From Marinobacter qingdaonensis (lineage in GTDB: Bacteria > Pseudomonadota > Gammaproteobacteria > Pseudomonadales > Oleiphilaceae), in NCBI RefSeq assembly GCF_034555935.1, contig NZ_JAYDCJ010000003.1, positions 1,674,001 through 1,738,000 on the forward strand: a stretch of DNA of 64,000 bases, written 5' to 3'. Below are positions 1-64,000 of this stretch, piece by piece. The first letter of the stretch is position 1. Every line of letters begins with the position of its first letter. The translations under genes and the position numbers were made by a program. The notes beneath the pieces are model-generated. The model was not told the DNA's origin. It worked only from the letters and a program-made list of their open reading frames with translations, and did not search any database.

Positions 1-1450
1 TGATGGATTTCTGCCGGGTGTAGAATTTTACGCCCTCTTCGCCATAGGCGTGGGTGTCGCCGAACATGGAGCGCTTCCAGCCACCAAAGCCGTGCCAGGC
101 CATGGGCACCGGAATGGGCACGTTGATGCCAACCATGCCCACCTGAATACGGCGGCCGAATTCACGAGCCACGGTGCCGCTCTCGGTAAAGCAGCTAACG
201 CCATTGCCGAATTCGTGCTCGTTGATCAGGCGGATAGCGGTGGCGACGTCGGGTACCCGCACACAGGCCAGTACCGGGCCAAAAATTTCCTCTTTATAGA
301 TGGTCATTTCCGGTGTTACGTGGTCGAACAGGCTGCCGCCCATCCAGAACCCTTCCTGGCAGCCATCGCCGGTAGTGCCAGTGTCAAATTCCCGGCCGTC
401 GACCACCAGTTCGGCGCCTTCGGCCACACCCTTGTTAATGTAGCCGGTAATGCGCTGGTGCGCCGCGGCGCTGACAATCGGGCCCATCTCGGCGTCCAGG
501 TTCATGCCGTCTTTTACTTTCAGGCTGCGGGCACGCTCTGCCAGCCGGGGGACGATTTTGTCGGCAACATCACCAACCAGGACTGCAACACTGATGGCCA
601 TGCAGCGCTCACCCGCGCTCCCGTAACCGGCACCGATGAGGGCGTCCACGGCTTTGTCCAGATCCGCGTCGGGCATGACCACCATGTGGTTTTTGGCACC
701 ACCCAGCGCCTGGATACGCTTGCCGTGACGGGCGCCGTTTTCGTAGATCAGGTTGGCGATCGGGGTAGAGCCGACGAAGCTCAGGGCCATGACGTCTGGG
801 TGCTCAATCAGTGCTTCCACAGCCCCCTTGTCGCCTTGCACCACGTTAAACACGCCGTCAGGCAGGCCGGCTTGCTTGAGCAGGTCGGCAATCATCAAAG
901 AGGCGCTGGGATCGATGGGGCTGGGCTTGAGCACGAAGGTGTTGCCTGCGGCAATGGCCACCGGGAACATCCACATCGGCACCATCACCGGGAAGTTGAA
1001 CGGGGTGATGCCGGCCACTACGCCGAGGGGCTGGCGCATGGTCCAGTTGTCGATGCCGGTGCTCACCTGGTCGGTGTAATCGCCTTTCAAAAGCTGAGGA
1101 ATGCCGCAGGCAAACTCGACAATGTCGATACCCCGGGCCACTTCACCCTGGGCGTCGGTGAAAACCTTGCCGTGTTCCTTGGTGATGGCCTCGGCAAGTG
1201 CGTCCTTGTGTTGGTTCAGTAGTTCCAAGAATTTGAACATGACGCGGGCCCGTCTAATGGGCGGGGTATCGGCCCAGCTCGGAAACGCGGCGGAAGCGGC
1301 GGCAACGGCGTGGTCAACATCGTTACGGTTGGCCAGTGTTACCTGGCCAGAGACCTTGCCGGTCGCCGGATTGAAGACCTCTTGGTGTTGGCCGGAGCTG
1401 CCCTCTGAAATTTGCCCGTTGATATAATGCTGGATCGTTGGATTGCTCAT
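1..1450 (-). CDS. mmsA: CoA-acylating methylmalonate-semialdehyde dehydrogenase (3' end beyond window)
   Basis: Aldehyde dehydrogenase superfamily enzyme that oxidises methylmalonate or malonate semialdehyde to propionyl- or acetyl-CoA in valine, thymine and beta-alanine catabolism. The visible 483 residues start [12 protein letters not shown] and carry the [16 protein letters not shown] segment, the GSTPIAN cofactor motif and the catalytic Cys near residue 283 in [11 protein letters not shown], which is typical of MmsA. Family length is about 500, so only some 15 residues are missing on the left. The start is chosen from GAGG five bases upstream. A LysR regulator is transcribed divergently from a 185-bp gap and may control it. 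Identification is firm; the natural substrate within the semialdehyde group is inferred. Confidence 0.93.
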
Positions 1451-1635
1451 GATTGCCTCGTTCCCGTTTTCGGATCAGTTTGTTGTATGGCCGTATAAGG
1501 CCCTTTATCCAGGGGGTTTCCTGTGCATGACGAAGAATTGAACAAATAATTTACGGCGCGATTGGTACGGAGGCAATTGAAAGTTTCTAAACCATGATAT
1601 AAGAGTTTATTATATTGGGTTCGAGAGGAATGGTT

Positions 1636-2523
1636 ATGCATAACCTGCAAGGATTACGTGCATTTGTCGCCGTAGCACGGGAGGGTAACGTGTCCAGGGC
1701 GGCCGAGCGGTTGCACGTAACGCAACCTGCCGTCAGTTTGAAGCTGAAACACTTGCAGGACGAACTCGGCCTGCGTTTGTTCCAGCGCCGGCCCCAGGGG
1801 TTGGCGCTGACCGCCGATGGCCAGAACCTGCTGCCGGTGGCGGAAAAGGCCCTGGCCGGGCTGGCGGCGTTCGAGCAGAGCGCGCGGGCGCTGCACAGCA
1901 CGCTGCGGGGCCGACTCAAGATCGGCACCATTGTGGACCCGGAGTTCATCCGCCTGGGTGCCTTCCTGCACCGACTGGTGGCCCGGGCGCCGCAACTGGA
2001 AACCGAGCTGCACCAGGGCATGAGCGGCAGCGTGCTGGAACAGGTGCGGAACGGTGCGCTCGATGTCGGCTACTTTCTGGCCCCGCCCGGAGACGGGCCG
2101 GCCCTGGGTGAGCTGGCGCACCGGGAGCTGGCCTATTTCGACTATCACGTGATTGCCCCGGCCGGCTGGGCCAGCCGGGTCGCTGACAGTCGCTGGTCCA
2201 ATCTCGCCAGCCTGCCCTGGATCGTTACCCCGGACGCGTCGGTACACAACCGCCTGCTGGCCTCGGTGATGGAGCCGCTGGGCCTGGTGCCACACGGGGT
2301 GGCCCAGGTCGATCAGGAAGCCTGCATGCTGGACCTGGTGCGCGCCGGCGTCGGCCTCAGCCTGGCCCGGGATGCCCTGGCCATGGCCGAGCGCCAGGAG
2401 CGCGGGCTGGTGGTGGTGGACGGGGTGCGGCTGCCCTGTGCCCTGAGCTTTATCTGGCGCAAGGATCGGGCTGAGGAGCCGGTGCTCACCGAGGCGTTGG
2501 AGGCCCTGGCCGGGGTTTGGTGA
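1636..2523 (+). CDS. LysR-family transcriptional regulator
   Basis: Protein of 295 residues with an N-terminal winged helix-turn-helix (NLQGLRAFVAVAREGNVSRA, then AAERLHVTQPAVSLKLKHL, residues about 3-65) followed by a periplasmic-binding-protein-like effector domain. The ATG at 1636 is preferred because GAGAGGA lies seven bases upstream; in-frame TTG (1615) and ATG (1630) codons are less well placed. It is divergent from mmsA, so by LysR habit it probably regulates that gene, although characterised mmsA regulators in pseudomonads are AraC-type. The effector is unknown. Confidence 0.9.
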   Translation: MHNLQGLRAFVAVAREGNVSRAAERLHVTQPAVSLKLKHLQDELGLRLFQRRPQGLALTADGQNLLPVAEKALAGLAAFEQSARALHSTLRGRLKIGTIVDPEFIRLGAFLHRLVARAPQLETELHQGMSGSVLEQVRNGALDVGYFLAPPGDGPALGELAHRELAYFDYHVIAPAGWASRVADSRWSNLASLPWIVTPDASVHNRLLASVMEPLGLVPHGVAQVDQEACMLDLVRAGVGLSLARDALAMAERQERGLVVVDGVRLPCALSFIWRKDRAEEPVLTEALEALAGVW

Positions 2524-2566
2524 CCGGTGCTTGGGGCGAGGCTAGACTGTGTTGCTCCGGGCTGGC

Positions 2567-3352
2567 TCAGCCCAGGGTCGCGTCCAGGAACATCATCACC
2601 ACGAAGCCAATCATCAAGGAGAAGGTGGCCAGGGTCTTGTGGGAGTTGCGGTGAGTTTCCGGAATGATCTCGTTGCTGATGATGAACAGCATGGCGCCCG
2701 CGGCAAACCCCAGGGTCCAGGGCATGATGGGCTCGGCCAGCCAGACCAGGGTGGCACCGAACAGGCCGCCGATGGGTTCGGCCAGACCGGTCAGCAGGGC
2801 GATGCCGAAGGCCTTGATCCGGGAGTACTGGACCGCCAGCAGGGAGAAGGCCACGGCCAGGCCCTCGGGAATGTTCTGGATGCCGATGCCGGTGGCCAGC
2901 ACCGCGCCGTTGCGAACATCGCCGCCGGCGAAGCCGACGCCGACCGCCATGCCCTCCGGGAAGTTGTGCAGGGTGATGGCGATGATGAACAGCCAGATGC
3001 GCCGGATGTGAGCCGCGTTCGGGCCTTCGCGACCCAGGTTGAAATGCTCGTGGGGCAGCTTCTGGTGGATGTAGTACAGGGCAATGGCGCCGGACAGCAC
3101 GCCGAAAATGACCAGGCCGGCGGCGGCCGAGGTGGTGCCCAGCAGGGTTTCGCCGTATTCCAACCCCGGCAGCAACAGGGAAAAGAACGACGCGGCCAGC
3201 ATGACCCCCGCGGCAGCGGCGAGCATGCTGTCCTGCAATCGCTCGGACAGAGTGCGCACGAAAAACACCGCCAGGGCGCCGACGCCGCTGGCCAGGCCGG
3301 CCAGCAGACTTGCCAGGGCGCCGAGCCAAACGATGCTGAGGGTGCTGGTCAT
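2567..3352 (-). CDS. ZIP-family divalent metal transporter
   Basis: Inner-membrane permease of 261 residues with about eight hydrophobic segments and the two signature metal-binding helices of ZIP proteins: HNFPEG at residues 129-134 and QNIPEG at 159-164. A hydrophilic loop with HQKLPHEHFNLGREG lies before helix IV. Zinc or other divalent metal uptake is the family role (ZupT/GufA branch); direction and metal cannot be read from sequence. The start is supported by AAGGAG five bases upstream. It faces the LysR gene tail to tail. Confidence 0.88.
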   Translation of the reverse strand: MTSTLSIVWLGALASLLAGLASGVGALAVFFVRTLSERLQDSMLAAAAGVMLAASFFSLLLPGLEYGETLLGTTSAAAGLVIFGVLSGAIALYYIHQKLPHEHFNLGREGPNAAHIRRIWLFIIAITLHNFPEGMAVGVGFAGGDVRNGAVLATGIGIQNIPEGLAVAFSLLAVQYSRIKAFGIALLTGLAEPIGGLFGATLVWLAEPIMPWTLGFAAGAMLFIISNEIIPETHRNSHKTLATFSLMIGFVVMMFLDATLG

Positions 3353-3380
3353 GCCATCTCCTTGGTCCTACAAGCAAACG

Positions 3381-3398
3381 CCGGGGCCGAGGCCCCGG
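3381..3398 (-). terminator. Perfect GC hairpin downstream of the Old Yellow Enzyme gene
   Basis: CCGGGGCC and GGCCCCGG are separated by two bases, 26 bases past the stop of the leftward OYE gene and before the ZIP gene. On the minus strand it is followed by CGTTTGC, a weak U tract, so it is a plausible but not textbook intrinsic terminator. Confidence 0.5.
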
Positions 3399-3424
3399 AG
3401 TCGTCAGGTGCTAACAGGGGCGCT

Positions 3425-4525
3425 TCAGGCCGCCTGTTTGCGACGCCACGCCAGCTCGTTGCTGATGGTGGCTTTCGGCTGCAGCATGGCGAAGTCGAGG
3501 TCCTCGATTTCCTTGCCATCCTTCAGGCGCTGGACAAAATCCGGGTTGGCCAGGGCCTTCTTGCCGATGGCCAGCAGGGAACCCGGGTAGTTGGCCGCGC
3601 GATCGGGGTGGTTGGTTTCATCGATGCCGCCGTTGATGATCAGGTCAATGCCATCGATCTCGGCAACCACGTCCGCCAGTGACTTCTCGCCGTCGACGAA
3701 CGGCGTGCGCTCGACGTCGCCGTCGGTGGTGTGGATGAAGTCGGCACCGGCGTCGCGCACCGCTTCGACAATCTGGCGGAAGCCGGCCTCACCTTCCGGG
3801 AACTGGTAGTCCGGATCGGTGACGGTGACCTGGGACAGGCGGATGCCGAGGGCAAAGTCGTCACCGACCGCGGCCCGCACGCCCTTGATGGTGTCGACGA
3901 TGATGCGTAGGCGGTTGGCCAGATCGCCACCGTAGTTGTCGGCACGACGGTTGAAATGGGTGCTCAGGAACTGGTTGAGCAGGTAGCCGTTGGCGCCGTG
4001 CAGTTCGATGCCGTCAAAACCGGCGGCCTGGGCGTTCTTGGCAGACTCGACAAAACCCTGGATCGCGGTCTCGATGTCGGCCTCGGTCATGGCCTTGGGC
4101 AGTTTCCACTCGGTCTGGTCGCCGTAGAAGCCCAGCGGTTCGCCCTTGGGCTTGACCGCGCTCGGGCCCTGAGGCTCATCGGTGTGGTGGCTGGCCTGGA
4201 ACTGGGCGCCGGCGTGCATGAGCTGAACGACGATCTTGCTGCCCGCGGCGTGGACCCGATCGACGATGGTTTTCCAGCCCTGGACGTGGGCGTCGTTGAT
4301 CAGGCCGGGCTGGTTGGCATAACCCTGACTCGCCTGGTCGTCGGTGTAGGTGCCCTCGGTGATCACCAGGCCGAAACCGCCCTTGGCGTAAGCTTCGTAG
4401 TGATCAGCCATGAGCTGGTTCGGGGTGCCGTCCGCTTCGGCGCTGGTGCGCGTCATCGGCGCCAACGCAAAGCGATTGTCCAACGTCAGCTTACTGAACC
4501 GGGTGTTCTGCATTACGTCGCTCAT
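3425..4525 (-). CDS. Old Yellow Enzyme family alkene reductase / NADH:flavin oxidoreductase
   Basis: FMN-dependent TIM-barrel oxidoreductase of 366 residues. It has the N-terminal FALAPMTRTSAEADGTPN segment, the QLMHAGAQ strand, the FDGIELHGANGYLLNQFLS substrate and flavin motif and RRADNYGGDLANR, all usual in OYE proteins. It probably reduces activated C=C bonds or electrophiles in the cytoplasm. AGGAG six bases upstream fixes the start. Two palindromes lie in the 109-bp gap ahead of it and may be operators. No dedicated regulator sits beside it in this window. Confidence 0.9.
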   Translation of the reverse strand: MSDVMQNTRFSKLTLDNRFALAPMTRTSAEADGTPNQLMADHYEAYAKGGFGLVITEGTYTDDQASQGYANQPGLINDAHVQGWKTIVDRVHAAGSKIVVQLMHAGAQFQASHHTDEPQGPSAVKPKGEPLGFYGDQTEWKLPKAMTEADIETAIQGFVESAKNAQAAGFDGIELHGANGYLLNQFLSTHFNRRADNYGGDLANRLRIIVDTIKGVRAAVGDDFALGIRLSQVTVTDPDYQFPEGEAGFRQIVEAVRDAGADFIHTTDGDVERTPFVDGEKSLADVVAEIDGIDLIINGGIDETNHPDRAANYPGSLLAIGKKALANPDFVQRLKDGKEIEDLDFAMLQPKATISNELAWRRKQAA

Positions 4526-4545
4526 ATCGCTCCTCCCATTCTTGA

Positions 4546-4557
4546 TTGAATGTTCAA
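4546..4557 (-). promoter_or_regulatory. Short inverted repeat upstream of the OYE gene
   Basis: TTGAATGTTCAA is an exact 5+5 inverted repeat with a two-base centre, 20 bases ahead of the start codon. Its position and symmetry fit an operator for a small dimeric repressor such as the TetR-type regulators that often control OYE genes. No regulator assignment can be made from sequence alone. Confidence 0.35.
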
Positions 4558-4593
4558 ATACGCATGATCAACGTCGGCAGTTCAGGTTGAAAG

Positions 4594-4614
4594 CGGATTC
4601 TTCCGAAGAATCCG
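4594..4614. terminator. Perfect 21-bp palindrome: terminator of the Rdx-like gene or operator
   Basis: CGGATTCTTC and GAAGAATCCG flank a single C. It starts 20 bases past the stop of the leftward Rdx-like gene and lies about 70 bases upstream of the OYE start. On the minus strand it is followed by CTTTC, a poor U tract, so both an intrinsic terminator and a protein-binding site are possible. Confidence 0.45.
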
Positions 4615-4634
4615 ATCAGAAATTTTGATTGTCC

Positions 4635-4925
4635 TCACTGGTCCTGCTGTGCTTTCCGGTCGGAATGCCCCAGGGACCGCTCCGGGTCGATTTCATCGCG
4701 CACCAGTTGTTTGAGCTTGGTGATCTCCGGGAATCCCTGTTGCTCCTTGCGCGACCAGATGCGCTTGTCGTTGACCCAGACCTCGAAAATACCGCCGGTG
4801 CCGGGGTGCAGGGTCAGGGCCGACAGTTCGCCCTCGAAGGTGGTGAGCAGCTCCTGCGCCATCCAGGCCGAACGCAAGAGCCAGCGGCATCCGGTGCAGT
4901 AGTGGATATCGACGCGATTGCTCAT
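4635..4925 (-). CDS. SelT/SelW/SelH (Rdx) family thioredoxin-like protein
   Basis: Small 96-residue protein with the N-terminal redox motif CTGC (Cys10, Cys13) in RVDIHYCTGCRWLLRSAW and the family pattern GTGGIFEVWVNDKRIWSRKEQQGFPE. Members have a thioredoxin-like fold and a CxxC or CxxU site, with a proposed but unproven role in thiol redox chemistry. The gene is co-directional with the lipoprotein and L,D-transpeptidase genes; the gap to the lipoprotein gene is 18 bases. Confidence 0.85.
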   Translation of the reverse strand: MSNRVDIHYCTGCRWLLRSAWMAQELLTTFEGELSALTLHPGTGGIFEVWVNDKRIWSRKEQQGFPEITKLKQLVRDEIDPERSLGHSDRKAQQDQ

Positions 4926-4943
4926 GCTCTGGGTCTCCGACGG

Positions 4944-5408
4944 TCAGTTGGTCTGGTAGGTGGGGTAGGTGGACCGGGCCAGCGTGGGCTGGCAACCGAT
5001 GACGTTGCGCGCCTGCTGATGGGCGTGAAGGTACCAGCGTTCGCCCGGTTTGGTAAACGTTTGCCCGGTGATGCGGTACTCCACCTCTTCAACGGTTTGC
5101 GGGATCGGGCTGCCATCGGCGTGGCGGTAGACACAGCTGGCGCGGAGCACCAGGGGCGTGGCCACCGGCAGCTCAATAAAGCCGTCGTCCCGGACCGCCG
5201 GCGACGTACCTGCGACCGAGACCACCTTGAGGCAGGGACCGTAATGCACCTTGTCCAGGTCCTCAAGGTATTCGCTCAGGCAGTGCTGGGCGCTCAGGAA
5301 TACCGTGTTTCGGGCCTCGCCCTCCTGCCGGTCGGGCAGGGACTGGCAGGCGGCGAGGGTCAGGATCAGCGGCGGAATCAGGACGCGAAAAGCGAGATGG
5401 CGAATCAT
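4944..5408 (-). CDS. Predicted outer-membrane or periplasmic lipoprotein, unknown function
   Basis: 154 residues with a type II signal peptide: MIRHLAFRV, a hydrophobic stretch and the lipobox LAAC with Cys21. The mature part contains four further cysteines (SAQHCLS, YGPCLKV, RASCVYR, VIGCQPT), which could form disulphides. I do not recognise a family. AAGGAG precedes the ATG by six bases. It lies just downstream of the L,D-transpeptidase and may be co-transcribed with it. Confidence 0.75.
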   Translation of the reverse strand: MIRHLAFRVLIPPLILTLAACQSLPDRQEGEARNTVFLSAQHCLSEYLEDLDKVHYGPCLKVVSVAGTSPAVRDDGFIELPVATPLVLRASCVYRHADGSPIPQTVEEVEYRITGQTFTKPGERWYLHAHQQARNVIGCQPTLARSTYPTYQTN

Positions 5409-5450
5409 GGCAGCTCCTTTTTCGTGAATGCCCGCGCGAACGTGCCCGGC

Positions 5451-7124
5451 CTACTGGGACGACACCGACACCGGGGTCAACCGTTGAGCGTCTCCAGCGG
5501 GCGTTTCGCGCAGGCGCGCCAGCAGGCGGCTATCCCGATTATAGATGTCATTGCGGAACTGCAGCTGGTCGTTGTCGTCCACCCAGGCGGTCCAGTACTG
5601 CAGGTACACGGGCACCGGCTGGCTCAGCACAATGGTTTCCGGGCGCTTGGAATCGACAAGGCTCTTAAGCTTGTCCGGCGTGTAGCGCCGGTCCTCTGCA
5701 AGAAGTTTCTCGGCCAGCAGGAACGGCCGTTCGACCCGGATGCAGCCGGAGCTGAACGAACGCTCGGCGCGGCCGAACAGGCCCCGGGACGGGGTGTCGT
5801 GCAGGTAGACGTCGTACTGGTTCGGGAACATGAACTTGATCTGGCCCAGGGCATTGGTGGGGCCGGGATCCTGCACCAGCTGGTACGGGAAGTTATTTCT
5901 GGACAGTGAGGGCCAGTCGATGGTGGCCGGATCCACCTGTTGGCGGTCGGCGCCCCAGCCCCGGTACACCTTCATGTTCAGGCGCTCCAGGTAGTCCAGG
6001 GATTGCCGGATTTGCGGCAACTGGTCCTCGATCATCAGTTTGCGCGGCACCGTCCAAGTCGGATTAACCACCAGGTAGCGGATGCGGTCACTGAACACCG
6101 GGGTCTGGCGGAAGGGCTGGCCGACGATGACCCGCTGCCGCAGCAGCTCCTGCCCCTTGTCCATCAGTTTGAGTTCATACCCGGCGATGTTCACCAGCAC
6201 GAAGCGCTCGCCCAGGGTTTCCGGCAGCCAGCGCCAGCGCTCCAGGGTGGCGTCGATCTGGCGTATCCGCTCCAGCGGCAGGCGGTTGAGGGCCGCCAGG
6301 GTCTGTCGGCCGATGATGCCGTCGGGCTCGAGCCCGTGGCGGGCCTGAAACGCCGGTACGATGGTTTCCAGGTCGCTGGAATACCGGTTCGGGTCCGCCG
6401 CCGGCTGTGGGTCGGTCAGGTCGCCCAGTGCTATCAGGCGCCGACGGATTTCCGGAAGCCGGTCGTCCCGGTCACCCGGGCGGATGGTGGGCTGTTCCGC
6501 TAGCGGCAGCCAGGGTTGGCCCAGAAGCTGAACCAGGGCCTGGCGCGCCGTTACCAATCGGTGGTAGTCCGGATGGGTCGGGCGCAGTGCTTCCAGGGTC
6601 TGGCGAATGGTGCCGTCGGCCAGGGCGCTGGTCAGGATCTTGTCCAGTTCCCGCTGCCGGCGGTTGGCGGACCACTCGGCGTGGATGGTCTGGGGGTTCA
6701 CCTTGCCTTCCAGCAGGTGTGAACCGAACACCAGAAAGGCGTCGGAGAACAGCAGGTCGAGATCGGCCTGCAATTCCGGGGACATCTCACTGTCGGGGCG
6801 GCTGGTCAGGCCGCTGAGCAGATCGGCGTGGTAATCGGCCGGGTCGAGGCCATCGCCGGCGGCGGATTCCAGGGCCGCGAGCATCTGCTGGCGGTGCTCC
6901 GGTGAGTTCCACGCCAGCTGGTAACCGTTGTTGGCGTAAAAGTTTGACAGTGCCTGCCGGGCCAACAACGGAGCCCCGAGCACTTCCACAGTGTGGCCGG
7001 TGTTCAGGGCCTCGATGCGGTCAACAATAGCCTCATTGGCCAGTACCGGTCGGCACAGGCTTATTATCAGGGCGGCGGCCAACAGCAGACATGGCCAGTG
7101 CAGAGCATGGTTTAAGGTGCGCAT
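5451..7124 (-). CDS. L,D-transpeptidase, YcbB/LdtD type
   Basis: Secreted cell-wall enzyme of 557 residues that would form 3-3 crosslinks in peptidoglycan. Order: signal peptide (residues 1-29), scaffold domain with the YANNGYQLAWN motif found in YcbB proteins, peptidoglycan-binding domain (about 225-290, AFQARHGLEPDGIIGRQTLAAL) and YkuD catalytic domain (about 310-490). The catalytic motif HDTPSRGLF...SSGCIRVERP carries the nucleophile Cys near 461. GGAGA upstream of the ATG supports the start. Length agrees with the YcbB group, which is larger than typical Ldt enzymes. Confidence 0.92.
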   Translation of the reverse strand: MRTLNHALHWPCLLLAAALIISLCRPVLANEAIVDRIEALNTGHTVEVLGAPLLARQALSNFYANNGYQLAWNSPEHRQQMLAALESAAGDGLDPADYHADLLSGLTSRPDSEMSPELQADLDLLFSDAFLVFGSHLLEGKVNPQTIHAEWSANRRQRELDKILTSALADGTIRQTLEALRPTHPDYHRLVTARQALVQLLGQPWLPLAEQPTIRPGDRDDRLPEIRRRLIALGDLTDPQPAADPNRYSSDLETIVPAFQARHGLEPDGIIGRQTLAALNRLPLERIRQIDATLERWRWLPETLGERFVLVNIAGYELKLMDKGQELLRQRVIVGQPFRQTPVFSDRIRYLVVNPTWTVPRKLMIEDQLPQIRQSLDYLERLNMKVYRGWGADRQQVDPATIDWPSLSRNNFPYQLVQDPGPTNALGQIKFMFPNQYDVYLHDTPSRGLFGRAERSFSSGCIRVERPFLLAEKLLAEDRRYTPDKLKSLVDSKRPETIVLSQPVPVYLQYWTAWVDDNDQLQFRNDIYNRDSRLLARLRETPAGDAQRLTPVSVSSQ

Positions 7125-7188
7125 GGTGGCGTCTCCGATTCATCCGTGAACAGCATCAGAAAGCTGCCGGTTGGTTCTATCAACAAGG

Positions 7189-8262
7189 TTACCACAGCCC
7201 CATCTGTTCTCCAGCGGGCCGGCGGAACAGGTCCGTGCGCAGGGGCTCGGCTTCGTGCAGACCCAGGCCGAGTTGCCGGGCTTTCTTGGCAAACCGCTGG
7301 CGGATGAGGTCGGCGTAGGGGCCAATGCCGGTCATCCGGCGTCCGAAGCCGGAATCGTAGCTCTTGCCGCCGCGTAAATCACGCATCCGATTCATCACAT
7401 GCTCGGCCCGTTGCGGGAAGTGCCGGTGCAGCCAGTCCTGGAACAGCTCGTCCAGTTCCAGCGGCAGCCGCAGCATGATCCAGCTGGCCCGGGTGGCGCC
7501 GGCCGTGGCGGCGGCGGTGAGGATGTCCTCGATCTCCGGGTCGTTCACGAACGGGATCACCGGCCCCAGGATGATGCCGGTGGGAACGCCGGCCGCCCGC
7601 AGCTGCTCGATGATTTTCAGGCGGGTCGCGGGCGCCGCGGTGCGGGGCTCCATCCGGCGCTTCAGGTCGTTGCTCAGGGTGGTGAGGCTGATGCGCACCG
7701 AGCAGAGCTCGTGCCGGGCCAGTTCCGACAGCAGGTCCAGATCGCGCAGGATGAGCGCGCCCTTGGTCAGGATGGACACCGGGTGTCGGTATTCCAGCAG
7801 CACCTCAAGCAGCTCCCGGGTGATCCGACGTTCGCGCTCGATGGGCTGGTAGGCGTCGGTGTTCACGCCCAGGGCGATGGGCGCTGGCCGGTAGTCCGGT
7901 TTGTCCAGGGCCTCACGCAACTTGCGCGCAGCGTTGGGCTTGGCGATCAGCCGGGTCTCGAAATCCAGGCCGGGCGACATGTCCCAATAGGCGTGGGTGG
8001 GGCGCGCGAAGCAGTAGATGCAGGCGTGCTCACACCCCCGGTAGGGGTTGATGGACTGATCGAAGGGTACGTCCGGCGAGCTGTTGCGGCTGATGATCGA
8101 CTTGACCGATTCGTTGACAACCTCGGTCGCCAGGGAGTCCGGATTCAGTTCGTCCTCCGGTGCCCGGTACCAGCCGTCGTCATGGGCGTGGTCAGCGCCA
8201 CGATCGGTGACGATGGTCTGGAAGCGGTTATGGGGGTTCAGGCCGGTTGCACGGGTTTTCAT
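7189..8262 (-). CDS. PA0069-family radical SAM protein
   Basis: 357-residue radical SAM enzyme with the 4Fe-4S motif CEHACIYC (Cys77, Cys81, Cys84) in NPYRGCEHACIYCFARPTHAY and the downstream RIGVNTDAYQP-like strand (ALGVNTDAYQPIERERRITR) and LTKGALILRDLDLL segments. The family is related to spore photoproduct lyase-like proteins; its reaction is not established. The ATG at 8262 is preferred over upstream in-frame codons because a LexA-type box occupies the bases immediately before it. In Pseudomonas aeruginosa PA0069 belongs to the LexA regulon, which agrees with the box here. Confidence 0.88.
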   Translation of the reverse strand: MKTRATGLNPHNRFQTIVTDRGADHAHDDGWYRAPEDELNPDSLATEVVNESVKSIISRNSSPDVPFDQSINPYRGCEHACIYCFARPTHAYWDMSPGLDFETRLIAKPNAARKLREALDKPDYRPAPIALGVNTDAYQPIERERRITRELLEVLLEYRHPVSILTKGALILRDLDLLSELARHELCSVRISLTTLSNDLKRRMEPRTAAPATRLKIIEQLRAAGVPTGIILGPVIPFVNDPEIEDILTAAATAGATRASWIMLRLPLELDELFQDWLHRHFPQRAEHVMNRMRDLRGGKSYDSGFGRRMTGIGPYADLIRQRFAKKARQLGLGLHEAEPLRTDLFRRPAGEQMGLW

Positions 8263-8274
8263 GGCGGACACCAA

Positions 8275-8294
8275 TGCTGTCTGAATATACAGTA
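8275..8294 (-). promoter_or_regulatory. LexA (SOS) box upstream of the radical SAM gene
   Basis: The minus-strand 20-mer TACTGTATATTCAGACAGCA matches the LexA consensus TACTGTATATATATACAGTA at 16 of 20 positions, including both CTGT and ACAG half-site cores with the correct eight-base spacer. It ends 12 bases before the start codon, so LexA would block initiation. DNA-damage induction is therefore expected. Confidence 0.85.
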
Positions 8295-8305
8295 TTGCCA
8301 TGCTA

Positions 8306-8332
8306 CCCCTGCAGCCCGGTGGCTGCAAGGGG
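8306..8332 (-). terminator. GC hairpin after the chemotaxis receptor gene
   Basis: CCCCTGCAGCC pairs with GGCTGCAAGGGG around a four-base loop, with one bulged A. It lies 20 bases past the stop of the leftward receptor gene and before the LexA-boxed promoter. There is no U tract, so the terminator role is tentative. Confidence 0.35.
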
Positions 8333-8351
8333 ATTGAAAGCGCCCTTCGGG

Positions 8352-10232
8352 TTACAGCCGGAAGCGCTGGGACGCCGAGGTCAGGCTGGCGGTCTGGCTG
8401 GACAGGCGCTCGATATGGGCGGTCAGACGCTGGCGCATGTCGGTGGTCTCCTGGGTATGGCCGTGGATCTGCTCGACTTTCTGGGCAATCTCCTCGGTGG
8501 TGGTGGAAATGCCTTCCACCGAGTTGACCACCTGGTTCATGTCGCCGGCCAGTTGATCGATGGAGCCGGTGATCTGGTCAATGGCCTCGGCCGCCTCGTT
8601 GGCGCTCTGCTCGCCTTCGCTAGCGGACTTGAGGCCTTCCTGCATCATGGTGGTGATGGCCGAGGTCTCGCGGTTCAGGGAATTCACGATGTCGGCGATG
8701 CCATCGGTGGCGGACACGGTTTTTTCCGCCAGCGACCGGACTTCGTCGGCCACCACCGAGAAACCGCGCCCGGCCTCGCCGGCCCGGGCCGCTTCGATGG
8801 CGGCGTTCAAGGCCAGCAGGTTGGTCTGCTCGGCCAGGCTGTTGATCACCCCGACGATGGAGTTGACCTGCTCGCCGGTTTTGCTCAGCTGACCGATCTG
8901 GTCGTGGGTGCGCTGGATGCGCTCGGCCAGGGCGCTCATGCTGTCGGAGCTGCGCTTGACCACCTGGGCGCCGGACTGGGCGGCGCCGTTGGCGCGCTGG
9001 GTCGCAGTGTTGACGGACTGGGTGTGCTGGGCAATTTCCACCGCGGTGTGGGCAATTTCCTGCACCGCAGTGGCGGTCTGTTCGGTTTCCTCGGCCACCT
9101 GCTCACCTTTCCGGTCCATGTGGCCGATCAGGGCATCTAGTTCTTCCTGCAGGCTGGCCAGGGTTTTATTGCCTTCCACCACCTGGCCGATGACCGCCGA
9201 CACATCGTCCAGCATCTGATTGGTGGCATTGCCCAGCTGATTGAACTCGTCCTTGGGATTGCGGCCGGGGGCCAGGCGCTGACTAAGATCCCCGGAGGCC
9301 ACCTGGCTCAGCAGGCGGACCACTTCGTTCAGGCGCTTGACCAGGGTGCGTGAGGCGCCGGTAAGGGTCAGCACCAACACCAGGAGAACCACCACCGAGG
9401 TGGCCAGGATCAGCCAGGTCGAAGCGGTGCGGGCCTGCACGGCCTGCTCGCTGGTGGTCCGGATCAGGCCGGTGTTCAGGGCATCGATCTGGTCGTCGAT
9501 CAAGGTGCGCAGGGCCGAGCCACGGATTTCCAACTGCGCTTCCAGGGCCGCCAGGTCGCCGACCACGGTTTCCGCCTCGGTGAAGGCCGTGGCCAGGCCC
9601 TGGACCGCCTGGCCAATGTCGATGTCCTGCCATTCCATGTCGGTCACCACCGCCTGCATGCGGGCGATGGCGTCCCGGGTCTGTTCGGCGTAACTGGGAT
9701 CGAAGCTGTCCAGGTAATCGCGGTAGTTGGAGGCGATGGTGTTGATGTCGTCATTGAAGATGGAGATGCTGATGGCTCGCAGGTCGTTGTCGACGTACCC
9801 TGACAGCGTGGCCTTGAGGCCGTCGTTGTGGGTGAGTCCGAGGGTCTGGCTGGTGGCCAGCCATTCGCGCCGGAGTTCTGTATAATCCTGAACCCGGTCA
9901 CGCACCTCACCCGCGCCTGCCTCGGTCTCGGCTTCCGTCGGCAACTGGGCCGCCAGCTCGGTCAGTTCGTTGGCCTGGGCAAGCAGCGAATCCAGCATGA
10001 CCCGGAACCGGTCGGCGGTGTCCGGGGTCAGGTCCTCGCTGAGCCGTTCCACTGCCAGCCAGTCGTTCAGCAGGTTCAGGGACGCGGCGCCGTAGCCCTG
10101 GGCCTGGCCGCGGGCCTCATACGCTTCCGATACCTTGGCCAGTCCGCTGAGTGAGGCGAGAGTGGCAATCGCCAGGCCGAGGAAGGTGGCGGCGATCAGC
10201 AGCAGAAATTTCTGTTTCCAGGACAGAGCCAT
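8352..10232 (-). CDS. Methyl-accepting chemotaxis protein
   Basis: Transmembrane receptor of 626 residues. It has an N-terminal helix (about 8-30), a long helical periplasmic sensor region, a second membrane helix (about 272-297, [18 protein letters not shown]), a HAMP domain and a signalling domain with the conserved tip sequence [20 protein letters not shown] followed by [13 protein letters not shown]. It would couple an unknown ligand to CheA/CheW. GGAG seven bases upstream selects the ATG rather than the adjacent TTG. No che genes are nearby, as is usual for dispersed receptors. Confidence 0.93.
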
Positions 10233-10330
10233 CAAGGTTCTCCATTTTTATTGTGTAACCAGTAAACCCGTTCATCGGGTTAACGGCCTCATTGGCCATT
10301 TCTGGAGCACGGATTGTTAAAAAGGGTGTT

Positions 10331-11113
10331 ATGTCTGACCTCAGTCTTGTCCAGTACGTCCTGATTGCCTTGATCTTTGTCTGGAGTGGCTTCGTCCGTT
10401 CCGGTCTGGGGTTCGGGGGCGCGGTGCTGTCGCTGCCTTTCCTGCTGCTGGTGCTGGACCAGCCCCTGGTGTTCCTGCCGATCATTGCGGTGCACCTGCT
10501 TGTGTTCTCGTCCCTGACCATCTGGATGAACAACCGCAAGCGCAAGCCCGCCGACAGCAACCAGCCCGCCGTCGAGGGCACCGTCGACTGGCCCTACCTC
10601 TGGCGCATCCTCGGCATAATGATCGTGCCCAAACTGATCGGGGTGTTCGGCCTGATCACCATGCCCGGTGATGTGCTCAGCGCCATCATTTTTGTCATCG
10701 TTGCGCTCTACTCGGTGTCCTACATCATCAACAAGCCGTTTCGCAGCAACAGCAAGGCGGTGGACGCGGTGTTCCTGATGGTGGGGGGCTACATCAGCGG
10801 CACCTCGCTGATCGGCGCGCCCCTGATCATCGCGGTCGCGGCGCAGCACGTCGTCAAGGAAAAGCTGCGGGACACGCTGTTTGCGCTCTGGTTCATCCTG
10901 GTGCTGATCAAGATGGCGGCGTTCGTCTGGGCGGGGGTCGATCTGCAGTTGGTGCATCATTTGTGGCTGCTGCCCTGTGCGGCCGTGGGTCACATCATCG
11001 GACTGCGGGCCCACGACCGCATGCTGCGGGCAGAAACGCCTGTGTTCTTCCGGATTCTGGGCACCGTGCTGCTGATTGTCAGCAGCATCGGCATGGTCAG
11101 TGTGCTGGGCTGA
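10331..11113 (+). CDS. TSUP family (TauE/SafE) membrane permease
   Basis: 260-residue inner-membrane protein with about eight hydrophobic segments and the TSUP pattern VWSGFVRSGLGFGGAVLSLP near the N-terminus, repeated in degenerate form as GGYISGTSLIGAPLII. Family members export or import sulfite, sulfoacetate or other organic acids; the substrate here is unknown. The start codon ATG in GTTATGTCTGACC is preceded by AAAAAGGG. It is divergent from the chemotaxis receptor. Confidence 0.85.
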   Translation: MSDLSLVQYVLIALIFVWSGFVRSGLGFGGAVLSLPFLLLVLDQPLVFLPIIAVHLLVFSSLTIWMNNRKRKPADSNQPAVEGTVDWPYLWRILGIMIVPKLIGVFGLITMPGDVLSAIIFVIVALYSVSYIINKPFRSNSKAVDAVFLMVGGYISGTSLIGAPLIIAVAAQHVVKEKLRDTLFALWFILVLIKMAAFVWAGVDLQLVHHLWLLPCAAVGHIIGLRAHDRMLRAETPVFFRILGTVLLIVSSIGMVSVLG

Positions 11114-11119
11114 CCGGTC

Positions 11120-11785
11120 CTAGCCGGCGCGCCGGAACATCCGCTCCAGGAAACCGGCCGGCTTCACGTCGGCCACCGGCAGGGTGTCCACCTGCTCCAT
11201 GGCCTGGCGCCAGAACCGCTGCGGGTCGTCGAGGTCCGCCACCTTGGCCCGCTCTTCCGGGCTGTAGTGGTTGTGGTCACCGCTCAGGCCCTGGGCCATC
11301 ACGGCCTGTGCCCACAGGTAAACCGTGCCGCGCACCGTCCGCAGCAGTCGGGCGTAGACATCCCGGCTCAGATTGATCGCCAGTTCGGCGCTCAGGTTGA
11401 TCTGTTGCTGCAGGACAATCATGTCCTCGCGCGCGAGTGAAACCCGGTTGCCATCGCCCTTCTTGATGGCAATGCAGATCTGTTCCATGGCCTTGGTGCC
11501 GTCCAGCAGATCCAGGTGGCCGAACGCCTGTTTCTGCTGCTCGTTGACCGGCGCCGGAATCCAGCCGTACTGGGGCGAGCGCGCCACGATGTGCCCGGGC
11601 AGGTCGCGACGGTAGGGCGGAGCCTGGTCCCGATCCTGGTAGCCGTCAAATTCGGTGCGCAGCCAGGCCGCCATTTTCCGGTGGCGCAGCATCATGGCCA
11701 GAGTAATGGCCGAGGGCAGAATCTGGTCGAGCAGTTCGGATGGGTCCTGGGTGCGTTGTTCGAGGTGGTTTACCGATGCGGACAT
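11120..11785 (-). CDS. AbiTii-like N-terminal domain protein
   Basis: 221-residue soluble protein. Residues about 12-80 (LLDQILPSAITLAMMLRHRK, then MAAWLRTEFDGY, APPYRRDLPGHIVARSPQYG) follow the AbiTii pattern: a helix ending in W(L/V)xxExxGY, then a PxYR segment. AbiTii is the N-terminal domain of a lactococcal abortive-infection protein and of many uncharacterised bacterial proteins. The rest is mostly helical with no motif I recognise. CAGGAGGAGATT before the ATG is an excellent ribosome site. The gene stands alone, divergent from pcm, so a defence role is only a possibility. Confidence 0.65.
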   Translation of the reverse strand: MSASVNHLEQRTQDPSELLDQILPSAITLAMMLRHRKMAAWLRTEFDGYQDRDQAPPYRRDLPGHIVARSPQYGWIPAPVNEQQKQAFGHLDLLDGTKAMEQICIAIKKGDGNRVSLAREDMIVLQQQINLSAELAINLSRDVYARLLRTVRGTVYLWAQAVMAQGLSGDHNHYSPEERAKVADLDDPQRFWRQAMEQVDTLPVADVKPAGFLERMFRRAG

Positions 11786-11998
11786 AATCTCCTCCTGTAC
11801 GGCAGAGCCATCCCGCAGTGAGACCCGGCCGCCGGCGTTTTTGTTGTTGTCAGGCGACGGACCTGGGGCAGTCCGGTCGACTATGCTTGAAAAGTAGACA
11901 GGGCCGGTTCCGCGCGCCGTTGTAAATAGGTAACCGCTTTGTAACGCAAGGTAAGCGAGCCGGTCGGAGGACGTGGTAGGGCGCTCCTGGCCGGCGCC

Positions 11999-12036
11999 GG
12001 AGAGCACCTCGGGAGAGAGCACCTTGGGAGAGCACC
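11999..12036 (+). repeat. Three imperfect tandem GGGAGAGCACC units before pcm
   Basis: The motif (G)GGAGAG(AG)CACC occurs at 11999-12008, 12011-12023 and 12026-12036, the last abutting the pcm ATG and serving as its Shine-Dalgarno region. The copies differ by a two-base insertion in the middle unit, which looks like local slippage duplication of a ribosome-binding site. Confidence 0.6.
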
Positions 12037-12693
12037 ATGAATCAGCAGCATGATTACGCATCCCGCCGGGCCTGGATGGTTGAGAGCCAGATCCGCGGCC
12101 GGGGTATTGCCTCGCCGCTGGTGCTGACCGCCATGGCCCAGGTGCCCAGGGAGAGGTTTGTCCAGCCGGGCGACGTCGACCAGGCCTACGACGATGGGCC
12201 CTTGCCCATTGGCTGCGGCCAGACCATCTCCCAACCTTACATGGTGGCTCTGATGGCCCAGGCGCTGGATCTGGAGGGTGGGGAAGTGGTGCTGGATATC
12301 GGGACCGGCTCCGGGTACGCCGCCGCGGTGCTGGCGTCGATCGCGGCCCGGGTGTTCAGTATCGAGCGGATTCCCGAGTTGGCCGACGCCGCCGGGCGCC
12401 GGCTGGCGGAGCAGGGTTACAGCAATGTGGTGGTTCGGTGCGGCGATGGCACCCTGGGCTGGCCGGAACAGGCGCCGTTCGACGGCATTTGTGTGGCGGC
12501 CGGAGCGCCGGCGGTGCCGGCCCAGCTGCAGCAGCAACTGCGGATCGGCGGTCACCTGGTCATTCCCATCGGCAGCATGCACACCTTCCAGACCCTGCGC
12601 CGGATCACCCGGGTGTCAGAGACCGAATTTCACGGCCAGAACCTGGGGGACGTCCGGTTCGTGCCCCTGCTGGGCGAGCAGGGCTGGTCCTAG
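12037..12693 (+). CDS. pcm: Protein-L-isoaspartate O-methyltransferase
   Basis: 218-residue cytoplasmic repair enzyme that uses S-adenosylmethionine to methylate isoaspartyl residues in damaged proteins. The SAM-binding motif I VLDIGTGSGY is at residues 85-94, preceded by the family motifs VPRERFVQP and IGCGQTISQPYMVALM (the second normally SxGxTISQP). Length is normal. The gene runs into the convergent DUF1338 gene, sharing the four-base CTAG so that each strand reads TAG as its stop. Confidence 0.93.
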   Translation: MNQQHDYASRRAWMVESQIRGRGIASPLVLTAMAQVPRERFVQPGDVDQAYDDGPLPIGCGQTISQPYMVALMAQALDLEGGEVVLDIGTGSGYAAAVLASIAARVFSIERIPELADAAGRRLAEQGYSNVVVRCGDGTLGWPEQAPFDGICVAAGAPAVPAQLQQQLRIGGHLVIPIGSMHTFQTLRRITRVSETEFHGQNLGDVRFVPLLGEQGWS

Positions 12694-13496
12694 CCGGCGG
12701 CGTTGGTGCTCTCGAAGATCTTGTCGGCCGAGGCGGCGACAAAGCCGCTGTACAGTTCGCCGTCGGGCTTGGGGTAGCGTAGGGCGAACTCGTAGAAGCA
12801 GCTGGGGATGGTCTCCTCGCGATCGGAAAACCGAACCGGCACCCGGTCCGCCATGGTGGAGGACTGCTCCAGCAGCTCGGCCGGCGAGCCTTTGACCTCG
12901 CCGCCGGCGGCATTGACGGCGTAGCCGTTGTCTTTCAGCAACTGATTGATTTCCGGCACGGTATCGAAGCGTTCCAGGTGATTGATGCTGACCGTGAAAT
13001 GGTTTGCCCGGTAGCCCCAGGCGGCCATCCAGGCGGCGTATTCACTCTCGTCCAGCAGTGCCCGGTAGGTCGGATAGTCCACGTCCCAGTGCCGGCCGGA
13101 ATACAGAAAATCGTCGGCGCTGACCCGGTCGGCATCGATCTGGGCCACCAGTTGGTCCACCGTTGCCTGCAGCCCCGGTGAGCACTGCTCGACCAACAGT
13201 TCGGAAATGAACACCTTGGGGGCCTCGGCGTCCGGGTGCTCATAATGCCGGGCGTAGAGCTTCTTGGCCTCAAAGTGGTACTCCCCACCCTGGCGGTAAC
13301 CCAGCTTGAGAAAGTGTTCGGCCAGCGCGTCCAGGCCCACCGGCGACCGGTTGAAGGTGCGCAGGGCGATGTGGTCATTGATGATGGCCTGACCTTCCTC
13401 GGCGCCGAGGATCCGGTGGATTTCCGCCGCCGAGGGCGTGACCTCCTGGTAATTGCGCCAGAGGTTCTGGAACAGGGCGTTGCGATCAGTGTGCAT
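12690..13496 (-). CDS. DUF1338 / HglS-type 2-oxoadipate dioxygenase-decarboxylase family protein
   Basis: 268-residue protein of the DUF1338 family, recognised from the N-terminal INDHIALRTFNRSPVGLDAL, GEYHFEAKKLYARHYEHP and the central YRANHFTVSINHLERF segments. The characterised member HglS from Pseudomonas putida is an Fe(II) enzyme converting 2-oxoadipate to D-2-hydroxyglutarate in lysine breakdown; its vicinal-oxygen-chelate-like ligands include the His in INDHIA. It overlaps the end of astA by 11 bases and is surely in the same operon. Whether it acts on 2-oxoadipate or on an arginine-derived keto acid is unknown. Confidence 0.82.
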   Translation of the reverse strand: MHTDRNALFQNLWRNYQEVTPSAAEIHRILGAEEGQAIINDHIALRTFNRSPVGLDALAEHFLKLGYRQGGEYHFEAKKLYARHYEHPDAEAPKVFISELLVEQCSPGLQATVDQLVAQIDADRVSADDFLYSGRHWDVDYPTYRALLDESEYAAWMAAWGYRANHFTVSINHLERFDTVPEINQLLKDNGYAVNAAGGEVKGSPAELLEQSSTMADRVPVRFSDREETIPSCFYEFALRYPKPDGELYSGFVAASADKIFESTNAAG

Positions 13497-14601
13497 AGGC
13501 GATCTCCGGGCGGATTCGGTGAAGCGCTGGGGTCGAGGCGTCCTGGCTGCGTCCCAGGGGCAGCGCACGACAGGCACCGCCGGACACCAAGCCCAGTTGC
13601 CGGGCCTGGTCCGGGCGCAGGTACAGGGTGCCGAGGTCGGGCCGGCTGTCCACCCCGGTCAGCACGGTGGCCCGAAAATCGGCGGTTTCAGTATTGGTGA
13701 TCAGCAGCGGCAAGGCAAACCCGTCGCGGCGTCGGGCCTGGAACCGGGACGGCGGCTGCTGGTCGATCTCGACCCGCCAGGCGCGGGCCTCGCGAACGCT
13801 GCGAATATCGGTCAGCGGGCACTCCACTGTCGGCCCGGCGTCGAACAGGTCCACCAGGCCCTGGTGCCGGAAGCCCTCGGCTTCCAGCAAATGCAGCGCC
13901 GGGCGGGTGTGCTCATGGACCTGGCCAATGACGGCACGGGCTTCCTCGCTCATCAGGCAGGTGTACAGCGGATGGGTCGGCATCAGTTCCTCGATGAACC
14001 CGGTGTGCCCGGCGCCCACCAGCCGGGTGGCCGCCGCGAACTCCATGTCCACAAAGTGGGTCTTGAGCCAGTTCCAGAACGGGGAATGACCCGCGGCGTC
14101 CGACACGCCCCGCATCTCGGCGATGACCGTATCGGCGAAGCGCTCAGGGTGCAGGGCCATGAACAGGAACCGGACCCGGGACAGCAGTTTGCCGGCGTTG
14201 GCGCGACGAAACTCGGGACGCAGGTACAGCGAGCAGATCTCGGTGCAGCCGGTGTAGTGCTTGCAGCGGCTCAGGGTCTCGACCTGGCGGCGCAACCCGA
14301 GGTCCCGGGAGTGATGGGTCACGGTGTTACGGCGGAAATGCTGCAGCGGGCGATGATGACCGACCGCGGCCTCGATGCCGGTGGTGCCCATGAGTTCGCC
14401 GGTGTGCTCGTCCTCAAGCACGAACAGGTAGTGTTCGTCGGTGGGCCTGACCACCGCCCGGCCGAAGCTGGCGATCGAATGGTCGATCTTGCGGGCAAGG
14501 GCGTCCCGGTCCGGCATCAGCGAGGTGAACCCCGGACCGGACTCCTCGGCGATCTGGAACAGCGCGTCCAGATCGGTATGGGCAATCGGGCGAATGAACA
14601 T
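13486..14601 (-). CDS. astA: Arginine N-succinyltransferase
   Basis: First enzyme of the arginine succinyltransferase (AST) pathway, transferring succinyl from succinyl-CoA to arginine. 371 residues, with family segments EESGPGFTSLMPDRDAL, SRDLGLRRQVETLSRCKHYTG, EICSLYLRPEFRRANAGKLLS and GHSPFWNWLKTHFVDMEFAA. The ATG at 14601 is preferred over the one at 14610 because AGGA sits eight bases upstream of it. The remaining ast genes are not in this window. It forms an operon with the DUF1338 gene and is divergent from an Lrp-type regulator. Confidence 0.9.
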   Translation of the reverse strand: MFIRPIAHTDLDALFQIAEESGPGFTSLMPDRDALARKIDHSIASFGRAVVRPTDEHYLFVLEDEHTGELMGTTGIEAAVGHHRPLQHFRRNTVTHHSRDLGLRRQVETLSRCKHYTGCTEICSLYLRPEFRRANAGKLLSRVRFLFMALHPERFADTVIAEMRGVSDAAGHSPFWNWLKTHFVDMEFAAATRLVGAGHTGFIEELMPTHPLYTCLMSEEARAVIGQVHEHTRPALHLLEAEGFRHQGLVDLFDAGPTVECPLTDIRSVREARAWRVEIDQQPPSRFQARRRDGFALPLLITNTETADFRATVLTGVDSRPDLGTLYLRPDQARQLGLVSGGACRALPLGRSQDASTPALHRIRPEIAYAH

Positions 14602-14717
14602 GGCCGACATCCTGCAGTGATTTGGGCTCAGTATGCTTGGATGGCGGGTCAGTTTGCAGATACGAAATGCGCTAAATGAGCTATTATTCTGTCAAATTGA
14701 TTTAATGAGTTGTCAAA

Positions 14718-15146
14718 ATGATAGGAAGGCAGGATCAGAAACTGCTGATGTTGCTGCGCCAGAACGCCCGCGCCAGCATCACCGAACTGGCCAGGACCCT
14801 GCACGTGTCCCGGTCCACGGTCCAGAACCGCATCAGCCGCCTGGAAGCGGCCGGCGTTATCCGCGGCTATTCGGTGCTGCTGGGGGGAGAGTTTTCCGCC
14901 AACCAGGTCGAGGCGCACGTGTCGATCAAGGTGCTGCAGAAACTGACCGCTCGCACCAACGCCGAGCTGGAAAACATCAGTCAGGTGGCGCAGCTGTTCT
15001 CGGTCAGTGGCGAGTACGACCTGATCGCCATCGTCCAGGCCCAGTCCCTGGAGGAACTGAGCACGGTGCTGGACGACATTGGCAATCTGGACGGGGTGGA
15101 GCGGACCAATTCCGCGGTGGTGCTGGAGACCCGGTTCCGGCGTTAG
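14718..15146 (+). CDS. Lrp/AsnC-family transcriptional regulator
   Basis: 142 residues with an N-terminal helix-turn-helix (residues about 4-62, ITELARTLHVSRSTVQNRIS) and a C-terminal RAM ligand-binding domain (VEAHVSIKVLQK ... VSGEYDLIAIVQAQSLEEL). Divergent from astA/DUF1338 across a 116-bp AT-rich gap, so it is the natural candidate regulator of that amino-acid catabolic operon. Its stop codon overlaps that of the convergent GST gene (TTAG). Confidence 0.9.
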   Translation: MIGRQDQKLLMLLRQNARASITELARTLHVSRSTVQNRISRLEAAGVIRGYSVLLGGEFSANQVEAHVSIKVLQKLTARTNAELENISQVAQLFSVSGEYDLIAIVQAQSLEELSTVLDDIGNLDGVERTNSAVVLETRFRR

Positions 15147-16063
15147 TCCCCGGCCGGGGTGATGCGAAAGCCCTGTTTTGGGAAATGCACGTGCACCCGA
15201 CCGGTTTCGGCGGTGTCCCGGGCAATCACGGTCTCGTGGGCGCCGGCGTGCACCAGGGTGCCGAAGACCGGATCGCGCCCGTAATCGGTCGGGGCGACGC
15301 GGACCCGGGTGCCGAGGGCGTCGCCGTTCGTGCCCTCCGGCAGGGGCCGGGGCTGGCTCTGCCGCGCCCGCTCGATGGCCTCATCGGCACTGAACGTCCG
15401 GGCCTGGCCGTGGCCGAAGGCCCGCATCCGGGCCATCCAGGCCGTGACCCTGGGATAATCCCGCAGCCACGGCTTGCCGGCCAGGTCGCAGACAAACCAG
15501 AGCCCGTGGTAGGCCGAGAAATCGGCGATGCAGGGGCTGGGGCCGAACAGAAAGTCCTGGCTCAGCCGTCCTTCCAGGTCGGCCAGGTGGCTCAGGACCC
15601 GGGCTTTGGCCTTGGCGCCTCGGACAGTCCGGACCCGGGCCGTCCGGCCGATCTGGGCCCGGTCCTTGAGAAAGCGCAGGGTCTTCAGCAACGAGGTCTC
15701 CCGAATCAGCTTGCGCAACAACTTGCCATCGCTGGCCGCCATCACACAGGCCATGAAAACCTCCAGATCCACCTGCTCGACAAATTGCCGGACGGCCTCC
15801 GGCTGGTGCTCCAGGGCCAGCTCCGGCCGGTTCGCCAGGTTGGCGATCTCGGTCGCGATGGTGCGGGTATCGCAGAACAGGTCGGCGCCAATCTGCGCCA
15901 CCGGTATCTTGCGGTAGCCGCCCACCAGCAGCGCCAGCACCGGGCGGGGCGGCATTTCGGCGACCGGGACCGACAGCCAGTGCAGGTCGGCGTAGCCCAG
16001 CATGGTCCGGATCTTCTCGGAGAAGGGCGACATGGGGTAGTGGAACAGCACCAGTTCAGACAT
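15143..16063 (-). CDS. Glutathione S-transferase family protein
   Basis: 306 residues. The N-terminal thioredoxin-like domain begins SELVLFHYPMSPFSEKIRTM, with a Ser in place of a CxxC motif, and contains YRKIPVAQIGADLFCDTRTI with the conserved cis-Pro. A helical domain follows (residues about 90-220, with the N-capping-box-like PCIADFSAYHGLW), then about 80 extra C-terminal residues ending in a small beta-rich domain. The substrate is unknown. The same strand is open much further upstream but the acyl-CoA ligase gene occupies it on the other strand, so the start is set at the first good ATG. Confidence 0.85.
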   Translation of the reverse strand: MSELVLFHYPMSPFSEKIRTMLGYADLHWLSVPVAEMPPRPVLALLVGGYRKIPVAQIGADLFCDTRTIATEIANLANRPELALEHQPEAVRQFVEQVDLEVFMACVMAASDGKLLRKLIRETSLLKTLRFLKDRAQIGRTARVRTVRGAKAKARVLSHLADLEGRLSQDFLFGPSPCIADFSAYHGLWFVCDLAGKPWLRDYPRVTAWMARMRAFGHGQARTFSADEAIERARQSQPRPLPEGTNGDALGTRVRVAPTDYGRDPVFGTLVHAGAHETVIARDTAETGRVHVHFPKQGFRITPAGD

Positions 16064-16255
16064 AGACACGCATCCGTTCAGAAAAGGCTGCAGTGTACCG
16101 CAGGAGATGTGGCAGGCGGATCCCGTTGCGGTGGATTGGCCGCATTGGCCAGTCTTGCTGGCGGTTTTGTGCTTGAGCGGGCGTGAATTAGGGCTACTAT
16201 GAATGCGTCTGAACGCAACAACCCTTTGGACCATAACAACAACAAGGAGCCATGC

Positions 16256-17938
16256 ATGGCCGTAGATCCCCGCAAACAGACTTCCCTGCACTGTCTTTTC
16301 TACTGGGCGGACCAGGCCCCGGACCGGGTCTACCTGACCCAGCCCTATCCCGATGGCCGGGTCGAGGACATCACCTGGGCGCAGGCGGCGGACCAGGTGT
16401 CCCGGATGGCGGCGCACCTGAACAGCCTGAACCTGCCCGAGCGCAGCAACATTGCCATTCTGGGCAAGAACAGCGCGCACTGGATCCTGGCGGACCTGGC
16501 GATCTGGGCGGCCGGTCACGCCTCGGTGCCGCTCTATCCGACCCTGAATGGCGACACCGCCGCCTACGTTCTGGAGCACAGCGAGGCCAAGCTGATGTTC
16601 CTGGGCAAGCTGGACGGTACCGCCGATGGCTGGAACGACATCAAGGGGCACATACCGGACGACCTGCCGCTGATCTCGCTGCCGCTGTCGCCCCGGGACG
16701 ACACCCCGACCTGGGCCGGCCTGATTGCCGACAACGAACCGGCCGAGCCGAAACTGCCGGACCCGGACGCCCTGGCCACCCTGGTCTACACTTCGGGCAG
16801 CACCGGCCGGCCCAAGGGGGTGATGCACAGCTTCCGGACCATGATCTCGGTGGCCGATGGCCTGCAGCAGCTGTTCCCGGTGTCCGCGGAGGAGCGCATG
16901 CTGTCCTACCTGCCGCTGGCCCATGTCGCCGAGCGCGCGGCGGTCGAGACCCAGTCGCTGTACTACGGCTTCCACCTGTATTTTGCCAATTCCCTGGACA
17001 CCTTCCAGGAGGATCTGCAACGGGCCCGACCGACTCTGTTCTTCTCCGTCCCGCGGCTGTGGATGAAGTTCTACCTCGGGGTCAACGCCAAGCTGCCCCC
17101 GAAAAAGCAGAAGGTGCTGTTCCGCCTGCCCATCCTGGGCTCGCTGGTGAAGAAAAAAGTGCTGAAACAGCTGGGCCTGGACCACTGCCGGGCGGCCCTG
17201 ACCGGGGCGGCTCCGCTGTCGGCCGAGATCATCGGCTGGTATCGGAACCTGGGGCTGGAGTTGCTGGAGGTCTACGGCATGTCCGAGAACTTCGGTTATT
17301 CCCACGCCAACCGGCCCGGACAGGCCAAGGTCGGCAGCGTGGGGCAGGCCAACCCAGGGGTTGAGCAGCGCATCGGCGAGGGCGGGGAAGTGCAGGTGAA
17401 AAGCCCGGGCCAGATGCTGGGGTACTACAAGAACGAGGCGAAGACCCGGGAAGACGTCACCGACGACGGCTTCCTGAAAACCGGTGACATGGGCGAGATC
17501 GACGGCGAGGGCTACCTGCGCATCACCGGTCGGGTCAAGGATCTGTTCAAGACCTCCAAGGGCAAGTACGTGGTGCCGGTGCCGATCGAGAGCCGGTTCA
17601 ATCATCCCCAGGCCGAGGTGGTGTGTGTCGCCGGCGCCAACCAGCCTCAGCCCTGCCTGATGGTGCTGCTGTCCGAGGAGGCCAGGGCGACGCTCGCCAC
17701 CGGCGTCGACCGGGCCGGACTGGAGCAGGAGCTTACCGAGCAACTGGACGCGGTGAACGCCAGCTGCGAAGCCCATGAAAAGCTCGCCTTTGTGGTGGTG
17801 GTCAAGGAACCCTGGACCATGGAAAACGGCATGCTGACGCCCACTATGAAAATCAAGCGTAATGTGATTGAGGAGTTCTACACCCGCAAAATGGACGAGT
17901 GGTTCGGCCAGGGTAAAAAGGTGGTGTGGGAGTTCTGA
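16256..17938 (+). CDS. AMP-dependent synthetase / long-chain acyl-CoA ligase-like protein
   Basis: 560-residue adenylate-forming enzyme. Core motifs are present in order: YTSGSTGRPKGVMHSF (A3), LEVYGMSENFGYSH (A5), FLKTGDMGEIDGEGYLRITG (A7), then RVKDLFKTSKGKYVVPVPIE (A8, with a Lys where many ligases have it) and the C-terminal MKIKRNVIEEFY near the A10 Lys. It resembles the long-chain FadD15/ACSL group more than the short-chain group. AAGGAG six bases upstream fixes the ATG at 16256. It stands alone and ends in a strong terminator. Confidence 0.88.
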   Translation: MAVDPRKQTSLHCLFYWADQAPDRVYLTQPYPDGRVEDITWAQAADQVSRMAAHLNSLNLPERSNIAILGKNSAHWILADLAIWAAGHASVPLYPTLNGDTAAYVLEHSEAKLMFLGKLDGTADGWNDIKGHIPDDLPLISLPLSPRDDTPTWAGLIADNEPAEPKLPDPDALATLVYTSGSTGRPKGVMHSFRTMISVADGLQQLFPVSAEERMLSYLPLAHVAERAAVETQSLYYGFHLYFANSLDTFQEDLQRARPTLFFSVPRLWMKFYLGVNAKLPPKKQKVLFRLPILGSLVKKKVLKQLGLDHCRAALTGAAPLSAEIIGWYRNLGLELLEVYGMSENFGYSHANRPGQAKVGSVGQANPGVEQRIGEGGEVQVKSPGQMLGYYKNEAKTREDVTDDGFLKTGDMGEIDGEGYLRITGRVKDLFKTSKGKYVVPVPIESRFNHPQAEVVCVAGANQPQPCLMVLLSEEARATLATGVDRAGLEQELTEQLDAVNASCEAHEKLAFVVVVKEPWTMENGMLTPTMKIKRNVIEEFYTRKMDEWFGQGKKVVWEF

Positions 17939-17951
17939 ACCGTCGGCAACG

Positions 17952-17991
17952 AAAAACGCCGGTGATCCCTATTGGGGGCACCGGCGTTTTT
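17952..17991. terminator. Bidirectional intrinsic terminator
   Basis: AAAAACGCCGGTG pairs with CACCGGCGTTTTT around a short loop. The symmetric A and T tracts let it terminate both the rightward acyl-CoA ligase gene and the leftward small gene. Confidence 0.9.
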
Positions 17992-18045
17992 GTGTCTGCC
18001 CGTCCAGGCCAGACCGGGCGCCGTTGGCACCCGGTCGGCGTTGGA

Positions 18046-18240
18046 TCAGTGGCCGCCCTGGGCCTGGGTCAGGTCTGGCGCCACGGCACTGGCCTTGCGG
18101 CCCAGGGTGCGCAGCTTGCGGCTGATGAACTGCACGGCCTGCCTGGAAGCAGCCCGGGTGTGCTGGCGCCTGACCTCAACACTGTTGTGGAGGATACTGG
18201 ACGGCAGCGGTTGTACGATTGCGGTATGGTTTGAAGTCAT
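18046..18240 (-). CDS. Small basic protein of unknown function (64 aa)
   Basis: Encodes a 64-residue protein rich in Ser, Arg, His and Gln (VRRQHTRAASRQAVQFISRK) with no membrane segment or known motif. It is supported by a near-perfect ribosome site (AAAGGAGGAAG, eight bases before ATG), by its own AT-rich upstream region shared with the divergent LysR gene, and by a terminator 55 bases downstream. I know of no family. Confidence 0.6.
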   Translation of the reverse strand: MTSNHTAIVQPLPSSILHNSVEVRRQHTRAASRQAVQFISRKLRTLGRKASAVAPDLTQAQGGH

Positions 18241-18369
18241 AGCGCCTTCCTCCTTTAATCTGATGGATTAATTAGCGATCTATCTTTAATTGGGACCAAA
18301 GTATAAGGGTACTTTTTTGCAGTCGTAATACGTTAAAATCCGTACTCACGTTGCAAATATGCAGTCATT

Positions 18370-19269
18370 ATGGATTGGGATTATCTTCGATACATACGCG
18401 CCTTGGCAATAGGCGGAACGCTGGCCAAGGCCGGCGAATTACTGGGTGTGCACCAGACCACGGTCCTGCGCCGTCTGGACCAGATGGAAGAGGCCATGGG
18501 GGTGCAGTTTTTCGAGCGTAACCGGGACGGTCTGCAGCTGACGCCGGTGGGGGAAACCGCCTTTCGGGAAGCCGAAAAACTGGCGGTGGCCATGGAAAAC
18601 TTGGAGCGCAAACTGGTGGGGCGGGACGCCGCACCGGTCGGCAAGGTCCGGTTAGCCGCGGAGGACGTCACCCTCAACAGTCTGCTCAGCCCGATTCTGG
18701 CCGACCTGGTCCGGGAATTTCCGGACATCGAGCTGGAGGTGCTGACCGACAACGACGTCGCCAACCTCAGTCATCGGGAGGCAGACCTGACCCTGCGCTG
18801 CGAGAACAAACCCCAGGCCACCCTGGACGGCGAGCGCATCGCGGCGGTGGAGTCGGCGGTGTACGGGGCGGCGCGCTACTGCCGGCGCAACCGCGATCTG
18901 GACGTCGAGAACCAGCCGGAGGACTGCGTCTGGATCCTGCCCGACGAGACCTTCAGCCATCTGGCCACCGGACGCTGGTACCGCAAGCATCTGAAAAACG
19001 CCCACTCACTGATCCGCTGCAACAGCCTGCAGTCGATGCTGGCGCTGGCCTGCGCCGGGGCCGGGCTGGCGGTGCTGCCCTGTTACCTGGGCGAGAGCGC
19101 CAAGGAATTGCGGCGCCTGACCGACCCGCTCGACGGCGAGAGTGTCGATCTCTGGCTGCACGTCAGCCAGGATACCCAGCACCTGGCCCGGGTCCGGATA
19201 GTGATGGAATTCCTGGTGGACCGGCTGCGGGCCCTGGAACCGAGCATCGAGATCAGCGGCAGCCTGTAG
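18370..19269 (+). CDS. LysR-family transcriptional regulator
   Basis: 299 residues: DNA-binding domain at the N-terminus (GGTLAKAGELLGVHQTTVLR, then RLDQMEEAMGVQFFERNRDG) and an effector-binding domain containing READLTLRCENKPQATLDGE. This variant, with HQTTVLRRL instead of the common SQPAVS, belongs to a LysR subgroup seen beside unrelated genes. It is divergent from the small basic protein gene across 129 AT-rich bases and may regulate it. Confidence 0.88.
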   Translation: MDWDYLRYIRALAIGGTLAKAGELLGVHQTTVLRRLDQMEEAMGVQFFERNRDGLQLTPVGETAFREAEKLAVAMENLERKLVGRDAAPVGKVRLAAEDVTLNSLLSPILADLVREFPDIELEVLTDNDVANLSHREADLTLRCENKPQATLDGERIAAVESAVYGAARYCRRNRDLDVENQPEDCVWILPDETFSHLATGRWYRKHLKNAHSLIRCNSLQSMLALACAGAGLAVLPCYLGESAKELRRLTDPLDGESVDLWLHVSQDTQHLARVRIVMEFLVDRLRALEPSIEISGSL

Positions 19270-19276
19270 CTCCGTT

Positions 19277-19996
19277 TCAGCCGCAGAACGGCCAGAACTG
19301 GTACCAGCGCCAGCACTGGAATTCCTGTTCGCAGGCTTGCAGCTGATTGTCGTAGCGGAACGCCCGGTTCTGCACCCGGGTCGCGAGGGCCTGGATGTCC
19401 GGCTTGCGGTCGTAGCTCCGGCGGCTGTAGCCGCCCCGACCCTCGTGGTAGGCCAGGTAGAGCCGGCGCGGATCGTACAGGGCAATGCCCAGCTGGCGGT
19501 GGGTCAGGTGGTTGTACCAGCCGACAAAATCCAGCGCGTGTTCCATGTCGGTGCGCACCGTGAACCAGCCGTCGCCGTTGGCTTCCAGGTATTCGGTCCA
19601 GGCCGGGTCCAGGGCCTGGGCATAGCCGTAGGCGGTGGTCGGTCGGGTCCAGGGAATCATGCCCCAGAGCCGGGTGCGCGGCGGTCGGGCGTGGCTGCGG
19701 AACGACGATTCGTAGTAGACGAACGCCAACTGGGTGGCAATGGGCGTGCCCCAGCGGTCCTCGGAGGCGCTGGCGTAGTCGTACCAGACCGGGTGCTCCC
19801 GGAAAATTTCGCACACATTGTCCGGATCGGCCGGCGGGTCGGGGGCCAGCAGGCTGAACCTGAGGGTCGCCCAGGTACCGATCAGCAGGCCCAGCACCGG
19901 TAAACCGTACCAGGTCACGCGGGCCCGCCAGGTTGGCCGGCGCGCGGTCCGGCGCCGTTTGCGCCGACGCCACGGTTTTCCGAACTTCCCTACCAA
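19277..19996 (-). CDS. Membrane-anchored lytic-transglycosylase-like protein
   Basis: 239 residues: a very basic N-terminus (KPWRRRKRRRTARR), one membrane helix (about 29-50), then an extracytoplasmic domain with IATQLAFVYYESSFRSHARP, AYGYAQALDPAW and YLAYHEGRGGY. The E in YYESSF followed by a GYAQ segment matches the SLT lysozyme-like fold, suggesting peptidoglycan cleavage. The start is a TTG preceded by GGAGA six bases upstream; no better ATG exists. The pattern match is by eye, so catalysis is inferred. Confidence 0.7.
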   Translation of the reverse strand: MVGKFGKPWRRRKRRRTARRPTWRARVTWYGLPVLGLLIGTWATLRFSLLAPDPPADPDNVCEIFREHPVWYDYASASEDRWGTPIATQLAFVYYESSFRSHARPPRTRLWGMIPWTRPTTAYGYAQALDPAWTEYLEANGDGWFTVRTDMEHALDFVGWYNHLTHRQLGIALYDPRRLYLAYHEGRGGYSRRSYDRKPDIQALATRVQNRAFRYDNQLQACEQEFQCWRWYQFWPFCG

Positions 19997-20085
19997 ACTG
20001 TCATCTCCCAGGGCCCCGGATGGCTTGAAGCGTGAACCGCCGGCGTGTCATAAACGCAGCATCCACACAACGGGATGATAGATAC

Positions 20086-20916
20086 ATGAAGCTTGGCACC
20101 CTAGTTAAACCTGTTTTAGTTGCTGCTCTGCTCACCACGGGCACCGTTTCGGCGGCGCCCAGCGCCCAGCAGGTGCTGGCGTCCTCGCCGGTGGACGACA
20201 TCGTGGCGCGCTACCCGGCCATGATGAGCCAGGGTATCCGGGACGGACTCAAACGCAGCGGCCAGGTGCCGCCTATGGTGGCGGACACCATCGGCCACGT
20301 GGTCAGCAGCAGTTTTCGCGCGGCCGACATCGAAGCGGCGATCGTTCAGGATCTGCAGGACAACCTGACCGATCAGCAATTGCAGGCGGTGCGGGACTGG
20401 TATGAGAGCCCGGTGGCCCGGAAAATCGCCGCGGCCGAGATTGCCGCTGCCGATCCGGCCAACTGGCAGGCGATCCAGTCCCGGGCCCCGGACCTGAACG
20501 CCAGGTACCAGGGTACCGAGCGGGCCCGGTTGTTCGATCGCTTCGACCGGGCGGCCCGCGCCACCGAGAGCGCGGTGGATACTGCCATCGCGGTGCAACT
20601 GGGCCTGGCCACCGCCATGGCGGCGTTCAGCAGCGACTCTGTGCATTACGATCAGTTAAAGCAGCGAATCGAAAGCCAGCGCAGCGTGCTCCGGGGCGTG
20701 GTGGAGCAGCAGGTCTACGACAGTTACCTGTACACCTACGAAAAGATCGGCGCCCAAGAAATGGGCCTGTACCTGGACTTCCTGGAAAGCGGCCCGGGCT
20801 CGGCGTTTTCCCGGGTGGTCACCAACAGCATCCAGCGCGCGGTCACCGAACCGATCGAATCGGTGGGCAATCAGATGGCGCGCTTTCTCGGGCCGGAACC
20901 AGCAGGCGGTGAGTGA
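20086..20916 (+). CDS. DUF2059 domain secreted protein
   Basis: 276 residues with a Sec signal peptide (MKLGTLVKPVLVAALLTTGT, cleavage near VSA-AP). The DUF2059 signature LTDQQLQAVRDWYESPVARKI lies near residue 110. Function unknown; the family is periplasmic and helical. Its last 74 bases overlap the 3' end of the convergent MBL-fold gene in a different frame. Confidence 0.75.
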   Translation: MKLGTLVKPVLVAALLTTGTVSAAPSAQQVLASSPVDDIVARYPAMMSQGIRDGLKRSGQVPPMVADTIGHVVSSSFRAADIEAAIVQDLQDNLTDQQLQAVRDWYESPVARKIAAAEIAAADPANWQAIQSRAPDLNARYQGTERARLFDRFDRAARATESAVDTAIAVQLGLATAMAAFSSDSVHYDQLKQRIESQRSVLRGVVEQQVYDSYLYTYEKIGAQEMGLYLDFLESGPGSAFSRVVTNSIQRAVTEPIESVGNQMARFLGPEPAGGE

Positions 20917-21967
20917 AGCGCGCCAACTCGGCGTAAACCTGGTCGCGGCGTCGGGCATAGCGGTGGGAAAAGTGAAAGGCCACCAGTTGCTGCACCCGGG
21001 CCGCGTTGGCGATCCGGGCCGTGGCCTCGGTGGTCAGGTGTCCGGTGCGTCGGGCCTGGTCGACATCCTCAAGCATGAACGAGGCCTCGCAGAACAGGGT
21101 GTGGGCGTTGGCTGCCAGGTCGGTCATGCGCCGGACGTTGTCCGGCGTATCGGCAAAGTCGGTGGCGTAGACCACCGCTTCGCCGGGCGCCTGGAGCAAC
21201 AGGCGCGCGGCCAGGTCGCCGGCCCGATAGCTGCGGCCATCCCCGGGTGACACCAGGCTGTCGGGCCGATCCCGCAGCACCGCCATCTTGAGTTCGTGCA
21301 GCCAGGGCCCGGCGGGGACCCCCAGCCCGGCCAGCCCGGCCTTGCGCACATTGAGCTTGCCAAACGGCTCCCAGGCGTAGGCCATCACCGGGGTGCCGTG
21401 ATCCAGCAACGCGGCCCGCACCTGGAATTCCGGCTCCCGGTGAATCACCCCGTTCGGTGTCGCCACTTCCTCCAACAGCACCGGTGGGCCTTCGCCGGCG
21501 TTCAGACGCCAGCGTTTGAGGTGGTCGCCGTGCCACTCGTGCACCAGGAACCTTGGCCCGCGGTCCTCGGCCCGATCCCAGAGAATGCCGCGCACCATAC
21601 CCTCGATGTGCCCGAGCAGACCGGGCGGCCCGAACAGCCGGCAGGGCGGAAAATGCCCAATCCGGCTGCGCAGGAACCACATGAAGCCGCCAATGTGATC
21701 GGCGTGGCAGTGGGTGATGAACACATCACTGACCTGGTGCGCGGACCGCAGCGCCATGCGCCCACTGTCGCCCATGTCGAACAGCAGGCTGCGGGCCTCA
21801 TGCAGCAGGCGCAGTTGCATCAAGGGGTCGCCGCCCACGCCATTGACCAGCGACGCCACCGCCGGGCCCACGCGAACCGCGACCTGCGGATCCTTGGCAA
21901 CGCTGGTCAGCGCACCCAGTTCCACGCTGATTTCAAACGCGCCATTACCGTTGCTTACCCGGGGCAT
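20843..21967 (-). CDS. MBL-fold metallo-hydrolase (ribonuclease Z-like)
   Basis: 374 residues with the di-zinc motif THCHADHIGG near residue 86, the third-ligand region VVYATDFADT and the terminal HFSHRYARR strand, in the arrangement of the RNase Z/arylsulfatase-like branch. The substrate is unknown. GAGGCGAGG before the ATG supports the start. The C-terminal 25 codons overlap the DUF2059 gene on the other strand. Confidence 0.83.
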   Translation of the reverse strand: MPRVSNGNGAFEISVELGALTSVAKDPQVAVRVGPAVASLVNGVGGDPLMQLRLLHEARSLLFDMGDSGRMALRSAHQVSDVFITHCHADHIGGFMWFLRSRIGHFPPCRLFGPPGLLGHIEGMVRGILWDRAEDRGPRFLVHEWHGDHLKRWRLNAGEGPPVLLEEVATPNGVIHREPEFQVRAALLDHGTPVMAYAWEPFGKLNVRKAGLAGLGVPAGPWLHELKMAVLRDRPDSLVSPGDGRSYRAGDLAARLLLQAPGEAVVYATDFADTPDNVRRMTDLAANAHTLFCEASFMLEDVDQARRTGHLTTEATARIANAARVQQLVAFHFSHRYARRRDQVYAELARFTHRLLVPARESAPSDCPPIRSVR

Positions 21968-22073
21968 ACACCTCGCCTCCCGCGCCGGTTTGCTCCGGCG
22001 CTCTGGTCAAAGTTTGTACAACATCGGATTTGGGTCCAATCTCATAAGTATATGCAACCAAGGAGTTGCTCCC

Positions 22074-23258
22074 ATGGATTTCAATGCCTACCAGAAAGCG
22101 TTGTCGGTCCAGCTGCGAGGCTCCGAGTGTCCGTTCTCGCAAGCCGAATACGACCAGCGCCTGGCCCAGGTGCGTCAGCGCATGGCCGCGGATGACCTGG
22201 ACGCGCTGCTGTTGACCGACTGCGCCGATATCTTCTACCTGACCGGATACTGCACCTTCGAGGTCTCGGTGCACGTGGCTCTGGTGGTGACCGGCAGCTC
22301 GATGATGCTGCAGGTGCCGTCCATCGAGATGGGCCCGGCCATGGTGACCACCCGGGTTGGCCACGTGGCCGGCTATCGCTGGGAAGGCATTGGCGAAGTG
22401 TTGGCGCCCCTGGTCAACGCTCTGGACGACGCGGCCGACACGGTTGGCATTGACGCCTGGCACGGCTCCCTGCGCCAGGGCGTGCTGGAGGGCTTGCATG
22501 CCCGGTTGCCGGGCATCCGGTTTGTCGACGCCGGTGGCCTGGTGAAGAAGGTGCGGATCGTGAAATCCCCGGCGGAGATCGAGTTCCTGCGCCACAGCGC
22601 CAGTGTTACCGCGCACGGGCTGCGCGCCGCGGTGGCGGCGGTTCGCCCGGGAGTGACCGACAACGACATCGCCGCCGCTGGGGCCCGGGCCCTGCTGGCC
22701 GGTGGCAGCGAGTTCATGAGCATGCAGCCGATCGTCACCACCGGGCGCCGCAGCAGCGTGATTCACGCCAACCACAAGCGCTGTCACGTGGAGCATGACG
22801 AACCGGTGTTCCTGGAGTTTGGCGCGGCCTGGCATCGCTACACCGCACCGATGATGCAGACCGTGGTCGCCGGCACCCCCTCGGCGGAAATGCGCCGGGT
22901 GTTCGATGGTTGCCGGCGGGTGGTGGATGCCCTGCTGGAGGCGATCAAGCCCGAAGCCAGTTTCGACACCGCCGCCCAGGCCGCGGAGCGGGCCTTGGCA
23001 CCCCTGGCGCACACAGTGTTTTTCTCGGGCGTGTTCGGCTACACCGTGGGCGCGCAGTTCCCACCGTCCTGGGTCGAAGGGTCCGGGTTCATCGCCCGCG
23101 GCGGCAACACCGAATTCCGCGCCGGCATGGTGTTCCATCTGCCCATCTGCCTGCGGGTGCCGGGTCAGTGGGGGATTGGCTGCAGTGAGACCGTGCTGGT
23201 CAACGACCACGGGGTCGAGTTGCTGACCGCTAATCCCTGGTCATTGCACGTAGCCTGA
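22074..23258 (+). CDS. Creatinase/ectoine-hydrolase-like M24 family protein
   Basis: 394 residues with a creatinase N-terminal domain (DDLDALLLTDCADIFYLTGY) and a pitta-bread C-terminal domain. The metal-binding aspartates of true M24 aminopeptidases are absent: the usual DxG...sDmTRT region reads FLEFGAAWHRYTAPMMQTVV. The later region GYTVGAQFPPSWVEGSGF and GMVFHLP resembles creatinase and the ectoine hydrolase DoeA, which act without dinuclear metal. Substrate unknown. AAGGAG eight bases upstream sets the start. The last 29 bases overlap the convergent VanZ gene. Confidence 0.8.
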   Translation: MDFNAYQKALSVQLRGSECPFSQAEYDQRLAQVRQRMAADDLDALLLTDCADIFYLTGYCTFEVSVHVALVVTGSSMMLQVPSIEMGPAMVTTRVGHVAGYRWEGIGEVLAPLVNALDDAADTVGIDAWHGSLRQGVLEGLHARLPGIRFVDAGGLVKKVRIVKSPAEIEFLRHSASVTAHGLRAAVAAVRPGVTDNDIAAAGARALLAGGSEFMSMQPIVTTGRRSSVIHANHKRCHVEHDEPVFLEFGAAWHRYTAPMMQTVVAGTPSAEMRRVFDGCRRVVDALLEAIKPEASFDTAAQAAERALAPLAHTVFFSGVFGYTVGAQFPPSWVEGSGFIARGGNTEFRAGMVFHLPICLRVPGQWGIGCSETVLVNDHGVELLTANPWSLHVA

Positions 23259-24201
23259 GATCCTGCAGATAGACCACGCGGGGCTCGGGCAGATTCACGG
23301 CGAACAGCATCACCCGGTGGATCCGGGCCATGTCCATGGCACGCTGGCGCGGCGCGCCCGCGACCTCGCTGAGCGGCAGTTCGAAGCGGTTGGGCCCCGG
23401 CTGCAGCAGGAGCGAGGTGTTGTACCGGTCGGCGTAGGCGTTGTCCCCGCGCTCGTGCTTGAGGTCGTTGATGCGCAGGGTCAGGGGTAAGGGTTCGGAA
23501 CCGGGATTGAACAGACTGACGCTGAGCGTATCGAACCGGCGCCAGTCGGCCGGTAGACGGTTCAGGGAGACCCCGGAGAAACGCTCGGTGCCCAGTTCAA
23601 TTCGCAGGCTTGGGCTGTCCGCCGCGCCGTGGTCGGGCGAGGAGGCCAGCCGGCCCTGCCAGAACGGGCTGGGGTCGGTGTGGCTGAAGTCGTACAGGCG
23701 CGGCAGCAGGCGATCGAGTTCCAGTTGCTGGGCGGTCGCGACCCCAGTTTTGCCCAGCTCGAACACCAGCAACAGGGCGCTGATGGCCGCCAGTATCAGC
23801 ATCGGCGGTTTGACCCGCCCGATTCTGTGACTCGCCAGCAGTGGCCGCCAGGCCAGCACCAGCCAGACCCCAATCAGATTGCGCAGCAGATCCTGCCCGT
23901 CCGCCTCGCGCCCCAATTGCGACTGCACCGCCTCGATGGCCAGGCCAACGACCAGCGCCGCCACCGTGACGGCCAGCCACAGGCGCACACCGCGCAGCCA
24001 GCGCCAGGGGTGCAGGGCGAGGGTGATCAGGGCAAACAGGGCAATGTGGCCGAGATTCCAGACCGACGTGCTCAGATAGGCGGCAATCCAGTCCGGACCG
24101 CCAAAGAAAAGAAGGGGGGTGAGGGCGAGAACCCCAACCAGGGCCAGCGGCCGCAGCCGCCCGCCCTCGTGGGTGCCCGGAGTGTCGGGCTCGAAACCCA
24201 T
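23230..24201 (-). CDS. VanZ-like membrane protein with C-terminal extracytoplasmic domain
   Basis: 323 residues. Residues about 15-140 form a VanZ-like four-helix membrane domain (NLGHIALFALITLALHPWRW and EAVQSQLGREADGQDLLRNL are typical). A fifth helix follows near residue 145, then a 150-residue beta-rich region (ERFSGVSLNRLPADWRRFDT ... LPLTLRINDLKHE) that resembles a carbohydrate-binding sandwich. Its ATG shares one base with the upstream ppiC stop, so the two are co-translated. Function unknown. Confidence 0.78.
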   Translation of the reverse strand: MGFEPDTPGTHEGGRLRPLALVGVLALTPLLFFGGPDWIAAYLSTSVWNLGHIALFALITLALHPWRWLRGVRLWLAVTVAALVVGLAIEAVQSQLGREADGQDLLRNLIGVWLVLAWRPLLASHRIGRVKPPMLILAAISALLLVFELGKTGVATAQQLELDRLLPRLYDFSHTDPSPFWQGRLASSPDHGAADSPSLRIELGTERFSGVSLNRLPADWRRFDTLSVSLFNPGSEPLPLTLRINDLKHERGDNAYADRYNTSLLLQPGPNRFELPLSEVAGAPRQRAMDMARIHRVMLFAVNLPEPRVVYLQDLRLRAMTRD

Positions 24202-24479
24202 CAGCTGCGGCTGGTGACTTCCAGGAGGTGGTAGCCGAACTGGGTCTTGATCGGACCAATCACGGTGTTCAGCTCGCTGTTGAACACGGCCTTGTCGAAC
24301 TCCGGCACCATCTGGCCCGGACCAAAGGAACCCAGGTCACCGCCGTTGCGGCCGGACGGGCATGAGGAATGCTGCTTCGCCACCTCGGCAAAATCCTGGC
24401 CGCCCTCGATGGCCTTTTTCAGTTCTTCACACTTTGCTTCGCTGTCGACCAGAATGTGGCGCGCTGTTGCCTGTGCCAT
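24201..24479 (-). CDS. ppiC: Parvulin-type peptidyl-prolyl isomerase (PpiC)
   Basis: 92-residue single-domain parvulin catalysing cis-trans isomerisation of prolyl bonds in the cytoplasm. It begins ARHILVDSEAKCEELKKAIE and contains the family core CPSGRNGGDLGSFGPGQMVP and ending IKTQFGYHLLEV. Length equals E. coli PpiC. GAGGAGAACTACC precedes the ATG. The stop overlaps the VanZ start (TGATG). Confidence 0.93.
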   Translation of the reverse strand: MAQATARHILVDSEAKCEELKKAIEGGQDFAEVAKQHSSCPSGRNGGDLGSFGPGQMVPEFDKAVFNSELNTVIGPIKTQFGYHLLEVTSRS

Positions 24480-24671
24480 GGTAGTTCTCCTCGGTTGAGT
24501 TGATGGGGTGTCAGGACCGGAATGCTGCCCGTCCCCGGGGTTTGAGGCAAGGTCTTTTTATCCGTGTTTCTCCGGCCTCACCCTGAAACCTGCAAACCTG
24601 TACAATGCCGGCTTTCTTTCGCCGGCGCCAGTTCCTCACGCGGCGCGGGCCCCACGTTAATAGGTTTCCGA

Positions 24672-26258
24672 TTGATCTCCACCGCCAACATCACCATGCA
24701 GTTCGGGGCCAAGCCCCTGTTCGAAAACGTATCCGCCAAATTCGGTAACGGCAACCGCTACGGCCTGATCGGCGCCAATGGCTGCGGCAAGTCCACCCTG
24801 ATGAAGATCCTGGGGGGCGACCTGGAGCCCAGCGCCGGCCAGGTCATGCTCGAGCCCAACACCCGCCTGGGTAAACTGCGTCAGGACCAGTTCGCCTACG
24901 AGGACTGCACGGTGATGGACACCGTGATCATGGGCCACGAGGAACTCTGGAACGTCAAGAAAGAGCGCGACCGGATCTACTCCCAGGCCGAAATGAGCGA
25001 AGAAGACGGCATGGCCGTGGCGGACCTGGAAGTCCAGTTTGCCGAGATGGACGGCTACACCGCGGAAGCACGCGCCGGCGAACTGCTGCTGGGCCTGGAA
25101 ATCCCCCTGGAAGACCACAACGGCCCCATGAGTGCCCTGGCTCCGGGCTGGAAGCTGCGGGTGCTGCTGGCCCAGGCACTGTTCTCCGACCCGGACGTGC
25201 TGCTGCTGGACGAGCCCACCAACCACCTGGACATCAACACCATCCGCTGGCTGGAAAACATCCTGGTGGCGCGCAACAGCACCATGATCATCATCTCCCA
25301 CGACCGCCACTTCCTGAATAGCGTGTGCACCCACATGGCGGACCTGGACTACGGTGAGCTGCGCCTGTTCCCGGGCAACTACGACGAATACATGACCGCC
25401 GCCACCCAGGCCCGCGAGCGCATGCAGGCGGACAACGCCAAGAAGAAGGCCCAGATCGCCGAACTGCAGCAGTTCGTCAGCCGCTTCTCCGCCAACGCCT
25501 CCAAGGCCAAGCAGGCCACTTCACGGGCGCGCCAGATCGACAAGATCCAGCTGGAAGAGGTGAAGCCCTCGAGCCGGGTCAGCCCGTTCATTCGTTTCGA
25601 GCAGGGCAAGAAACTGCATCGCCAGGCGGTCACCTTGAAGGATATGAGCAAGGGCTTCGACGGCGAGAGTCTGTTCGATAACTTCAACCTTCAGGTCGAA
25701 GCCGGCGAGCGCGTCGCGATCATCGGCCCCAACGGCATCGGCAAAACCACCCTGCTGCAGTGCATGGCCGGCCACTACGAACCGGACGCTGGCGAGGTCA
25801 AATGGACCGACAGCGCTGAAGTAGGCTACTTCAAACAGGACCACACCGCCGACTTCGCCGAGGACGAGACCCTCACCGACTGGATGGCCCAGTGGACCAC
25901 CGGGGGCGACCAACTGGTACGCGGCACTTTGGGCCGGATGCTGTTCTCCGGCGACGACATCGGCAAGTCGGTGAAAGTCATCTCCGGGGGCGAGCAGGGC
26001 CGCATGCTGTTTGGCAAACTGATCCTGCAGAAGCCCAACGTCATGCTGATGGACGAGCCCACCAACCACCTGGACATGGAGTCCATCGAGGCGCTGAACC
26101 TGGCGCTGGAGAACTACCCGGGCACGCTGATTTTCGTCAGCCACGATCGGGAGTTTGTTTCTTCCCTGGCAACGCGCATTATCGAGCTTAGTTCCGATGG
26201 AGTGACTGACTTTAGCGGTTCCTACGATGACTACTTGCGGAGCCAGGGTTACGTTTAA
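24672..26258 (+). CDS. ybiT: ABC-F family ATPase YbiT
   Basis: 528-residue soluble ABC-F translation factor with two ATPase domains and no membrane part. Walker A motifs GANGCGKST (about 39-47) and GPNGIGKTT (about 353-361), Walker [12 protein letters not shown] and [10 protein letters not shown], and the PtIM linker with [20 protein letters not shown]. Residue by residue it closely follows E. coli YbiT (530 aa). The start is TTG: translation from it gives the [17 protein letters not shown] start expected for the family and no ATG fits better. ABC-F proteins act at the ribosomal E site. Confidence 0.93.
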
Positions 26259-26279
26259 CCCTGTGACTTGGGTGCGGGC

Positions 26280-26387
26280 GGGCAGGTGGGCATGGCTTGC
26301 CAAAACCCGCTCAAGCACGTCCATGTGGCGCTTGAGCTCCGCCATCCATGGCTCCGCACAGTTTTGGCAAGCCATGCCCACCCGCCC
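26280..26387 (-). repeat. Twin-hairpin palindromic repeat, copy 1 (ANGGA sense on minus strand)
   Basis: 108 bp with a 27-bp terminal inverted repeat (one mismatch) made of GGGCATGGCTTGCCAAAAC-type arms. Between the arms, read on the minus strand, are two hairpins whose loops are ATGGAT (closed by GCC/GGC) and ATGGAC (closed by CAC/GTG), joined by CTCAAGC. It begins 22 bases after ybiT and ends 35 bases before the DUF1415 gene. Its core is almost identical to copy 2 in opposite orientation, but the outer arms differ. Confidence 0.9.
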
Positions 26388-26421
26388 ACTCTGAGCTCGG
26401 CGGGGGCATCACGACTAAGAG

Positions 26422-26994
26422 ATGACAATGATGGTTGAAGCTGAGGTTGCAAATGCGACTCGCAAGTGGGTTGAAGGCGTTGTCGTCGGCTACAACCTGT
26501 GTCCGTTCGCCAAGCGTGAGTTGCTGCATGACCGGGTGCGTTTCGTGGTAAGCGAGGCTACCGACGAGGATTCACTGTTGCAGTCACTGCACGCGGAGCT
26601 TCAGCGCCTCAACGATGAGCCGGAGATCGAAACCACGGTATTGATCCACCCGGGTGTATTGCAGGACTTCGCGGCCTACAATGAGTTCCTGGATGCGGCC
26701 GATGGTTTGCTCGCCTACCTGGAGCTGGATGGGATCTACCAGGTTGCCAGTTTCCATCCGGACTATCAGTTCGAGGGCACAGAGCCGGATGCGGCGGAGA
26801 ACTACACCAACCGTTCTCCTTACCCGATGCTGCACCTGTTGCGGGAAGCGAGTTTGGAAGCGGCTATCGACAGTCATCCGGACGTCGACGGCATACCCGG
26901 TCGCAACATCAAATTGATGGAAGAGCTGGGCGTCGAGCAGCTGCGCGACGTTCTCGCGAACTGCGTAAAGGAAACAAAGACTCCACGGGAGTGA
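26422..26994 (+). CDS. DUF1415 family protein
   Basis: 190-residue cytoplasmic protein of the DUF1415 family, recognised by WVEGVVVGYNLCPFAKREL, DGIYQVASFHPDYQFEGTEP and NYTNRSPYPMLHLLREASLE. The conserved Cys, His and Asp residues suggest an enzyme, but no activity is known to me. It lies between copies 1 and 2 of the palindromic repeat, which point away from it in their ANGGA sense. The ATG at 26422 and a second at 26428 are both possible starts. Confidence 0.85.
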   Translation: MTMMVEAEVANATRKWVEGVVVGYNLCPFAKRELLHDRVRFVVSEATDEDSLLQSLHAELQRLNDEPEIETTVLIHPGVLQDFAAYNEFLDAADGLLAYLELDGIYQVASFHPDYQFEGTEPDAAENYTNRSPYPMLHLLREASLEAAIDSHPDVDGIPGRNIKLMEELGVEQLRDVLANCVKETKTPRE

Positions 26995-27004
26995 GATGAC
27001 GAGT

Positions 27005-27106
27005 AGGTAGGGCTTCCTCTTCCAAAACTGTGCGGAGCCATGGATGGCGGAGCTCAAGCGTCACATGGATGTGCTTGAGCGGGTTTTGGAAGAGGAAGCC
27101 CTACCT
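27005..27106 (+). repeat. Twin-hairpin palindromic repeat, copy 2 (ANGGA sense on plus strand)
   Basis: 102 bp with perfect 24-bp terminal inverted repeats (AGGTAGGGCTTCCTCTTCC followed by AAAAC). The two internal hairpin loops are both ATGGAT, in CATGGATG contexts. The inner 66 bases match copy 1 with two changes, both transitions in or beside hairpin II, while the distal arms have changed at several paired positions and remain complementary. It lies 10 bases after DUF1415 and 46 bases before the methyltransferase-like gene, so it would be transcribed in ANGGA sense by readthrough. Confidence 0.92.
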
Positions 27107-27152
27107 GCGACCACTCAGATTTGCAGGCCAAGACCAAACAACGAGGCAAAAC

Positions 27153-27884
27153 TTGGGACTTCTCTTCGAACAAATAGACAGCCAACCGTCGGAAATCGGC
27201 GAGATCACCCTCCGGCGCCGGAAGATTCCGGCCATTGGTGATCGCGATATCTTCGAGGTAAAGCTCGGCGAAGAATTCCTGATGTCCAGCATGTTCGTGG
27301 ACGCCGAAGTGGCGCTGTCGGATCTGGGCCTCGAAGCCACCGAAGGCGATAACCTCAGTGTGGTGGTCGGTGGTCTGGGCCTGGGGTACACCGCCGTGGC
27401 GGCGCTCAAACACGAGCGGGTGGGCGAGCTGCTGATCGTGGAATACCTGGCGCCGGTCATCGGCTGGCACCAGCAGGAGCTGGTGCCTTTGGGCCAGGAC
27501 ATCAACGCCGACGCCCGCGCCCGCTACGTTCATGGCAGTTTCTTCGATCTGGCGGTAGCCGAACCCGGCGAGGGCGGTTTCGATCCCGAAGGCCCGGGCC
27601 GGACCTTCGACTGCATCCTGCTGGACATTGACCACTCACCACGGGCGCTGCTGCACGATTCCAACGCCAGTTTCTACACCACCGCCAACATCGGCAAGAT
27701 GGCCCAGCAGCTCAAGCCTCGGGGCGTCTTTGCCATGTGGTCGAACGAAGGCGAAGACGACCAGTTCATGGCGGTGCTCCGGAGCGTGTTTGTTGACGTA
27801 GATTGCCGTGTGGTCAAGTTTTTCAATCCATTCCAGAACAGGGAATCGTTCAACACCGTGTACATCGCCCGCAAGCCGGGCTGA
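27153..27884 (+). CDS. Spermidine-synthase-like methyltransferase-fold protein
   Basis: 243 residues with a Rossmann SAM-type fold: SVVVGGLGLGYTAVAALKHE (motif I), VEYLAPVIGWHQQEL, and FDCILLDIDHSPRALLHDSN, as in bacterial spermidine synthase-like proteins. The active-site aspartate pattern of genuine aminopropyltransferases (GGGDG) is not present, so polyamine synthesis is doubtful. The start is a TTG with GAGG seven bases upstream; the frame is open further upstream only through the palindromic repeat, which I exclude. The sirtuin gene begins 16 bases downstream and is probably co-transcribed. Confidence 0.8.
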   Translation: MGLLFEQIDSQPSEIGEITLRRRKIPAIGDRDIFEVKLGEEFLMSSMFVDAEVALSDLGLEATEGDNLSVVVGGLGLGYTAVAALKHERVGELLIVEYLAPVIGWHQQELVPLGQDINADARARYVHGSFFDLAVAEPGEGGFDPEGPGRTFDCILLDIDHSPRALLHDSNASFYTTANIGKMAQQLKPRGVFAMWSNEGEDDQFMAVLRSVFVDVDCRVVKFFNPFQNRESFNTVYIARKPG

Positions 27885-27900
27885 GTTATCCGGAGTACGT

Positions 27901-28803
27901 ATGCCCGCAAGCACCCATCGCACGCGCCCGTTCAGTAGCAGCCAGCGCCTGCCGGAGCCTGAGCAGGCGCCCATCGAGCATGAACCGGAGCAGGCCGGCG
28001 CGATGCTGGCGAACTTTATCCGCCAGAACCCCCGGTCGCTGATCCTGACCGGGGCCGGGGTCAGCACCGATTCCGGCATTCCCGATTACCGCGATGGCGA
28101 TGGCGCCTGGAAACGCAAGCAGCCGGTCCAGCATCAGGCGTTCATGGACAGCTTTGAAACCCGGCAACGCTATTGGGGCCGGAGCCTGATTGGCTGGCCG
28201 GTGATGCGCAATGCCCTGCCGAACCCGTCTCACCACCACATCGCCGATCTGGAACTGCTGAACCACAGCTCCCTGGTGGTCACCCAGAACGTGGATCGGT
28301 TGCACCAGAAAGCCGGCACACGGGCGGTGACCGACCTGCACGGGCGGGCCGACGAGGTCATCTGCATGAGCTGCAACTATCGCTGCCCGAGGGACGAGGT
28401 GCACGACCGCTGTGCCGATCTGAATCCCGGGTTTCGGCATTATCGGGCCGAGACCGCGCCCGATGGCGACGCGGACCTGGAGGTGGATTTCTCGGATTTC
28501 CGGCCGGCGGACTGCCCGAAATGTGACGGCATCCTGAAGCCCGACGTGGTGTTCTTCGGTGACTATGTGCCGAAGGACCGGGTCCACGCTGCCCTGGATG
28601 TGCTCAAGGCCAGTGACAGCCTGCTGGTGATCGGGTCGTCGCTGATGGTCTATTCCGGATTCCGGTTCTGTCGCTACGCCAAGGAGTGGGGTAAGCCCAT
28701 TGCCACCCTGAACCTTGGCCGCACCCGGGCCGAACCGCTTGCCGATCTCAAGCTGAATGCCCGCATCGGCGAGACCCTGGGGTCCGCCCTGGCCGCGCTC
28801 TAG
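27901..28803 (+). CDS. NAD-dependent protein deacetylase (sirtuin family)
   Basis: 300 residues. Sirtuin motifs in order: TGAGVSTDSGIPDYRDGDGA (NAD binding), TQNVDRLHQKAG, catalytic His in DLHGRADEV, a four-Cys zinc site (ICMSCNYRC region and CPKCDG) and VVFFGDYVPKDR. It would remove acyl groups from lysines using NAD. The GDYVP variant and long zinc module place it outside CobB proper, in the class II/SIRT4-like or bacterial SIR2-type group. It follows the methyltransferase-like gene. Confidence 0.9.
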   Translation: MPASTHRTRPFSSSQRLPEPEQAPIEHEPEQAGAMLANFIRQNPRSLILTGAGVSTDSGIPDYRDGDGAWKRKQPVQHQAFMDSFETRQRYWGRSLIGWPVMRNALPNPSHHHIADLELLNHSSLVVTQNVDRLHQKAGTRAVTDLHGRADEVICMSCNYRCPRDEVHDRCADLNPGFRHYRAETAPDGDADLEVDFSDFRPADCPKCDGILKPDVVFFGDYVPKDRVHAALDVLKASDSLLVIGSSLMVYSGFRFCRYAKEWGKPIATLNLGRTRAEPLADLKLNARIGETLGSALAAL

Positions 28804-28820
28804 CGTCACTTCCCCGAGGC

Positions 28821-28853
28821 AAAAAAAAGAGCCCACCAAACGGTGGGCTCTTT
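28821..28853. terminator. Bidirectional terminator between sirtuin and NSS genes
   Basis: AGAGCCCACC pairs with GGTGGGCTCT around AAAC. On the minus strand it is followed by eight Ts, an excellent terminator for any convergent leftward transcript, that is the NSS transporter; on the plus strand it is followed by TTTGCG. Confidence 0.92.
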
Positions 28854-28901
28854 GCGTTGGGCGAGGCCCGGTGGGTCCAAAGCCGGGCCGGCCCAGTGCG
28901 C

Positions 28902-30314
28902 TTACAGCAGGTTGTAGATGAACACCGCGGCCACGGCGACCGGGGTGAAGTAGCGGATGGTGGCGTACCACAACCGGAACATGGGCCCGGACAGCGCCAG
29001 TTCCTGCTCCACCGCTTCCCGGGACATGACCCAGCCGGCAAACACGGCCACCAGCAGGCCACCCAGGGGCAGCAGGATGTTGGCGGTGAAGAAGTCCAGC
29101 AGGTCGAAGATGGTCTTGCCCTCGAACATGCCGATCGCGCCCAGCGGGGCGAAATCCGACCACAGGTTCAGGGACAGGATCGAGGCAATGCCCAGGGCCC
29201 AGCAGACCACGCCGGCACCCAGGGTGCTGACGACACGGTTCATGCCCTTGCGCTCCTCCAGCCACTCGACGATCGGCTCCAGCAGGGAGATGCCCGAGGT
29301 CCAGGCGGCGAAAATCAGCAGCACGAAGAACAGGGTGCCGAACAGGCTGCCCATGGGCATCTGGCCGAAGGCCAGCGGCAGGGTCTGGAAGATCAGGCCG
29401 GGACCGGCGCCGGGCTCCAGGCCGTTGGCGAACACGATCGGGAAGATGGCCAGGCCGGCCAGCAGAGCGACCCCGGTATCGATTACCGATACGGTGATGG
29501 AAGTCTTGGCGATGGAGACGTTCTTCGGCAGGTAGGAGCCGTACGCCATCATGACCGCCATGCCCAGGCTCAGGGTAAAGAACGCGTGCCCGAGGGCGAC
29601 CAGGATGCCGGAGGTGGTGATCTTCGAGAAGTCCGGCTGGAACAGGAAGCTGACGGCGCGGCCGAATTCGCCGCTGGTCATGGCGTAGCCGACGGCAATC
29701 AGCAGCAGCACGAACAGGCCGGGCATGAGAATGCTCACCGCCCGCTCCAGGCCGGCGCGCACGCCCTTGGCGACCACCAGCATGACCAGGGCCATGAACA
29801 CGGTGTGCCACATCAGCAGGGTCAGGGGATCACTCAACAGGTCGGAGAAGATGGCGCCGATGGCCTCGGCGGACTGACCCACGAGGCCGCCGCTGGCCGC
29901 GGTACCCACGTAGGACACGGCCCAGCCACCGATCACGGAATAGAACGAGAGAATCAGGAAACCGGCCAGGACACCGACGGCGCCCACCAGTCGCCACGCC
30001 GGCGCCAGCCGATCCCGCTGGGCGATCAGGCGCAGACTGTTGACCGGGCTCTTGCCGCCCCGGCGGCCGATGAGCACTTCCGCCATCATGATCGGCAAGC
30101 CAACCGCGGCAATGCACACCAGGTACACCAGGACGAAGGCACCACCGCCGTTCTCACCGGTGATGTAGGGGAATTTCCAAATATTGCCCAGGCCCACCGC
30201 GGAACCGGTCGCGGCGAGGATAAACGCCAGGCGCGAGGACCAGAGCCCCCGGGTGGCGTTGGAACCTTCCAGCGCCTCGGCGTGGTTGGCGCTGGTCGAA
30301 GGTGATTCAGACAT
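28902..30314 (-). CDS. Neurotransmitter:sodium symporter (NSS) family transporter
   Basis: 470-residue inner-membrane Na+-coupled symporter with about 11-12 helices. The family signature LAFILAATGSAVGLGNIWKF is at residues about 30-49 and GENGGGAFVLVYL follows; both line the Na+ and substrate sites in LeuT-type proteins. Substrates are amino acids or amines. Its position 84 bases downstream of leucine dehydrogenase suggests import of a branched-chain or similar amino acid. AGGAG precedes the ATG. Confidence 0.93.
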   Translation of the reverse strand: MSESPSTSANHAEALEGSNATRGLWSSRLAFILAATGSAVGLGNIWKFPYITGENGGGAFVLVYLVCIAAVGLPIMMAEVLIGRRGGKSPVNSLRLIAQRDRLAPAWRLVGAVGVLAGFLILSFYSVIGGWAVSYVGTAASGGLVGQSAEAIGAIFSDLLSDPLTLLMWHTVFMALVMLVVAKGVRAGLERAVSILMPGLFVLLLIAVGYAMTSGEFGRAVSFLFQPDFSKITTSGILVALGHAFFTLSLGMAVMMAYGSYLPKNVSIAKTSITVSVIDTGVALLAGLAIFPIVFANGLEPGAGPGLIFQTLPLAFGQMPMGSLFGTLFFVLLIFAAWTSGISLLEPIVEWLEERKGMNRVVSTLGAGVVCWALGIASILSLNLWSDFAPLGAIGMFEGKTIFDLLDFFTANILLPLGGLLVAVFAGWVMSREAVEQELALSGPMFRLWYATIRYFTPVAVAAVFIYNLL

Positions 30315-30355
30315 AGCTGTCTCCTGCTTGGTACTTGTTGTTGTTGGGTGAAGCA

Positions 30356-30379
30356 GGGGCCGACGCCGGGTTCGGCCCC
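30356..30379 (-). terminator. Hairpin between leucine dehydrogenase and the NSS gene
   Basis: GGGGCCGA and TCGGCCCC pair around eight bases, 19 bases past the leucine dehydrogenase stop. No U tract follows, so it may only attenuate readthrough into the transporter gene. Confidence 0.4.
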
Positions 30380-30398
30380 GTAGAGATCGCTGCCAGGT

Positions 30399-31499
30399 TT
30401 ATCCAGCCCGCGCCAGGCGCTCGGTCGCGGTGTTCACCTTGGCAACGTGTTTGCGGAACCGTTCCTCCGCCAGCTCATTGGCGATGGCGCCAGTGGGCCG
30501 GCCGCTCCGGTCAGAACGGGTGAAGATTTCCTTGAGCGTGTCGCCGATGGCGTCCACATGTTCGCGAACGGTCTCGGGGGAGGCCCCGGTGCGCTCGTAG
30601 AACACGTCGATGATGCCGCCGGCGTTGATGGCGAAATCCGGTGCGTACAGGATGCCCCGATCCTTCAGGGCCTGATCGTGTTCCGGGTGCTCCAGCAGGT
30701 TGTTGGCGGCACCGGCCACGATCCCGGCTTTCAGTTTCGGGATGCTGGTGTCGTTCAGGACCGCGCCCATGGCACAGGGCGCCACCACGTCCACCGGCAG
30801 GGTCAGGATGTCCTCGGCGGTCGCCGGAGTCGCCCCCAGTTCGTCCACCGCCCGCTGCATGTTGTCGGCGAAGATGTCGTAGACCCAGAGCTGGGCCCCG
30901 GCTTCTTTCAGGTGCCGGGCCAGGCGGAAACCGACGTTGCCGATGCCCTGGATGGCGACTTTCAGGCCGTTCAGGTCATCCCGACCCAGCTTGTGCTGCA
31001 CCGCCGCCTTGAGTCCGATGAAGGTGCCGTAGGCGGTGGCCGGCGACGGGTCGCCGTTGCTGGGGTTGCCGTCGAAACCGATGCGCTCGGCAATGCCGGC
31101 GACGTGCTGGGTGCGTCGGCCCATCACGTGCAGATCCGGCACGCTGGTGCCGGAATCCTCGGCTGCGATGTACTGGCCGCCCAGGCCTTCCAGGTGCCGG
31201 CCCATGGCTTCCAGCAGCGCTTCGGTCTTGTCCTTGCGCGGATCGCCAATGATCACCGACTTGCCGCCGCCCAGGTCCAGATTGGCCAGGGCCGACTTGT
31301 AGGTCATGCCCTTGGACAGGCGCAGGACGTCGCGCAGGGCCTCTTCATCGGTGGCGTAGGGGAACATCCGGCAGCCGCCCAGGGCGGGGCCGCGGGAGGT
31401 GTTATGGATGGCAACGATGGCTTTCAGTCCGGTTTCCGGATCGCAGAAGAAGGACAGTTGTTCGTGGTTGTCGAACTCGGGATGGCTGAATACGTTCAT
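30399..31499 (-). CDS. ldh: Leucine dehydrogenase (Glu/Leu/Phe/Val dehydrogenase family)
   Basis: 366-residue NAD-dependent enzyme that reversibly deaminates branched-chain amino acids to 2-oxo acids. The catalytic Lys is in [20 protein letters not shown], the Asp in [12 protein letters not shown], and the nucleotide fold has [15 protein letters not shown]. Length and the [15 protein letters not shown] segment match leucine rather than glutamate dehydrogenases; phenylalanine or valine preference is not excluded. AGGTGAA lies upstream of the ATG. A promoter with an operator-like palindrome lies about 390 bases upstream. Confidence 0.9.
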
Positions 31500-32137
31500 G
31501 GCGTTTCACCTTTCTGGCTTTGGCGCCGCTACCCTTGTGAGGTCTGCGACTGCCGACTTTTGTTGTTAGACCGCGGCATGGGCGATTGGTTGATGCGACT
31601 GTGCGTGCGATTGGCGCGAGTGGGCCTCACCCGCTGGACGCGCTGGTCGTCAGCCGGTCTGGTTGCTGGAGCGGGAATGTCACGGTCGTGGGTCTGGCGT
31701 GCGCGGGGCGCAGCCGCCGGGAAAGGCGTGCAGGCTGTGGCATGTTGAAATCCTCTCCACCAGGCCGGATCTCGGCGTGCGTGGCAGTCTTGTTGTTGTC
31801 GCCCGGCTTTTGACCGGGGTGTCGATTTCAGGTGTCCGTTTCCAGTCGGAAGTGCCCTTGTGAGGCCGGACAAACCGTAAACTAGTGTCTTTTTACGTTA
31901 ACGTCAACGTGCAAAAGCTAATCAATTTCCCCCGTCGTCGCCGCAACCTCGCAAGGGCCTGTAGCTGCGGGAAAAAATTTTTCAGGGGGTGAGCGAGGTC
32001 GAAATAGACAAGGGTTATATTGCTCGCCCTGTTATTACAAATCAGTCCCAGCAGCCCGCCGGGGCGGCTTGGCAGCGGCGTTATAATCAGGAAGTAAAGC
32101 TGTGGTTGCCCGCTCCGAGTGAGCGAAGGAGGGGATC
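31500..32137. other. 638-bp non-coding region upstream of leucine dehydrogenase
   Basis: Apart from the promoter/operator near 31880-31907 I see no convincing gene. The open frames here have no ribosome site and show none of the codon bias of neighbours. If the leftward promoter is real, the leucine dehydrogenase mRNA has a leader of about 370 bases. The right part carries the upstream region of the gene at 32138, with an AT-rich patch around 31970-31985. Confidence 0.6.
31879..31907 (-). promoter_or_regulatory. Leftward sigma70-type promoter overlapped by a 16-bp palindrome (LiuR-like operator)
   Basis: On the minus strand TTGACG (-35) is followed by a 17-bp spacer and TAGTTT (-10). The palindrome TTGACGTTAACGTAAA (plus-strand 31892-31907) has arms TTNACGTT/AACGTNAA and covers the -35 and spacer, the position expected for a repressor or MerR-type regulator. 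It resembles operators of LiuR, the MerR-family regulator of branched-chain amino-acid catabolism in proteobacteria, as I recall them. The downstream gene being leucine dehydrogenase agrees. Confidence 0.55.
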
Positions 32138-32680
32138 ATGAAACGGCTTTTCTATTTGGTGAACACCATCGACAGCGTCGAGAGCATCTCCGAAGACCTG
32201 CATCGGGATGGGGTGTCCAACTGGCGATTCCACGTCATTAGCAAGGACGATGCCGGGCTGTACTCGCACCATATCCACACGGCGAGCGTGCTGGACCGGA
32301 CCGACCTGGCCCGATTCGTGGAGCGGGGGCTGATCATCGGCGGGCTGTTTGCCGCCTTCTTCATCCTGCCACTGGCGCTTTGGGGCGGACTGGAATGGCC
32401 GACCTCGGCCTTTGTCGCCATGGGCGTGTTTGCGGTGCTGGCGGGTGGCTGGCTCGGTGGTTTTGGCGGTATCGGCACCGAGAACTACCGGATTCGCCGG
32501 TTCCACAAGGATCTGGAGAATGGCAAATACCTGATCATGGTGGATGTACCCAAGGCGGAAGTGGAACGCGTTGAGGCCCTGATGGCCGGGTTACACCCGG
32601 AAGCCGCCCTGCGGGGCGAGAGCAGCAGCGTCAACAATCCCTTTGCCGCGGCGGATGGCCGGGTGCACATCATGCACTAG
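32138..32680 (+). CDS. Two-helix membrane protein of unknown function
   Basis: 180 residues: an N-terminal soluble part (MKRLFYLVNTIDSVESISED), two membrane helices (about 65-85 and 92-112, the latter Gly-rich), then a cytoplasmic C-terminal part with KYLIMVDVPKAEVERVEALM. The layout, a short ferredoxin-like half on each side of a helical hairpin, resembles stress-related YflT/GS17M-type proteins, but I cannot name a family. GAAGGAGGGG precedes the ATG. Confidence 0.75.
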   Translation: MKRLFYLVNTIDSVESISEDLHRDGVSNWRFHVISKDDAGLYSHHIHTASVLDRTDLARFVERGLIIGGLFAAFFILPLALWGGLEWPTSAFVAMGVFAVLAGGWLGGFGGIGTENYRIRRFHKDLENGKYLIMVDVPKAEVERVEALMAGLHPEAALRGESSSVNNPFAAADGRVHIMH

Positions 32681-32728
32681 GCCCGGGCTAGGCTCGGCGA
32701 CGGACTTCGGTATCTACCTATACGCGCT

Positions 32729-32755
32729 CAGGGGAAACTGCCTTAGCTTCCCCTG
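32729..32755 (+). promoter_or_regulatory. 27-bp interrupted palindrome abutting the azlC start codon
   Basis: CAGGGGAA and TTCCCCTG are exact inverted repeats around 11 bases, with a further CT/AG pair inside. The second arm ends at the base before the azlC ATG. The only Shine-Dalgarno-like sequence, AGGGGA, is in the first arm, so as RNA it would be sequestered; as DNA it could be an operator. Confidence 0.5.
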
Positions 32756-33490
32756 ATGTCCGTCGCTTCCTATCCTTACCAGATACAGCCCCACAAGGTC
32801 CGCCAGGAGTTTGTCCGGCTCTTTCCCATCTCCCTGTTCGTGGTGGCGTTTGGTGCTGCCTTCGGTTTGGCCGCGACCCAGAAAGGGCTGCTGCCGCTGG
32901 AAGCGCTGCTGATGAGCACCACGGTGTTTGCCGGTGCCTCCCAGTTTGCCGCGACAGACATGTGGGGCACCGAAGTGTCGGTGTTGCCGCTGATCGCGGT
33001 GGTGTTCGCCATCAACTCCCGTCATCTGCTGATGGGCGCCTCGCTGTACCCCATGCTGAAAGACCTGCCCCCCGGTAAACGCTATGGGCTGCTGCTGTTG
33101 CTCACCGACGCCAATTGGGCGGTTTCGGCGCAGGAGTACCAGAACGGCAAACGCAACCTGGAAGTGATCCTGGGCGGTGGCCTGGTGCTGTGGCTGGCGT
33201 GGCTGATTGGCACCTGGCTCGGGGTGTACTTTGGCGGGCTGCTGCAGAACCCCAAGAGCCTGGGGCTGGACATGGTCCTGGGCTGCTTCCTGTTGGCCAT
33301 GGCCCTGGGGGGTAAGAAGTCGCCACGGGTGCTGGTGGCCTGGGCCGTGGCCGCGGTTGCCTCGCTGGCGGCCTGGAAGTGGCTGCCGCCGCACACCCAC
33401 GTGGTGGTCGGGGCCCTGGCGGGTGGCGCCATCGGTTATTTCTGGTTGGAGCGGAAGCCGTCCGCGGTTGCCACGGAGGAGCCGTCATGA
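32756..33490 (+). CDS. azlC: AzlC family branched-chain amino acid exporter, large subunit
   Basis: 244-residue membrane protein with seven or so helices and AzlC family segments FVVAFGAAFGLAATQKGLLP, VFAGASQFAATDMW and FAINSRHLLMGASL. With AzlD it exports branched-chain amino acids (or related compounds) from the cytoplasm. No Shine-Dalgarno lies at normal distance from the ATG; instead a palindrome abuts it. The azlD gene overlaps by four bases. Confidence 0.88.
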   Translation: MSVASYPYQIQPHKVRQEFVRLFPISLFVVAFGAAFGLAATQKGLLPLEALLMSTTVFAGASQFAATDMWGTEVSVLPLIAVVFAINSRHLLMGASLYPMLKDLPPGKRYGLLLLLTDANWAVSAQEYQNGKRNLEVILGGGLVLWLAWLIGTWLGVYFGGLLQNPKSLGLDMVLGCFLLAMALGGKKSPRVLVAWAVAAVASLAAWKWLPPHTHVVVGALAGGAIGYFWLERKPSAVATEEPS

Positions 33491-33798
33491 CCATCGAAAC
33501 CTCTACCGCCGGAGTCCTGGCCCTGATCGGGATCATGGCCCTGGTCACCCTGGCGACCCGGTTTGGCGGTGTGTTCGTGATGTCTTACGTGCGCATCAGC
33601 CCCCGCATCGAGAGTTTCATCAACACCATGGCCAGTTCGGTGCTGATCGCCATTGTCGTGCCCATGGCCTTTGCCGGTGACGCCGGGGCCCTGGCCGCCC
33701 TGTCGGTGACCACCGTCACCATGCTGGCGCTGCGTAAACCCCTGCCGGCCATCGCCGCCGGTATTGCCGCCGCCGGTCTGGTGCGCTACCTGACCTGA
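33487..33798 (+). CDS. azlD: AzlD family branched-chain amino acid exporter, small subunit
   Basis: 103 residues with three or four membrane helices and the AzlD pattern IMALVTLATRFGGVFVMSYV and VLIAIVVPMAFA. The start overlaps the azlC stop as ATGA with GGAGGAGCC upstream, indicating translational coupling. Together with the leucine dehydrogenase and NSS genes it makes a branched-chain amino-acid neighbourhood. Confidence 0.87.
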   Translation: MTIETSTAGVLALIGIMALVTLATRFGGVFVMSYVRISPRIESFINTMASSVLIAIVVPMAFAGDAGALAALSVTTVTMLALRKPLPAIAAGIAAAGLVRYLT

Positions 33799-33815
33799 CC
33801 GCCGTCCTTGTCCAC

Positions 33816-34586
33816 CTATTCGGTGCTCTCTGGCATCGGGTTGGTGTTGCGCAGGGCCAGGTCGCCAATGCCCGGCAGCTTGATGCCCAGCGCGAGCGGG
33901 TTCACCCCCAGCGACAACCCCAGAATGTTCACTTCCAGACCTTCACGGACGCCCGCCAGCAAGCCGAAATAGCCCCCGAGCGACAGCTGGTAACCGGTGC
34001 CACCCGGTGCCTGTGCCACGAGGCTGTCGCCCAGGTAATCCTTGCCGATGGCGTTGCTGGGCAGGGCCACGTCCAGGCCCGGTACCTGCCGGATGATCCA
34101 GGCGATGAAGGTGTTGCTGTTGGGCCCGGGCCAGGCCTCGTATTCGGTCGGGTAGGGGTAGGCCGCCACGGCCTCGTAGATGTCCGGGATCAGGGCGGCG
34201 GCCTCTTCGCCGCGGATGTCGGCGTAGAGTTCCGGCCGGGCACCGTACCAGTGCCGGTCCGGTTCGCCCGGGCGGGAACTGACCACGTACCGACGCCAGC
34301 CAGTGACTTCGTGCACCTGGTAGTCACTGGCGCCCGCCTCCTTGGTGGCGATCCAGGTGTGCACCGCAAAATAGCCGCGCCAGCTCCAGGCCCGGGCGCC
34401 GTAGACCTGGACGATGGCGCCCTGGTACTGGTCCGGGCGCGGGGCGATGCCGGCGCTTGCCCGGCTGGCGGTGTGCCAGCTCTCGGCACCCTGGAGGCTG
34501 CTGCTGGTGGCCAGCAGCAGCGGTCCCGCCAACAGGCACAGGAGGGCGGCCATCAGCCAGGCACTGAATTTCAGAACGGATCGCAT
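33816..34586 (-). CDS. DUF3750 domain protein
   Basis: 256 residues, with a signal peptide or N-terminal anchor (SVLKFSAWLMAALLCLLAGP). The DUF3750 region contains YGARAWSWRGYFAVHTWIAT, WYGARPELYADIRG and WPGPNSNTFIAWIIRQVPGL. The conserved His, Asn and Ser residues suggest a periplasmic hydrolase or permuted papain-like fold, but no function is known. It converges with azlD at 17 bases distance. Confidence 0.82.
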   Translation of the reverse strand: MRSVLKFSAWLMAALLCLLAGPLLLATSSSLQGAESWHTASRASAGIAPRPDQYQGAIVQVYGARAWSWRGYFAVHTWIATKEAGASDYQVHEVTGWRRYVVSSRPGEPDRHWYGARPELYADIRGEEAAALIPDIYEAVAAYPYPTEYEAWPGPNSNTFIAWIIRQVPGLDVALPSNAIGKDYLGDSLVAQAPGGTGYQLSLGGYFGLLAGVREGLEVNILGLSLGVNPLALGIKLPGIGDLALRNTNPMPESTE

Positions 34587-34742
34587 AGAGGGTCCGGGTT
34601 GGTTAGCACGTCGACTTCAAGTATAGCGGTTTTACGTCCGGAGCCGGGCGCCAGATTGGCCCGGCTCGGCTGTCGTTTGCCGGCGTGGGGGTTGTCTTCT
34701 AGGCTCAAGTTAACGAACGGTGCAGCCAAAGGAGGCAGCCTG

Positions 34743-34958
34743 ATGTCGGATCATCACGTGTACAAGAAAGTGGAAATTGTTGGTTCGTCCCGCAAAAGCA
34801 TCGAAAACGCCATCGAGAATGCGCTCGAGGAATGCAGCAAGAGCATTCGTAACCTGGAATGGTTCGAGGTGCTGGAAACCCGGGGCCACATCGAGGACGG
34901 CAGGGTCGGCCACTACCAGGTGGTGCTCAAGGTCGGCTTCCGGATCATGAATAGCTGA
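34743..34958 (+). CDS. Dodecin family flavin-binding protein
   Basis: 71 residues with the dodecin pattern VYKKVEIVGSSRKSIENAIE, LRNLEWFEV-like SIRNLEWFEVLETRGHI (Trp and Glu at the flavin site) and VGHYQVVLKVGF. Dodecins form 12-subunit cages storing riboflavin, FMN or FAD. GGAGG is well placed before the ATG. The last 14 bases overlap the convergent gene. Confidence 0.93.
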   Translation: MSDHHVYKKVEIVGSSRKSIENAIENALEECSKSIRNLEWFEVLETRGHIEDGRVGHYQVVLKVGFRIMNS

Positions 34959-35616
34959 CGTTGATGACCCGGGTCCGGATGGCCTCGGCCAGCCGATTCA
35001 TCAGGTCCCGGGCCTCGCCCTCGTACAGGGCGTGGCACTTGTCCCGCAGCACCCGGCGGTCGTGATCGGAGGGCGCGCCGGAGACTTCCTTGAGCAGGTC
35101 CAGGTGCTGGCAGGCGGCCAGGTGGACCTTGATTTCGGTATCGATCAGTCGGGTAACCAGTTCATCCACGGTCTCGCTGCAGAAGGGCCGGTTCCGGTTC
35201 AGCAGGTTGCGGGCGTCGAGGGCGGCATTGCGAGCTTCCAACCGGAGATCACCGGCGGGCTCACCGTTTTCCACCGCGCGCACGAACATGCCCAGGCGCT
35301 CGTGCAATTGCCAGAGCTGGGGCCAGATCCGCTCGTAGGCGTCTTTCTCCGCCCGGTACCTGGCGGCCGTGGCGCCGGAGCCGGCCCCATCCGAGGCGCC
35401 GGCGTCGGCCCGGTTGAACTGGCTGACCCGCAACTCGTCCACCTCCCGACCCAGGGCCCCGGTCTTTTGCCGCAGGGATTCCAGGTCCTTGCCGGCCGCG
35501 CCTTTGGCGCCGTTAGCCACCCAGAAGGCGAGTACGGCAACCACCAGGGCAACCACCGCCAGCAGCAGTGGCAATTGGGCACCGTCAAGCAGACTCATCA
35601 TTGAATCCGTGTCCAT
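34945..35616 (-). CDS. Single-helix membrane protein with helical cytoplasmic domain, unknown function
   Basis: 223 residues: one N-terminal membrane helix (about 13-36, PLLLAVVALVVAVLAFWVAN), a coiled-coil-like segment (DLESLRQKTGALGREVDELR) and a helical domain with EKDAYERIWPQLWQLHERLG. I do not recognise the family. The start is uncertain: ATG codons at 35616, 35601 and 35598 are all in frame and none has a strong ribosome site. Confidence 0.65.
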   Translation of the reverse strand: MDTDSMMSLLDGAQLPLLLAVVALVVAVLAFWVANGAKGAAGKDLESLRQKTGALGREVDELRVSQFNRADAGASDGAGSGATAARYRAEKDAYERIWPQLWQLHERLGMFVRAVENGEPAGDLRLEARNAALDARNLLNRNRPFCSETVDELVTRLIDTEIKVHLAACQHLDLLKEVSGAPSDHDRRVLRDKCHALYEGEARDLMNRLAEAIRTRVINVSYS

Positions 35617-35663
35617 CGAGGTCCATCCCCATGCGAAGTTTGCCTTGGCTCTCAGTATAGAAG

Positions 35664-36830
35664 CTAATCGCCATCCCGCTGGCGAAAAGGCAATAAACTC
35701 AACGCCTCCTGATGGTATCCGCGCACCTGTTCGGCCTCGTCCCGGGTGAACTCGGCGATGGCCTCGCGGAAGCCGGGGTGGGCAATGCCGTGCCAGGAAT
35801 GGGTCAGCACCGGCTCGAACCCGCGCACCAGCTTGTGCTCGCCCTGGGCGCCGGCATCGAACCGGGACAGGCCCAGTTCGATGGCCAACTCGATGCCCTG
35901 GTAGTAGCAGGTTTCGAAGTGCAGGTGGTTGTACTCGTCCAGACACCCCCAGTAACGCCCGTAGAGGGTATCGACGCCCTGCAGGAACAGGGCGCCGGCA
36001 ATCATCTGACCGTCCCGAACCGCCATGATCAGGTGCAGATGCTCCGGCAGGCTGGCTCGCACACGGTCAAAGAAGTCCCGGTTCAGGTACGGCTGCTGGC
36101 CCCGTTTCAGGTAGGTGGCCTGGTAGAACACGTAGAACGCGGCCAGCACCTGGTCGGGCACATCGAGGCCGTGATAATGGCGGAAGCGGATACCCTGGTC
36201 GGCAACCTGCCGGCGCTCCTTGCGGATGGATTTGCGCTTGCGCGAGGTCAGTTCGGCCAGGAAGTCGTCGAAGCGCTGGTAGTCACGGTTGTGCCAGTGG
36301 AACTGGCAACCGATGCGGTGTAACTGATCGTCGTGGCTCAGCAGGGCCTGGTCCCTGTGGTCGGGGAACAGCAGATGCCACGACGGCACTTCGAGCCGAT
36401 CCGCCAGGGTGTCCAGCAGATCCTGTAACTGATGTCCCTTCAGGCGGGGCCGCAGGTTCTCGTCCAGCAACAGCCGTGGCCCCTGGGACGGCGTGAACGG
36501 TATGGCAATCAGTAGCTTGGGGTAGTAGTTTAGGCCGTGGCGGCGATAGGCGTCGGCCCAGGCCCAGTCAAAGACATACTCGCCCATGGAGTGGCGTTTG
36601 AGGTAGGCCGGAGCGACGCCGGCAATCCGGTCGTCGACCCGGAACACCAGATGGCTGGGCTGCCAGCCACTGGCCACCGAGGTGCACCCGGACGCCTCCA
36701 GGGCCTGGAAGAATTCGTAGCGCAGGAACGGGTTTGCACGCCCCGCCAGTCGTTCCCAGGCCTCGCGGGGAATCTCGTCAATGGTGCCGCAGGTGTCAAC
36801 GGTCAGGGTGTGGTGGCCGGGATCGGGCAT
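35664..36830 (-). CDS. FemAB-like GNAT-fold acyltransferase (DUF482 family)
   Basis: 388 residues of the peptidogalycan biosynthesis/recognition family, recognised by PFLRYEFFQALEASGCTSVA, RVDDRIAGVAPAYLKRHSMG, EYVFDWAWADAYRRHGLNYY and FETCYYQGIELAIELGLSRF with FDAGAQGEHKLVRGFEP. Members are predicted N-acyltransferases with two GNAT-like halves. Substrate unknown. The ATG at 36830 follows AGGAG by 11 bases; an in-frame ATG at 36866 would add 12 residues. Confidence 0.85.
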   Translation of the reverse strand: MPDPGHHTLTVDTCGTIDEIPREAWERLAGRANPFLRYEFFQALEASGCTSVASGWQPSHLVFRVDDRIAGVAPAYLKRHSMGEYVFDWAWADAYRRHGLNYYPKLLIAIPFTPSQGPRLLLDENLRPRLKGHQLQDLLDTLADRLEVPSWHLLFPDHRDQALLSHDDQLHRIGCQFHWHNRDYQRFDDFLAELTSRKRKSIRKERRQVADQGIRFRHYHGLDVPDQVLAAFYVFYQATYLKRGQQPYLNRDFFDRVRASLPEHLHLIMAVRDGQMIAGALFLQGVDTLYGRYWGCLDEYNHLHFETCYYQGIELAIELGLSRFDAGAQGEHKLVRGFEPVLTHSWHGIAHPGFREAIAEFTRDEAEQVRGYHQEALSLLPFRQRDGD

Positions 36831-36887
36831 GGTTCGGGTGGCTCCTGGTGAGTCTCCCGATACCATACGCCAGATCCCGGGGTTTGA

Positions 36888-37301
36888 TCACTGATTCACG
36901 GTGTCACAGCGCTTTTCCATCTTCGCCTGCATCCTGGCGTGATGCTTATCGTGCTTTTCCTGCCGCTCTTCGTGGATCTCGGCCCAAATTTCCCGCTGCT
37001 CGTCGTTGAGCTTCAGGCGCTCGGCCATGTCGGCCCGGTGCTCGGCCCGCTTCTGCTGACGTGCTTCACGGTCAAATGGGCCGGTGCCGGCCCGGAAGTG
37101 CGCGCACATTTCTTCCATGGAGGCCTTGCCGTGATGTCCCCGGTGATGGTCATCGCCATGATGTTCATGATGATAGCCTTCACCTTGGTGACCTCGGTGA
37201 TGGTTTTCCCCATGGTGGTCGGCGTGTGCCAGTGCACTGGATGACAGCAGGGCGGCGCCCATTAGGCCGGCGATGATCAGGGATGGTTTGCGTGGATTCA
37301 T
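36888..37301 (-). CDS. CpxP/Spy-like periplasmic protein, His-rich
   Basis: 137 residues: signal peptide (MNPRKPSLIIAGLMGAALLS, cut near ALA-HA), an extremely His-rich linker (about residues 28-60, with repeated HH and GHH), then a helical domain with the LTxxQ-like motif RLKLNDEQREIWAEIHEERQ. Spy and CpxP proteins are periplasmic chaperones and CpxP inhibits the CpxA sensor. Divergent placement next to the cpxRA-like pair mirrors E. coli cpxP-cpxRA. The His-rich linker suggests metal binding. Confidence 0.8.
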   Translation of the reverse strand: MNPRKPSLIIAGLMGAALLSSSALAHADHHGENHHRGHQGEGYHHEHHGDDHHRGHHGKASMEEMCAHFRAGTGPFDREARQQKRAEHRADMAERLKLNDEQREIWAEIHEERQEKHDKHHARMQAKMEKRCDTVNQ

Positions 37302-37373
37302 GATGTGTCCTCGTGTGGTGTGCCGCATGTGCGGCCATGGCTTGAACGTGGTGCCATGGTAGCCCCGGAGCGT

Positions 37374-37425
37374 GTCAACGAGCGTCAATGGGTCGTAAAG
37401 GTTCTGTAAAGGTCGATCCCGTAAA
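37374..37425 (+). promoter_or_regulatory. Array of GTMAA direct repeats (CpxR-type boxes)
   Basis: GTCAA at 37374 and 37384 and GTAAA at 37395, 37406 and 37421 lie on the plus strand with spacings of 10, 11, 11 and 15 bases. GTAAA-N6-GTAAA matches the CpxR box of enteric bacteria, GTAAA-N(4-8)-GTAAA. The array is midway between the cpxP-like gene and the response-regulator gene, so phosphorylated regulator would control both. Confidence 0.75.
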
Positions 37426-37481
37426 TCAGCGGCCGAGCCTCGCATGTTAGACTCCATCCCAAGTATAGACGGAGGCGAAAG

Positions 37482-38168
37482 ATGCAGAATCGGGTATTGC
37501 TCGTCGAAGACGACGACGAACTGCGGGAGCTGCTCTCCCGGTACCTGACCAACCAGGGCTTTACCGTGCGCGAGGCGGCGACCGGCCGGGACGGTTTGGC
37601 CCTGGCCCTGGGCCAGGACTGCGATGTGGTGGTTCTGGACATCATGCTGCCGGACATCAGCGGTCTGGAGGTGCTGCGGGAACTGCGCGCCGAGACCCAC
37701 CTGCCAGTGGCCCTGCTTACCGCCCGGGGCGACGAGACCGACCGCATCGTCGGATTCGAAGTGGGCGCCGACGATTACATCCCCAAACCCTGCAACCCGC
37801 GGGAGCTGGTGGCCCGGCTCCAGGCCCTGTTGCGGCGTATTGCCTGGGACCAGAAAACCGAGGTCAGCGCCACCCGGCGCTACGGCGACCTGCGGGTCGA
37901 GCCGGGCCAGCGACGCATCTTTCAGGATGACGCCCCGCTGGATCTCACCGCAACCGAGTACGAGGTGCTGCAGGTGCTGCTGGCTCATGCCGGCAGCGTG
38001 GTCCGCAAGACCGACCTGATGCAGTGGGCCCTGGGTCGGCGGCTGGAGGCACACGACCGCACCCTGGACATGCACATCAGCAACCTGCGCCGCAAACTCG
38101 GCAATGACGAACCGCCCCGGATCGAGACGGTTCGTGGCCTGGGCTACAGCTATCGGGTGCCGGTGTGA
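37482..38168 (+). CDS. cpxR: OmpR-family response regulator, CpxR-like
   Basis: 228 residues. Receiver domain 1-118 with the acidic pocket in LLVEDDDELRELLSRYL, phospho-acceptor Asp52 in VVVLDIMLPDISGLEVL, the switch Thr in LLTARG and Lys in YIPKPCNPRELVAR. A winged-helix DNA-binding domain follows (about 133-228, LTATEYEVLQVLLAHAGSVV, RTLDMHISNLRRKLG). The IPKPCNPRELVARLQALLRR segment and the partner genes indicate CpxR. GGAGG precedes the ATG. Its stop overlaps the kinase start. Confidence 0.88.
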   Translation: MQNRVLLVEDDDELRELLSRYLTNQGFTVREAATGRDGLALALGQDCDVVVLDIMLPDISGLEVLRELRAETHLPVALLTARGDETDRIVGFEVGADDYIPKPCNPRELVARLQALLRRIAWDQKTEVSATRRYGDLRVEPGQRRIFQDDAPLDLTATEYEVLQVLLAHAGSVVRKTDLMQWALGRRLEAHDRTLDMHISNLRRKLGNDEPPRIETVRGLGYSYRVPV

Positions 38169-39490
38169 CGCGGCGCTTCATGTTCCCCCTGTTCTGGCGG
38201 ATTTTCCTGGCCATCTGGCTGGCCATGGCGATCACCCTGGTGATCAGCAACCTCGCCACCCGGACCTTGCTGGACCGGGAACGTCAGGCCATCGAGCGCC
38301 AGGTGGGCCTGCAGGACCTGGCCCAGGAAGCCATCCGCATCCGCCAGCAGCAGGGGCGGGCCGACGCCTGGCGCTTCCTGCAGGGCGAGGGCAAGCGCCT
38401 GGAATTGCACCTGATCCTGATCGAACAGGAGGACAACGCCCGGCGCCTGCCCAAGGCCGTGCGCGAGCGCTTGAAATCCGACTGGTACCCCCAGAAGCCG
38501 GCGGTGATCCGGTTGGCCGATGGCTACCGGCTGATTGCCTGGCCCCGCATGCACGGCGAGGGCTGGCTGGATCCGAAGTTCTTCCGCGTCATCGAATTCG
38601 GACTCGCGTTCGTGTTGATTTCCCTGGCCTGCTGGCTGATCGCCCGGTTCGTTTCCCGGCCGCTGCGGCACATGGAAAGCACCGCGCAACAGATTGCCGC
38701 GGGTGAGACCAAGCTGCGGGTGAGCGAACGCATCGCCACTCGACGGGACGAGGTGGGGCAACTGGCTACCGCGTTCAACGCCATGACCGAGCAGCTCTGC
38801 ACCCTGCTGGAGCGCCAGAAACACCTGCTGCGGGACATCTCCCACGACCTGCGTACCCCGCTGACCCGGCAGCGTATCGCCATTGAGCTGGCCAGCGATG
38901 GCGGCGCCGACCCGTCCCTGATGGCCAGCATCCTGCGCCAGAATGAACGCCTGGAAGCCATGACCGCGCAGATCCTGACCCTGTACCGAGTGGCGGAACA
39001 GGGCGGTGACATCGAACGGGAGCCGGTGCCGCCGGTCAAACTGCTGAATCAGGTACTGCGGGATGCTGCCGACTACGCCAAGCACCAGGGCGTGGAGTGC
39101 ACCCTGGCGGTGGCCGACGAGGCAAGGTCGCTGTCCATCCTTGGCGATGCCGGCCTGTTGCAACGTGCCTTCGACAACATTCTGCAGAACGCGCTCGATC
39201 ATACCCCGCCGGGCAAGCGGGTTCGGGTTCGCATGGGTGAGACTGGAGGCTGGCTCCGGATTGACCTGGAAGATGAGGGGCCGGGGGTCGCGGCGGAGCA
39301 TCTGCCGCACCTGTTCGAGCCGTTTTACCGGGCCGACAAGGCCCGCGGCGGCAACGGTTGGGGGCTGGGCCTGGCCATTGCCCGGGACATTGTCAGTGCC
39401 CATGACGGCAGGCTGCGCGCAGACAACGCCGACACCGGTGGGTTGCGCATCCGGGTGGAACTACCGGTGTTTACCGGGCCCGGTTTCTGA
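38165..39490 (+). CDS. cpxA: Sensor histidine kinase, CpxA-like
   Basis: 441 residues: membrane helix 1 (about 8-30), a periplasmic domain of about 110 residues, helix 2 (about 139-160), HAMP (RPLRHMESTAQQIAAGETKL), H-box LLRDISHDLRTPLTRQRIAI with the phospho-accepting His, N-box FDNILQNALDHTP, and G-boxes DEGPGV and GWGLGLAIA. It starts at a GTG overlapping the regulator stop (GTGA); an ATG at 38180 is an alternative. Paired with the CpxR-like regulator and divergent CpxP-like protein, it probably senses envelope stress. Confidence 0.87.
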   Translation: MTRRFMFPLFWRIFLAIWLAMAITLVISNLATRTLLDRERQAIERQVGLQDLAQEAIRIRQQQGRADAWRFLQGEGKRLELHLILIEQEDNARRLPKAVRERLKSDWYPQKPAVIRLADGYRLIAWPRMHGEGWLDPKFFRVIEFGLAFVLISLACWLIARFVSRPLRHMESTAQQIAAGETKLRVSERIATRRDEVGQLATAFNAMTEQLCTLLERQKHLLRDISHDLRTPLTRQRIAIELASDGGADPSLMASILRQNERLEAMTAQILTLYRVAEQGGDIEREPVPPVKLLNQVLRDAADYAKHQGVECTLAVADEARSLSILGDAGLLQRAFDNILQNALDHTPPGKRVRVRMGETGGWLRIDLEDEGPGVAAEHLPHLFEPFYRADKARGGNGWGLGLAIARDIVSAHDGRLRADNADTGGLRIRVELPVFTGPGF

Positions 39491-39652
39491 GTCGGCCGGA
39501 GTTTCGTTGGCTTCCGGCTTCAACTGGCACGCCGCCGAAAAATCGATGCCTTCCTGCAGTTCGTCTTCCTCGAAGCGGATACCGCAGGCGGCTTTCCGAA
39601 GCCTGGCGGGTTCTGCCGTGCCCGGTTGGGGGCGGTAGTGATTGTCTGACAT
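39461..39652 (-). CDS. Small acidic soluble protein, unknown function (63 aa)
   Basis: Potential 63-residue protein MSDNHYRPQPGTAEPARLRK followed by ACGIRFEEDELQEGIDFSAA. The composition looks protein-like and it fills an otherwise empty gap between the kinase gene and the yigZ-like gene, but the ribosome site is weak and its last 30 bases overlap the kinase gene on the other strand. No family recognised. Confidence 0.4.
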   Translation of the reverse strand: MSDNHYRPQPGTAEPARLRKAACGIRFEEDELQEGIDFSAACQLKPEANETPADSETGPGKHR

Positions 39653-39667
39653 AGGATCAAGTTGGTC

Positions 39668-40273
39668 ATGAGTAAGGATTATCCCGTGCCCGCAGAATAC
39701 CTCGAGCGGGAGACGGAAGTGAAGAAAAGCCGGTTCATCGCCCGGGTTGCCCCGGTGGCCTCCCGGGACGAGGTCAAGACCTGGCTGGAGCAGGCCTGGC
39801 GCGACCACCCGGACGCCCGCCATGTGTGTTGGGCCTACCAGATCGGGCGCCCGGGTGCGGCCGCCGAGGCCGCCATGAACGACGACGGCGAACCCTCGGG
39901 CACGGCCGGCAAGCCCATCCTGAATGTGATCCAGCACAAGGACATGGGCGATGTGCTGGTCATGGTGATCCGCTATTTCGGCGGCATCAAGCTGGGCGCG
40001 GGCGGCCTGGTCCGGGCCTATGCCGGCGCCGCCGAGAGCGTGTTGTCGGCGGTGCCCCGGGCGGTCCAGCAACCCATGATGAACGCGACCGTCACCATGA
40101 ACTTCGCCGACGAGCAGGCGCTCAGGCACTGGTGTAACGTGCACGACGGGGTGGTGGAGTCGGTGGATTATGGCCCGACCGTGAGCGCCCGGGTGTCCAT
40201 GCCGGAGCACCGGGTTGCGGATTTCACCGCCTTCTGCGACGCCCAGAAGCTGGATTACGGTTTTGACAGGTGA
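39668..40273 (+). CDS. yigZ: YigZ/IMPACT family protein
   Basis: 201 residues with the IMPACT N-terminal domain (EVKKSRFIARVAPVASRDEV, ARHVCWAYQIG, NDDGEPSGTAGKPILN, VIRYFGGIKLGAGGLVRAYA) and a C-terminal DUF1949 domain. Function in bacteria is uncertain; a link to translation regulation is drawn from eukaryotic IMPACT. The ATG at 39668 is chosen over an upstream TTG. Confidence 0.92.
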   Translation: MSKDYPVPAEYLERETEVKKSRFIARVAPVASRDEVKTWLEQAWRDHPDARHVCWAYQIGRPGAAAEAAMNDDGEPSGTAGKPILNVIQHKDMGDVLVMVIRYFGGIKLGAGGLVRAYAGAAESVLSAVPRAVQQPMMNATVTMNFADEQALRHWCNVHDGVVESVDYGPTVSARVSMPEHRVADFTAFCDAQKLDYGFDR

Positions 40274-40351
40274 GGAAACCTGCGGGCATCCGGCTACGTG
40301 TCCTGGGGGTATACTGAAGCACAACCAACCTGAAAACAGGAGAATGGCCGT

Positions 40352-40879
40352 ATGCGTATGTTCACATTAGCTGTATTTGTCCTGGCCCTGACCGGCTGCG
40401 CCAGCAATGTGGTGACCGACTACAACTCGTCGGCGGTGTTTGGTAACTACGCCACCTGGGCCTTTGCCGAGGGTGCCGGTAGCGGCACCGTGGTGTCTTT
40501 GGATGGCCGCCGGGTGCAGAGTGCCATCGAGCGGGAAATGAAGCGGGAAGCCCTGCGCAAGGTAGCGGTGGACGAGGCGGACCTTCTTGCCTCGTGGCGG
40601 ATCGTGGAAGAGGAACGCCTCGAGCAAATCGGTGTGGGCCTTGGTTTTGGCCTGGGACGGGGCAATTTCGGCTGGGGCCTGGCGTCCGCGCCCCCGGTGC
40701 GTGAAGTCGAAGAAGGCAAGCTGGTGGTGGAACTGGTTGACACCGAGTTGAACGAGGTGGTCTGGCGGGCCGCCAGCCGTCGCTACCTGAACGAAAACCA
40801 ATCGCCGGAAAAACGCCGGGAACTGATTGATGAGGTGGTCGCGGAGATGTTTTCCAAGTACCCTCCGGGCTTGGAATAA
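40352..40879 (+). CDS. DUF4136 family lipoprotein
   Basis: 175 residues with a lipoprotein signal (MRMFTLAVFVLALTGCAS, lipidated Cys16) and a DUF4136 domain: YATWAFAEG, RRVQSAIEREMKREALRKVA, and ELVDTELNEVVWRAASRRYL. It would be anchored in the outer membrane or inner membrane on the periplasmic side. Function unknown. A Gly-rich insert (GLGFGLGRGNFGWGL) sits mid-domain. ACAGGAGAATGG gives a ribosome site. Confidence 0.82.
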   Translation: MRMFTLAVFVLALTGCASNVVTDYNSSAVFGNYATWAFAEGAGSGTVVSLDGRRVQSAIEREMKREALRKVAVDEADLLASWRIVEEERLEQIGVGLGFGLGRGNFGWGLASAPPVREVEEGKLVVELVDTELNEVVWRAASRRYLNENQSPEKRRELIDEVVAEMFSKYPPGLE

Positions 40880-40915
40880 ACGAGACAGATCAATCGACAG
40901 GAGTGTAAGCCGGAC

Positions 40916-41272
40916 ATGGCGAAGCGATCCGCAGGCGGACTGGTTTTTTCCACCGAACAGGGGCGCATGTGCCCGGGCTGCCGGCAGCCGGTCGCTGACT
41001 GCATCTGCGGCCAACCCGCCCGACCGGAAGGCGATGGCATCGTACGGGTGAGCCGCGAGACCAAGGGCCGGAAGGGCAAGGGTGTGACCCTGGTGACCGG
41101 CATTCCGCTGGACGACAAGGAGCTGAAGGCCTTTGCCAAGGTCCTGAAGGCCAAGTGCGGCACCGGCGGCACGGTCAAGGATGGGGTGGTCGAGATCCAG
41201 GGCGACCAGCGTGACCTGCTGGTACCCCTGCTCGAAGCCAAGGGCTGGACCGTCAAGCGCTCCGGCGGTTGA
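40916..41272 (+). CDS. yciH: SUI1/YciH family translation factor
   Basis: 118 residues. The N-terminal tail has a four-Cys cluster CPGCRQPVADCIC, and the SUI1/eIF1 domain follows from about residue 40 (VRVSRETKGRKGKGVTLVTG, KCGTGGTVKDGVVEIQGDQR). YciH-type proteins bind the ribosome and can affect initiation fidelity. The Cys cluster may bind zinc. GACAGGAG is upstream of the start. Confidence 0.92.
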   Translation: MAKRSAGGLVFSTEQGRMCPGCRQPVADCICGQPARPEGDGIVRVSRETKGRKGKGVTLVTGIPLDDKELKAFAKVLKAKCGTGGTVKDGVVEIQGDQRDLLVPLLEAKGWTVKRSGG

Positions 41273-41376
41273 GTCCTGTCGTCATTGAACTGTAAACCCG
41301 AGAATGAATGCCTGAGCCCGACCGACATTGCCCGACGCCGATGCCGGCCCGGCGCTCGCTTTGACCGGAGACACGC

Positions 41377-42630
41377 ATGCACATAGTGGTTTTGGGCGCG
41401 GGGGTGGTCGGCACGACCACCGCCTGGTATCTGCAGCGACAGGGGCACCAGGTCACGGTGGTAGACCGGCAGAGCCAGGCCGGGCTGGAAACCAGCTACG
41501 CCAACGGCGGGCAGGTGTCGGTGTCCCACGCCGAACCCTGGGCCAACCCCTCGGCCCCGCTGAAAGTGCTCAAATGGCTGTTCCGGGCCGACGCGCCCCT
41601 GCTGTTCCGGCCCCGCTGGGACCCGGCGCAGTGGCGCTGGGCCCTGGCCTTTTTGCGTGAATGCACCTCGGCCCGGGCCGCCCACAACATTCGCCAGATG
41701 GTCAATCTGGGCACCTACAGCCGGGCCCAGCTGCAGTCGTTGCGCGACGATCTGGGCCTCGAGTACGACGCCCTGACCAAGGGCATTCTGCATTTCTACA
41801 CCAATCGGGAAGAGTTCGAGGGCGCGCTTGAGCCCACCCGGATCATGCAGGGCCTGGGCTGCGACCGGCAGGTCATCGATGCCGACCGCGCCATCGAGCT
41901 GGAGCCTGCGCTGAAGCCGATTCGGGACCGGATCGCCGGTGCCACCTACACCTCCGAAGACGAGTCCGGCGACGCCCGGAAGTTCACCCAGCAGCTGGCA
42001 CAGAAGTGCGCCGAAGCCGGGGTGAGTTTTCACTACGGCACCGACATCCTCGGGTTTGAACGGGCGGGCGACCGGATTCTTGGGGTCCATACCCTCAGGG
42101 ACGGCGTCCACAGTACCCTGCGTGGCGATGCCTACGTGCTCAGCCTGGGCAGTTTCAGTGCCCCGCTGGCACGGTCCATCGGCCTGACCCTGGATATCTA
42201 TCCGGCCAAGGGCTATTCGATCACGGTGCCGGTGAACAACCCGGACGCCGCCTTCAACGTCAGCCTGACCGACGACGAATACAAGCTGGTGTATTCCCGC
42301 CTGGGTGACCGGCTACGGGTCGCCGGCACCGCCGAGCTGAACGGCTATTCCCGGGAACTGAACCAGACCCGCTGCCGCGCCATTGTCCGGCGCACGGCGG
42401 AAATCATGCCCGAGGCCGGGCACTGGGATCAGGCCCAGTTCTGGACCGGACTGCGGCCGGCAACCCCCTCCAACGTGCCCTACATCGGCAAGAGCCATTT
42501 TGCCAACCTGTACCTCAATACCGGCCACGGCACCCTGGGCTGGACCCACTCCTGCGGCTCAGCGGCCGCGCTCGCGGACATCGTGGATGGCCGTCGGCCC
42601 GAGGTGGACTTCAGTTTTTCCGGGCTCTAA
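41377..42630 (+). CDS. dadA: D-amino acid dehydrogenase small subunit (FAD-dependent)
   Basis: 417-residue FAD-dependent oxidoreductase that oxidises D-alanine and other D-amino acids at the membrane. The dinucleotide fold VVLGAGVVGTTTAWYLQRQG starts at residue 4, followed by SYANGGQVSVSHAEPWANPS and LNTGHGTLGWTHSCGSA, all DadA hallmarks. Length equals that of characterised DadA (about 432). CCGGAGACACGC precedes the ATG. No dadX racemase gene is adjacent here. Confidence 0.9.
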   Translation: MHIVVLGAGVVGTTTAWYLQRQGHQVTVVDRQSQAGLETSYANGGQVSVSHAEPWANPSAPLKVLKWLFRADAPLLFRPRWDPAQWRWALAFLRECTSARAAHNIRQMVNLGTYSRAQLQSLRDDLGLEYDALTKGILHFYTNREEFEGALEPTRIMQGLGCDRQVIDADRAIELEPALKPIRDRIAGATYTSEDESGDARKFTQQLAQKCAEAGVSFHYGTDILGFERAGDRILGVHTLRDGVHSTLRGDAYVLSLGSFSAPLARSIGLTLDIYPAKGYSITVPVNNPDAAFNVSLTDDEYKLVYSRLGDRLRVAGTAELNGYSRELNQTRCRAIVRRTAEIMPEAGHWDQAQFWTGLRPATPSNVPYIGKSHFANLYLNTGHGTLGWTHSCGSAAALADIVDGRRPEVDFSFSGL

Positions 42631-42691
42631 ACAACCGCCAGCCTTACCCCGCCAGTCCTGAACGTTGCGGGCCATCCCATGATGGCCCGTT

Positions 42692-42709
42692 CTGACAGTT
42701 TGCTGTCAT
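42692..42709 (+). promoter_or_regulatory. Possible Pho box upstream of phoD
   Basis: CTGACAG-TTTG-CTGTCAT matches the PhoB half-site CTGTCAT at 5 of 7 and 7 of 7 positions with the required 11-bp period. It lies 83 bases ahead of the phoD start. A third unit 11 bases on is poor. Confidence 0.5.
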
Positions 42710-42791
42710 GTTTCGTCAATATCCCGCCGTCACTATCGAACGCTGATACCACTTTGGTCGAATAACTGTCCCGAAACGGGTGGAGCAACAG

Positions 42792-44501
42792 ATGGATAAA
42801 CGGCGTCGTGCAGTCGTAAAAGGACTGGCTGCTGTGTCACTGACTTCTTTGGCGGGGTGCGGGGGCGGCGGCGAGTCGGCCGGCTCGAACCAGGCAACGG
42901 CCGGTGCCATCGGTCCGGGCGAACCACTGCCCAAGGTGGCCTTCCGGCACGGGGTCGCCTCCGGTGACCCCCTGGGCGATCGGGTGGTCCTGTGGACCCG
43001 GGTCTCACCAGTGGATGTGCTGGAGCGGAATGCCGGAGTCATCCCGGTCTCGGTGGTGATCGCCACCGATCCGGGACTGACCCAGGTGGTCGGGCGCCAG
43101 GTGGTGCCCGCCAGCCGGACGACGGATTTCTGTGTCAAAGTCGATGCCCAGGGCCTGCAGGCCAACCGTTGGTACTACTACCAGTTCGCCGTGGCCGACC
43201 AGACCTCCCCGGTCGGCCGCACCCGGACCTTCCCCACCCGTGAGCAGACGGTGGAGCGGGCCAGGTTTGCCGTGGTGTCCTGCTCCAACTACGCCTACGG
43301 CCTGTTCTCGGTGTACAAGGCGGTCAGCGCCCAGACCGATCTGGATTTCGTGCTGCACCTGGGCGACTACATCTACGAGTACGGGCCCGGGGAATACGGC
43401 GACTTTCCTGGCCGCGATCCGGTTCCTGCCCATGAGATCACCGAGCTGGACCACTACCGCCAGCGCCACGCCCAGTACAAGACCGACCCGAACCTGCAGG
43501 CGGTACACCAGCAGTTCCCGATGATCTGCGTCTGGGACGACCACGAGTCCGCCAACGACAGCCACGTCAGTGGTGCGGAAAATCACGATGAAGCCACCGA
43601 GGGCGCCTGGCGCGACCGCAAGTCCGAGGCCATCCAGGCCTATTTCGAATGGCTGCCCATCCGCGCGGTGGACGGCGAGCCGGGCCGGATCTGGCGGGAC
43701 TTCAACTTCGGCGGGCTGATCGACCTGTTCATGCTCGACACCCGCCTGGAAGGCCGTGACGAACAACTGGCGTCCACCGCGGATCCGGCCCGTTTCGACA
43801 GCGAACGTCGCCTGATCAGCGATGACCAGATGCAGTGGCTGCAGACCGGCCTCGAGCAATCCCGGGCGACCTGGCGCTTCATCGGCCAGCAGGTGATGTT
43901 TGCCGAGCTGAACCTGGCCCGCACCCTGGATCTGGCCGAGGCCGCCGGGGTGGTGGATCTGAACGGTTTCAATGGTCAGCTGCTGGCCCTGAACATGGAC
44001 CAGTGGGACGGCTATGTGCGCGATCGGGAAAGCATCCTGGCCACCCTGCGCGACCAGGGCATCGACAACACCGTGATCTTCACCGGGGACATTCACACCT
44101 CCTGGGCCAACGAGATCCAGTTTGATCCGGGCAATCTCGCGGAGACGCCGCTGGCGGCGGAATTCGTGACGCCGTCGGTGACCTCGCCGGGGTTCCCGGA
44201 GGGGCTGGCGGAGCCGGCCGCGGTCGCGGTACGACTGGCCAATCCGCACATGAAGTATGTGGAACTGAAGTCGCCGGGTTTCATCCTGGTGGATGTCACG
44301 CCCGAGCGCACCCAGAGCGAGTTCTATTACGTGCGCAGCATCACCAGCGAGGACGACCTGGGCCAGCTTGACGGCACGAAAACCAAGGTGGTGGGTGTTC
44401 GCGCCGGGGATGCCCGCATCGTCGAGGACGAGCCGGTGTCGCAGCCCCGCGCGGTGCGCACCGCGCTGTTCCATCCACCGGTCCGCGAACGCATTGGTTG
44501 A
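42792..44501 (+). CDS. phoD: PhoD-type alkaline phosphatase/phosphodiesterase
   Basis: 569 residues. The N-terminus has both a twin-arginine signal (KRRRAVVKGLAAVSLTSLAG) and a lipobox (LAGC), so it is probably a Tat-exported lipoprotein. The PhoD catalytic domain contains LWTRVSP, VVSCSNYAYGLFSVYKA, LHLGDYIYEYGPGEYGDFPG, WDDHESANDSHVSGAENHDE and IFTGDIHTSWANE, giving the Fe/Ca-site Asp, Asn and His residues. It releases phosphate from phosphodiesters and monoesters. GGAG sets the ATG; the PhoX-like gene follows after seven bases. Confidence 0.92.
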   Translation: MDKRRRAVVKGLAAVSLTSLAGCGGGGESAGSNQATAGAIGPGEPLPKVAFRHGVASGDPLGDRVVLWTRVSPVDVLERNAGVIPVSVVIATDPGLTQVVGRQVVPASRTTDFCVKVDAQGLQANRWYYYQFAVADQTSPVGRTRTFPTREQTVERARFAVVSCSNYAYGLFSVYKAVSAQTDLDFVLHLGDYIYEYGPGEYGDFPGRDPVPAHEITELDHYRQRHAQYKTDPNLQAVHQQFPMICVWDDHESANDSHVSGAENHDEATEGAWRDRKSEAIQAYFEWLPIRAVDGEPGRIWRDFNFGGLIDLFMLDTRLEGRDEQLASTADPARFDSERRLISDDQMQWLQTGLEQSRATWRFIGQQVMFAELNLARTLDLAEAAGVVDLNGFNGQLLALNMDQWDGYVRDRESILATLRDQGIDNTVIFTGDIHTSWANEIQFDPGNLAETPLAAEFVTPSVTSPGFPEGLAEPAAVAVRLANPHMKYVELKSPGFILVDVTPERTQSEFYYVRSITSEDDLGQLDGTKTKVVGVRAGDARIVEDEPVSQPRAVRTALFHPPVRERIG

Positions 44502-44508
44502 GGTATTG

Positions 44509-45930
44509 ATGAAAAAGTCGAACAAGTTACCTGAGAACTGGGGGCGCCGGGAGGTGTTGCGCTCTATCCTGTTTACCGCCGGTGCCGCCTCGGTGCCGAC
44601 CTGGCTGGCCGGGTGTGTGGGCGGCTCCTCATCGTCGGGGCCGGTCGCCGGCGCCACGCCCTCGGCCACGCCGCCCCCGGTTCCGGACACCAAACAACTG
44701 GTCGGCCGCTTCGCCAACATCGGCCCGTTGGGGGCGCCGGATGTAAACGGTGTCCGGACCCCGGACGGCTTCTCGACCCGGGTGGTGGCCATCAATGGTG
44801 AGTTGCCCCAGCCCGGTGGCATGTCGGTGGCCGGGCCCCAGACCGGGGGCATTGGCAACCGGCCCTGGCACATTTTCCCCGACGGTGCCGGCGTGGTGCC
44901 CAGGGCCAACGGTGGCTGGATCTACGTCAGCAACAGCGAGGTGCCCGGGGTGGGCAGTCTGGGGTTTACCTTTCCGGAGCTGGCGGATGTTGCCAGCGCC
45001 ATCGAGGAATTTACCCCGGGGCTGGCGCAGGTGGGCACCCTGGTGTTTGATCCGGACGGCACCATCGTCGATTCCTACACCATCCTCAGTGGCACCACCT
45101 TCAATTGCGCCGGCTGCATCACGCCCTGGCAGACCTGGCTGTCCTGTGAGGAATTTCCCAACGGCCAGGTCTGGGAGTGCGATCCCTACCAGCCGGGCGA
45201 AGGCCTAGCCCGGCCAACCCTGGGCTTTTTCTCCCACGAGGCGATCGCCATCGACGCGGGCAATCGCATGCTGTACCTGACCGAGGATATGCCCGACGGC
45301 CGGTTCTACCGCTGGCTGCCGGATCCGGCAGACTGGCCGGAAGGGGCCGAACGGGCCGCGCTGCAGGCGGGCCGGTTGCAGGTGCTGTGTGTGGACGGCG
45401 ACGGCGTCGCAGGGGCGGTGAACGGGCCTCAGCCGATCCGTTGGGTGGACGCCCGCAATCCCCACGAACCCCAGCACCAGAACCGGTTGCCGGAGTCCTC
45501 GGAGTTCGATGGCGGCGAGGGCGTCTGGTACTTCCAGGGCATCGTCTATTTCGCCACCAAGGGCGACGACCGGATCTGGGCCATCGACGTGGCGGCCCAG
45601 ACCATCGAGGTCATCTACGACCGGGCCACGGCGCAGGCGCCCAACGACATACTGTCGGGGGTCGACAACCTGTTCGTGACCGCCCAGGGCGATGTCCTGG
45701 TGGCGGAAGACGGCGGTGACATGCAGGTGGTGGTGATCCTGCCGGACCGGACCCTGAAACCGCTGTTGCAGGTGACCGGGCAGGATGCCTCGGAGATTGC
45801 CGGTATTGCCTTCTCCCCGGATGGCCGGCGCATGTACTTCAGCTCCGACCGGGGTGGCCGCAATGGCCTCGGTGGGTTCACCAATGGCCTGGGCATGATC
45901 TACGAACTGATGTTGCCGGAAGGCCTGTAG
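44509..45930 (+). CDS. PhoX-like (DUF839) phosphatase, Tat-exported
   Basis: 473 residues. The Tat signal has GRREVLRSILFTAGAAS and a lipobox LAGC. The DUF839 beta-propeller is seen in WIYVSNSEVPGVGS, LSCEEFPNGQVWECDPY, GFFSHEAIAIDAGNRMLYLT and EDMPDGRFYRWLPD. It is much shorter than the full PhoX at 60905, representing the compact DUF839 branch whose phosphatase activity is less certain. It is translated just after phoD and shares its control. A hairpin ends the unit. Confidence 0.82.
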   Translation: MKKSNKLPENWGRREVLRSILFTAGAASVPTWLAGCVGGSSSSGPVAGATPSATPPPVPDTKQLVGRFANIGPLGAPDVNGVRTPDGFSTRVVAINGELPQPGGMSVAGPQTGGIGNRPWHIFPDGAGVVPRANGGWIYVSNSEVPGVGSLGFTFPELADVASAIEEFTPGLAQVGTLVFDPDGTIVDSYTILSGTTFNCAGCITPWQTWLSCEEFPNGQVWECDPYQPGEGLARPTLGFFSHEAIAIDAGNRMLYLTEDMPDGRFYRWLPDPADWPEGAERAALQAGRLQVLCVDGDGVAGAVNGPQPIRWVDARNPHEPQHQNRLPESSEFDGGEGVWYFQGIVYFATKGDDRIWAIDVAAQTIEVIYDRATAQAPNDILSGVDNLFVTAQGDVLVAEDGGDMQVVVILPDRTLKPLLQVTGQDASEIAGIAFSPDGRRMYFSSDRGGRNGLGGFTNGLGMIYELMLPEGL

Positions 45931-45984
45931 GCCGACGGCTGGCAGGGCAGAGGCAGCTAGGGGGAGAGAGCAGCTAGGGGAACG

Positions 45985-46019
45985 ACGGGCGCAACCACTC
46001 TGACGAGGGTTGCGCCCGT
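45985..46019. terminator. Hairpin between phoX-like and acyl-CoA ligase genes
   Basis: ACGGGCGCAACC and GGTTGCGCCCGT pair around an 11-base loop between two convergent genes. Plus-strand exit sequence is TTGC, so U tracts are short, but stem strength and position favour a bidirectional terminator. Confidence 0.7.
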
Positions 46020-46030
46020 TTGCTCACGGG

Positions 46031-47674
46031 TTACTTCAATTGATCCCGGATCAGCTTCTTGTTGATCTTGCCAACGCTGGTCTTGGGAATATCCTCCACG
46101 AAATCCATCTGCTCGGGGATCGCCCACTTGTTGATTTCGCCCGAGTCCACGAACTGCTTCAAGTGTTGCTGGATGTCCTCGATGGTGGCGGTCTCGCCCG
46201 GCTTCAGGGTCACCAGCGCGTGCGGGCGTTCGCCCCACTTGTCGTCCGGCACCCCGACGACCGCGGTGGCGGCCACGGCCGGGTGCTGGCTGATCAGGTT
46301 TTCCAGATCCAGTGACGACAGCCACTCGCCGCCGGTTTTGATCACGTCCTTGATGCGGTCCTTGATCACCAGGGTGTTGTCCGGCTCCATCGAGGCGACG
46401 TCGCCGGTGTGCAGCCAGCCGCCCTGCCACAGCTCTTCACCCTTGGCGTTTTCCTTGAAGTAGCTCTGGGTCAGCCAGGGCGCCCGGGCCACCACTTCGC
46501 CCTTGGCCTCGCCGTCGTGGGGCACGGGCTTGCCGTCCGGATCAACGATCTCCAGCTGCACCATGGGCACGGCAATGCCGGTCTTGGTGCGCTTGGCGGT
46601 CTGCTGCTCCAGGGGCAACTCCAGGTCTTCCGGCTTCAGATGGGTGGCGCTGAGCAGCGGGCAGGTCTCGGACATGCCGTAGCCGGTGTACATGCGGATG
46701 CCGTACTTGGCACCGGCGTCGCACAGGCTCTTGGTCAGGGCGCTGCCGCCGATGAGCACGTGCCAGTTGCTGAGGTCGGCGGACTTGATGGACTCGGTGC
46801 CCATCATCATCTGCATCACCGTGGGCACACAGTGGGAGAAGCTGACCTTGTGTTCCTTGAGCAGGTCCACTAGCAGCTCGGGCTCATAGCGGCCGGGGTA
46901 TACCTGCTTGATGCCCATCAGGGTGGCGGCGTAGGGCACGCCCCACGCGTGTACGTGGAACATAGGGGTGACCGGCATGTACACGGAGCTGGACCGCAGC
47001 AGCGGCATCTCGTCGTAGGCGGACAGGGAGCCGACCATGCCCAGGGTGTGCAGCACCAGCTGACGGTGGCTGAAGAACACACCCTTGGGGTTACCGGTGG
47101 TGCCGGTGGTGTAGAAGGTGGTCGCCACGCTGTTCTCGTCAAAGTCCGGGAAATCGAACTCGGTGCCGGCCTGCGCCAACAGGGCCTCGTATTCGCCGGC
47201 GCTGGGCAGGGCGGTGGCCTTGGCCGAGCCCTCGTCGGTGAGCTGGATGTAGGTTTTGACCGTCTTGATGTCGTCTTTGACCGACTCGAGCACGGGCAGG
47301 AAGTCATCGTGTACCAGCACCACGTCGTCTTCGGCGTGGTTCATGGTGTAGACGATCTGATCCGGCGACAGGCGCACATTCACCGTGTGCAGGATGGCGC
47401 CGATCATCGGGATGGCGAAGAAGCACTCCAGGTAGCGCGGGGTGTCCCAGTCCATCACCGCGACGGTGTCCCCGGCTTTGACCCCGGCGTCGGTCAGGGC
47501 GTTGGCCAGGCGGTGGATCCGCTCTACCAGATCGGTGTAGGTGTACTTGCTGCGATTGGCGTAAACGATCTCCTGATCCGGGTTGTAGCGTGGACCGGAG
47601 AGCAGCAGCTGCTTGATCAACAGCGGGTACTGATAGGCGTTGTCCGCTGGCGGGAGAATCCGGGTTTGTGCCAT
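46031..47674 (-). CDS. Fatty-acyl-CoA ligase (medium/long-chain, AMP-forming)
   Basis: 547-residue AMP-binding ligase. Motifs: FYTTGTTGNPKGVFFSHRQL (A3), YTGYGMSETCPLLSATHL (A5), WLHTGDVASMEPDNTLVIKD (A7), then RIKDVIKTGGEWLSSLDLEN (A8) and the C-terminal PKTSVGKINKKLIRD with the catalytic Lys. It most resembles ligases for medium- to long-chain fatty acids (AlkK-like). The GTG three bases upstream is a less likely start than the ATG. A CRP-like site lies in the promoter region. Confidence 0.9.
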   Translation of the reverse strand: MAQTRILPPADNAYQYPLLIKQLLLSGPRYNPDQEIVYANRSKYTYTDLVERIHRLANALTDAGVKAGDTVAVMDWDTPRYLECFFAIPMIGAILHTVNVRLSPDQIVYTMNHAEDDVVLVHDDFLPVLESVKDDIKTVKTYIQLTDEGSAKATALPSAGEYEALLAQAGTEFDFPDFDENSVATTFYTTGTTGNPKGVFFSHRQLVLHTLGMVGSLSAYDEMPLLRSSSVYMPVTPMFHVHAWGVPYAATLMGIKQVYPGRYEPELLVDLLKEHKVSFSHCVPTVMQMMMGTESIKSADLSNWHVLIGGSALTKSLCDAGAKYGIRMYTGYGMSETCPLLSATHLKPEDLELPLEQQTAKRTKTGIAVPMVQLEIVDPDGKPVPHDGEAKGEVVARAPWLTQSYFKENAKGEELWQGGWLHTGDVASMEPDNTLVIKDRIKDVIKTGGEWLSSLDLENLISQHPAVAATAVVGVPDDKWGERPHALVTLKPGETATIEDIQQHLKQFVDSGEINKWAIPEQMDFVEDIPKTSVGKINKKLIRDQLK

Positions 47675-47727
47675 CACAAGTTTCCTCTTTCTCAGTTGTT
47701 GGTGTTGTCACGAGAAACAGGGTTCAA

Positions 47728-47743
47728 TCTGACACAGATCACA
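47728..47743 (-). promoter_or_regulatory. Possible CRP/Vfr site upstream of the acyl-CoA ligase
   Basis: On the minus strand TGTGATCTGTGTCAGA matches TGTGA-N6-TCACA at 9 of 10 conserved positions. It is about 55 bases ahead of the start codon. One such match is expected by chance now and then, so confidence is low. Confidence 0.3.
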
Positions 47744-47764
47744 AAAAACAGGAACCTCAGACAC

Positions 47765-47820
47765 AAAAAAACCGCAGAAGGACCGGTGCGTTAGACGCGA
47801 ATCCAGTGCCTTCTGCGGTT
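47765..47820 (-). terminator. Terminator of ppnP
   Basis: AACCGCAGAAGG and CCTTCTGCGGTT pair around a 25-base loop; on the minus strand the stem is followed by seven Ts. It lies 15 bases after the ppnP stop. Confidence 0.88.
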
Positions 47821-47834
47821 GGGTCGAGGGCCGC

Positions 47835-48116
47835 TTACTCGTAGGTGCAGAGGTACGCGGTGTCGATGTCGGTCTTGGCCTTGAAGCTGGCCTGGCCGGC
47901 CACGTCGAAGCTCTCGCCGGCGCCGTAGGTCATCCACTCGTCCACGCCCGGCAGCAGCACGGTCAGGGCGCCGCTGATCACGGTCATGGTTTCCTTCTTG
48001 CTGGTGCCGAACTCGTACTCGCCCGGGCTGATGACACCCACGGTCGCCGGCAGCGTCGAGGTCTGGAAGGCAATGGACTTGGCCTTGCCGTCAAAATATT
48101 CGTTTACTTTGAGCAT
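47835..48116 (-). CDS. ppnP: Pyrimidine/purine nucleoside phosphorylase
   Basis: 93-residue cupin-fold enzyme (DUF1255, E. coli YaiE/PpnP) that splits nucleosides with phosphate into base and ribose-1-phosphate. Family segments are [35 protein letters not shown] and [20 protein letters not shown]. Length matches. GAGGAG precedes the ATG and a strong terminator follows. Confidence 0.95.
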
Positions 48117-48221
48117 GTGCTGGCTCCTCGAAAATGGATGGGGCGCCTACTATACGGCAAATTGCTGCCAGTCCAATGACAAATTTGTGTCGGCATGAAG
48201 GTCCGGCCCAGAGCCCCGGCA

Positions 48222-48554
48222 TCACTGGTCCCAGGGCTTGCCCTGGGTGCTGCTCATGAACGGTACGCCAATGTGCATGGCGGCCTTGGCCAGGATGTTG
48301 GCGCTGACCGGCGCGGTCATGAACAGGAATACGGTGACCAGGATTTCTGAAATCCCGAGACTCTCGCCCCGGCTGGTGAAGAAAATCACCGAACTGAGCA
48401 TGATGGCGCCGACCCCCACCGTGGTGGCCTTGGTTGGACCGTGCAGGCGGGTGTAGAAATCCGGCAGCCGGGCCAGACCGATGGCGCCAATCAGGGAAAA
48501 GGCACCGCCAATCAGCAGCAGGAAGCAGATAGCGTATTCGGCAAACTGGCTCAT
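48222..48554 (-). CDS. mrpG: Mrp Na+/H+ antiporter subunit G
   Basis: 110 residues with three membrane helices and the family core IGLARLPDFYTRLHGPTKAT. Small structural subunit of the Mrp-type monovalent cation/proton antiporter. It is the last gene of the operon, 42 bases after mrpF, the only real gap in the cluster. Confidence 0.93.
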   Translation of the reverse strand: MSQFAEYAICFLLLIGGAFSLIGAIGLARLPDFYTRLHGPTKATTVGVGAIMLSSVIFFTSRGESLGISEILVTVFLFMTAPVSANILAKAAMHIGVPFMSSTQGKPWDQ

Positions 48555-48596
48555 CTCAGCAGCCCTCCTGTGTTCGTGAACGGAATCGGCGGGTGG

Positions 48597-48866
48597 TCAT
48601 TCGATGACACTGCCCCGCTTCAGGTATTTGGCCATGGCTACGGTGCCGACAAAGCCCATGACCGCGATCAGCAGCGCCGCTTCCAGGTACATGCGGGTGC
48701 CCAGGGTAATGCCCAGCAGGATGATCAGGGCAATGGCGTTGATGTACAGAGTGTCCAGCGCCAGCACCCGGTCGGGCGCGTCCGGCCCCTTGATCAGGCG
48801 GTAGACGTTTAGCAGGGCGGCCAGGGTGACCATGCCGATGGTCAGGTAGAGCGCGATGGTAATCAT
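48597..48866 (-). CDS. mrpF: Mrp Na+/H+ antiporter subunit F
   Basis: 89 residues, three helices, with YRLIKGPDAPDRVLALDTLY as the family signature. Start overlaps the mrpE stop by four bases (ATGA), so translation is coupled. Confidence 0.93.
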   Translation of the reverse strand: MITIALYLTIGMVTLAALLNVYRLIKGPDAPDRVLALDTLYINAIALIILLGITLGTRMYLEAALLIAVMGFVGTVAMAKYLKRGSVIE

Positions 48867-49351
48867 GTGAACATCTCCAACAGCGGCTTTTCGTACCGGG
48901 TGCGGATGGTGTTGATGACTTCTTCGCCGTCTTCGGCGTCCAGCGCGTGCACCAGCAGCAGGGTGTTGTCGTCGCTGACGTCCACGCTGACGGTGCCCGG
49001 CGTCAGGGAAATGGTGCTGGCCAGAATGCTGATCGCCAGCGGGTGTTCCAGCTCCAGCGGGTAGCAGACAAAAGCCGGCCGGGGCGGGCGCGGGCTGAGG
49101 ATCAGCCGTGCGACCTGGAAACTGGCCACCACGATGTCCCAGAGCACCCGCAGGATGTAGGCGGGCATGCGCCAGGCGTTCATGAACGACGGTCGCTCCG
49201 GCCAGAAGCCCTGGGTCATCTGGGGAATGGCCCAGGCCAGCAGCAGGCCCATGACCAGGCTGGCGCCGGAGACGCCGTCGTTCAGCAGTTGCCAGGTGGT
49301 GAACAGCACCACACTGAGCCAGGGTTGGGGAAAGCTGAGTCGATCAAACAT
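48863..49351 (-). CDS. mrpE: Mrp Na+/H+ antiporter subunit E
   Basis: 162 residues: N-terminal membrane helices (SVVLFTTWQLLNDGVSGASL) and a cytoplasmic C-terminal domain with SLTPGTVSVDVSDDNTLLLV, HALDAEDGEEVINTI, typical of MrpE. It overlaps mrpD by one base and mrpF by four. Confidence 0.92.
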   Translation of the reverse strand: MFDRLSFPQPWLSVVLFTTWQLLNDGVSGASLVMGLLLAWAIPQMTQGFWPERPSFMNAWRMPAYILRVLWDIVVASFQVARLILSPRPPRPAFVCYPLELEHPLAISILASTISLTPGTVSVDVSDDNTLLLVHALDAEDGEEVINTIRTRYEKPLLEMFT

Positions 49352-50868
49352 TAGCCGTCCTCCCCGACCATGGGTGTGTTCAGGATGTTGAGATAGCCGT
49401 CCGGGTTCTGCAGCTGGGCGGCGGTGGCGTCGGTGTATTCGCTGATCGGGCCGGCCAGCACTACCATCACCACGCTGAGGGCAATCAGTGCCCCGGCGGC
49501 GGTGGAAACATTGCCACCGAGCGGCTTGGGCTCCTCGATGTGGCCATCGACCGTGCGCCAGAACACGATGCTGCCGGCGCGGCTGTAGGCAATCAGGGTG
49601 AAGAAGCCGCCAATCAGGATCACCGACCAGAGCCAGGCCATCTGGGGACCTGCCATGGCCGACTGCAGGATCAGCAACTTGGCGAAAAAGCCGCTCAGGG
49701 GCGGCAGCCCGGCCGCGGCTACGGCGCCCAGCAGGAACAGCACGCTCAGGAAGGTGCGGTTACGCATGCGCGGCGCAGTCACGATCTTGTCCTTGGCGCT
49801 GCCGCGCTGCTGGGCCACCATGTCGGCCACCAGGAACAGGCCGCCCACGGTCCAGGTGCTGCTGAGCAGGTAGAACAGCGCGGCGGAGATACCCGCGGTC
49901 GACCCCAGCGCGATGGGCGCCAGCAGAGTGCCGACCGAGATAATCACCTGCCAGGCCACCAGGGTTTTCAGATTGTCCGCGCCCAGGGCGCCGATCACGC
50001 CCATGGTCAGGGTGATCAGGGCCAGCGGGAACAGCCAGTCCATGCCCAGATTGGCCAGGGTGCCGGCGTCGTTGCCGAAGATCAGCATGAACACCCGCAG
50101 GATGGCGTAGACCCCAACCTTGGTCATGACCGCAAACAGCGCGGCCACCGGTGCCGTGGCCCGAGCGTAGGCCTTGGGCAGCCAGAAGCACAGGGGAATC
50201 AGCGCCGCCTTGAGGGCAAACACCACCAGCAGCATCATGCCGCCGGCCTTGACGATGCTCAGGTTCTCGCCGGTCACGGTCGGGATTTTCTGGGCCAGAT
50301 CGGCCATGTTCAGGGTGCCGGTCACGCTGTAAATCATCCCGACGGCAATCAGGAACACCGCCGAGCCGACCAGGTTCAGCACCACGTAATGCAGGCCCGG
50401 AACGGTGCGCGCGCGGCCGCCGCCGTGCATCAGCAGGCCGTACGAGGCAATCAGCAGGACCTCGAACGCGACGAACAGGTTGAACAGGTCGCCGGTCAGG
50501 AAGGCGATGTTCAGGCCCAGCAACTGGAACAGGAACAGGCTGTGGAACTGGCGGTTGCCCTCGTCGGTGCCGCCGATGGCGAAGAGGTGGCAAAACAGCG
50601 CCAGCACCGCGGTCAGCACCAGCATGAGCGCGGCCAGCCGGTCCAGGACGAGGACAATGCCGAACGGCGGTTGCCAGTTACCGAAGGCGTACAGGCGATA
50701 GGCGTCGTCGCTGGCCAGAACCAGCAGGACAATGGTGGACACCAGGGTCAGGACCGTGGTGGCAATGGCCAGGGTCCGGCGCAAGCTGATCGGGGCATAG
50801 CCCATAAAGACCTGGAGGATGCCGCCCAGCAGCGGGATCAGGATCGGTGCGGTAAGCCAGTGGTTCAT
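49351..50868 (-). CDS. mrpD: Mrp Na+/H+ antiporter subunit D
   Basis: 505-residue NuoN/M-like proton-translocating subunit with about 14 helices. The conserved FEVLLIASYGLLMHGGG carries the transmembrane Glu, and Lys-bearing helices include FALKAALIPLCFWLPKAYAR. It pairs with MrpA to couple proton entry to cation export. Start overlaps mrpC by four bases. Confidence 0.94.
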   Translation of the reverse strand: MNHWLTAPILIPLLGGILQVFMGYAPISLRRTLAIATTVLTLVSTIVLLVLASDDAYRLYAFGNWQPPFGIVLVLDRLAALMLVLTAVLALFCHLFAIGGTDEGNRQFHSLFLFQLLGLNIAFLTGDLFNLFVAFEVLLIASYGLLMHGGGRARTVPGLHYVVLNLVGSAVFLIAVGMIYSVTGTLNMADLAQKIPTVTGENLSIVKAGGMMLLVVFALKAALIPLCFWLPKAYARATAPVAALFAVMTKVGVYAILRVFMLIFGNDAGTLANLGMDWLFPLALITLTMGVIGALGADNLKTLVAWQVIISVGTLLAPIALGSTAGISAALFYLLSSTWTVGGLFLVADMVAQQRGSAKDKIVTAPRMRNRTFLSVLFLLGAVAAAGLPPLSGFFAKLLILQSAMAGPQMAWLWSVILIGGFFTLIAYSRAGSIVFWRTVDGHIEEPKPLGGNVSTAAGALIALSVVMVVLAGPISEYTDATAAQLQNPDGYLNILNTPMVGEDG

Positions 50869-51233
50869 CGACCGGTTTCCTCCTTGCGATGATCCAGGTG
50901 GGCGGTCCGGTCACCCTGGTGACCGTCGACGTGGTCGTCGTCATGGTCGGCCAGGCTGCGCAGGGCGAGCACCACCACGAACGCGGTCATGGCAAAGCCG
51001 ATCACGATGGCGGTCAGTACCAGAGCCTGGGGCAGCGGGTCGGTGTAGCTGTCCGCGCCGCTGATGATGGGCTGGGCGCCGGTGGCCAGCCGTCCGCTGG
51101 AGAACAGGAACAGGTTGACCCCGTAGGAAATCAGCGTTAGCCCGACCACCACCGGGAAGGTTCGCGCCCGCAGCAGCAGGTACACGCCGGAGGCGGTCAG
51201 GGCACCAATGACCAGAGCAAAGACAAGCTCCAT
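50865..51233 (-). CDS. mrpC: Mrp Na+/H+ antiporter subunit C
   Basis: 122-residue NuoK-like subunit with three helices (ALVIGALTASGVYLLLRART, LISYGVNLFLFSSGR, TAIVIGFAMTAFVVVLALRS). ATG shares one base with the mrpA stop (TAATG). The short tail is rich in Asp and His (DHDDDHVDGHQGD). Confidence 0.94.
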   Translation of the reverse strand: MELVFALVIGALTASGVYLLLRARTFPVVVGLTLISYGVNLFLFSSGRLATGAQPIISGADSYTDPLPQALVLTAIVIGFAMTAFVVVLALRSLADHDDDHVDGHQGDRTAHLDHRKEETGR

Positions 51234-54034
51234 TAGTTACCCTCCTTTGGGCTCTTGATGGCGGAGTGGGGAGACAGACGGCCAATGCTGACCAGGGCCA
51301 GGAGGGTGGCGCCAATCACGGTCAGGTACACGCCAAGGTCAAAGACCAGGGCCGAGGCCACCTCGAACTTGCCCACGATCGGCCAGGTGATGTAGCCGAA
51401 GGTGGAGGTCAGGAACGGGTAGCTGAAGGCCAGGCTGCCGGCGCCGGCAATCACCGCGAACAGCAGGCCGACCCCGAGCACGTTGTGGTACTTGAAGGGC
51501 ACCCGGTCCTGGGTCCAGATCATGCCGCTGGCCACGTACTGGAGAATCAGCGCGACGGAGGTGATCAGGCCGGCAATGAAGCCGCCACCGGGCAGATTGT
51601 GGCCGCGCAGGAAGATGAACACCGACACCATCAGCGCTAGCGGCAGCATCGGCCGGGCAATCAGGCGCAGCATCAGCGGATGGGCATCCCGGGTCCACTC
51701 GTGACCCTGGCCATCGCTGGGCGGCGGGGTCAGGGCGGTGTTCTTGAGCATGGCGTAGATACCCAGGGCGGCAATGGCCAGGACGGTGATCTCACCCAGG
51801 GTATCGAAGCCCCGGAAGTCCACCAGAATGACGTTGACCACGTTGGTGCCACCACCACCCGGTTTGCTGTTGTCCAGGAAGAAGTCGGAAATCGAGCTGA
51901 AGGGCTGGGTCAGCATGGCCAGGGTCACCAGGGTCATGCCCACACCGGCCACCAGGGCGATGACGATGTCCCGGATGCGCCGCGGTGTCGGTGTCTCCAC
52001 CGGGGTCCAGGACGGCATGTAGTAGAGCGCCAGCATCAGCAGCACGATGGTCACCACCTCCACCGACAGCTGGGTCATGGCCAGGTCGGGCGCCGAGAAC
52101 CGGGCAAAGGCCAGGGCCACCAGCAGGCCGACCACGCTCAGCAGCACCAGGGCGGTGAACCGGTCTCGATGGAAGAACGCGGTCAGGCCGGCGCACAGCA
52201 CCAGCACGCCAGCGCCCACCGCGGTGGCCGAATCCACCGGTGACAGGCCGATGTCACCGACAAACACCCCGAGATTCATCAGCGGGGCTGCGGCCACCGC
52301 CACCACGCTCAGTACCAGTAGCAGGCCGTAGCGTTGCAGGGAGCCGTTCTCAATCAGGCCGGTCAGACGATGGGCGACGGTTTCCACCTTCAGCACGATG
52401 GCTTCGAAGACCGCCTTTTCATCGATTTCCTTGAAGCGGGCGTGGAAATCGAAGAAGCGCTGGCGCTGGCTGTACATCAGCAGACCGCCGAAGAAGGCCA
52501 GGACACTCATCAGAAGGGGCAGGTTGAAGCCGTGGGCGATGGTCAGGTGGTACTCCGGAACCGCGCCGCCCAGGGTGGCCGAGGCCGCGGCGTACAGGAT
52601 CGGCCCGACCGACACCGCCGGGAAGACACCGACCATGATGCAGGCAAACACCAGGATTTCGACCGGGATCTTCATGTACCGCGGCGGTTCGTGGGGCGGA
52701 TAGACCGGCAGGTCCACCGGCTTGCCGTTGAAGAACACATCGTGAATAAAGCGGGCCGAGTAGGCCACGGCGAAGATGCCGGCCAGGGTCGCGACCAGCG
52801 GCGGCATCCAGGCCAGCAGCCCCGGCAGATTCAACTGCAGAGCTTCGGCAAAGAACATTTCCTTACTCAGGAAGCCGTTCAGCAGCGGCACCCCCGCCAT
52901 GGAGGCGGCGGCCACCATGGCTAGTGTGGCGGTGTGGGGCATGTAGCGCCAGAGCCCGTTGATCCGACGCATGTCCCGGGTGCCGGTCTCGTGGTCGATG
53001 ATCCCGGCGGCCATGAACAGCGAGGCCTTGAAGGTGGCGTGGTTGATGACGTGGAACACCGCGGCCACGGCCGCCAGTTCCGTACCCATGCCAAACAGCA
53101 GGGTAATCAGGCCCAGGTGACTGACCGTGGAGTGCGCCAGCAGGCCCTTGAGGTCGTGCTTGAACATGGCCACGTAAGCGCCCAGCAACAGCGTGGCCAT
53201 GCCGGTGAAACTGACCATGTAGAACCACTGCTCGGTACCGGCCAGAGCCGGGTACAGACGGGCCATCAGGAACACGCCGGCCTTGACCATGGTGGCCGAG
53301 TGCAGGTACGCCGACACCGGGGTCGGGGCCTGCATGGCGTGGGGCAGCCAGAAGTGGAACGGGAACTGGGCCGATTTGGTGAACGCGCCCAGCAGGATCA
53401 GGGTCAGCGCCACCGGGTACATGGCGTGGGCCTTGATCAGGTCGCCGGCGGCCAGGACGTCGTCGAGCTCATAGCTACCGACGATGTTGCCGAGGATCAG
53501 GATGCCGGCCAACAGGGCCAGGCCACCACCGCCGGTCACCGCCAGCGCCATCCGGGCCCCCCGGCGGGCGTCCTGCTTGTAGGTCCAGAAACTGATCAGC
53601 AGGAACGAGGTCAGACTGGTCAGCTCCCAGAAAATCATCATCAGAAGCAGGTTGCTGGACAGCACGATGCCGAGCATGGAGCCCTTGAAGCAGAGCAACA
53701 GGGCGTAGAATTTGCCGACATTCTCCTTCGCCTTCAGGTAATAGCGGGCGTACAGGATGATCAGCAGGCCGATGATCAGGATCAGCAGGGCAAACAGCAG
53801 GGACAGGCCGTCCAGGCGGAAGCTGAACGACAGGCCGAGGGCCGGCAGCCATTCGAAGCTGTGCAGGACCACGCCGCCGCTGGCGAGGGTCTCCCAATGG
53901 GGGAACAGCGCCGCCAGGGCGATCAGCGCCGGCACGGACGACGCGATGGCAATCGCCGTGCGTCCGCCCTGGGCGAACAGCGGCGCGGCTATGGCACCCA
54001 AAAACGGCAGTAGTACAACCAGCGGTAGCGACAT
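51233..54034 (-). CDS. mrpA: Mrp Na+/H+ antiporter subunit A fused to subunit B
   Basis: 933-residue membrane protein. The N-terminal 600 or so residues are NuoL-like, with the conserved FWELTSLTSFLLISFWTYKQ, Lys-bearing FPFHFWLPHAMQAPTPVSAY and HATFKASLFMAAGIIDHETG. Residues about 620-760 hold the MrpA C-terminal region and residues about 790-930 an MnhB domain (RPMLPLALMVSVFIFLRGHN, PGGGFIAGLI). No separate mrpB exists, so this is the fused AB form of group 2 operons. The complex exports Na+ (or other cations) for proton entry. GAGG precedes the ATG. Confidence 0.94.
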   Translation of the reverse strand: MSLPLVVLLPFLGAIAAPLFAQGGRTAIAIASSVPALIALAALFPHWETLASGGVVLHSFEWLPALGLSFSFRLDGLSLLFALLILIIGLLIILYARYYLKAKENVGKFYALLLCFKGSMLGIVLSSNLLLMMIFWELTSLTSFLLISFWTYKQDARRGARMALAVTGGGGLALLAGILILGNIVGSYELDDVLAAGDLIKAHAMYPVALTLILLGAFTKSAQFPFHFWLPHAMQAPTPVSAYLHSATMVKAGVFLMARLYPALAGTEQWFYMVSFTGMATLLLGAYVAMFKHDLKGLLAHSTVSHLGLITLLFGMGTELAAVAAVFHVINHATFKASLFMAAGIIDHETGTRDMRRINGLWRYMPHTATLAMVAAASMAGVPLLNGFLSKEMFFAEALQLNLPGLLAWMPPLVATLAGIFAVAYSARFIHDVFFNGKPVDLPVYPPHEPPRYMKIPVEILVFACIMVGVFPAVSVGPILYAAASATLGGAVPEYHLTIAHGFNLPLLMSVLAFFGGLLMYSQRQRFFDFHARFKEIDEKAVFEAIVLKVETVAHRLTGLIENGSLQRYGLLLVLSVVAVAAAPLMNLGVFVGDIGLSPVDSATAVGAGVLVLCAGLTAFFHRDRFTALVLLSVVGLLVALAFARFSAPDLAMTQLSVEVVTIVLLMLALYYMPSWTPVETPTPRRIRDIVIALVAGVGMTLVTLAMLTQPFSSISDFFLDNSKPGGGGTNVVNVILVDFRGFDTLGEITVLAIAALGIYAMLKNTALTPPPSDGQGHEWTRDAHPLMLRLIARPMLPLALMVSVFIFLRGHNLPGGGFIAGLITSVALILQYVASGMIWTQDRVPFKYHNVLGVGLLFAVIAGAGSLAFSYPFLTSTFGYITWPIVGKFEVASALVFDLGVYLTVIGATLLALVSIGRLSPHSAIKSPKEGN

Positions 54035-56444
<2,410 letters not shown>

Positions 56445-56508
56445 GGTGTAAAAAAGGTCGTCGCCTGGCCCTAAAATGACCAGTTTCTGACGCTCTGCGT
56501 CAGTCTGG

Positions 56509-56673
56509 TCACCGGATGGATTTCAGGGCATTGGAGATGGCCTCGGCCTCCGCTTCAAGGACCTGGCTGCGCAGGCTGCTGCCCTGCTGGAGCGCCTGCG
56601 CCAGCTGTTTCTGCTTCATGTCGTAGAGCCGGCTGAGAATATCGGCTTGGCTTTGTCTGATCGGTGCGTTCAT
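56509..56673 (-). CDS. Small helical protein of unknown function (54 aa)
   Basis: 54 residues, MNAPIRQSQADILSRLYDMK followed by QKQLAQALQQGSSLRSQVLE, predicted as one long amphipathic helix rich in Gln, Ala and Leu. GGGGAGG five bases before the ATG is an excellent ribosome site, better than for the upstream in-frame ATG. It sits between fadH and the GlxA-type regulator. No family known to me. Confidence 0.6.
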   Translation of the reverse strand: MNAPIRQSQADILSRLYDMKQKQLAQALQQGSSLRSQVLEAEAEAISNALKSIR

Positions 56674-56779
56674 GGCTACCTCCCCACTCATAACACCCTG
56701 TCAACTTCTTTTACGAAGAGCGGCAAATTTTGGCCCTTCCTGTTATTAAGATGCATATCGCAGGCCATGTGTTACAGGG

Positions 56780-57760
56780 CTATCGGCCGAATCGCGAACG
56801 ATAGGCACCGGGTGCCAGACCGGTGTGTTTTCGGAACAGCCGACTGAACGAACTGATGTCCTCGTAGCCGACGGCATTGATGATTTCGTCAATCGGCCGA
56901 CGGGATGTCTCCAAATGATGACGGACGTGCTCCACCCGCAGCAGTTGCAGGTAGGTGTTCGGGGTATCGCCCGTGGCCGCCTTGAACCGGCGCAGCAGCG
57001 ACCGCTCGCTCAACCCGGACTGCCGCGCCAGCTCCGCCAGCAGAATCGGTTTGGCGAAGTGACGGTCGAGCCAGTCCTGCAGGTTCAGCACTGTCTCATC
57101 CGAGTGGTAGCGCTTGACCTGCAGTGCGCTGTAGGGCGCCTGGCTGGTTCGCCCGGCATCGATCACAAAGGCCTTGGCCAGTTGCCGCGCCGTCTCCGCC
57201 CCGGCAAACCGCTCCACCAGGTACACTCCCAGATCCCACCAGGCCATACCACCGCCGGCACAGGCCAGGGCGCCATCCACCGTGATCAGTTTTTCCGGGT
57301 GGCAGGAAACGGCCGGGTAGCGCTGGCGAAACTGATTGCTGAACCCCCAGTGGGTGGTGGCCTCCCGGCCATCGAGCAAACCGGCTTCGGCGAGCAGGAA
57401 GGCACCGGTGCAGTTGCTGGCGATCAGCGAACCGGACGATGCCTGCTCCGACAACCACTGCACCAGGCTCCGGTTCTGTGCCAGGACATCGCCTATGGGG
57501 GCGCCAATGGTGGGCACCACGATGATATCGGCCCGGGCCAGTTCAGGGGCGCCCCAGCGGCCATCGGCCATCAGGGTCAGGCCATTGATGCAGCGACAGG
57601 GCCCGCCATCCTCGGTCAGCAGCTGGGTCCGGAACCGGGGTTCTGGCGCCTCGCCGTGGATGCGCGCCCAGGTCACCCCGGCCAGGCGGAACAGATCGAC
57701 AATCCCGGTGATGGCGCTGGCCAGGGCGCCGTCGAAGCCGATGATGGAAACCGTGTGCAT
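56780..57760 (-). CDS. GlxA-family (DJ-1/PfpI plus AraC) transcriptional regulator
   Basis: 326 residues: an N-terminal DJ-1/PfpI-like domain (SIIGFDGALASAITGIVDLF, GSLIASNCTGAFLLAEAGLL with the nucleophile-elbow-type Cys) and a C-terminal AraC DNA-binding domain (about 225-325, LAELARQSGLSERSLLRRFK, EDISSFSRLFRKHTGLAPGA). Such regulators often respond to quaternary amines or related metabolites. The ligand and target here are unknown. GGGAG precedes the ATG. It is divergent from the acyl-CoA dehydrogenase across the repeat-filled gap. Confidence 0.88.
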   Translation of the reverse strand: MHTVSIIGFDGALASAITGIVDLFRLAGVTWARIHGEAPEPRFRTQLLTEDGGPCRCINGLTLMADGRWGAPELARADIIVVPTIGAPIGDVLAQNRSLVQWLSEQASSGSLIASNCTGAFLLAEAGLLDGREATTHWGFSNQFRQRYPAVSCHPEKLITVDGALACAGGGMAWWDLGVYLVERFAGAETARQLAKAFVIDAGRTSQAPYSALQVKRYHSDETVLNLQDWLDRHFAKPILLAELARQSGLSERSLLRRFKAATGDTPNTYLQLLRVEHVRHHLETSRRPIDEIINAVGYEDISSFSRLFRKHTGLAPGAYRSRFGR

Positions 57761-57786
57761 GGATTACTCCCGGACTAGGCTGCCGC

Positions 57787-57880
57787 AGCGAGTGGCGCTC
57801 CCGGGACTGTCGGCAGCAGGGATGCTGCCGTCAAGCCCACAGGGATGTGGTCAATGCGTGTCCCGGGAGCGCCACTCGCT
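57787..57880 (+). repeat. Twin-hairpin palindromic repeat, copy 3 (ANGGA sense on plus strand)
   Basis: 94 bp with perfect 21-bp terminal inverted repeats (AGCGAGTGGCGCTCCCGGGA plus C). Inside are hairpin I, CGGCAGC-AGGGAT-GCTGCCG, the linker TCAAGC, and hairpin II, CCAC-AGGGAT-GTGG. Both loops are AGGGAT. Hairpin II gives ACAGGGATGT, which equals the CsrA high-affinity consensus core ACARGGAUGU. It begins 27 bases upstream of the GlxA-type gene start, in the divergent promoter region. Confidence 0.93.
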
Positions 57881-57918
57881 GGGGCGGCCGGGCGGACGAC
57901 CGCAGTTCCCGAGAGGTC

Positions 57919-58020
57919 GATACCAGGCGGCACTGTCCGGGACACGCTGTGAATACGTCCATGTACGCTTGGGTGCGGCATCCTTGCCGCACACAGTCCC
58001 GGACAGTACCGCCTGATATC
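57919..58020 (-). repeat. Twin-hairpin palindromic repeat, copy 4 (ANGGA sense on minus strand)
   Basis: 102 bp with 25-bp terminal inverted repeats broken only at two positions that become G-U wobbles in the ANGGA-sense RNA. On the minus strand hairpin I is GTGCGGC-AAGGAT-GCCGCAC and hairpin II has loop ATGGAC in TACATGGACGTA; the linker is CCAAGC. It is inverted relative to copy 3, 38 bases away, and shares GTCCGGGAC/GTCCCGGAC stem sequence with it only partly. Confidence 0.92.
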
Positions 58021-58130
58021 GCCCATCGATCTGGGTGCTGTGGCGGTATTGGCCAAGTTTATGTCATTAATGCCGGTTTTCTAACCCCTGTGCCTGTGAC
58101 ACTCTGTGTGCAACTGACAGGAGAAGCTCA

Positions 58131-59933
58131 ATGACCGACACACTGATCGATCGCCGGGATCTGGCGTTCCAGCTCTACGAAGTCCTCGATACCGAAGCCC
58201 TGACCACCCGCGAGCGCTTCCACGAGCACAACCGGGACACCTTCGATGCCGTGATCGAAACCGCCGACCGGATCGCCCGGGACAAGTTTGCTACCCATAA
58301 CAGCGCCGCCGACAAGGACGAACCGCGGTTCGTGAACGGGGCTGTGGAGATGCTGGCGGAGGTCAAGGAAGCCTTCGATGCCTACTCTGAGGCCGGTTTC
58401 ATCGCCGGTCGCTACGACTACGAGCTGGGCGGCATGCAACTGCCGGAATCGGTGATGGCCGCCTGTAACGGCTTCTTCACCGCCGCCAACCCCGGCACCG
58501 CCGGCTACCCGTTTTTGACCACCGCCGCGGCCAACCTGATCCGGGTGTTCGGCAACGAGCAGCAGCAGGCGACCTTCCTGCCGCACATGCTGTCCGGCCG
58601 ATTCACCGGCACCATGGCGCTGACCGAGCCCCACGCCGGCTCCTCCCTGGCGGACATCCGCACCTCGGCCACGCCCACCGACGACGGCCACTACCTGATC
58701 AAGGGCGCCAAGATCTACATCTCTGGCGGCGAGCAGTCGCTGACCGAGAACATCGTGCACATGGTGCTGGCCAAGATTAAGGGCGCCCCGGCGGGAGTGA
58801 AGGGCATTTCCCTGTTCATCGTGCCCAAATTCCGGGTGGATGAGGCAGGCGAGGCCACCGAGCGCAATGGCGTCAGCCTGGCCGGGCTGATCCACAAGCT
58901 GGGTTATCGCGGCACCACCTCGACCGCCCTGAGCTTCGGGGACGACGCGCCCTGTCACGGCTATCTGGTCGGCGAGCCCCATCAGGGGTTGAAGTACATG
59001 TTCCAGATGATGAACGAGGCCCGGATCGGCGTCGGATTTGGCGCTGCCGCCATCGGCTACCGGGGCTACATGCACAGCCTGGAGTACGCGAAAGAGCGCC
59101 TGCAGGGCCGCAAGCCGTCGGAAAAGAACCCCGAGGCGCCCCAGGTGCCGATCATTGAACACGCCGACGTGCGCCGGATGCTGCTGGCGCAGAAGGCCTA
59201 CAGCGAGGGCGGTCTGGCGCTGTGCCTGTACGGCGCCCGGCTGATGGACGACCAGCATACCCATCCGGACGAGCAGAAGCGTTTGGAGGCGGGCAAGCTG
59301 CTGGACCTGCTGACCCCGGTGATCAAGGCCTGGCCGTCCGAATACGGGCCCAAGGCCAACGACCTGGCGATCCAGGTCTACGGCGGCGCCGGCTACACCC
59401 GGGAGTACCCGGTGGAGCAGTGCTGGCGGGATAACCGCCTGAACCCCATCCACGAAGGCACCAACGGCATCCAGGCCCTGGATCTGCTGGGCCGCAAGAT
59501 CTGGCAGGACCAGAGCCATGGCCTGCAACTGTTGATGCAGCAGATGCAGGTGGACCTGGAAGCCGCCACCACCGAGCGCTGCCAGCAATGGGCGCTGTCC
59601 CTGAGTGAGACCCTGCAGCAGGCGGTGAAAGTGACCCAGAGCCTGGGCAAATCGCTGATGAGCGAAAACCCGGACAAGGTCCTGGCCAATGCCGCCTGTT
59701 ACCTGCACCTGTTCGGGCACATCATCGTGGCCTGGATGTGGCTGCGCCAGGCCAACGCCGCCGAACAGGCACTGGCCTCGGCGGGCGCGGACGACGAACG
59801 CAATTTCTACCAGGGCAAGCTGCAGGCGGCCCAGTACTTCTTCCACTGGGAGCTGCCCACGGTCGCCCAGGACCTGGTGTTGCTGAAGAATCAGGACGAT
59901 ACCTGCCTGAACATGAAAGCCGAGTGGTTCTGA
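58131..59933 (+). CDS. Acyl-CoA dehydrogenase (large, 600-residue type)
   Basis: FAD-dependent first enzyme of beta-oxidation. The order is an N-terminal extension of about 60 residues, helical domain, beta domain with MALTEPHAGSSLADIRTSAT, then KGAKIYISGGEQ, the C-terminal helical domain with QVYGGAGYTREYPVEQCWRD and RLNPIHEGTNGIQALDLLGR (catalytic Glu), and an extra C-terminal domain of about 120 residues. The 600-residue length matches the FadE5-like/PA0506-type group. GACAGGAG precedes the ATG. Confidence 0.93.
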   Translation: MTDTLIDRRDLAFQLYEVLDTEALTTRERFHEHNRDTFDAVIETADRIARDKFATHNSAADKDEPRFVNGAVEMLAEVKEAFDAYSEAGFIAGRYDYELGGMQLPESVMAACNGFFTAANPGTAGYPFLTTAAANLIRVFGNEQQQATFLPHMLSGRFTGTMALTEPHAGSSLADIRTSATPTDDGHYLIKGAKIYISGGEQSLTENIVHMVLAKIKGAPAGVKGISLFIVPKFRVDEAGEATERNGVSLAGLIHKLGYRGTTSTALSFGDDAPCHGYLVGEPHQGLKYMFQMMNEARIGVGFGAAAIGYRGYMHSLEYAKERLQGRKPSEKNPEAPQVPIIEHADVRRMLLAQKAYSEGGLALCLYGARLMDDQHTHPDEQKRLEAGKLLDLLTPVIKAWPSEYGPKANDLAIQVYGGAGYTREYPVEQCWRDNRLNPIHEGTNGIQALDLLGRKIWQDQSHGLQLLMQQMQVDLEAATTERCQQWALSLSETLQQAVKVTQSLGKSLMSENPDKVLANAACYLHLFGHIIVAWMWLRQANAAEQALASAGADDERNFYQGKLQAAQYFFHWELPTVAQDLVLLKNQDDTCLNMKAEWF

Positions 59934-59940
59934 GCCGGAC

Positions 59941-59969
59941 CCGGGGCGGGGCGGAAACCCTCGCCCCGG
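59941..59969 (+). terminator. GC-rich hairpin after the acyl-CoA dehydrogenase gene
   Basis: CCGGGGCG pairs with CGCCCCGG with further internal pairing; it starts eight bases past the stop. No U tract follows, so it may act as a transcript 3' end stabiliser or weak terminator. A second 8-bp hairpin (GACCCGCC/GGCGGGTC) lies at 60012-60029. Confidence 0.4.
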
Positions 59970-60092
59970 TCGGCAGTGGCGAAAGCGGTGGTTGTGAGCC
60001 AGACTTGAAATGACCCGCCTGGGCGGGTCGGTCTCGGCATGTTGAGTAAACCTATAACAACAGACTCACTCAACCACAGGGATGGCTTGGCC

Positions 60093-60350
60093 ATGACAAC
60101 ACCGAATGCCTCGTCGGCGGCCGTGCACTGGTCGGTGCACACGTTGCTGACCGAATATCTAACCTCCGGCCGGTTGGTCGAAGTGGTTTACCGAGACAGC
60201 GCCGGGCAGGTCTGCATGGTGCACGAAGTGATCCGGGATCTGTTCAGTCGCGCCGGGCGGGATTTCGTCCTGCTGGGGCGGGGAAACCTGGTCAGCATCG
60301 ACCACATCATCACCCTCGATGGCCGCCGGATTGGCGCAAGCTCTCACTAA
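60093..60350 (+). CDS. Small Rof-like (Sm-fold?) protein
   Basis: 85 residues. From about residue 16, LLTEYLTSGRLVEVVYRDSA, HEVIRDLFSRAGRDFVLLGR and GNLVSIDHIITLDGRRI suggest a small beta-barrel similar in layout to Rof/YaeO, the Rho-binding antiterminator. That comparison is by pattern only. The start region is odd: CACAGGGATG lies about ten bases before the ATG, so the ribosome site doubles as a CsrA-type motif. An ATG at 60039 is in frame but has no ribosome site. Confidence 0.65.
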   Translation: MTTPNASSAAVHWSVHTLLTEYLTSGRLVEVVYRDSAGQVCMVHEVIRDLFSRAGRDFVLLGRGNLVSIDHIITLDGRRIGASSH

Positions 60351-60378
60351 CCAAAGAGTAATCCTCCGGCAATTGTAT

Positions 60379-60393
60379 GTTACCGAATGTAAC
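60379..60393. promoter_or_regulatory. Inverted repeat GTTAC-N5-GTAAC upstream of the acidic lipoprotein gene
   Basis: GTTAC and GTAAC are exact inverted repeats five bases apart, 48 bases before the start codon, in an AT-rich promoter-like region. A regulator cannot be named. Confidence 0.35.
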
Positions 60394-60440
60394 CGTATTC
60401 TGATTATCCAGTTTGTTCGCACCATTGGAGGGATACGGTT

Positions 60441-60728
60441 ATGAACAAATTCACGCTGAGTGCCTTGGCGTTGGTGATGACTCTGGGTCTTGCTGCGTGC
60501 AGCTCCGAGGACAACGAGGGGGTCGATCTGGAGAAGGCCGCCGATAACGCCGAAGAAATGATGGACGACGCCGGCGACGCCGCCGAAAACACCTACGAGG
60601 ATGCGACTGGGCAGTCTGCCTGGGAGCAGACCAAGGACGCCGTCGACGACACCGCCGAGGAAATCGGCGAAGCCGCGGAAGAGGCGGGTGAAGCCATGGA
60701 AGAAGGCTACGAGGAAATGACCCAGTAA
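60441..60728 (+). CDS. Small, highly acidic lipoprotein
   Basis: 95 residues: lipoprotein signal MNKFTLSALALVMTLGLAAC with Cys20, then a strongly acidic, Ala/Glu/Asp-rich helical region made of loose repeats (DNAEEMMDDAGDAAENTYED, DDTAEEIGEAAEEAGEAMEE). It resembles entericidin-like or other small envelope proteins of gammaproteobacteria, without a named family. GGAGGG precedes the ATG. The acidic repeat could bind cations in the periplasm. Confidence 0.78.
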   Translation: MNKFTLSALALVMTLGLAACSSEDNEGVDLEKAADNAEEMMDDAGDAAENTYEDATGQSAWEQTKDAVDDTAEEIGEAAEEAGEAMEEGYEEMTQ

Positions 60729-60795
60729 GCCGCTTTCCAGAGTCCGGCGCGGGGCCGCCGCGCCGGAACTGTGACCCTGTCGTCAACTGCGACCG

Positions 60796-60824
60796 GTGTC
60801 ATCAAACGTTAACCCATCTGTCTT
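60796..60824 (+). promoter_or_regulatory. Pho box (three heptamers, 11-bp period) upstream of phoX
   Basis: GTGTCAT at 60796, CGTTAAC at 60807 and CTGTCTT at 60818 match the PhoB half-site CTGTMAY/CTGTCAT at 6, 5 and 6 of 7 positions with exact 11-bp spacing and an A-rich first spacer (CAAA). The site ends 80 bases before the phoX start. Induction by phosphate limitation is expected. Confidence 0.7.
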
Positions 60825-60904
60825 GACCACGACCGCCGATTGTCACATTTCCCGTCGACACTGACCTCTCCTTACGTGACACCCCAAATAACAGGGAGAG
60901 AGAC

Positions 60905-62941
60905 ATGGCCAAGCACGACCTGGATCCGAACTACCTGGATCCCAACTACGAACCCGTGGTCAACCGTTCCGGCAACCATCCGTTCCACGAAGTCCTGGCC
61001 GCGCGCCTGCAGCGCCGCTCGGTGATGAAGGGCACCGTGGGTGCCGCCCTCGCCAGCCTCATGGGGGTGACCCTGGTGGGCTGCTCCAGCGATGACGACG
61101 ATGACGCCGCCGACAGCGCCGACAGCAGCGGCGGCTCGGCCAGCGCCGCCACCGAACTCGGCTTCAAGGCCATTCCGGTGTCCACCGCCAACCAGGTGGT
61201 GGTGCCCGAGGGCTACTCGGCCGTGCCGTTCCTGCCCTGGGGCACGCCCATCACCGGCGCCTACCCGGAATTCCAGGCCGACGCCTCCAACACCGGTGCC
61301 GAGCAGGAGCAGCAGGTGGGCATGCACCACGATGGCCTGCATTTCTTCCCCATTGACCAGAAGGCCGGTGGCAACAGCTCCACCGAAGGCCTGTTGGTGA
61401 TGAACCACGAGTACATCAATCAGGACGCCCTGCATCCGAATGGCGCCACCGCCGCCGCCGATAACCTTGGCGTTCGCCCGGAAGACGAGGTGCGCAAGGA
61501 AATTGCCGCCCATGGCGTGTCCGTGGTGCACATCAAGCAGGACAGCAACGGCACCTGGGACCTGGTGTTCGGCAGTCCGTTCAATCGCCGGATCACCGGC
61601 GGTACCGAGATGGACATCCGCGGCCCGCTGCGCGGCTATTGCAAGTTGGTCACCCGATTCAGCCCAAGCGCCACCGAGACCCGGGGTACCCTGAATAACT
61701 GCTCCATGGGTCCGACCCCCTGGGGCACCTACCTGGCGGCCGAGGAAAACTGGCACGGCTATTTCGCCAACAGCGAGGTCAACCCGCCGCGGGAGCAGAC
61801 CCGCCATGGCGTTGGCAGTTCCAGCCGGTACGACTGGGAGCTGGCTGCAGGCGGCGCCGACGCCTACGTGCGCTTTGACGTCACCCCCGGTCTTGGTGAT
61901 CCGGATACCGACTACCGCAACGAAGCCAACACCTACGGTTACATGGTGGAAATCGACCCGTTCACCCCGGAAGCTAAGCCCCAGAAGCGCACCGCCCTGG
62001 GCCGGTTCGGCCACGAAGGCGTGATCTTCGCCCCGGCCGTCGAGGGCAAGCCGGTGGTGTGCTACTCCGGCGACGATTCCCGGTTCGAGTACATCTACAA
62101 GTTCGTTTCTTCTCAGCCCTATTCGGCGGCAACCGCCGGTGGTTACCTGCTGGACGAGGGCACCCTGTACGTGGCCAGGTTCAACGACGACGGCACCGGT
62201 GAGTGGCTGTCGCTGTCTCTCGAGGACGACGATTTTGCCGCCAAGGTGACGGCCGCGAATGGCTCCATGGTGGGCGACATCAACTTCACCGGATTCGCCG
62301 ACCAGGCCGACGTGCTGCTCAACACCCGCCTGGCCGCCGACATCGCCGGCGCCACGCCCATGGACCGCCCGGAGTGGGGCGCGGTGGACCCGAACACCGG
62401 TGAGGTCTATTTCACCCTGACCAACAACTCCCAGCGCACCGAGGGGCAGACCGACGCCGCCAACCCGATCGCGGAAAACCGCACCGGCCACATCATCCGC
62501 TGGAGCGAAGCCGGTGGCGACCATGCGGCCACCAGCTTCGACTGGGACATCTTTGTCTTTGCCGGCGAGCAGGGCACCGAAACCGTGGTCGACGGCGAGG
62601 CCGTGGTGACTCTGGACGACGACAACATCTTCAACAGCCCGGATGGCCTGTGGTTCGACTACAACGGCCGGCTCTGGATCCAGACCGACGGCTCGGACGC
62701 CGCGCCCTACCAGAACAACATGATGCTGGCGGCCAACCCGGTTACCCGTGAGATCAAGCGTTTCTTCGTGGGCCCGGTCGGCTGTGAGGTCACCGGTGTG
62801 GTCACCACCCCAGACGTGAAGACAATGTTCGTCAATATCCAGCACCCCGAGGTCGACTGGCCGTTCGGCACCGAGGGCGATCACCCGCGCGATGCGACGG
62901 TGATCGTCACCCGTGATGACGGAGGCGTGGTCGGCGCCTGA
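60905..62941 (+). CDS. phoX: PhoX family alkaline phosphatase (Tat-exported)
   Basis: 678 residues. A long n-region precedes the Tat motif QRRSVMKGTVGAALASLMGV and a lipobox-like VGC, then an Asp-rich linker (SSDDDDDAADSADSS). The DUF839 propeller contains the PhoX Fe/Ca-site segments LVMNHEYINQDALHPNG, NNCSMGPTPWGTYLAAEENW, RFGHEGVIFAP and CYSGDDSRFEYIYKFVSSQP, including the Cys and Glu ligands. It would release phosphate from organic monoesters outside the cytoplasm. A Pho box precedes it and a strong terminator follows. Confidence 0.93.
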   Translation: MAKHDLDPNYLDPNYEPVVNRSGNHPFHEVLAARLQRRSVMKGTVGAALASLMGVTLVGCSSDDDDDAADSADSSGGSASAATELGFKAIPVSTANQVVVPEGYSAVPFLPWGTPITGAYPEFQADASNTGAEQEQQVGMHHDGLHFFPIDQKAGGNSSTEGLLVMNHEYINQDALHPNGATAAADNLGVRPEDEVRKEIAAHGVSVVHIKQDSNGTWDLVFGSPFNRRITGGTEMDIRGPLRGYCKLVTRFSPSATETRGTLNNCSMGPTPWGTYLAAEENWHGYFANSEVNPPREQTRHGVGSSSRYDWELAAGGADAYVRFDVTPGLGDPDTDYRNEANTYGYMVEIDPFTPEAKPQKRTALGRFGHEGVIFAPAVEGKPVVCYSGDDSRFEYIYKFVSSQPYSAATAGGYLLDEGTLYVARFNDDGTGEWLSLSLEDDDFAAKVTAANGSMVGDINFTGFADQADVLLNTRLAADIAGATPMDRPEWGAVDPNTGEVYFTLTNNSQRTEGQTDAANPIAENRTGHIIRWSEAGGDHAATSFDWDIFVFAGEQGTETVVDGEAVVTLDDDNIFNSPDGLWFDYNGRLWIQTDGSDAAPYQNNMMLAANPVTREIKRFFVGPVGCEVTGVVTTPDVKTMFVNIQHPEVDWPFGTEGDHPRDATVIVTRDDGGVVGA

Positions 62942-62961
62942 TTGGCATAGCACTCTTGAAG

Positions 62962-63013
62962 GCCGCGCCGCCGGCCGGTTCCATCAGGGAGCCGGTCGGC
63001 GGTGCGGCTTTTT
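62962..63013 (+). terminator. Intrinsic terminator of phoX
   Basis: A long GC stem (GCCGCGCCGCCGGCCGGTTC pairing with its complement-like GAGCCGGTCGGCGGTGCGGC) with loop ATCAG is followed by TTTTT, 20 bases after the stop. Confidence 0.93.
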
Positions 63014-63155
63014 GGGTTCAGGATTTCCCACCCTGGCCGATAGCCAGAAAGAGTGAACTAAAGTAGGAGTTCCTCACCCAGTCTGATTCATTAATCTCCT
63101 TGATGGCCTCGAGCTGACACATGACCACACCAACAACAAAGGTCGAGAGGTTGTT

Positions 63156-64000
63156 ATGGCATTGCTTGATCGTTCGACGATTCTTTTGGGACTGGCGCTT
63201 GCGCTCGCAGTGGCGGTCGCCGCAACCCTGGGGGCACCCATGCTAGGTCTGGATCCGGGATCGGTGCTCATTGGCCTGCTGGCGGGCCTGGCGCTGGCAT
63301 TGGGGTATTTCATTGTCCGGGTGCTGGAGCCCATCGAGCGCGGCATTCGCGGCCTCAACGACCACAGCCTGGATGCGGATCACCCGCTCCGCCGCCAGTG
63401 CGCCCAGGTGCTGGCCGACGCCGAGGCGGGCCGGGCGCTGGTGGCCACACTCTCCGGCAGCGCCGACCAGAACGCGATTTCCGCCGCCCAGGTGTCCTTC
63501 GCCGCCGATCAGCTCAAGCTCCGGCTCGACCGGCAGGTCCAGGAGACGGCTCAGATCGCCGAGTACGCCGGCCAGATTACCGAGAACGTGCGGGCTTCCT
63601 CGGCCCAGGCCACCGATGCCGCCACCATGGCGCACCAGGCCAGCGTCACCAGTGCCGAGGGGCGTCAGGCACTGATGGACGCCATCGATCGGGTCCGGGT
63701 GGTGCACCAGCAATCGGGCGAGAACCTGAAGCTGATCCAGGCCCTGAACGACAAGTCCGAGAAGATCCAGGGCGTGACCAGCACCATCCAGGGCATCGCC
63801 GAACAGACCAACCTGCTGGCCCTGAATGCCGCCATCGAAGCGGCCCGGGCCGGCGAGCAGGGCCGGGGCTTTGCCGTGGTTGCCGATGAGGTTCGCCAAC
63901 TGGCGGGCCGCACCGCCGAGGCCACCAGCGAGGTGGCGGAAACCCTGCAGGAAATCCGCTCGGGCACCCAGCAGATCGTCAGCCGTATCGAAGACCTGGC
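63156..64000 (+). CDS. Methyl-accepting chemotaxis protein (3' end beyond window)
   Basis: 281 residues visible. Two membrane helices are close together (about 8-32 and 38-58) with almost no periplasmic domain, so sensing is probably within the membrane or cytoplasm. A coiled-coil region follows, then the signalling tip [20 protein letters not shown] and [26 protein letters not shown] precedes the ATG. The C-terminal part is cut by the window. Unlike the receptor at 8352 it has no large ligand-binding domain. Confidence 0.9.

What the first reader, a model, noticed from the sequence alone, without database searches (positions are those of the whole stretch)
26280..58020. Dispersed twin-hairpin palindromes whose eight loops all match the CsrA/RsmA motif
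Four copies (26280-26387, 27005-27106, 57787-57880, 57919-58020) share one plan: outer inverted repeat, ACTGT, hairpin I, a CAAGC linker, hairpin II, a GCG-type spacer, outer repeat. The loops in ANGGA sense are ATGGAT, ATGGAC (copy 1), ATGGAT, ATGGAT (2), AGGGAT, AGGGAT (3), AAGGAT, ATGGAC (4): all ANGGAY closed by C-G, that is CANGGANG, the known CsrA/RsmA recognition element in a hexaloop. Two sites about 30 bases apart suit a CsrA dimer. Seen in sequence: architecture and loops. Known: CsrA prefers ANGGA in hairpin loops. Inference: the repeats are bivalent CsrA targets or titrating sponges carried in mRNAs. The repeat family may already be catalogued as an intergenic repeat; I am not aware of a CsrA interpretation.
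Basis: partly seen in the sequence, partly recalled or inferred. Interest (0 to 1): 0.88.

Follow-up and report, generated by a model that had tools for sequence, protein, structure and literature searches.

The report
Scattered twin-hairpin CsrA-binding RNA repeats
This marine bacterium carries about fifty scattered copies of a small palindromic element whose one strand folds into two loops shaped to grip the global regulator CsrA, and the way the copies change shows that this folded strand is what selection protects; the RNA family and the CsrA idea were already in print.

Summary
Confirmed: four palindromic copies with eight ANGGA loops, as stated. The genome, by inference a Marinobacter, has about fifty such places (46 inspected). 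The best copies match Rfam TwoAYGGAY (RF01731, clan of RsmV) just below its cut-off (at most 41.7 against 43 bits). CsrA sequestration by TwoAYGGAY was proposed in 2014 (PMC4333381), so the core idea is not new. Added here: (1) loop 1 is ANGGA in 177 of 177 and loop 2 in 173 of 177 distinct Marinobacter copies. (2) Over 25 orthologs of copy 1, 21 of 27 arm pairs show two-sided change. (3) Arm mismatches on the ANGGA strand are G.T 119, A.C 6, also where that strand is antisense to both genes (24:2); so that single strand is what is folded and selected. (4) 48 of 177 cores lie within one mismatch of the CsrA SELEX consensus; 0 of 20,000 window 54-mers do. (5) Orientation to genes is random (50 sense, 46 antisense), so 'carried in mRNAs' fails as stated. 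(6) Copy 4 is a lineage-specific gain. Best reading: a high-copy, orientation-free TwoAYGGAY variant acting as dispersed CsrA-dimer decoys. Transcription, binding and titration are untested.

The parts
26280..26387 (-). Copy 1: outer arms 27 bp, two hairpins; same place and orientation in 25 of 30 compared loci of the genus, antisense to both flanking genes
26344..26349 (-). Copy 1 loop 1, ATGGAT
   Evidence: sequence
26319..26324 (-). Copy 1 loop 2, ATGGAC
   Evidence: sequence
27005..27106 (+). Copy 2: outer arms 24 bp, two hairpins, just after the stop codon of the DUF1415 gene
27040..27045 (+). Copy 2 loop 1, ATGGAT
   Evidence: sequence
27065..27070 (+). Copy 2 loop 2, ATGGAT
   Evidence: sequence
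57778..57889 (+). Copy 3: arms to 30 bp with mismatches, two hairpins; an element at the same place in 7 of 8 aligned relatives
57818..57823 (+). Copy 3 loop 1, AGGGAT
   Evidence: sequence
57841..57846 (+). Copy 3 loop 2, AGGGAT
   Evidence: sequence
57918..58021 (-). Copy 4: arms 26 bp, two hairpins; absent from the 8 aligned relatives, a lineage-specific gain
57980..57985 (-). Copy 4 loop 1, AAGGAT
   Evidence: sequence
57957..57962 (-). Copy 4 loop 2, ATGGAC, within GTACATGGACGT
   Evidence: sequence

Best explanation
Each copy is a single-strand structured element, most likely RNA. The ANGGA strand folds into a long closing stem (about 20-31 bp) that ends in a three-way junction and presents two short hairpins whose loops, ANGGAN closed by C-G and 23-25 nt apart, each fill one site of a CsrA dimer. 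About fifty copies lie on both strands of the chromosome and together act as a dispersed set of CsrA decoys; any transcript that reads the ANGGA strand adds one dimer's worth of binding. Shown here: architecture, copy number, loop conservation, and selection on folding of the ANGGA strand. Inferred: that the strand acts as RNA, that CsrA is the ligand, and that titration rather than local control is the effect.
For: Loop 1 ANGGA 177 of 177 and loop 2 173 of 177 in Marinobacter; 21 of 31 and 31 of 31 in G027/G029, the ten exceptions keeping GGA. In 35 of the elements, chosen for diversity over three families, the nine invariant columns are one G of the loop 1 GGA, the linker AG, the C-A that opens loop 2, the loop 2 GGA and one G of the final GCG. 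Orthologs of copy 1: arms 98.5% paired, 21 of 27 pairs with two-sided change; whole-structure covariation score 0.397 against 0.111 shuffled. Arm mismatches G.T 119, A.C 6, with the same sign in each gene context. SELEX consensus RUACARGGAUGU within one mismatch in 48 of 177 Marinobacter cores, 0 of 20,000 window 54-mers (consensus read in a passage of PMC7652899). Hairpin II loop flanked AC/GT in 151 of 173. CsrA in 36 of 36 genomes, once in this one. RF01731 similarity.
Against: No sigma-70-like enrichment upstream on the ANGGA strand; the highest score was on the other strand of the 3' flank. No convincing Gac box. So no transcript source is shown. Orientation to genes is random. A single-stranded DNA hairpin would also prefer G.T to A.C. 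The hairpin II hexaloop is the minimum-energy fold in only 1 of 4 window copies. In G027/G029 no core of 31 comes within one mismatch of the SELEX consensus and AC/GT flanks occur in 2 of 31. The linker AG and final GCG are not explained by CsrA. G012, G011 and G016 keep only 3, 11 and 12 matches, and CsrA is present in genomes without any match, so a large set is dispensable.
Confidence: 0.6

Rival explanations
1. Local regulators: each copy binds CsrA on its own transcript, sense or antisense, and alters stability or termination of neighbouring messages; there is no meaningful titration.
For: Copies lie close to stop codons (the nearest predicted gene end is a stop in 117 of 169); site 1 is kept in one orientation in 25 of 25 intact orthologs; the 3' flank is A-rich and T-poor whatever the gene strand, which could be a Rho-type tail.
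Against: No orientation preference (50:46); the core is inverted between relatives at 2 of 4 sites of one region, which a cis-acting signal should not tolerate.
Confidence: 0.25
2. Selfish mobile palindromes that move as single-stranded DNA; the loops are recognised by a transposase, and the CsrA resemblance is coincidental or parasitic.
For: Copy 4 is a lineage-specific gain with its arms; close pairs are 5'-to-5' in 27 of 28 rows, like ends of a unit; cores are nearly identical across non-orthologous sites and species; the wobble bias is on one strand.
Against: A transposase has no evident reason to keep ANGGA with free second and sixth positions in two loops and to match the CsrA SELEX consensus in Marinobacter. 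Most sites compared across species are shared and old. No exact match of the hairpin I core in viral contigs. No transposase was searched for.
Confidence: 0.12
3. DNA-level palindromes (cruciform or templated palindrome correction) with no single-strand role.
For: Arms are nearly perfect and change on both sides at once, with few wobble pairs in the inner part; both strands fold stably.
Against: G.T 119 against A.C 6: a double-stranded or templated process has no strand preference, and the bias follows the element, not the genes.
Confidence: 0.03

Closest known systems
TwoAYGGAY RNA, Rfam RF01731 (clan CL00106)
   Same: Long outer stem, two hairpins with AYGGAY-type loops, CAAG linker (alignment); CsrA sequestration proposed and a poorly conserved outer stem and tandem G-A in one stem noted in PMC4333381 (passages); here hairpin I has a GGA/GGA internal loop in most Marinobacter copies.
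   Different: Own copies reach at most 41.7 bits against a gathering score of 43; 13 matches at E <= 0.01 in this genome out of about fifty places, 8 of 17 copies listed, copies 3 and 4 not listed. About fifty dispersed copies in either orientation to genes; loop position 2 is any base. Rfam types it cis-regulatory.
CsrB/CsrC, RsmX/Y/Z sponge RNAs
   Same: GGA hairpins that bind CsrA dimers.
   Different: Those are one to a few dedicated sRNAs with many sites each (recalled; three Aln1 RNAs in Alteromonas, passages of PMC5864184). Here many loci hold two sites each and no promoter was found.
REP/REPIN/BIME and MITE-like palindromic repeats (recalled)
   Same: Dispersed, intergenic, palindromic, high copy.
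   Different: Asymmetric two-hairpin core and strand-specific wobble tolerance; arms share only about the inner 11 nt in Marinobacter and differ further out.

Membership tests
TwoAYGGAY RF01731 | Covariance-model score at or above gathering (43 bits) | tested here: not met
   Own copies at most 41.7 bits; copies in five other genomes of the genus reach 43.1-49.8 bits, 7 of 38 genomes pass in all
TwoAYGGAY RF01731 | Two hairpins with A[CU]GGA[CU]-type loops inside an outer stem | tested here: met
   Architecture in 45 of 46 places; loops
CsrB/Rsm sponge RNAs | Several CsrA-type GGA hairpin loops | tested here: met
   Two per copy
CsrB/Rsm sponge RNAs | Own promoter (Gac-box controlled in many species, recalled) and transcript | tested here: inconclusive
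   No sigma-70 enrichment; TGTAAGN6CTTACA with up to 1 mismatch at one place, fewer than its reversed control; transcription not testable
CsrB/Rsm sponge RNAs | Binds and sequesters CsrA | not testable with these tools
   needs a binding assay
REPIN/RAYT repeats | Dedicated RAYT transposase and symmetric REP doublet | not tested
   No search for a RAYT gene was made; the core is asymmetric

The most novel reading that the evidence does not exclude
A bacterial genome spreads its CsrA sponge over about fifty chromosomal loci, each a one-dimer decoy on either strand, slowly gained by insertion and lost by deletion. CsrA buffering capacity would then be an evolving copy number rather than the output of a few Gac-controlled sRNAs. 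The model finds this repeat class in 42 of 109 genera sampled in the order.
Probability: 0.35. Interest if true: 0.8.

Novelty: new variant of a known kind. Interest (0 to 1): 0.62.

Why it matters
TwoAYGGAY has been an orphan family with a short published CsrA hypothesis. A genus with about fifty copies in many of its genomes and as a rule one csrA gene makes that hypothesis directly testable. The strand-specific wobble count is a simple sequence-only test of whether a palindromic repeat acts as a single strand, and it could be applied to other orphan repeats.

Tried and rejected
DNA palindrome correction as the cause of arm covariation: rejected by G.T against A.C. Sense-oriented 5'-UTR or 3'-UTR element: rejected by 50:46 orientation. 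Autonomous sRNA genes with sigma-70 promoters: no enrichment over shuffles, and no conserved upstream motif beyond what looks like an outward extension of the arms. Insertion into pre-existing palindromes: at the one clean gain (copy 4) the aligned relatives show no palindrome by eye. Apparent empty sites such as G041 at L016:2035 and L067 at site 2 read by eye as deletion remnants. Viral origin: 0 viral contigs with the exact hairpin I pattern; nothing looser was searched. Rfam hits Ysr224 and mir-283 at copy 4 are far below their gathering scores. Pattern hits in six Planctomycete or delta-proteobacterial MAG contigs have no R1 match: chance or other sequence. Not searched: RsmY/RsmZ/CsrB genome-wide, RAYT transposases. 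Literature searches. No title or abstract start in those listings, several of them capped, describes these repeats in Marinobacter; only open-licence papers are held and only passages of six papers were read.

Selection and dropped rows. L037:2007-2052 (degenerate) was left out of the 45-copy alignment and the model. The 208-element set keeps inverted repeats with inner 45-66 nt that carry a loop motif and an [AG]AGC-like linker, identical ones removed; 6 of 224 inverted repeats were dropped. Five have no ANGGA; the sixth is, by the filter's rule, the copy in L217, whose linker reads AAGAC and whose end reads GTCG, with ANGGA-type loops. So the linker invariance is partly my filter: with L217 the linker C and the final GC vary together. 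The named set was fetched by a pattern that contains loop 1, so its loop 1 figure is biased; the own set was found by BLAST with whole copies (45 of 45 loop 1, 42 of 45 loop 2). A5 holds 35 of the 208 elements, chosen by me. On A5 my hairpin I pairs are met in only 56.0% of cells (outer stem 91.1%, hairpin II 98.1%), partly because the alignment ignores structure and the GGA/GGA loop was drawn as paired. In one search one drawn pair (columns 61-74) never pairs and is my error. R1 was run on 80 of 119 named loci; the inverted-repeat scan used all 119. Copy 4 was aligned in 8 of 19 relatives fetched; nine of the 19 show one element there, ten none, no relative two.
Full report
Observation. In the ANGGA sense each is 5' arm, YGT, hairpin I, RAGC linker, hairpin II, GCG[T/G], 3' arm; over the own copies the inner part is 51-58 nt. 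All eight loops are ANGGAN closed by C-G. Copies 1 and 4 are on the minus strand, 2 and 3 on the plus strand.

How many. BLAST with copy 1 gave 43 matches in the genome in which the window lies (3.985 Mb); copies 3 and 4 added a few. I fetched 30 stretches around them. Of 46 places examined, 45 have the full plan and one is degenerate. A further copy turned up in L036, so 46 were inspected with arms. Three more places come from the covariance search and one from the Rfam search and were not inspected: about fifty in all. The model R1 itself reports 60 matches at E <= 0.001 and may count some places on both strands.

What family. At Rfam gathering thresholds the window has no hit. With relaxed thresholds 8 of 17 own copies scanned match RF01731 TwoAYGGAY at 35.4-41.7 bits, two of the further copies scanned at 34.8 and 36.3; the cut-off is 43. 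In the genome-wide search this genome has 13 matches at E <= 0.01, and 26 of 38 relatives match, 7 of 38 above the cut-off, 0 of 14 controls. Rfam puts the family in clan CL00106 with RsmV. PMC4333381 (passages read) proposed from loop motifs that TwoAYGGAY sequesters CsrA. PMC2864571 lists the motif in human gut, gamma-Proteobacteria and Clostridiales (table row seen). So kind and hypothesis are known; because the curated threshold is not met in this genome I do not file these copies as formal members.

Loops against stems. In 208 distinct elements (177 Marinobacter; 31 from G027 and G029, other families of the order) loop 1 is ANGGA in 177 of 177 and 21 of 31, and loop 2 in 173 of 177 and 31 of 31; the ten loop 1 exceptions keep GGA, and of the four loop 2 exceptions three keep GGA. 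The second and sixth loop positions vary. The named part of this set was found by a pattern holding loop 1; the own copies alone give 45 of 45 and 42 of 45. In a cross-family alignment of 35 chosen elements the nine invariant columns are one G of the loop 1 GGA, the linker AG, the C-A that opens loop 2, its GGA, and one G of the final GCG; the other two bases of the loop 1 GGA are at 90% or more. One copy that my linker filter left out (L217) changes the linker C and the final GC together. The outer stem and hairpin II change with compensation on this alignment (91.1% and 98.1% of cells paired); hairpin I is only 56.0% paired under the structure I drew. Hairpin II has AC/GT at the loop base in 151 of 173 scored Marinobacter copies, but in 2 of 31 of G027/G029, where CC/GG prevails. 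48 of 177 Marinobacter cores are within one mismatch of RUACARGGAUGU, against 0 of 31 in G027/G029, 0 of 20,000 random 54-mers of the window and 0 of 208 antisense cores. The SELEX text (ACA and GGA fully conserved, mostly six-base loops, mostly four or fewer contiguous pairs) was read in a passage of PMC7652899.

Which strand. In the arms of the 208 elements 5552 pairs are Watson-Crick, 119 are G.T, 6 are A.C and 64 are other mismatches. G.T is a wobble pair in the ANGGA strand; A.C would be one in the other strand. The bias holds for copies sense to both genes (30:1), antisense to both (24:2), between convergent (25:1) and divergent genes (20:0), at contig edges (6:0) and in G027/G029 (14:2); most G.T pairs lie 19-24 nt from the core. 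It therefore follows the element, not gene transcription. The repeat finder scored both mismatches alike. This says that the ANGGA single strand is folded and selected. RNA is the simplest reading; single-stranded DNA is not excluded by this test alone.

One site through the genus. The place of copy 1 was compared in 30 loci (this genome and 29 relatives; one search covered 61 genomes and gave loci for the 30 best matches). An intact copy was found in 25 of 30, always in the same orientation, antisense to ABC-F and DUF1415. The other five are three copies with a nested insert, one partly deleted core and one remnant. Across the 25, arms are 98.5% paired and 21 of 27 pairs show two-sided change; the score for the whole structure is 0.397 against 0.111 +/- 0.010 shuffled and at most 0.062 when slid. 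At this site the hairpin I pairs hardly vary and so say little.

Gain, loss, inversion. Copy 4 is missing from the 8 relatives I aligned, while 7 of them keep an element at the place of copy 3; their shorter spacer shows no palindrome by eye, so the arms probably arrived with the element. No relative of the 19 fetched has two elements there. Losses leave part of an arm. In the L016 region, compared in this genome, G057, G068 and partly G041, the core is inverted between species at two of four sites, one of them a decayed copy in this genome read by eye.

Context. Of 177 Marinobacter copies none lies in a gene predicted by my codon-usage caller, which is unverified; co-directional neighbours give 50 sense and 46 antisense, convergent 47, divergent 26, and 8 lie at locus edges. 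The 3' flank is A-rich and T-poor for either gene strand. Close pairs (gap under 150 bp) are 5'-to-5' in 27 of 28 rows, 22 distinct loci against one, some perhaps orthologous; the exception is copies 3 and 4, made by the recent gain. No promoter explains this.

Distribution. R1 at E <= 1e-6 finds matches in 89 of 245 genomes and 42 of 109 genera of the order, with at most 17 candidates scored per genome. With 150 candidates scored, matches at E <= 0.001 number 60, 53, 54 and 47 in four Marinobacter, 12, 11 and 3 in three others, and 0, 25 and 32 in three genomes of other families. CsrA is encoded in 36 of 36 genomes, once in this one, and also where no copy was found.

Conclusion. Shown: a high-copy, both-strand, old yet still changing family of single-strand folds that present two CsrA-type loops. 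Inferred: RNA, CsrA binding and titration. The linker AG, the final GCG and the 5'-to-5' pairs remain unexplained.

Noticed in passing
L046, L059, L064 (site 1); L051, L056 (site 2): A nested, hairpin-rich insert of roughly 80-85 nt (by eye) interrupts the loop of hairpin II, at different sites in different species; own L037:2007-2052 may be a similar interrupted copy.
   Followed up: partly
L031:1135-1217, L080:2258-2349, L094:7662-7751: A second palindromic repeat with similar G-rich arms but another core of about 45 nt without ANGGA loops.
   Followed up: no
L009, L010, L015, L020, L022 and the other loci: Close pairs of copies nearly always face 5'-to-5' with unrelated spacers of 11-127 bp; members of a pair sometimes share hairpin types.
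   Followed up: partly
3' flanks of Marinobacter copies, up to 100 nt within the intergenic space: A-rich, T-poor tail on the ANGGA strand whatever the gene direction, possibly a Rho-type region.
   Followed up: partly
L013:2372-2658 and 6371-6785: Rfam matches above gathering scores to 5_ureB_sRNA and the cspA thermoregulator.
   Followed up: no
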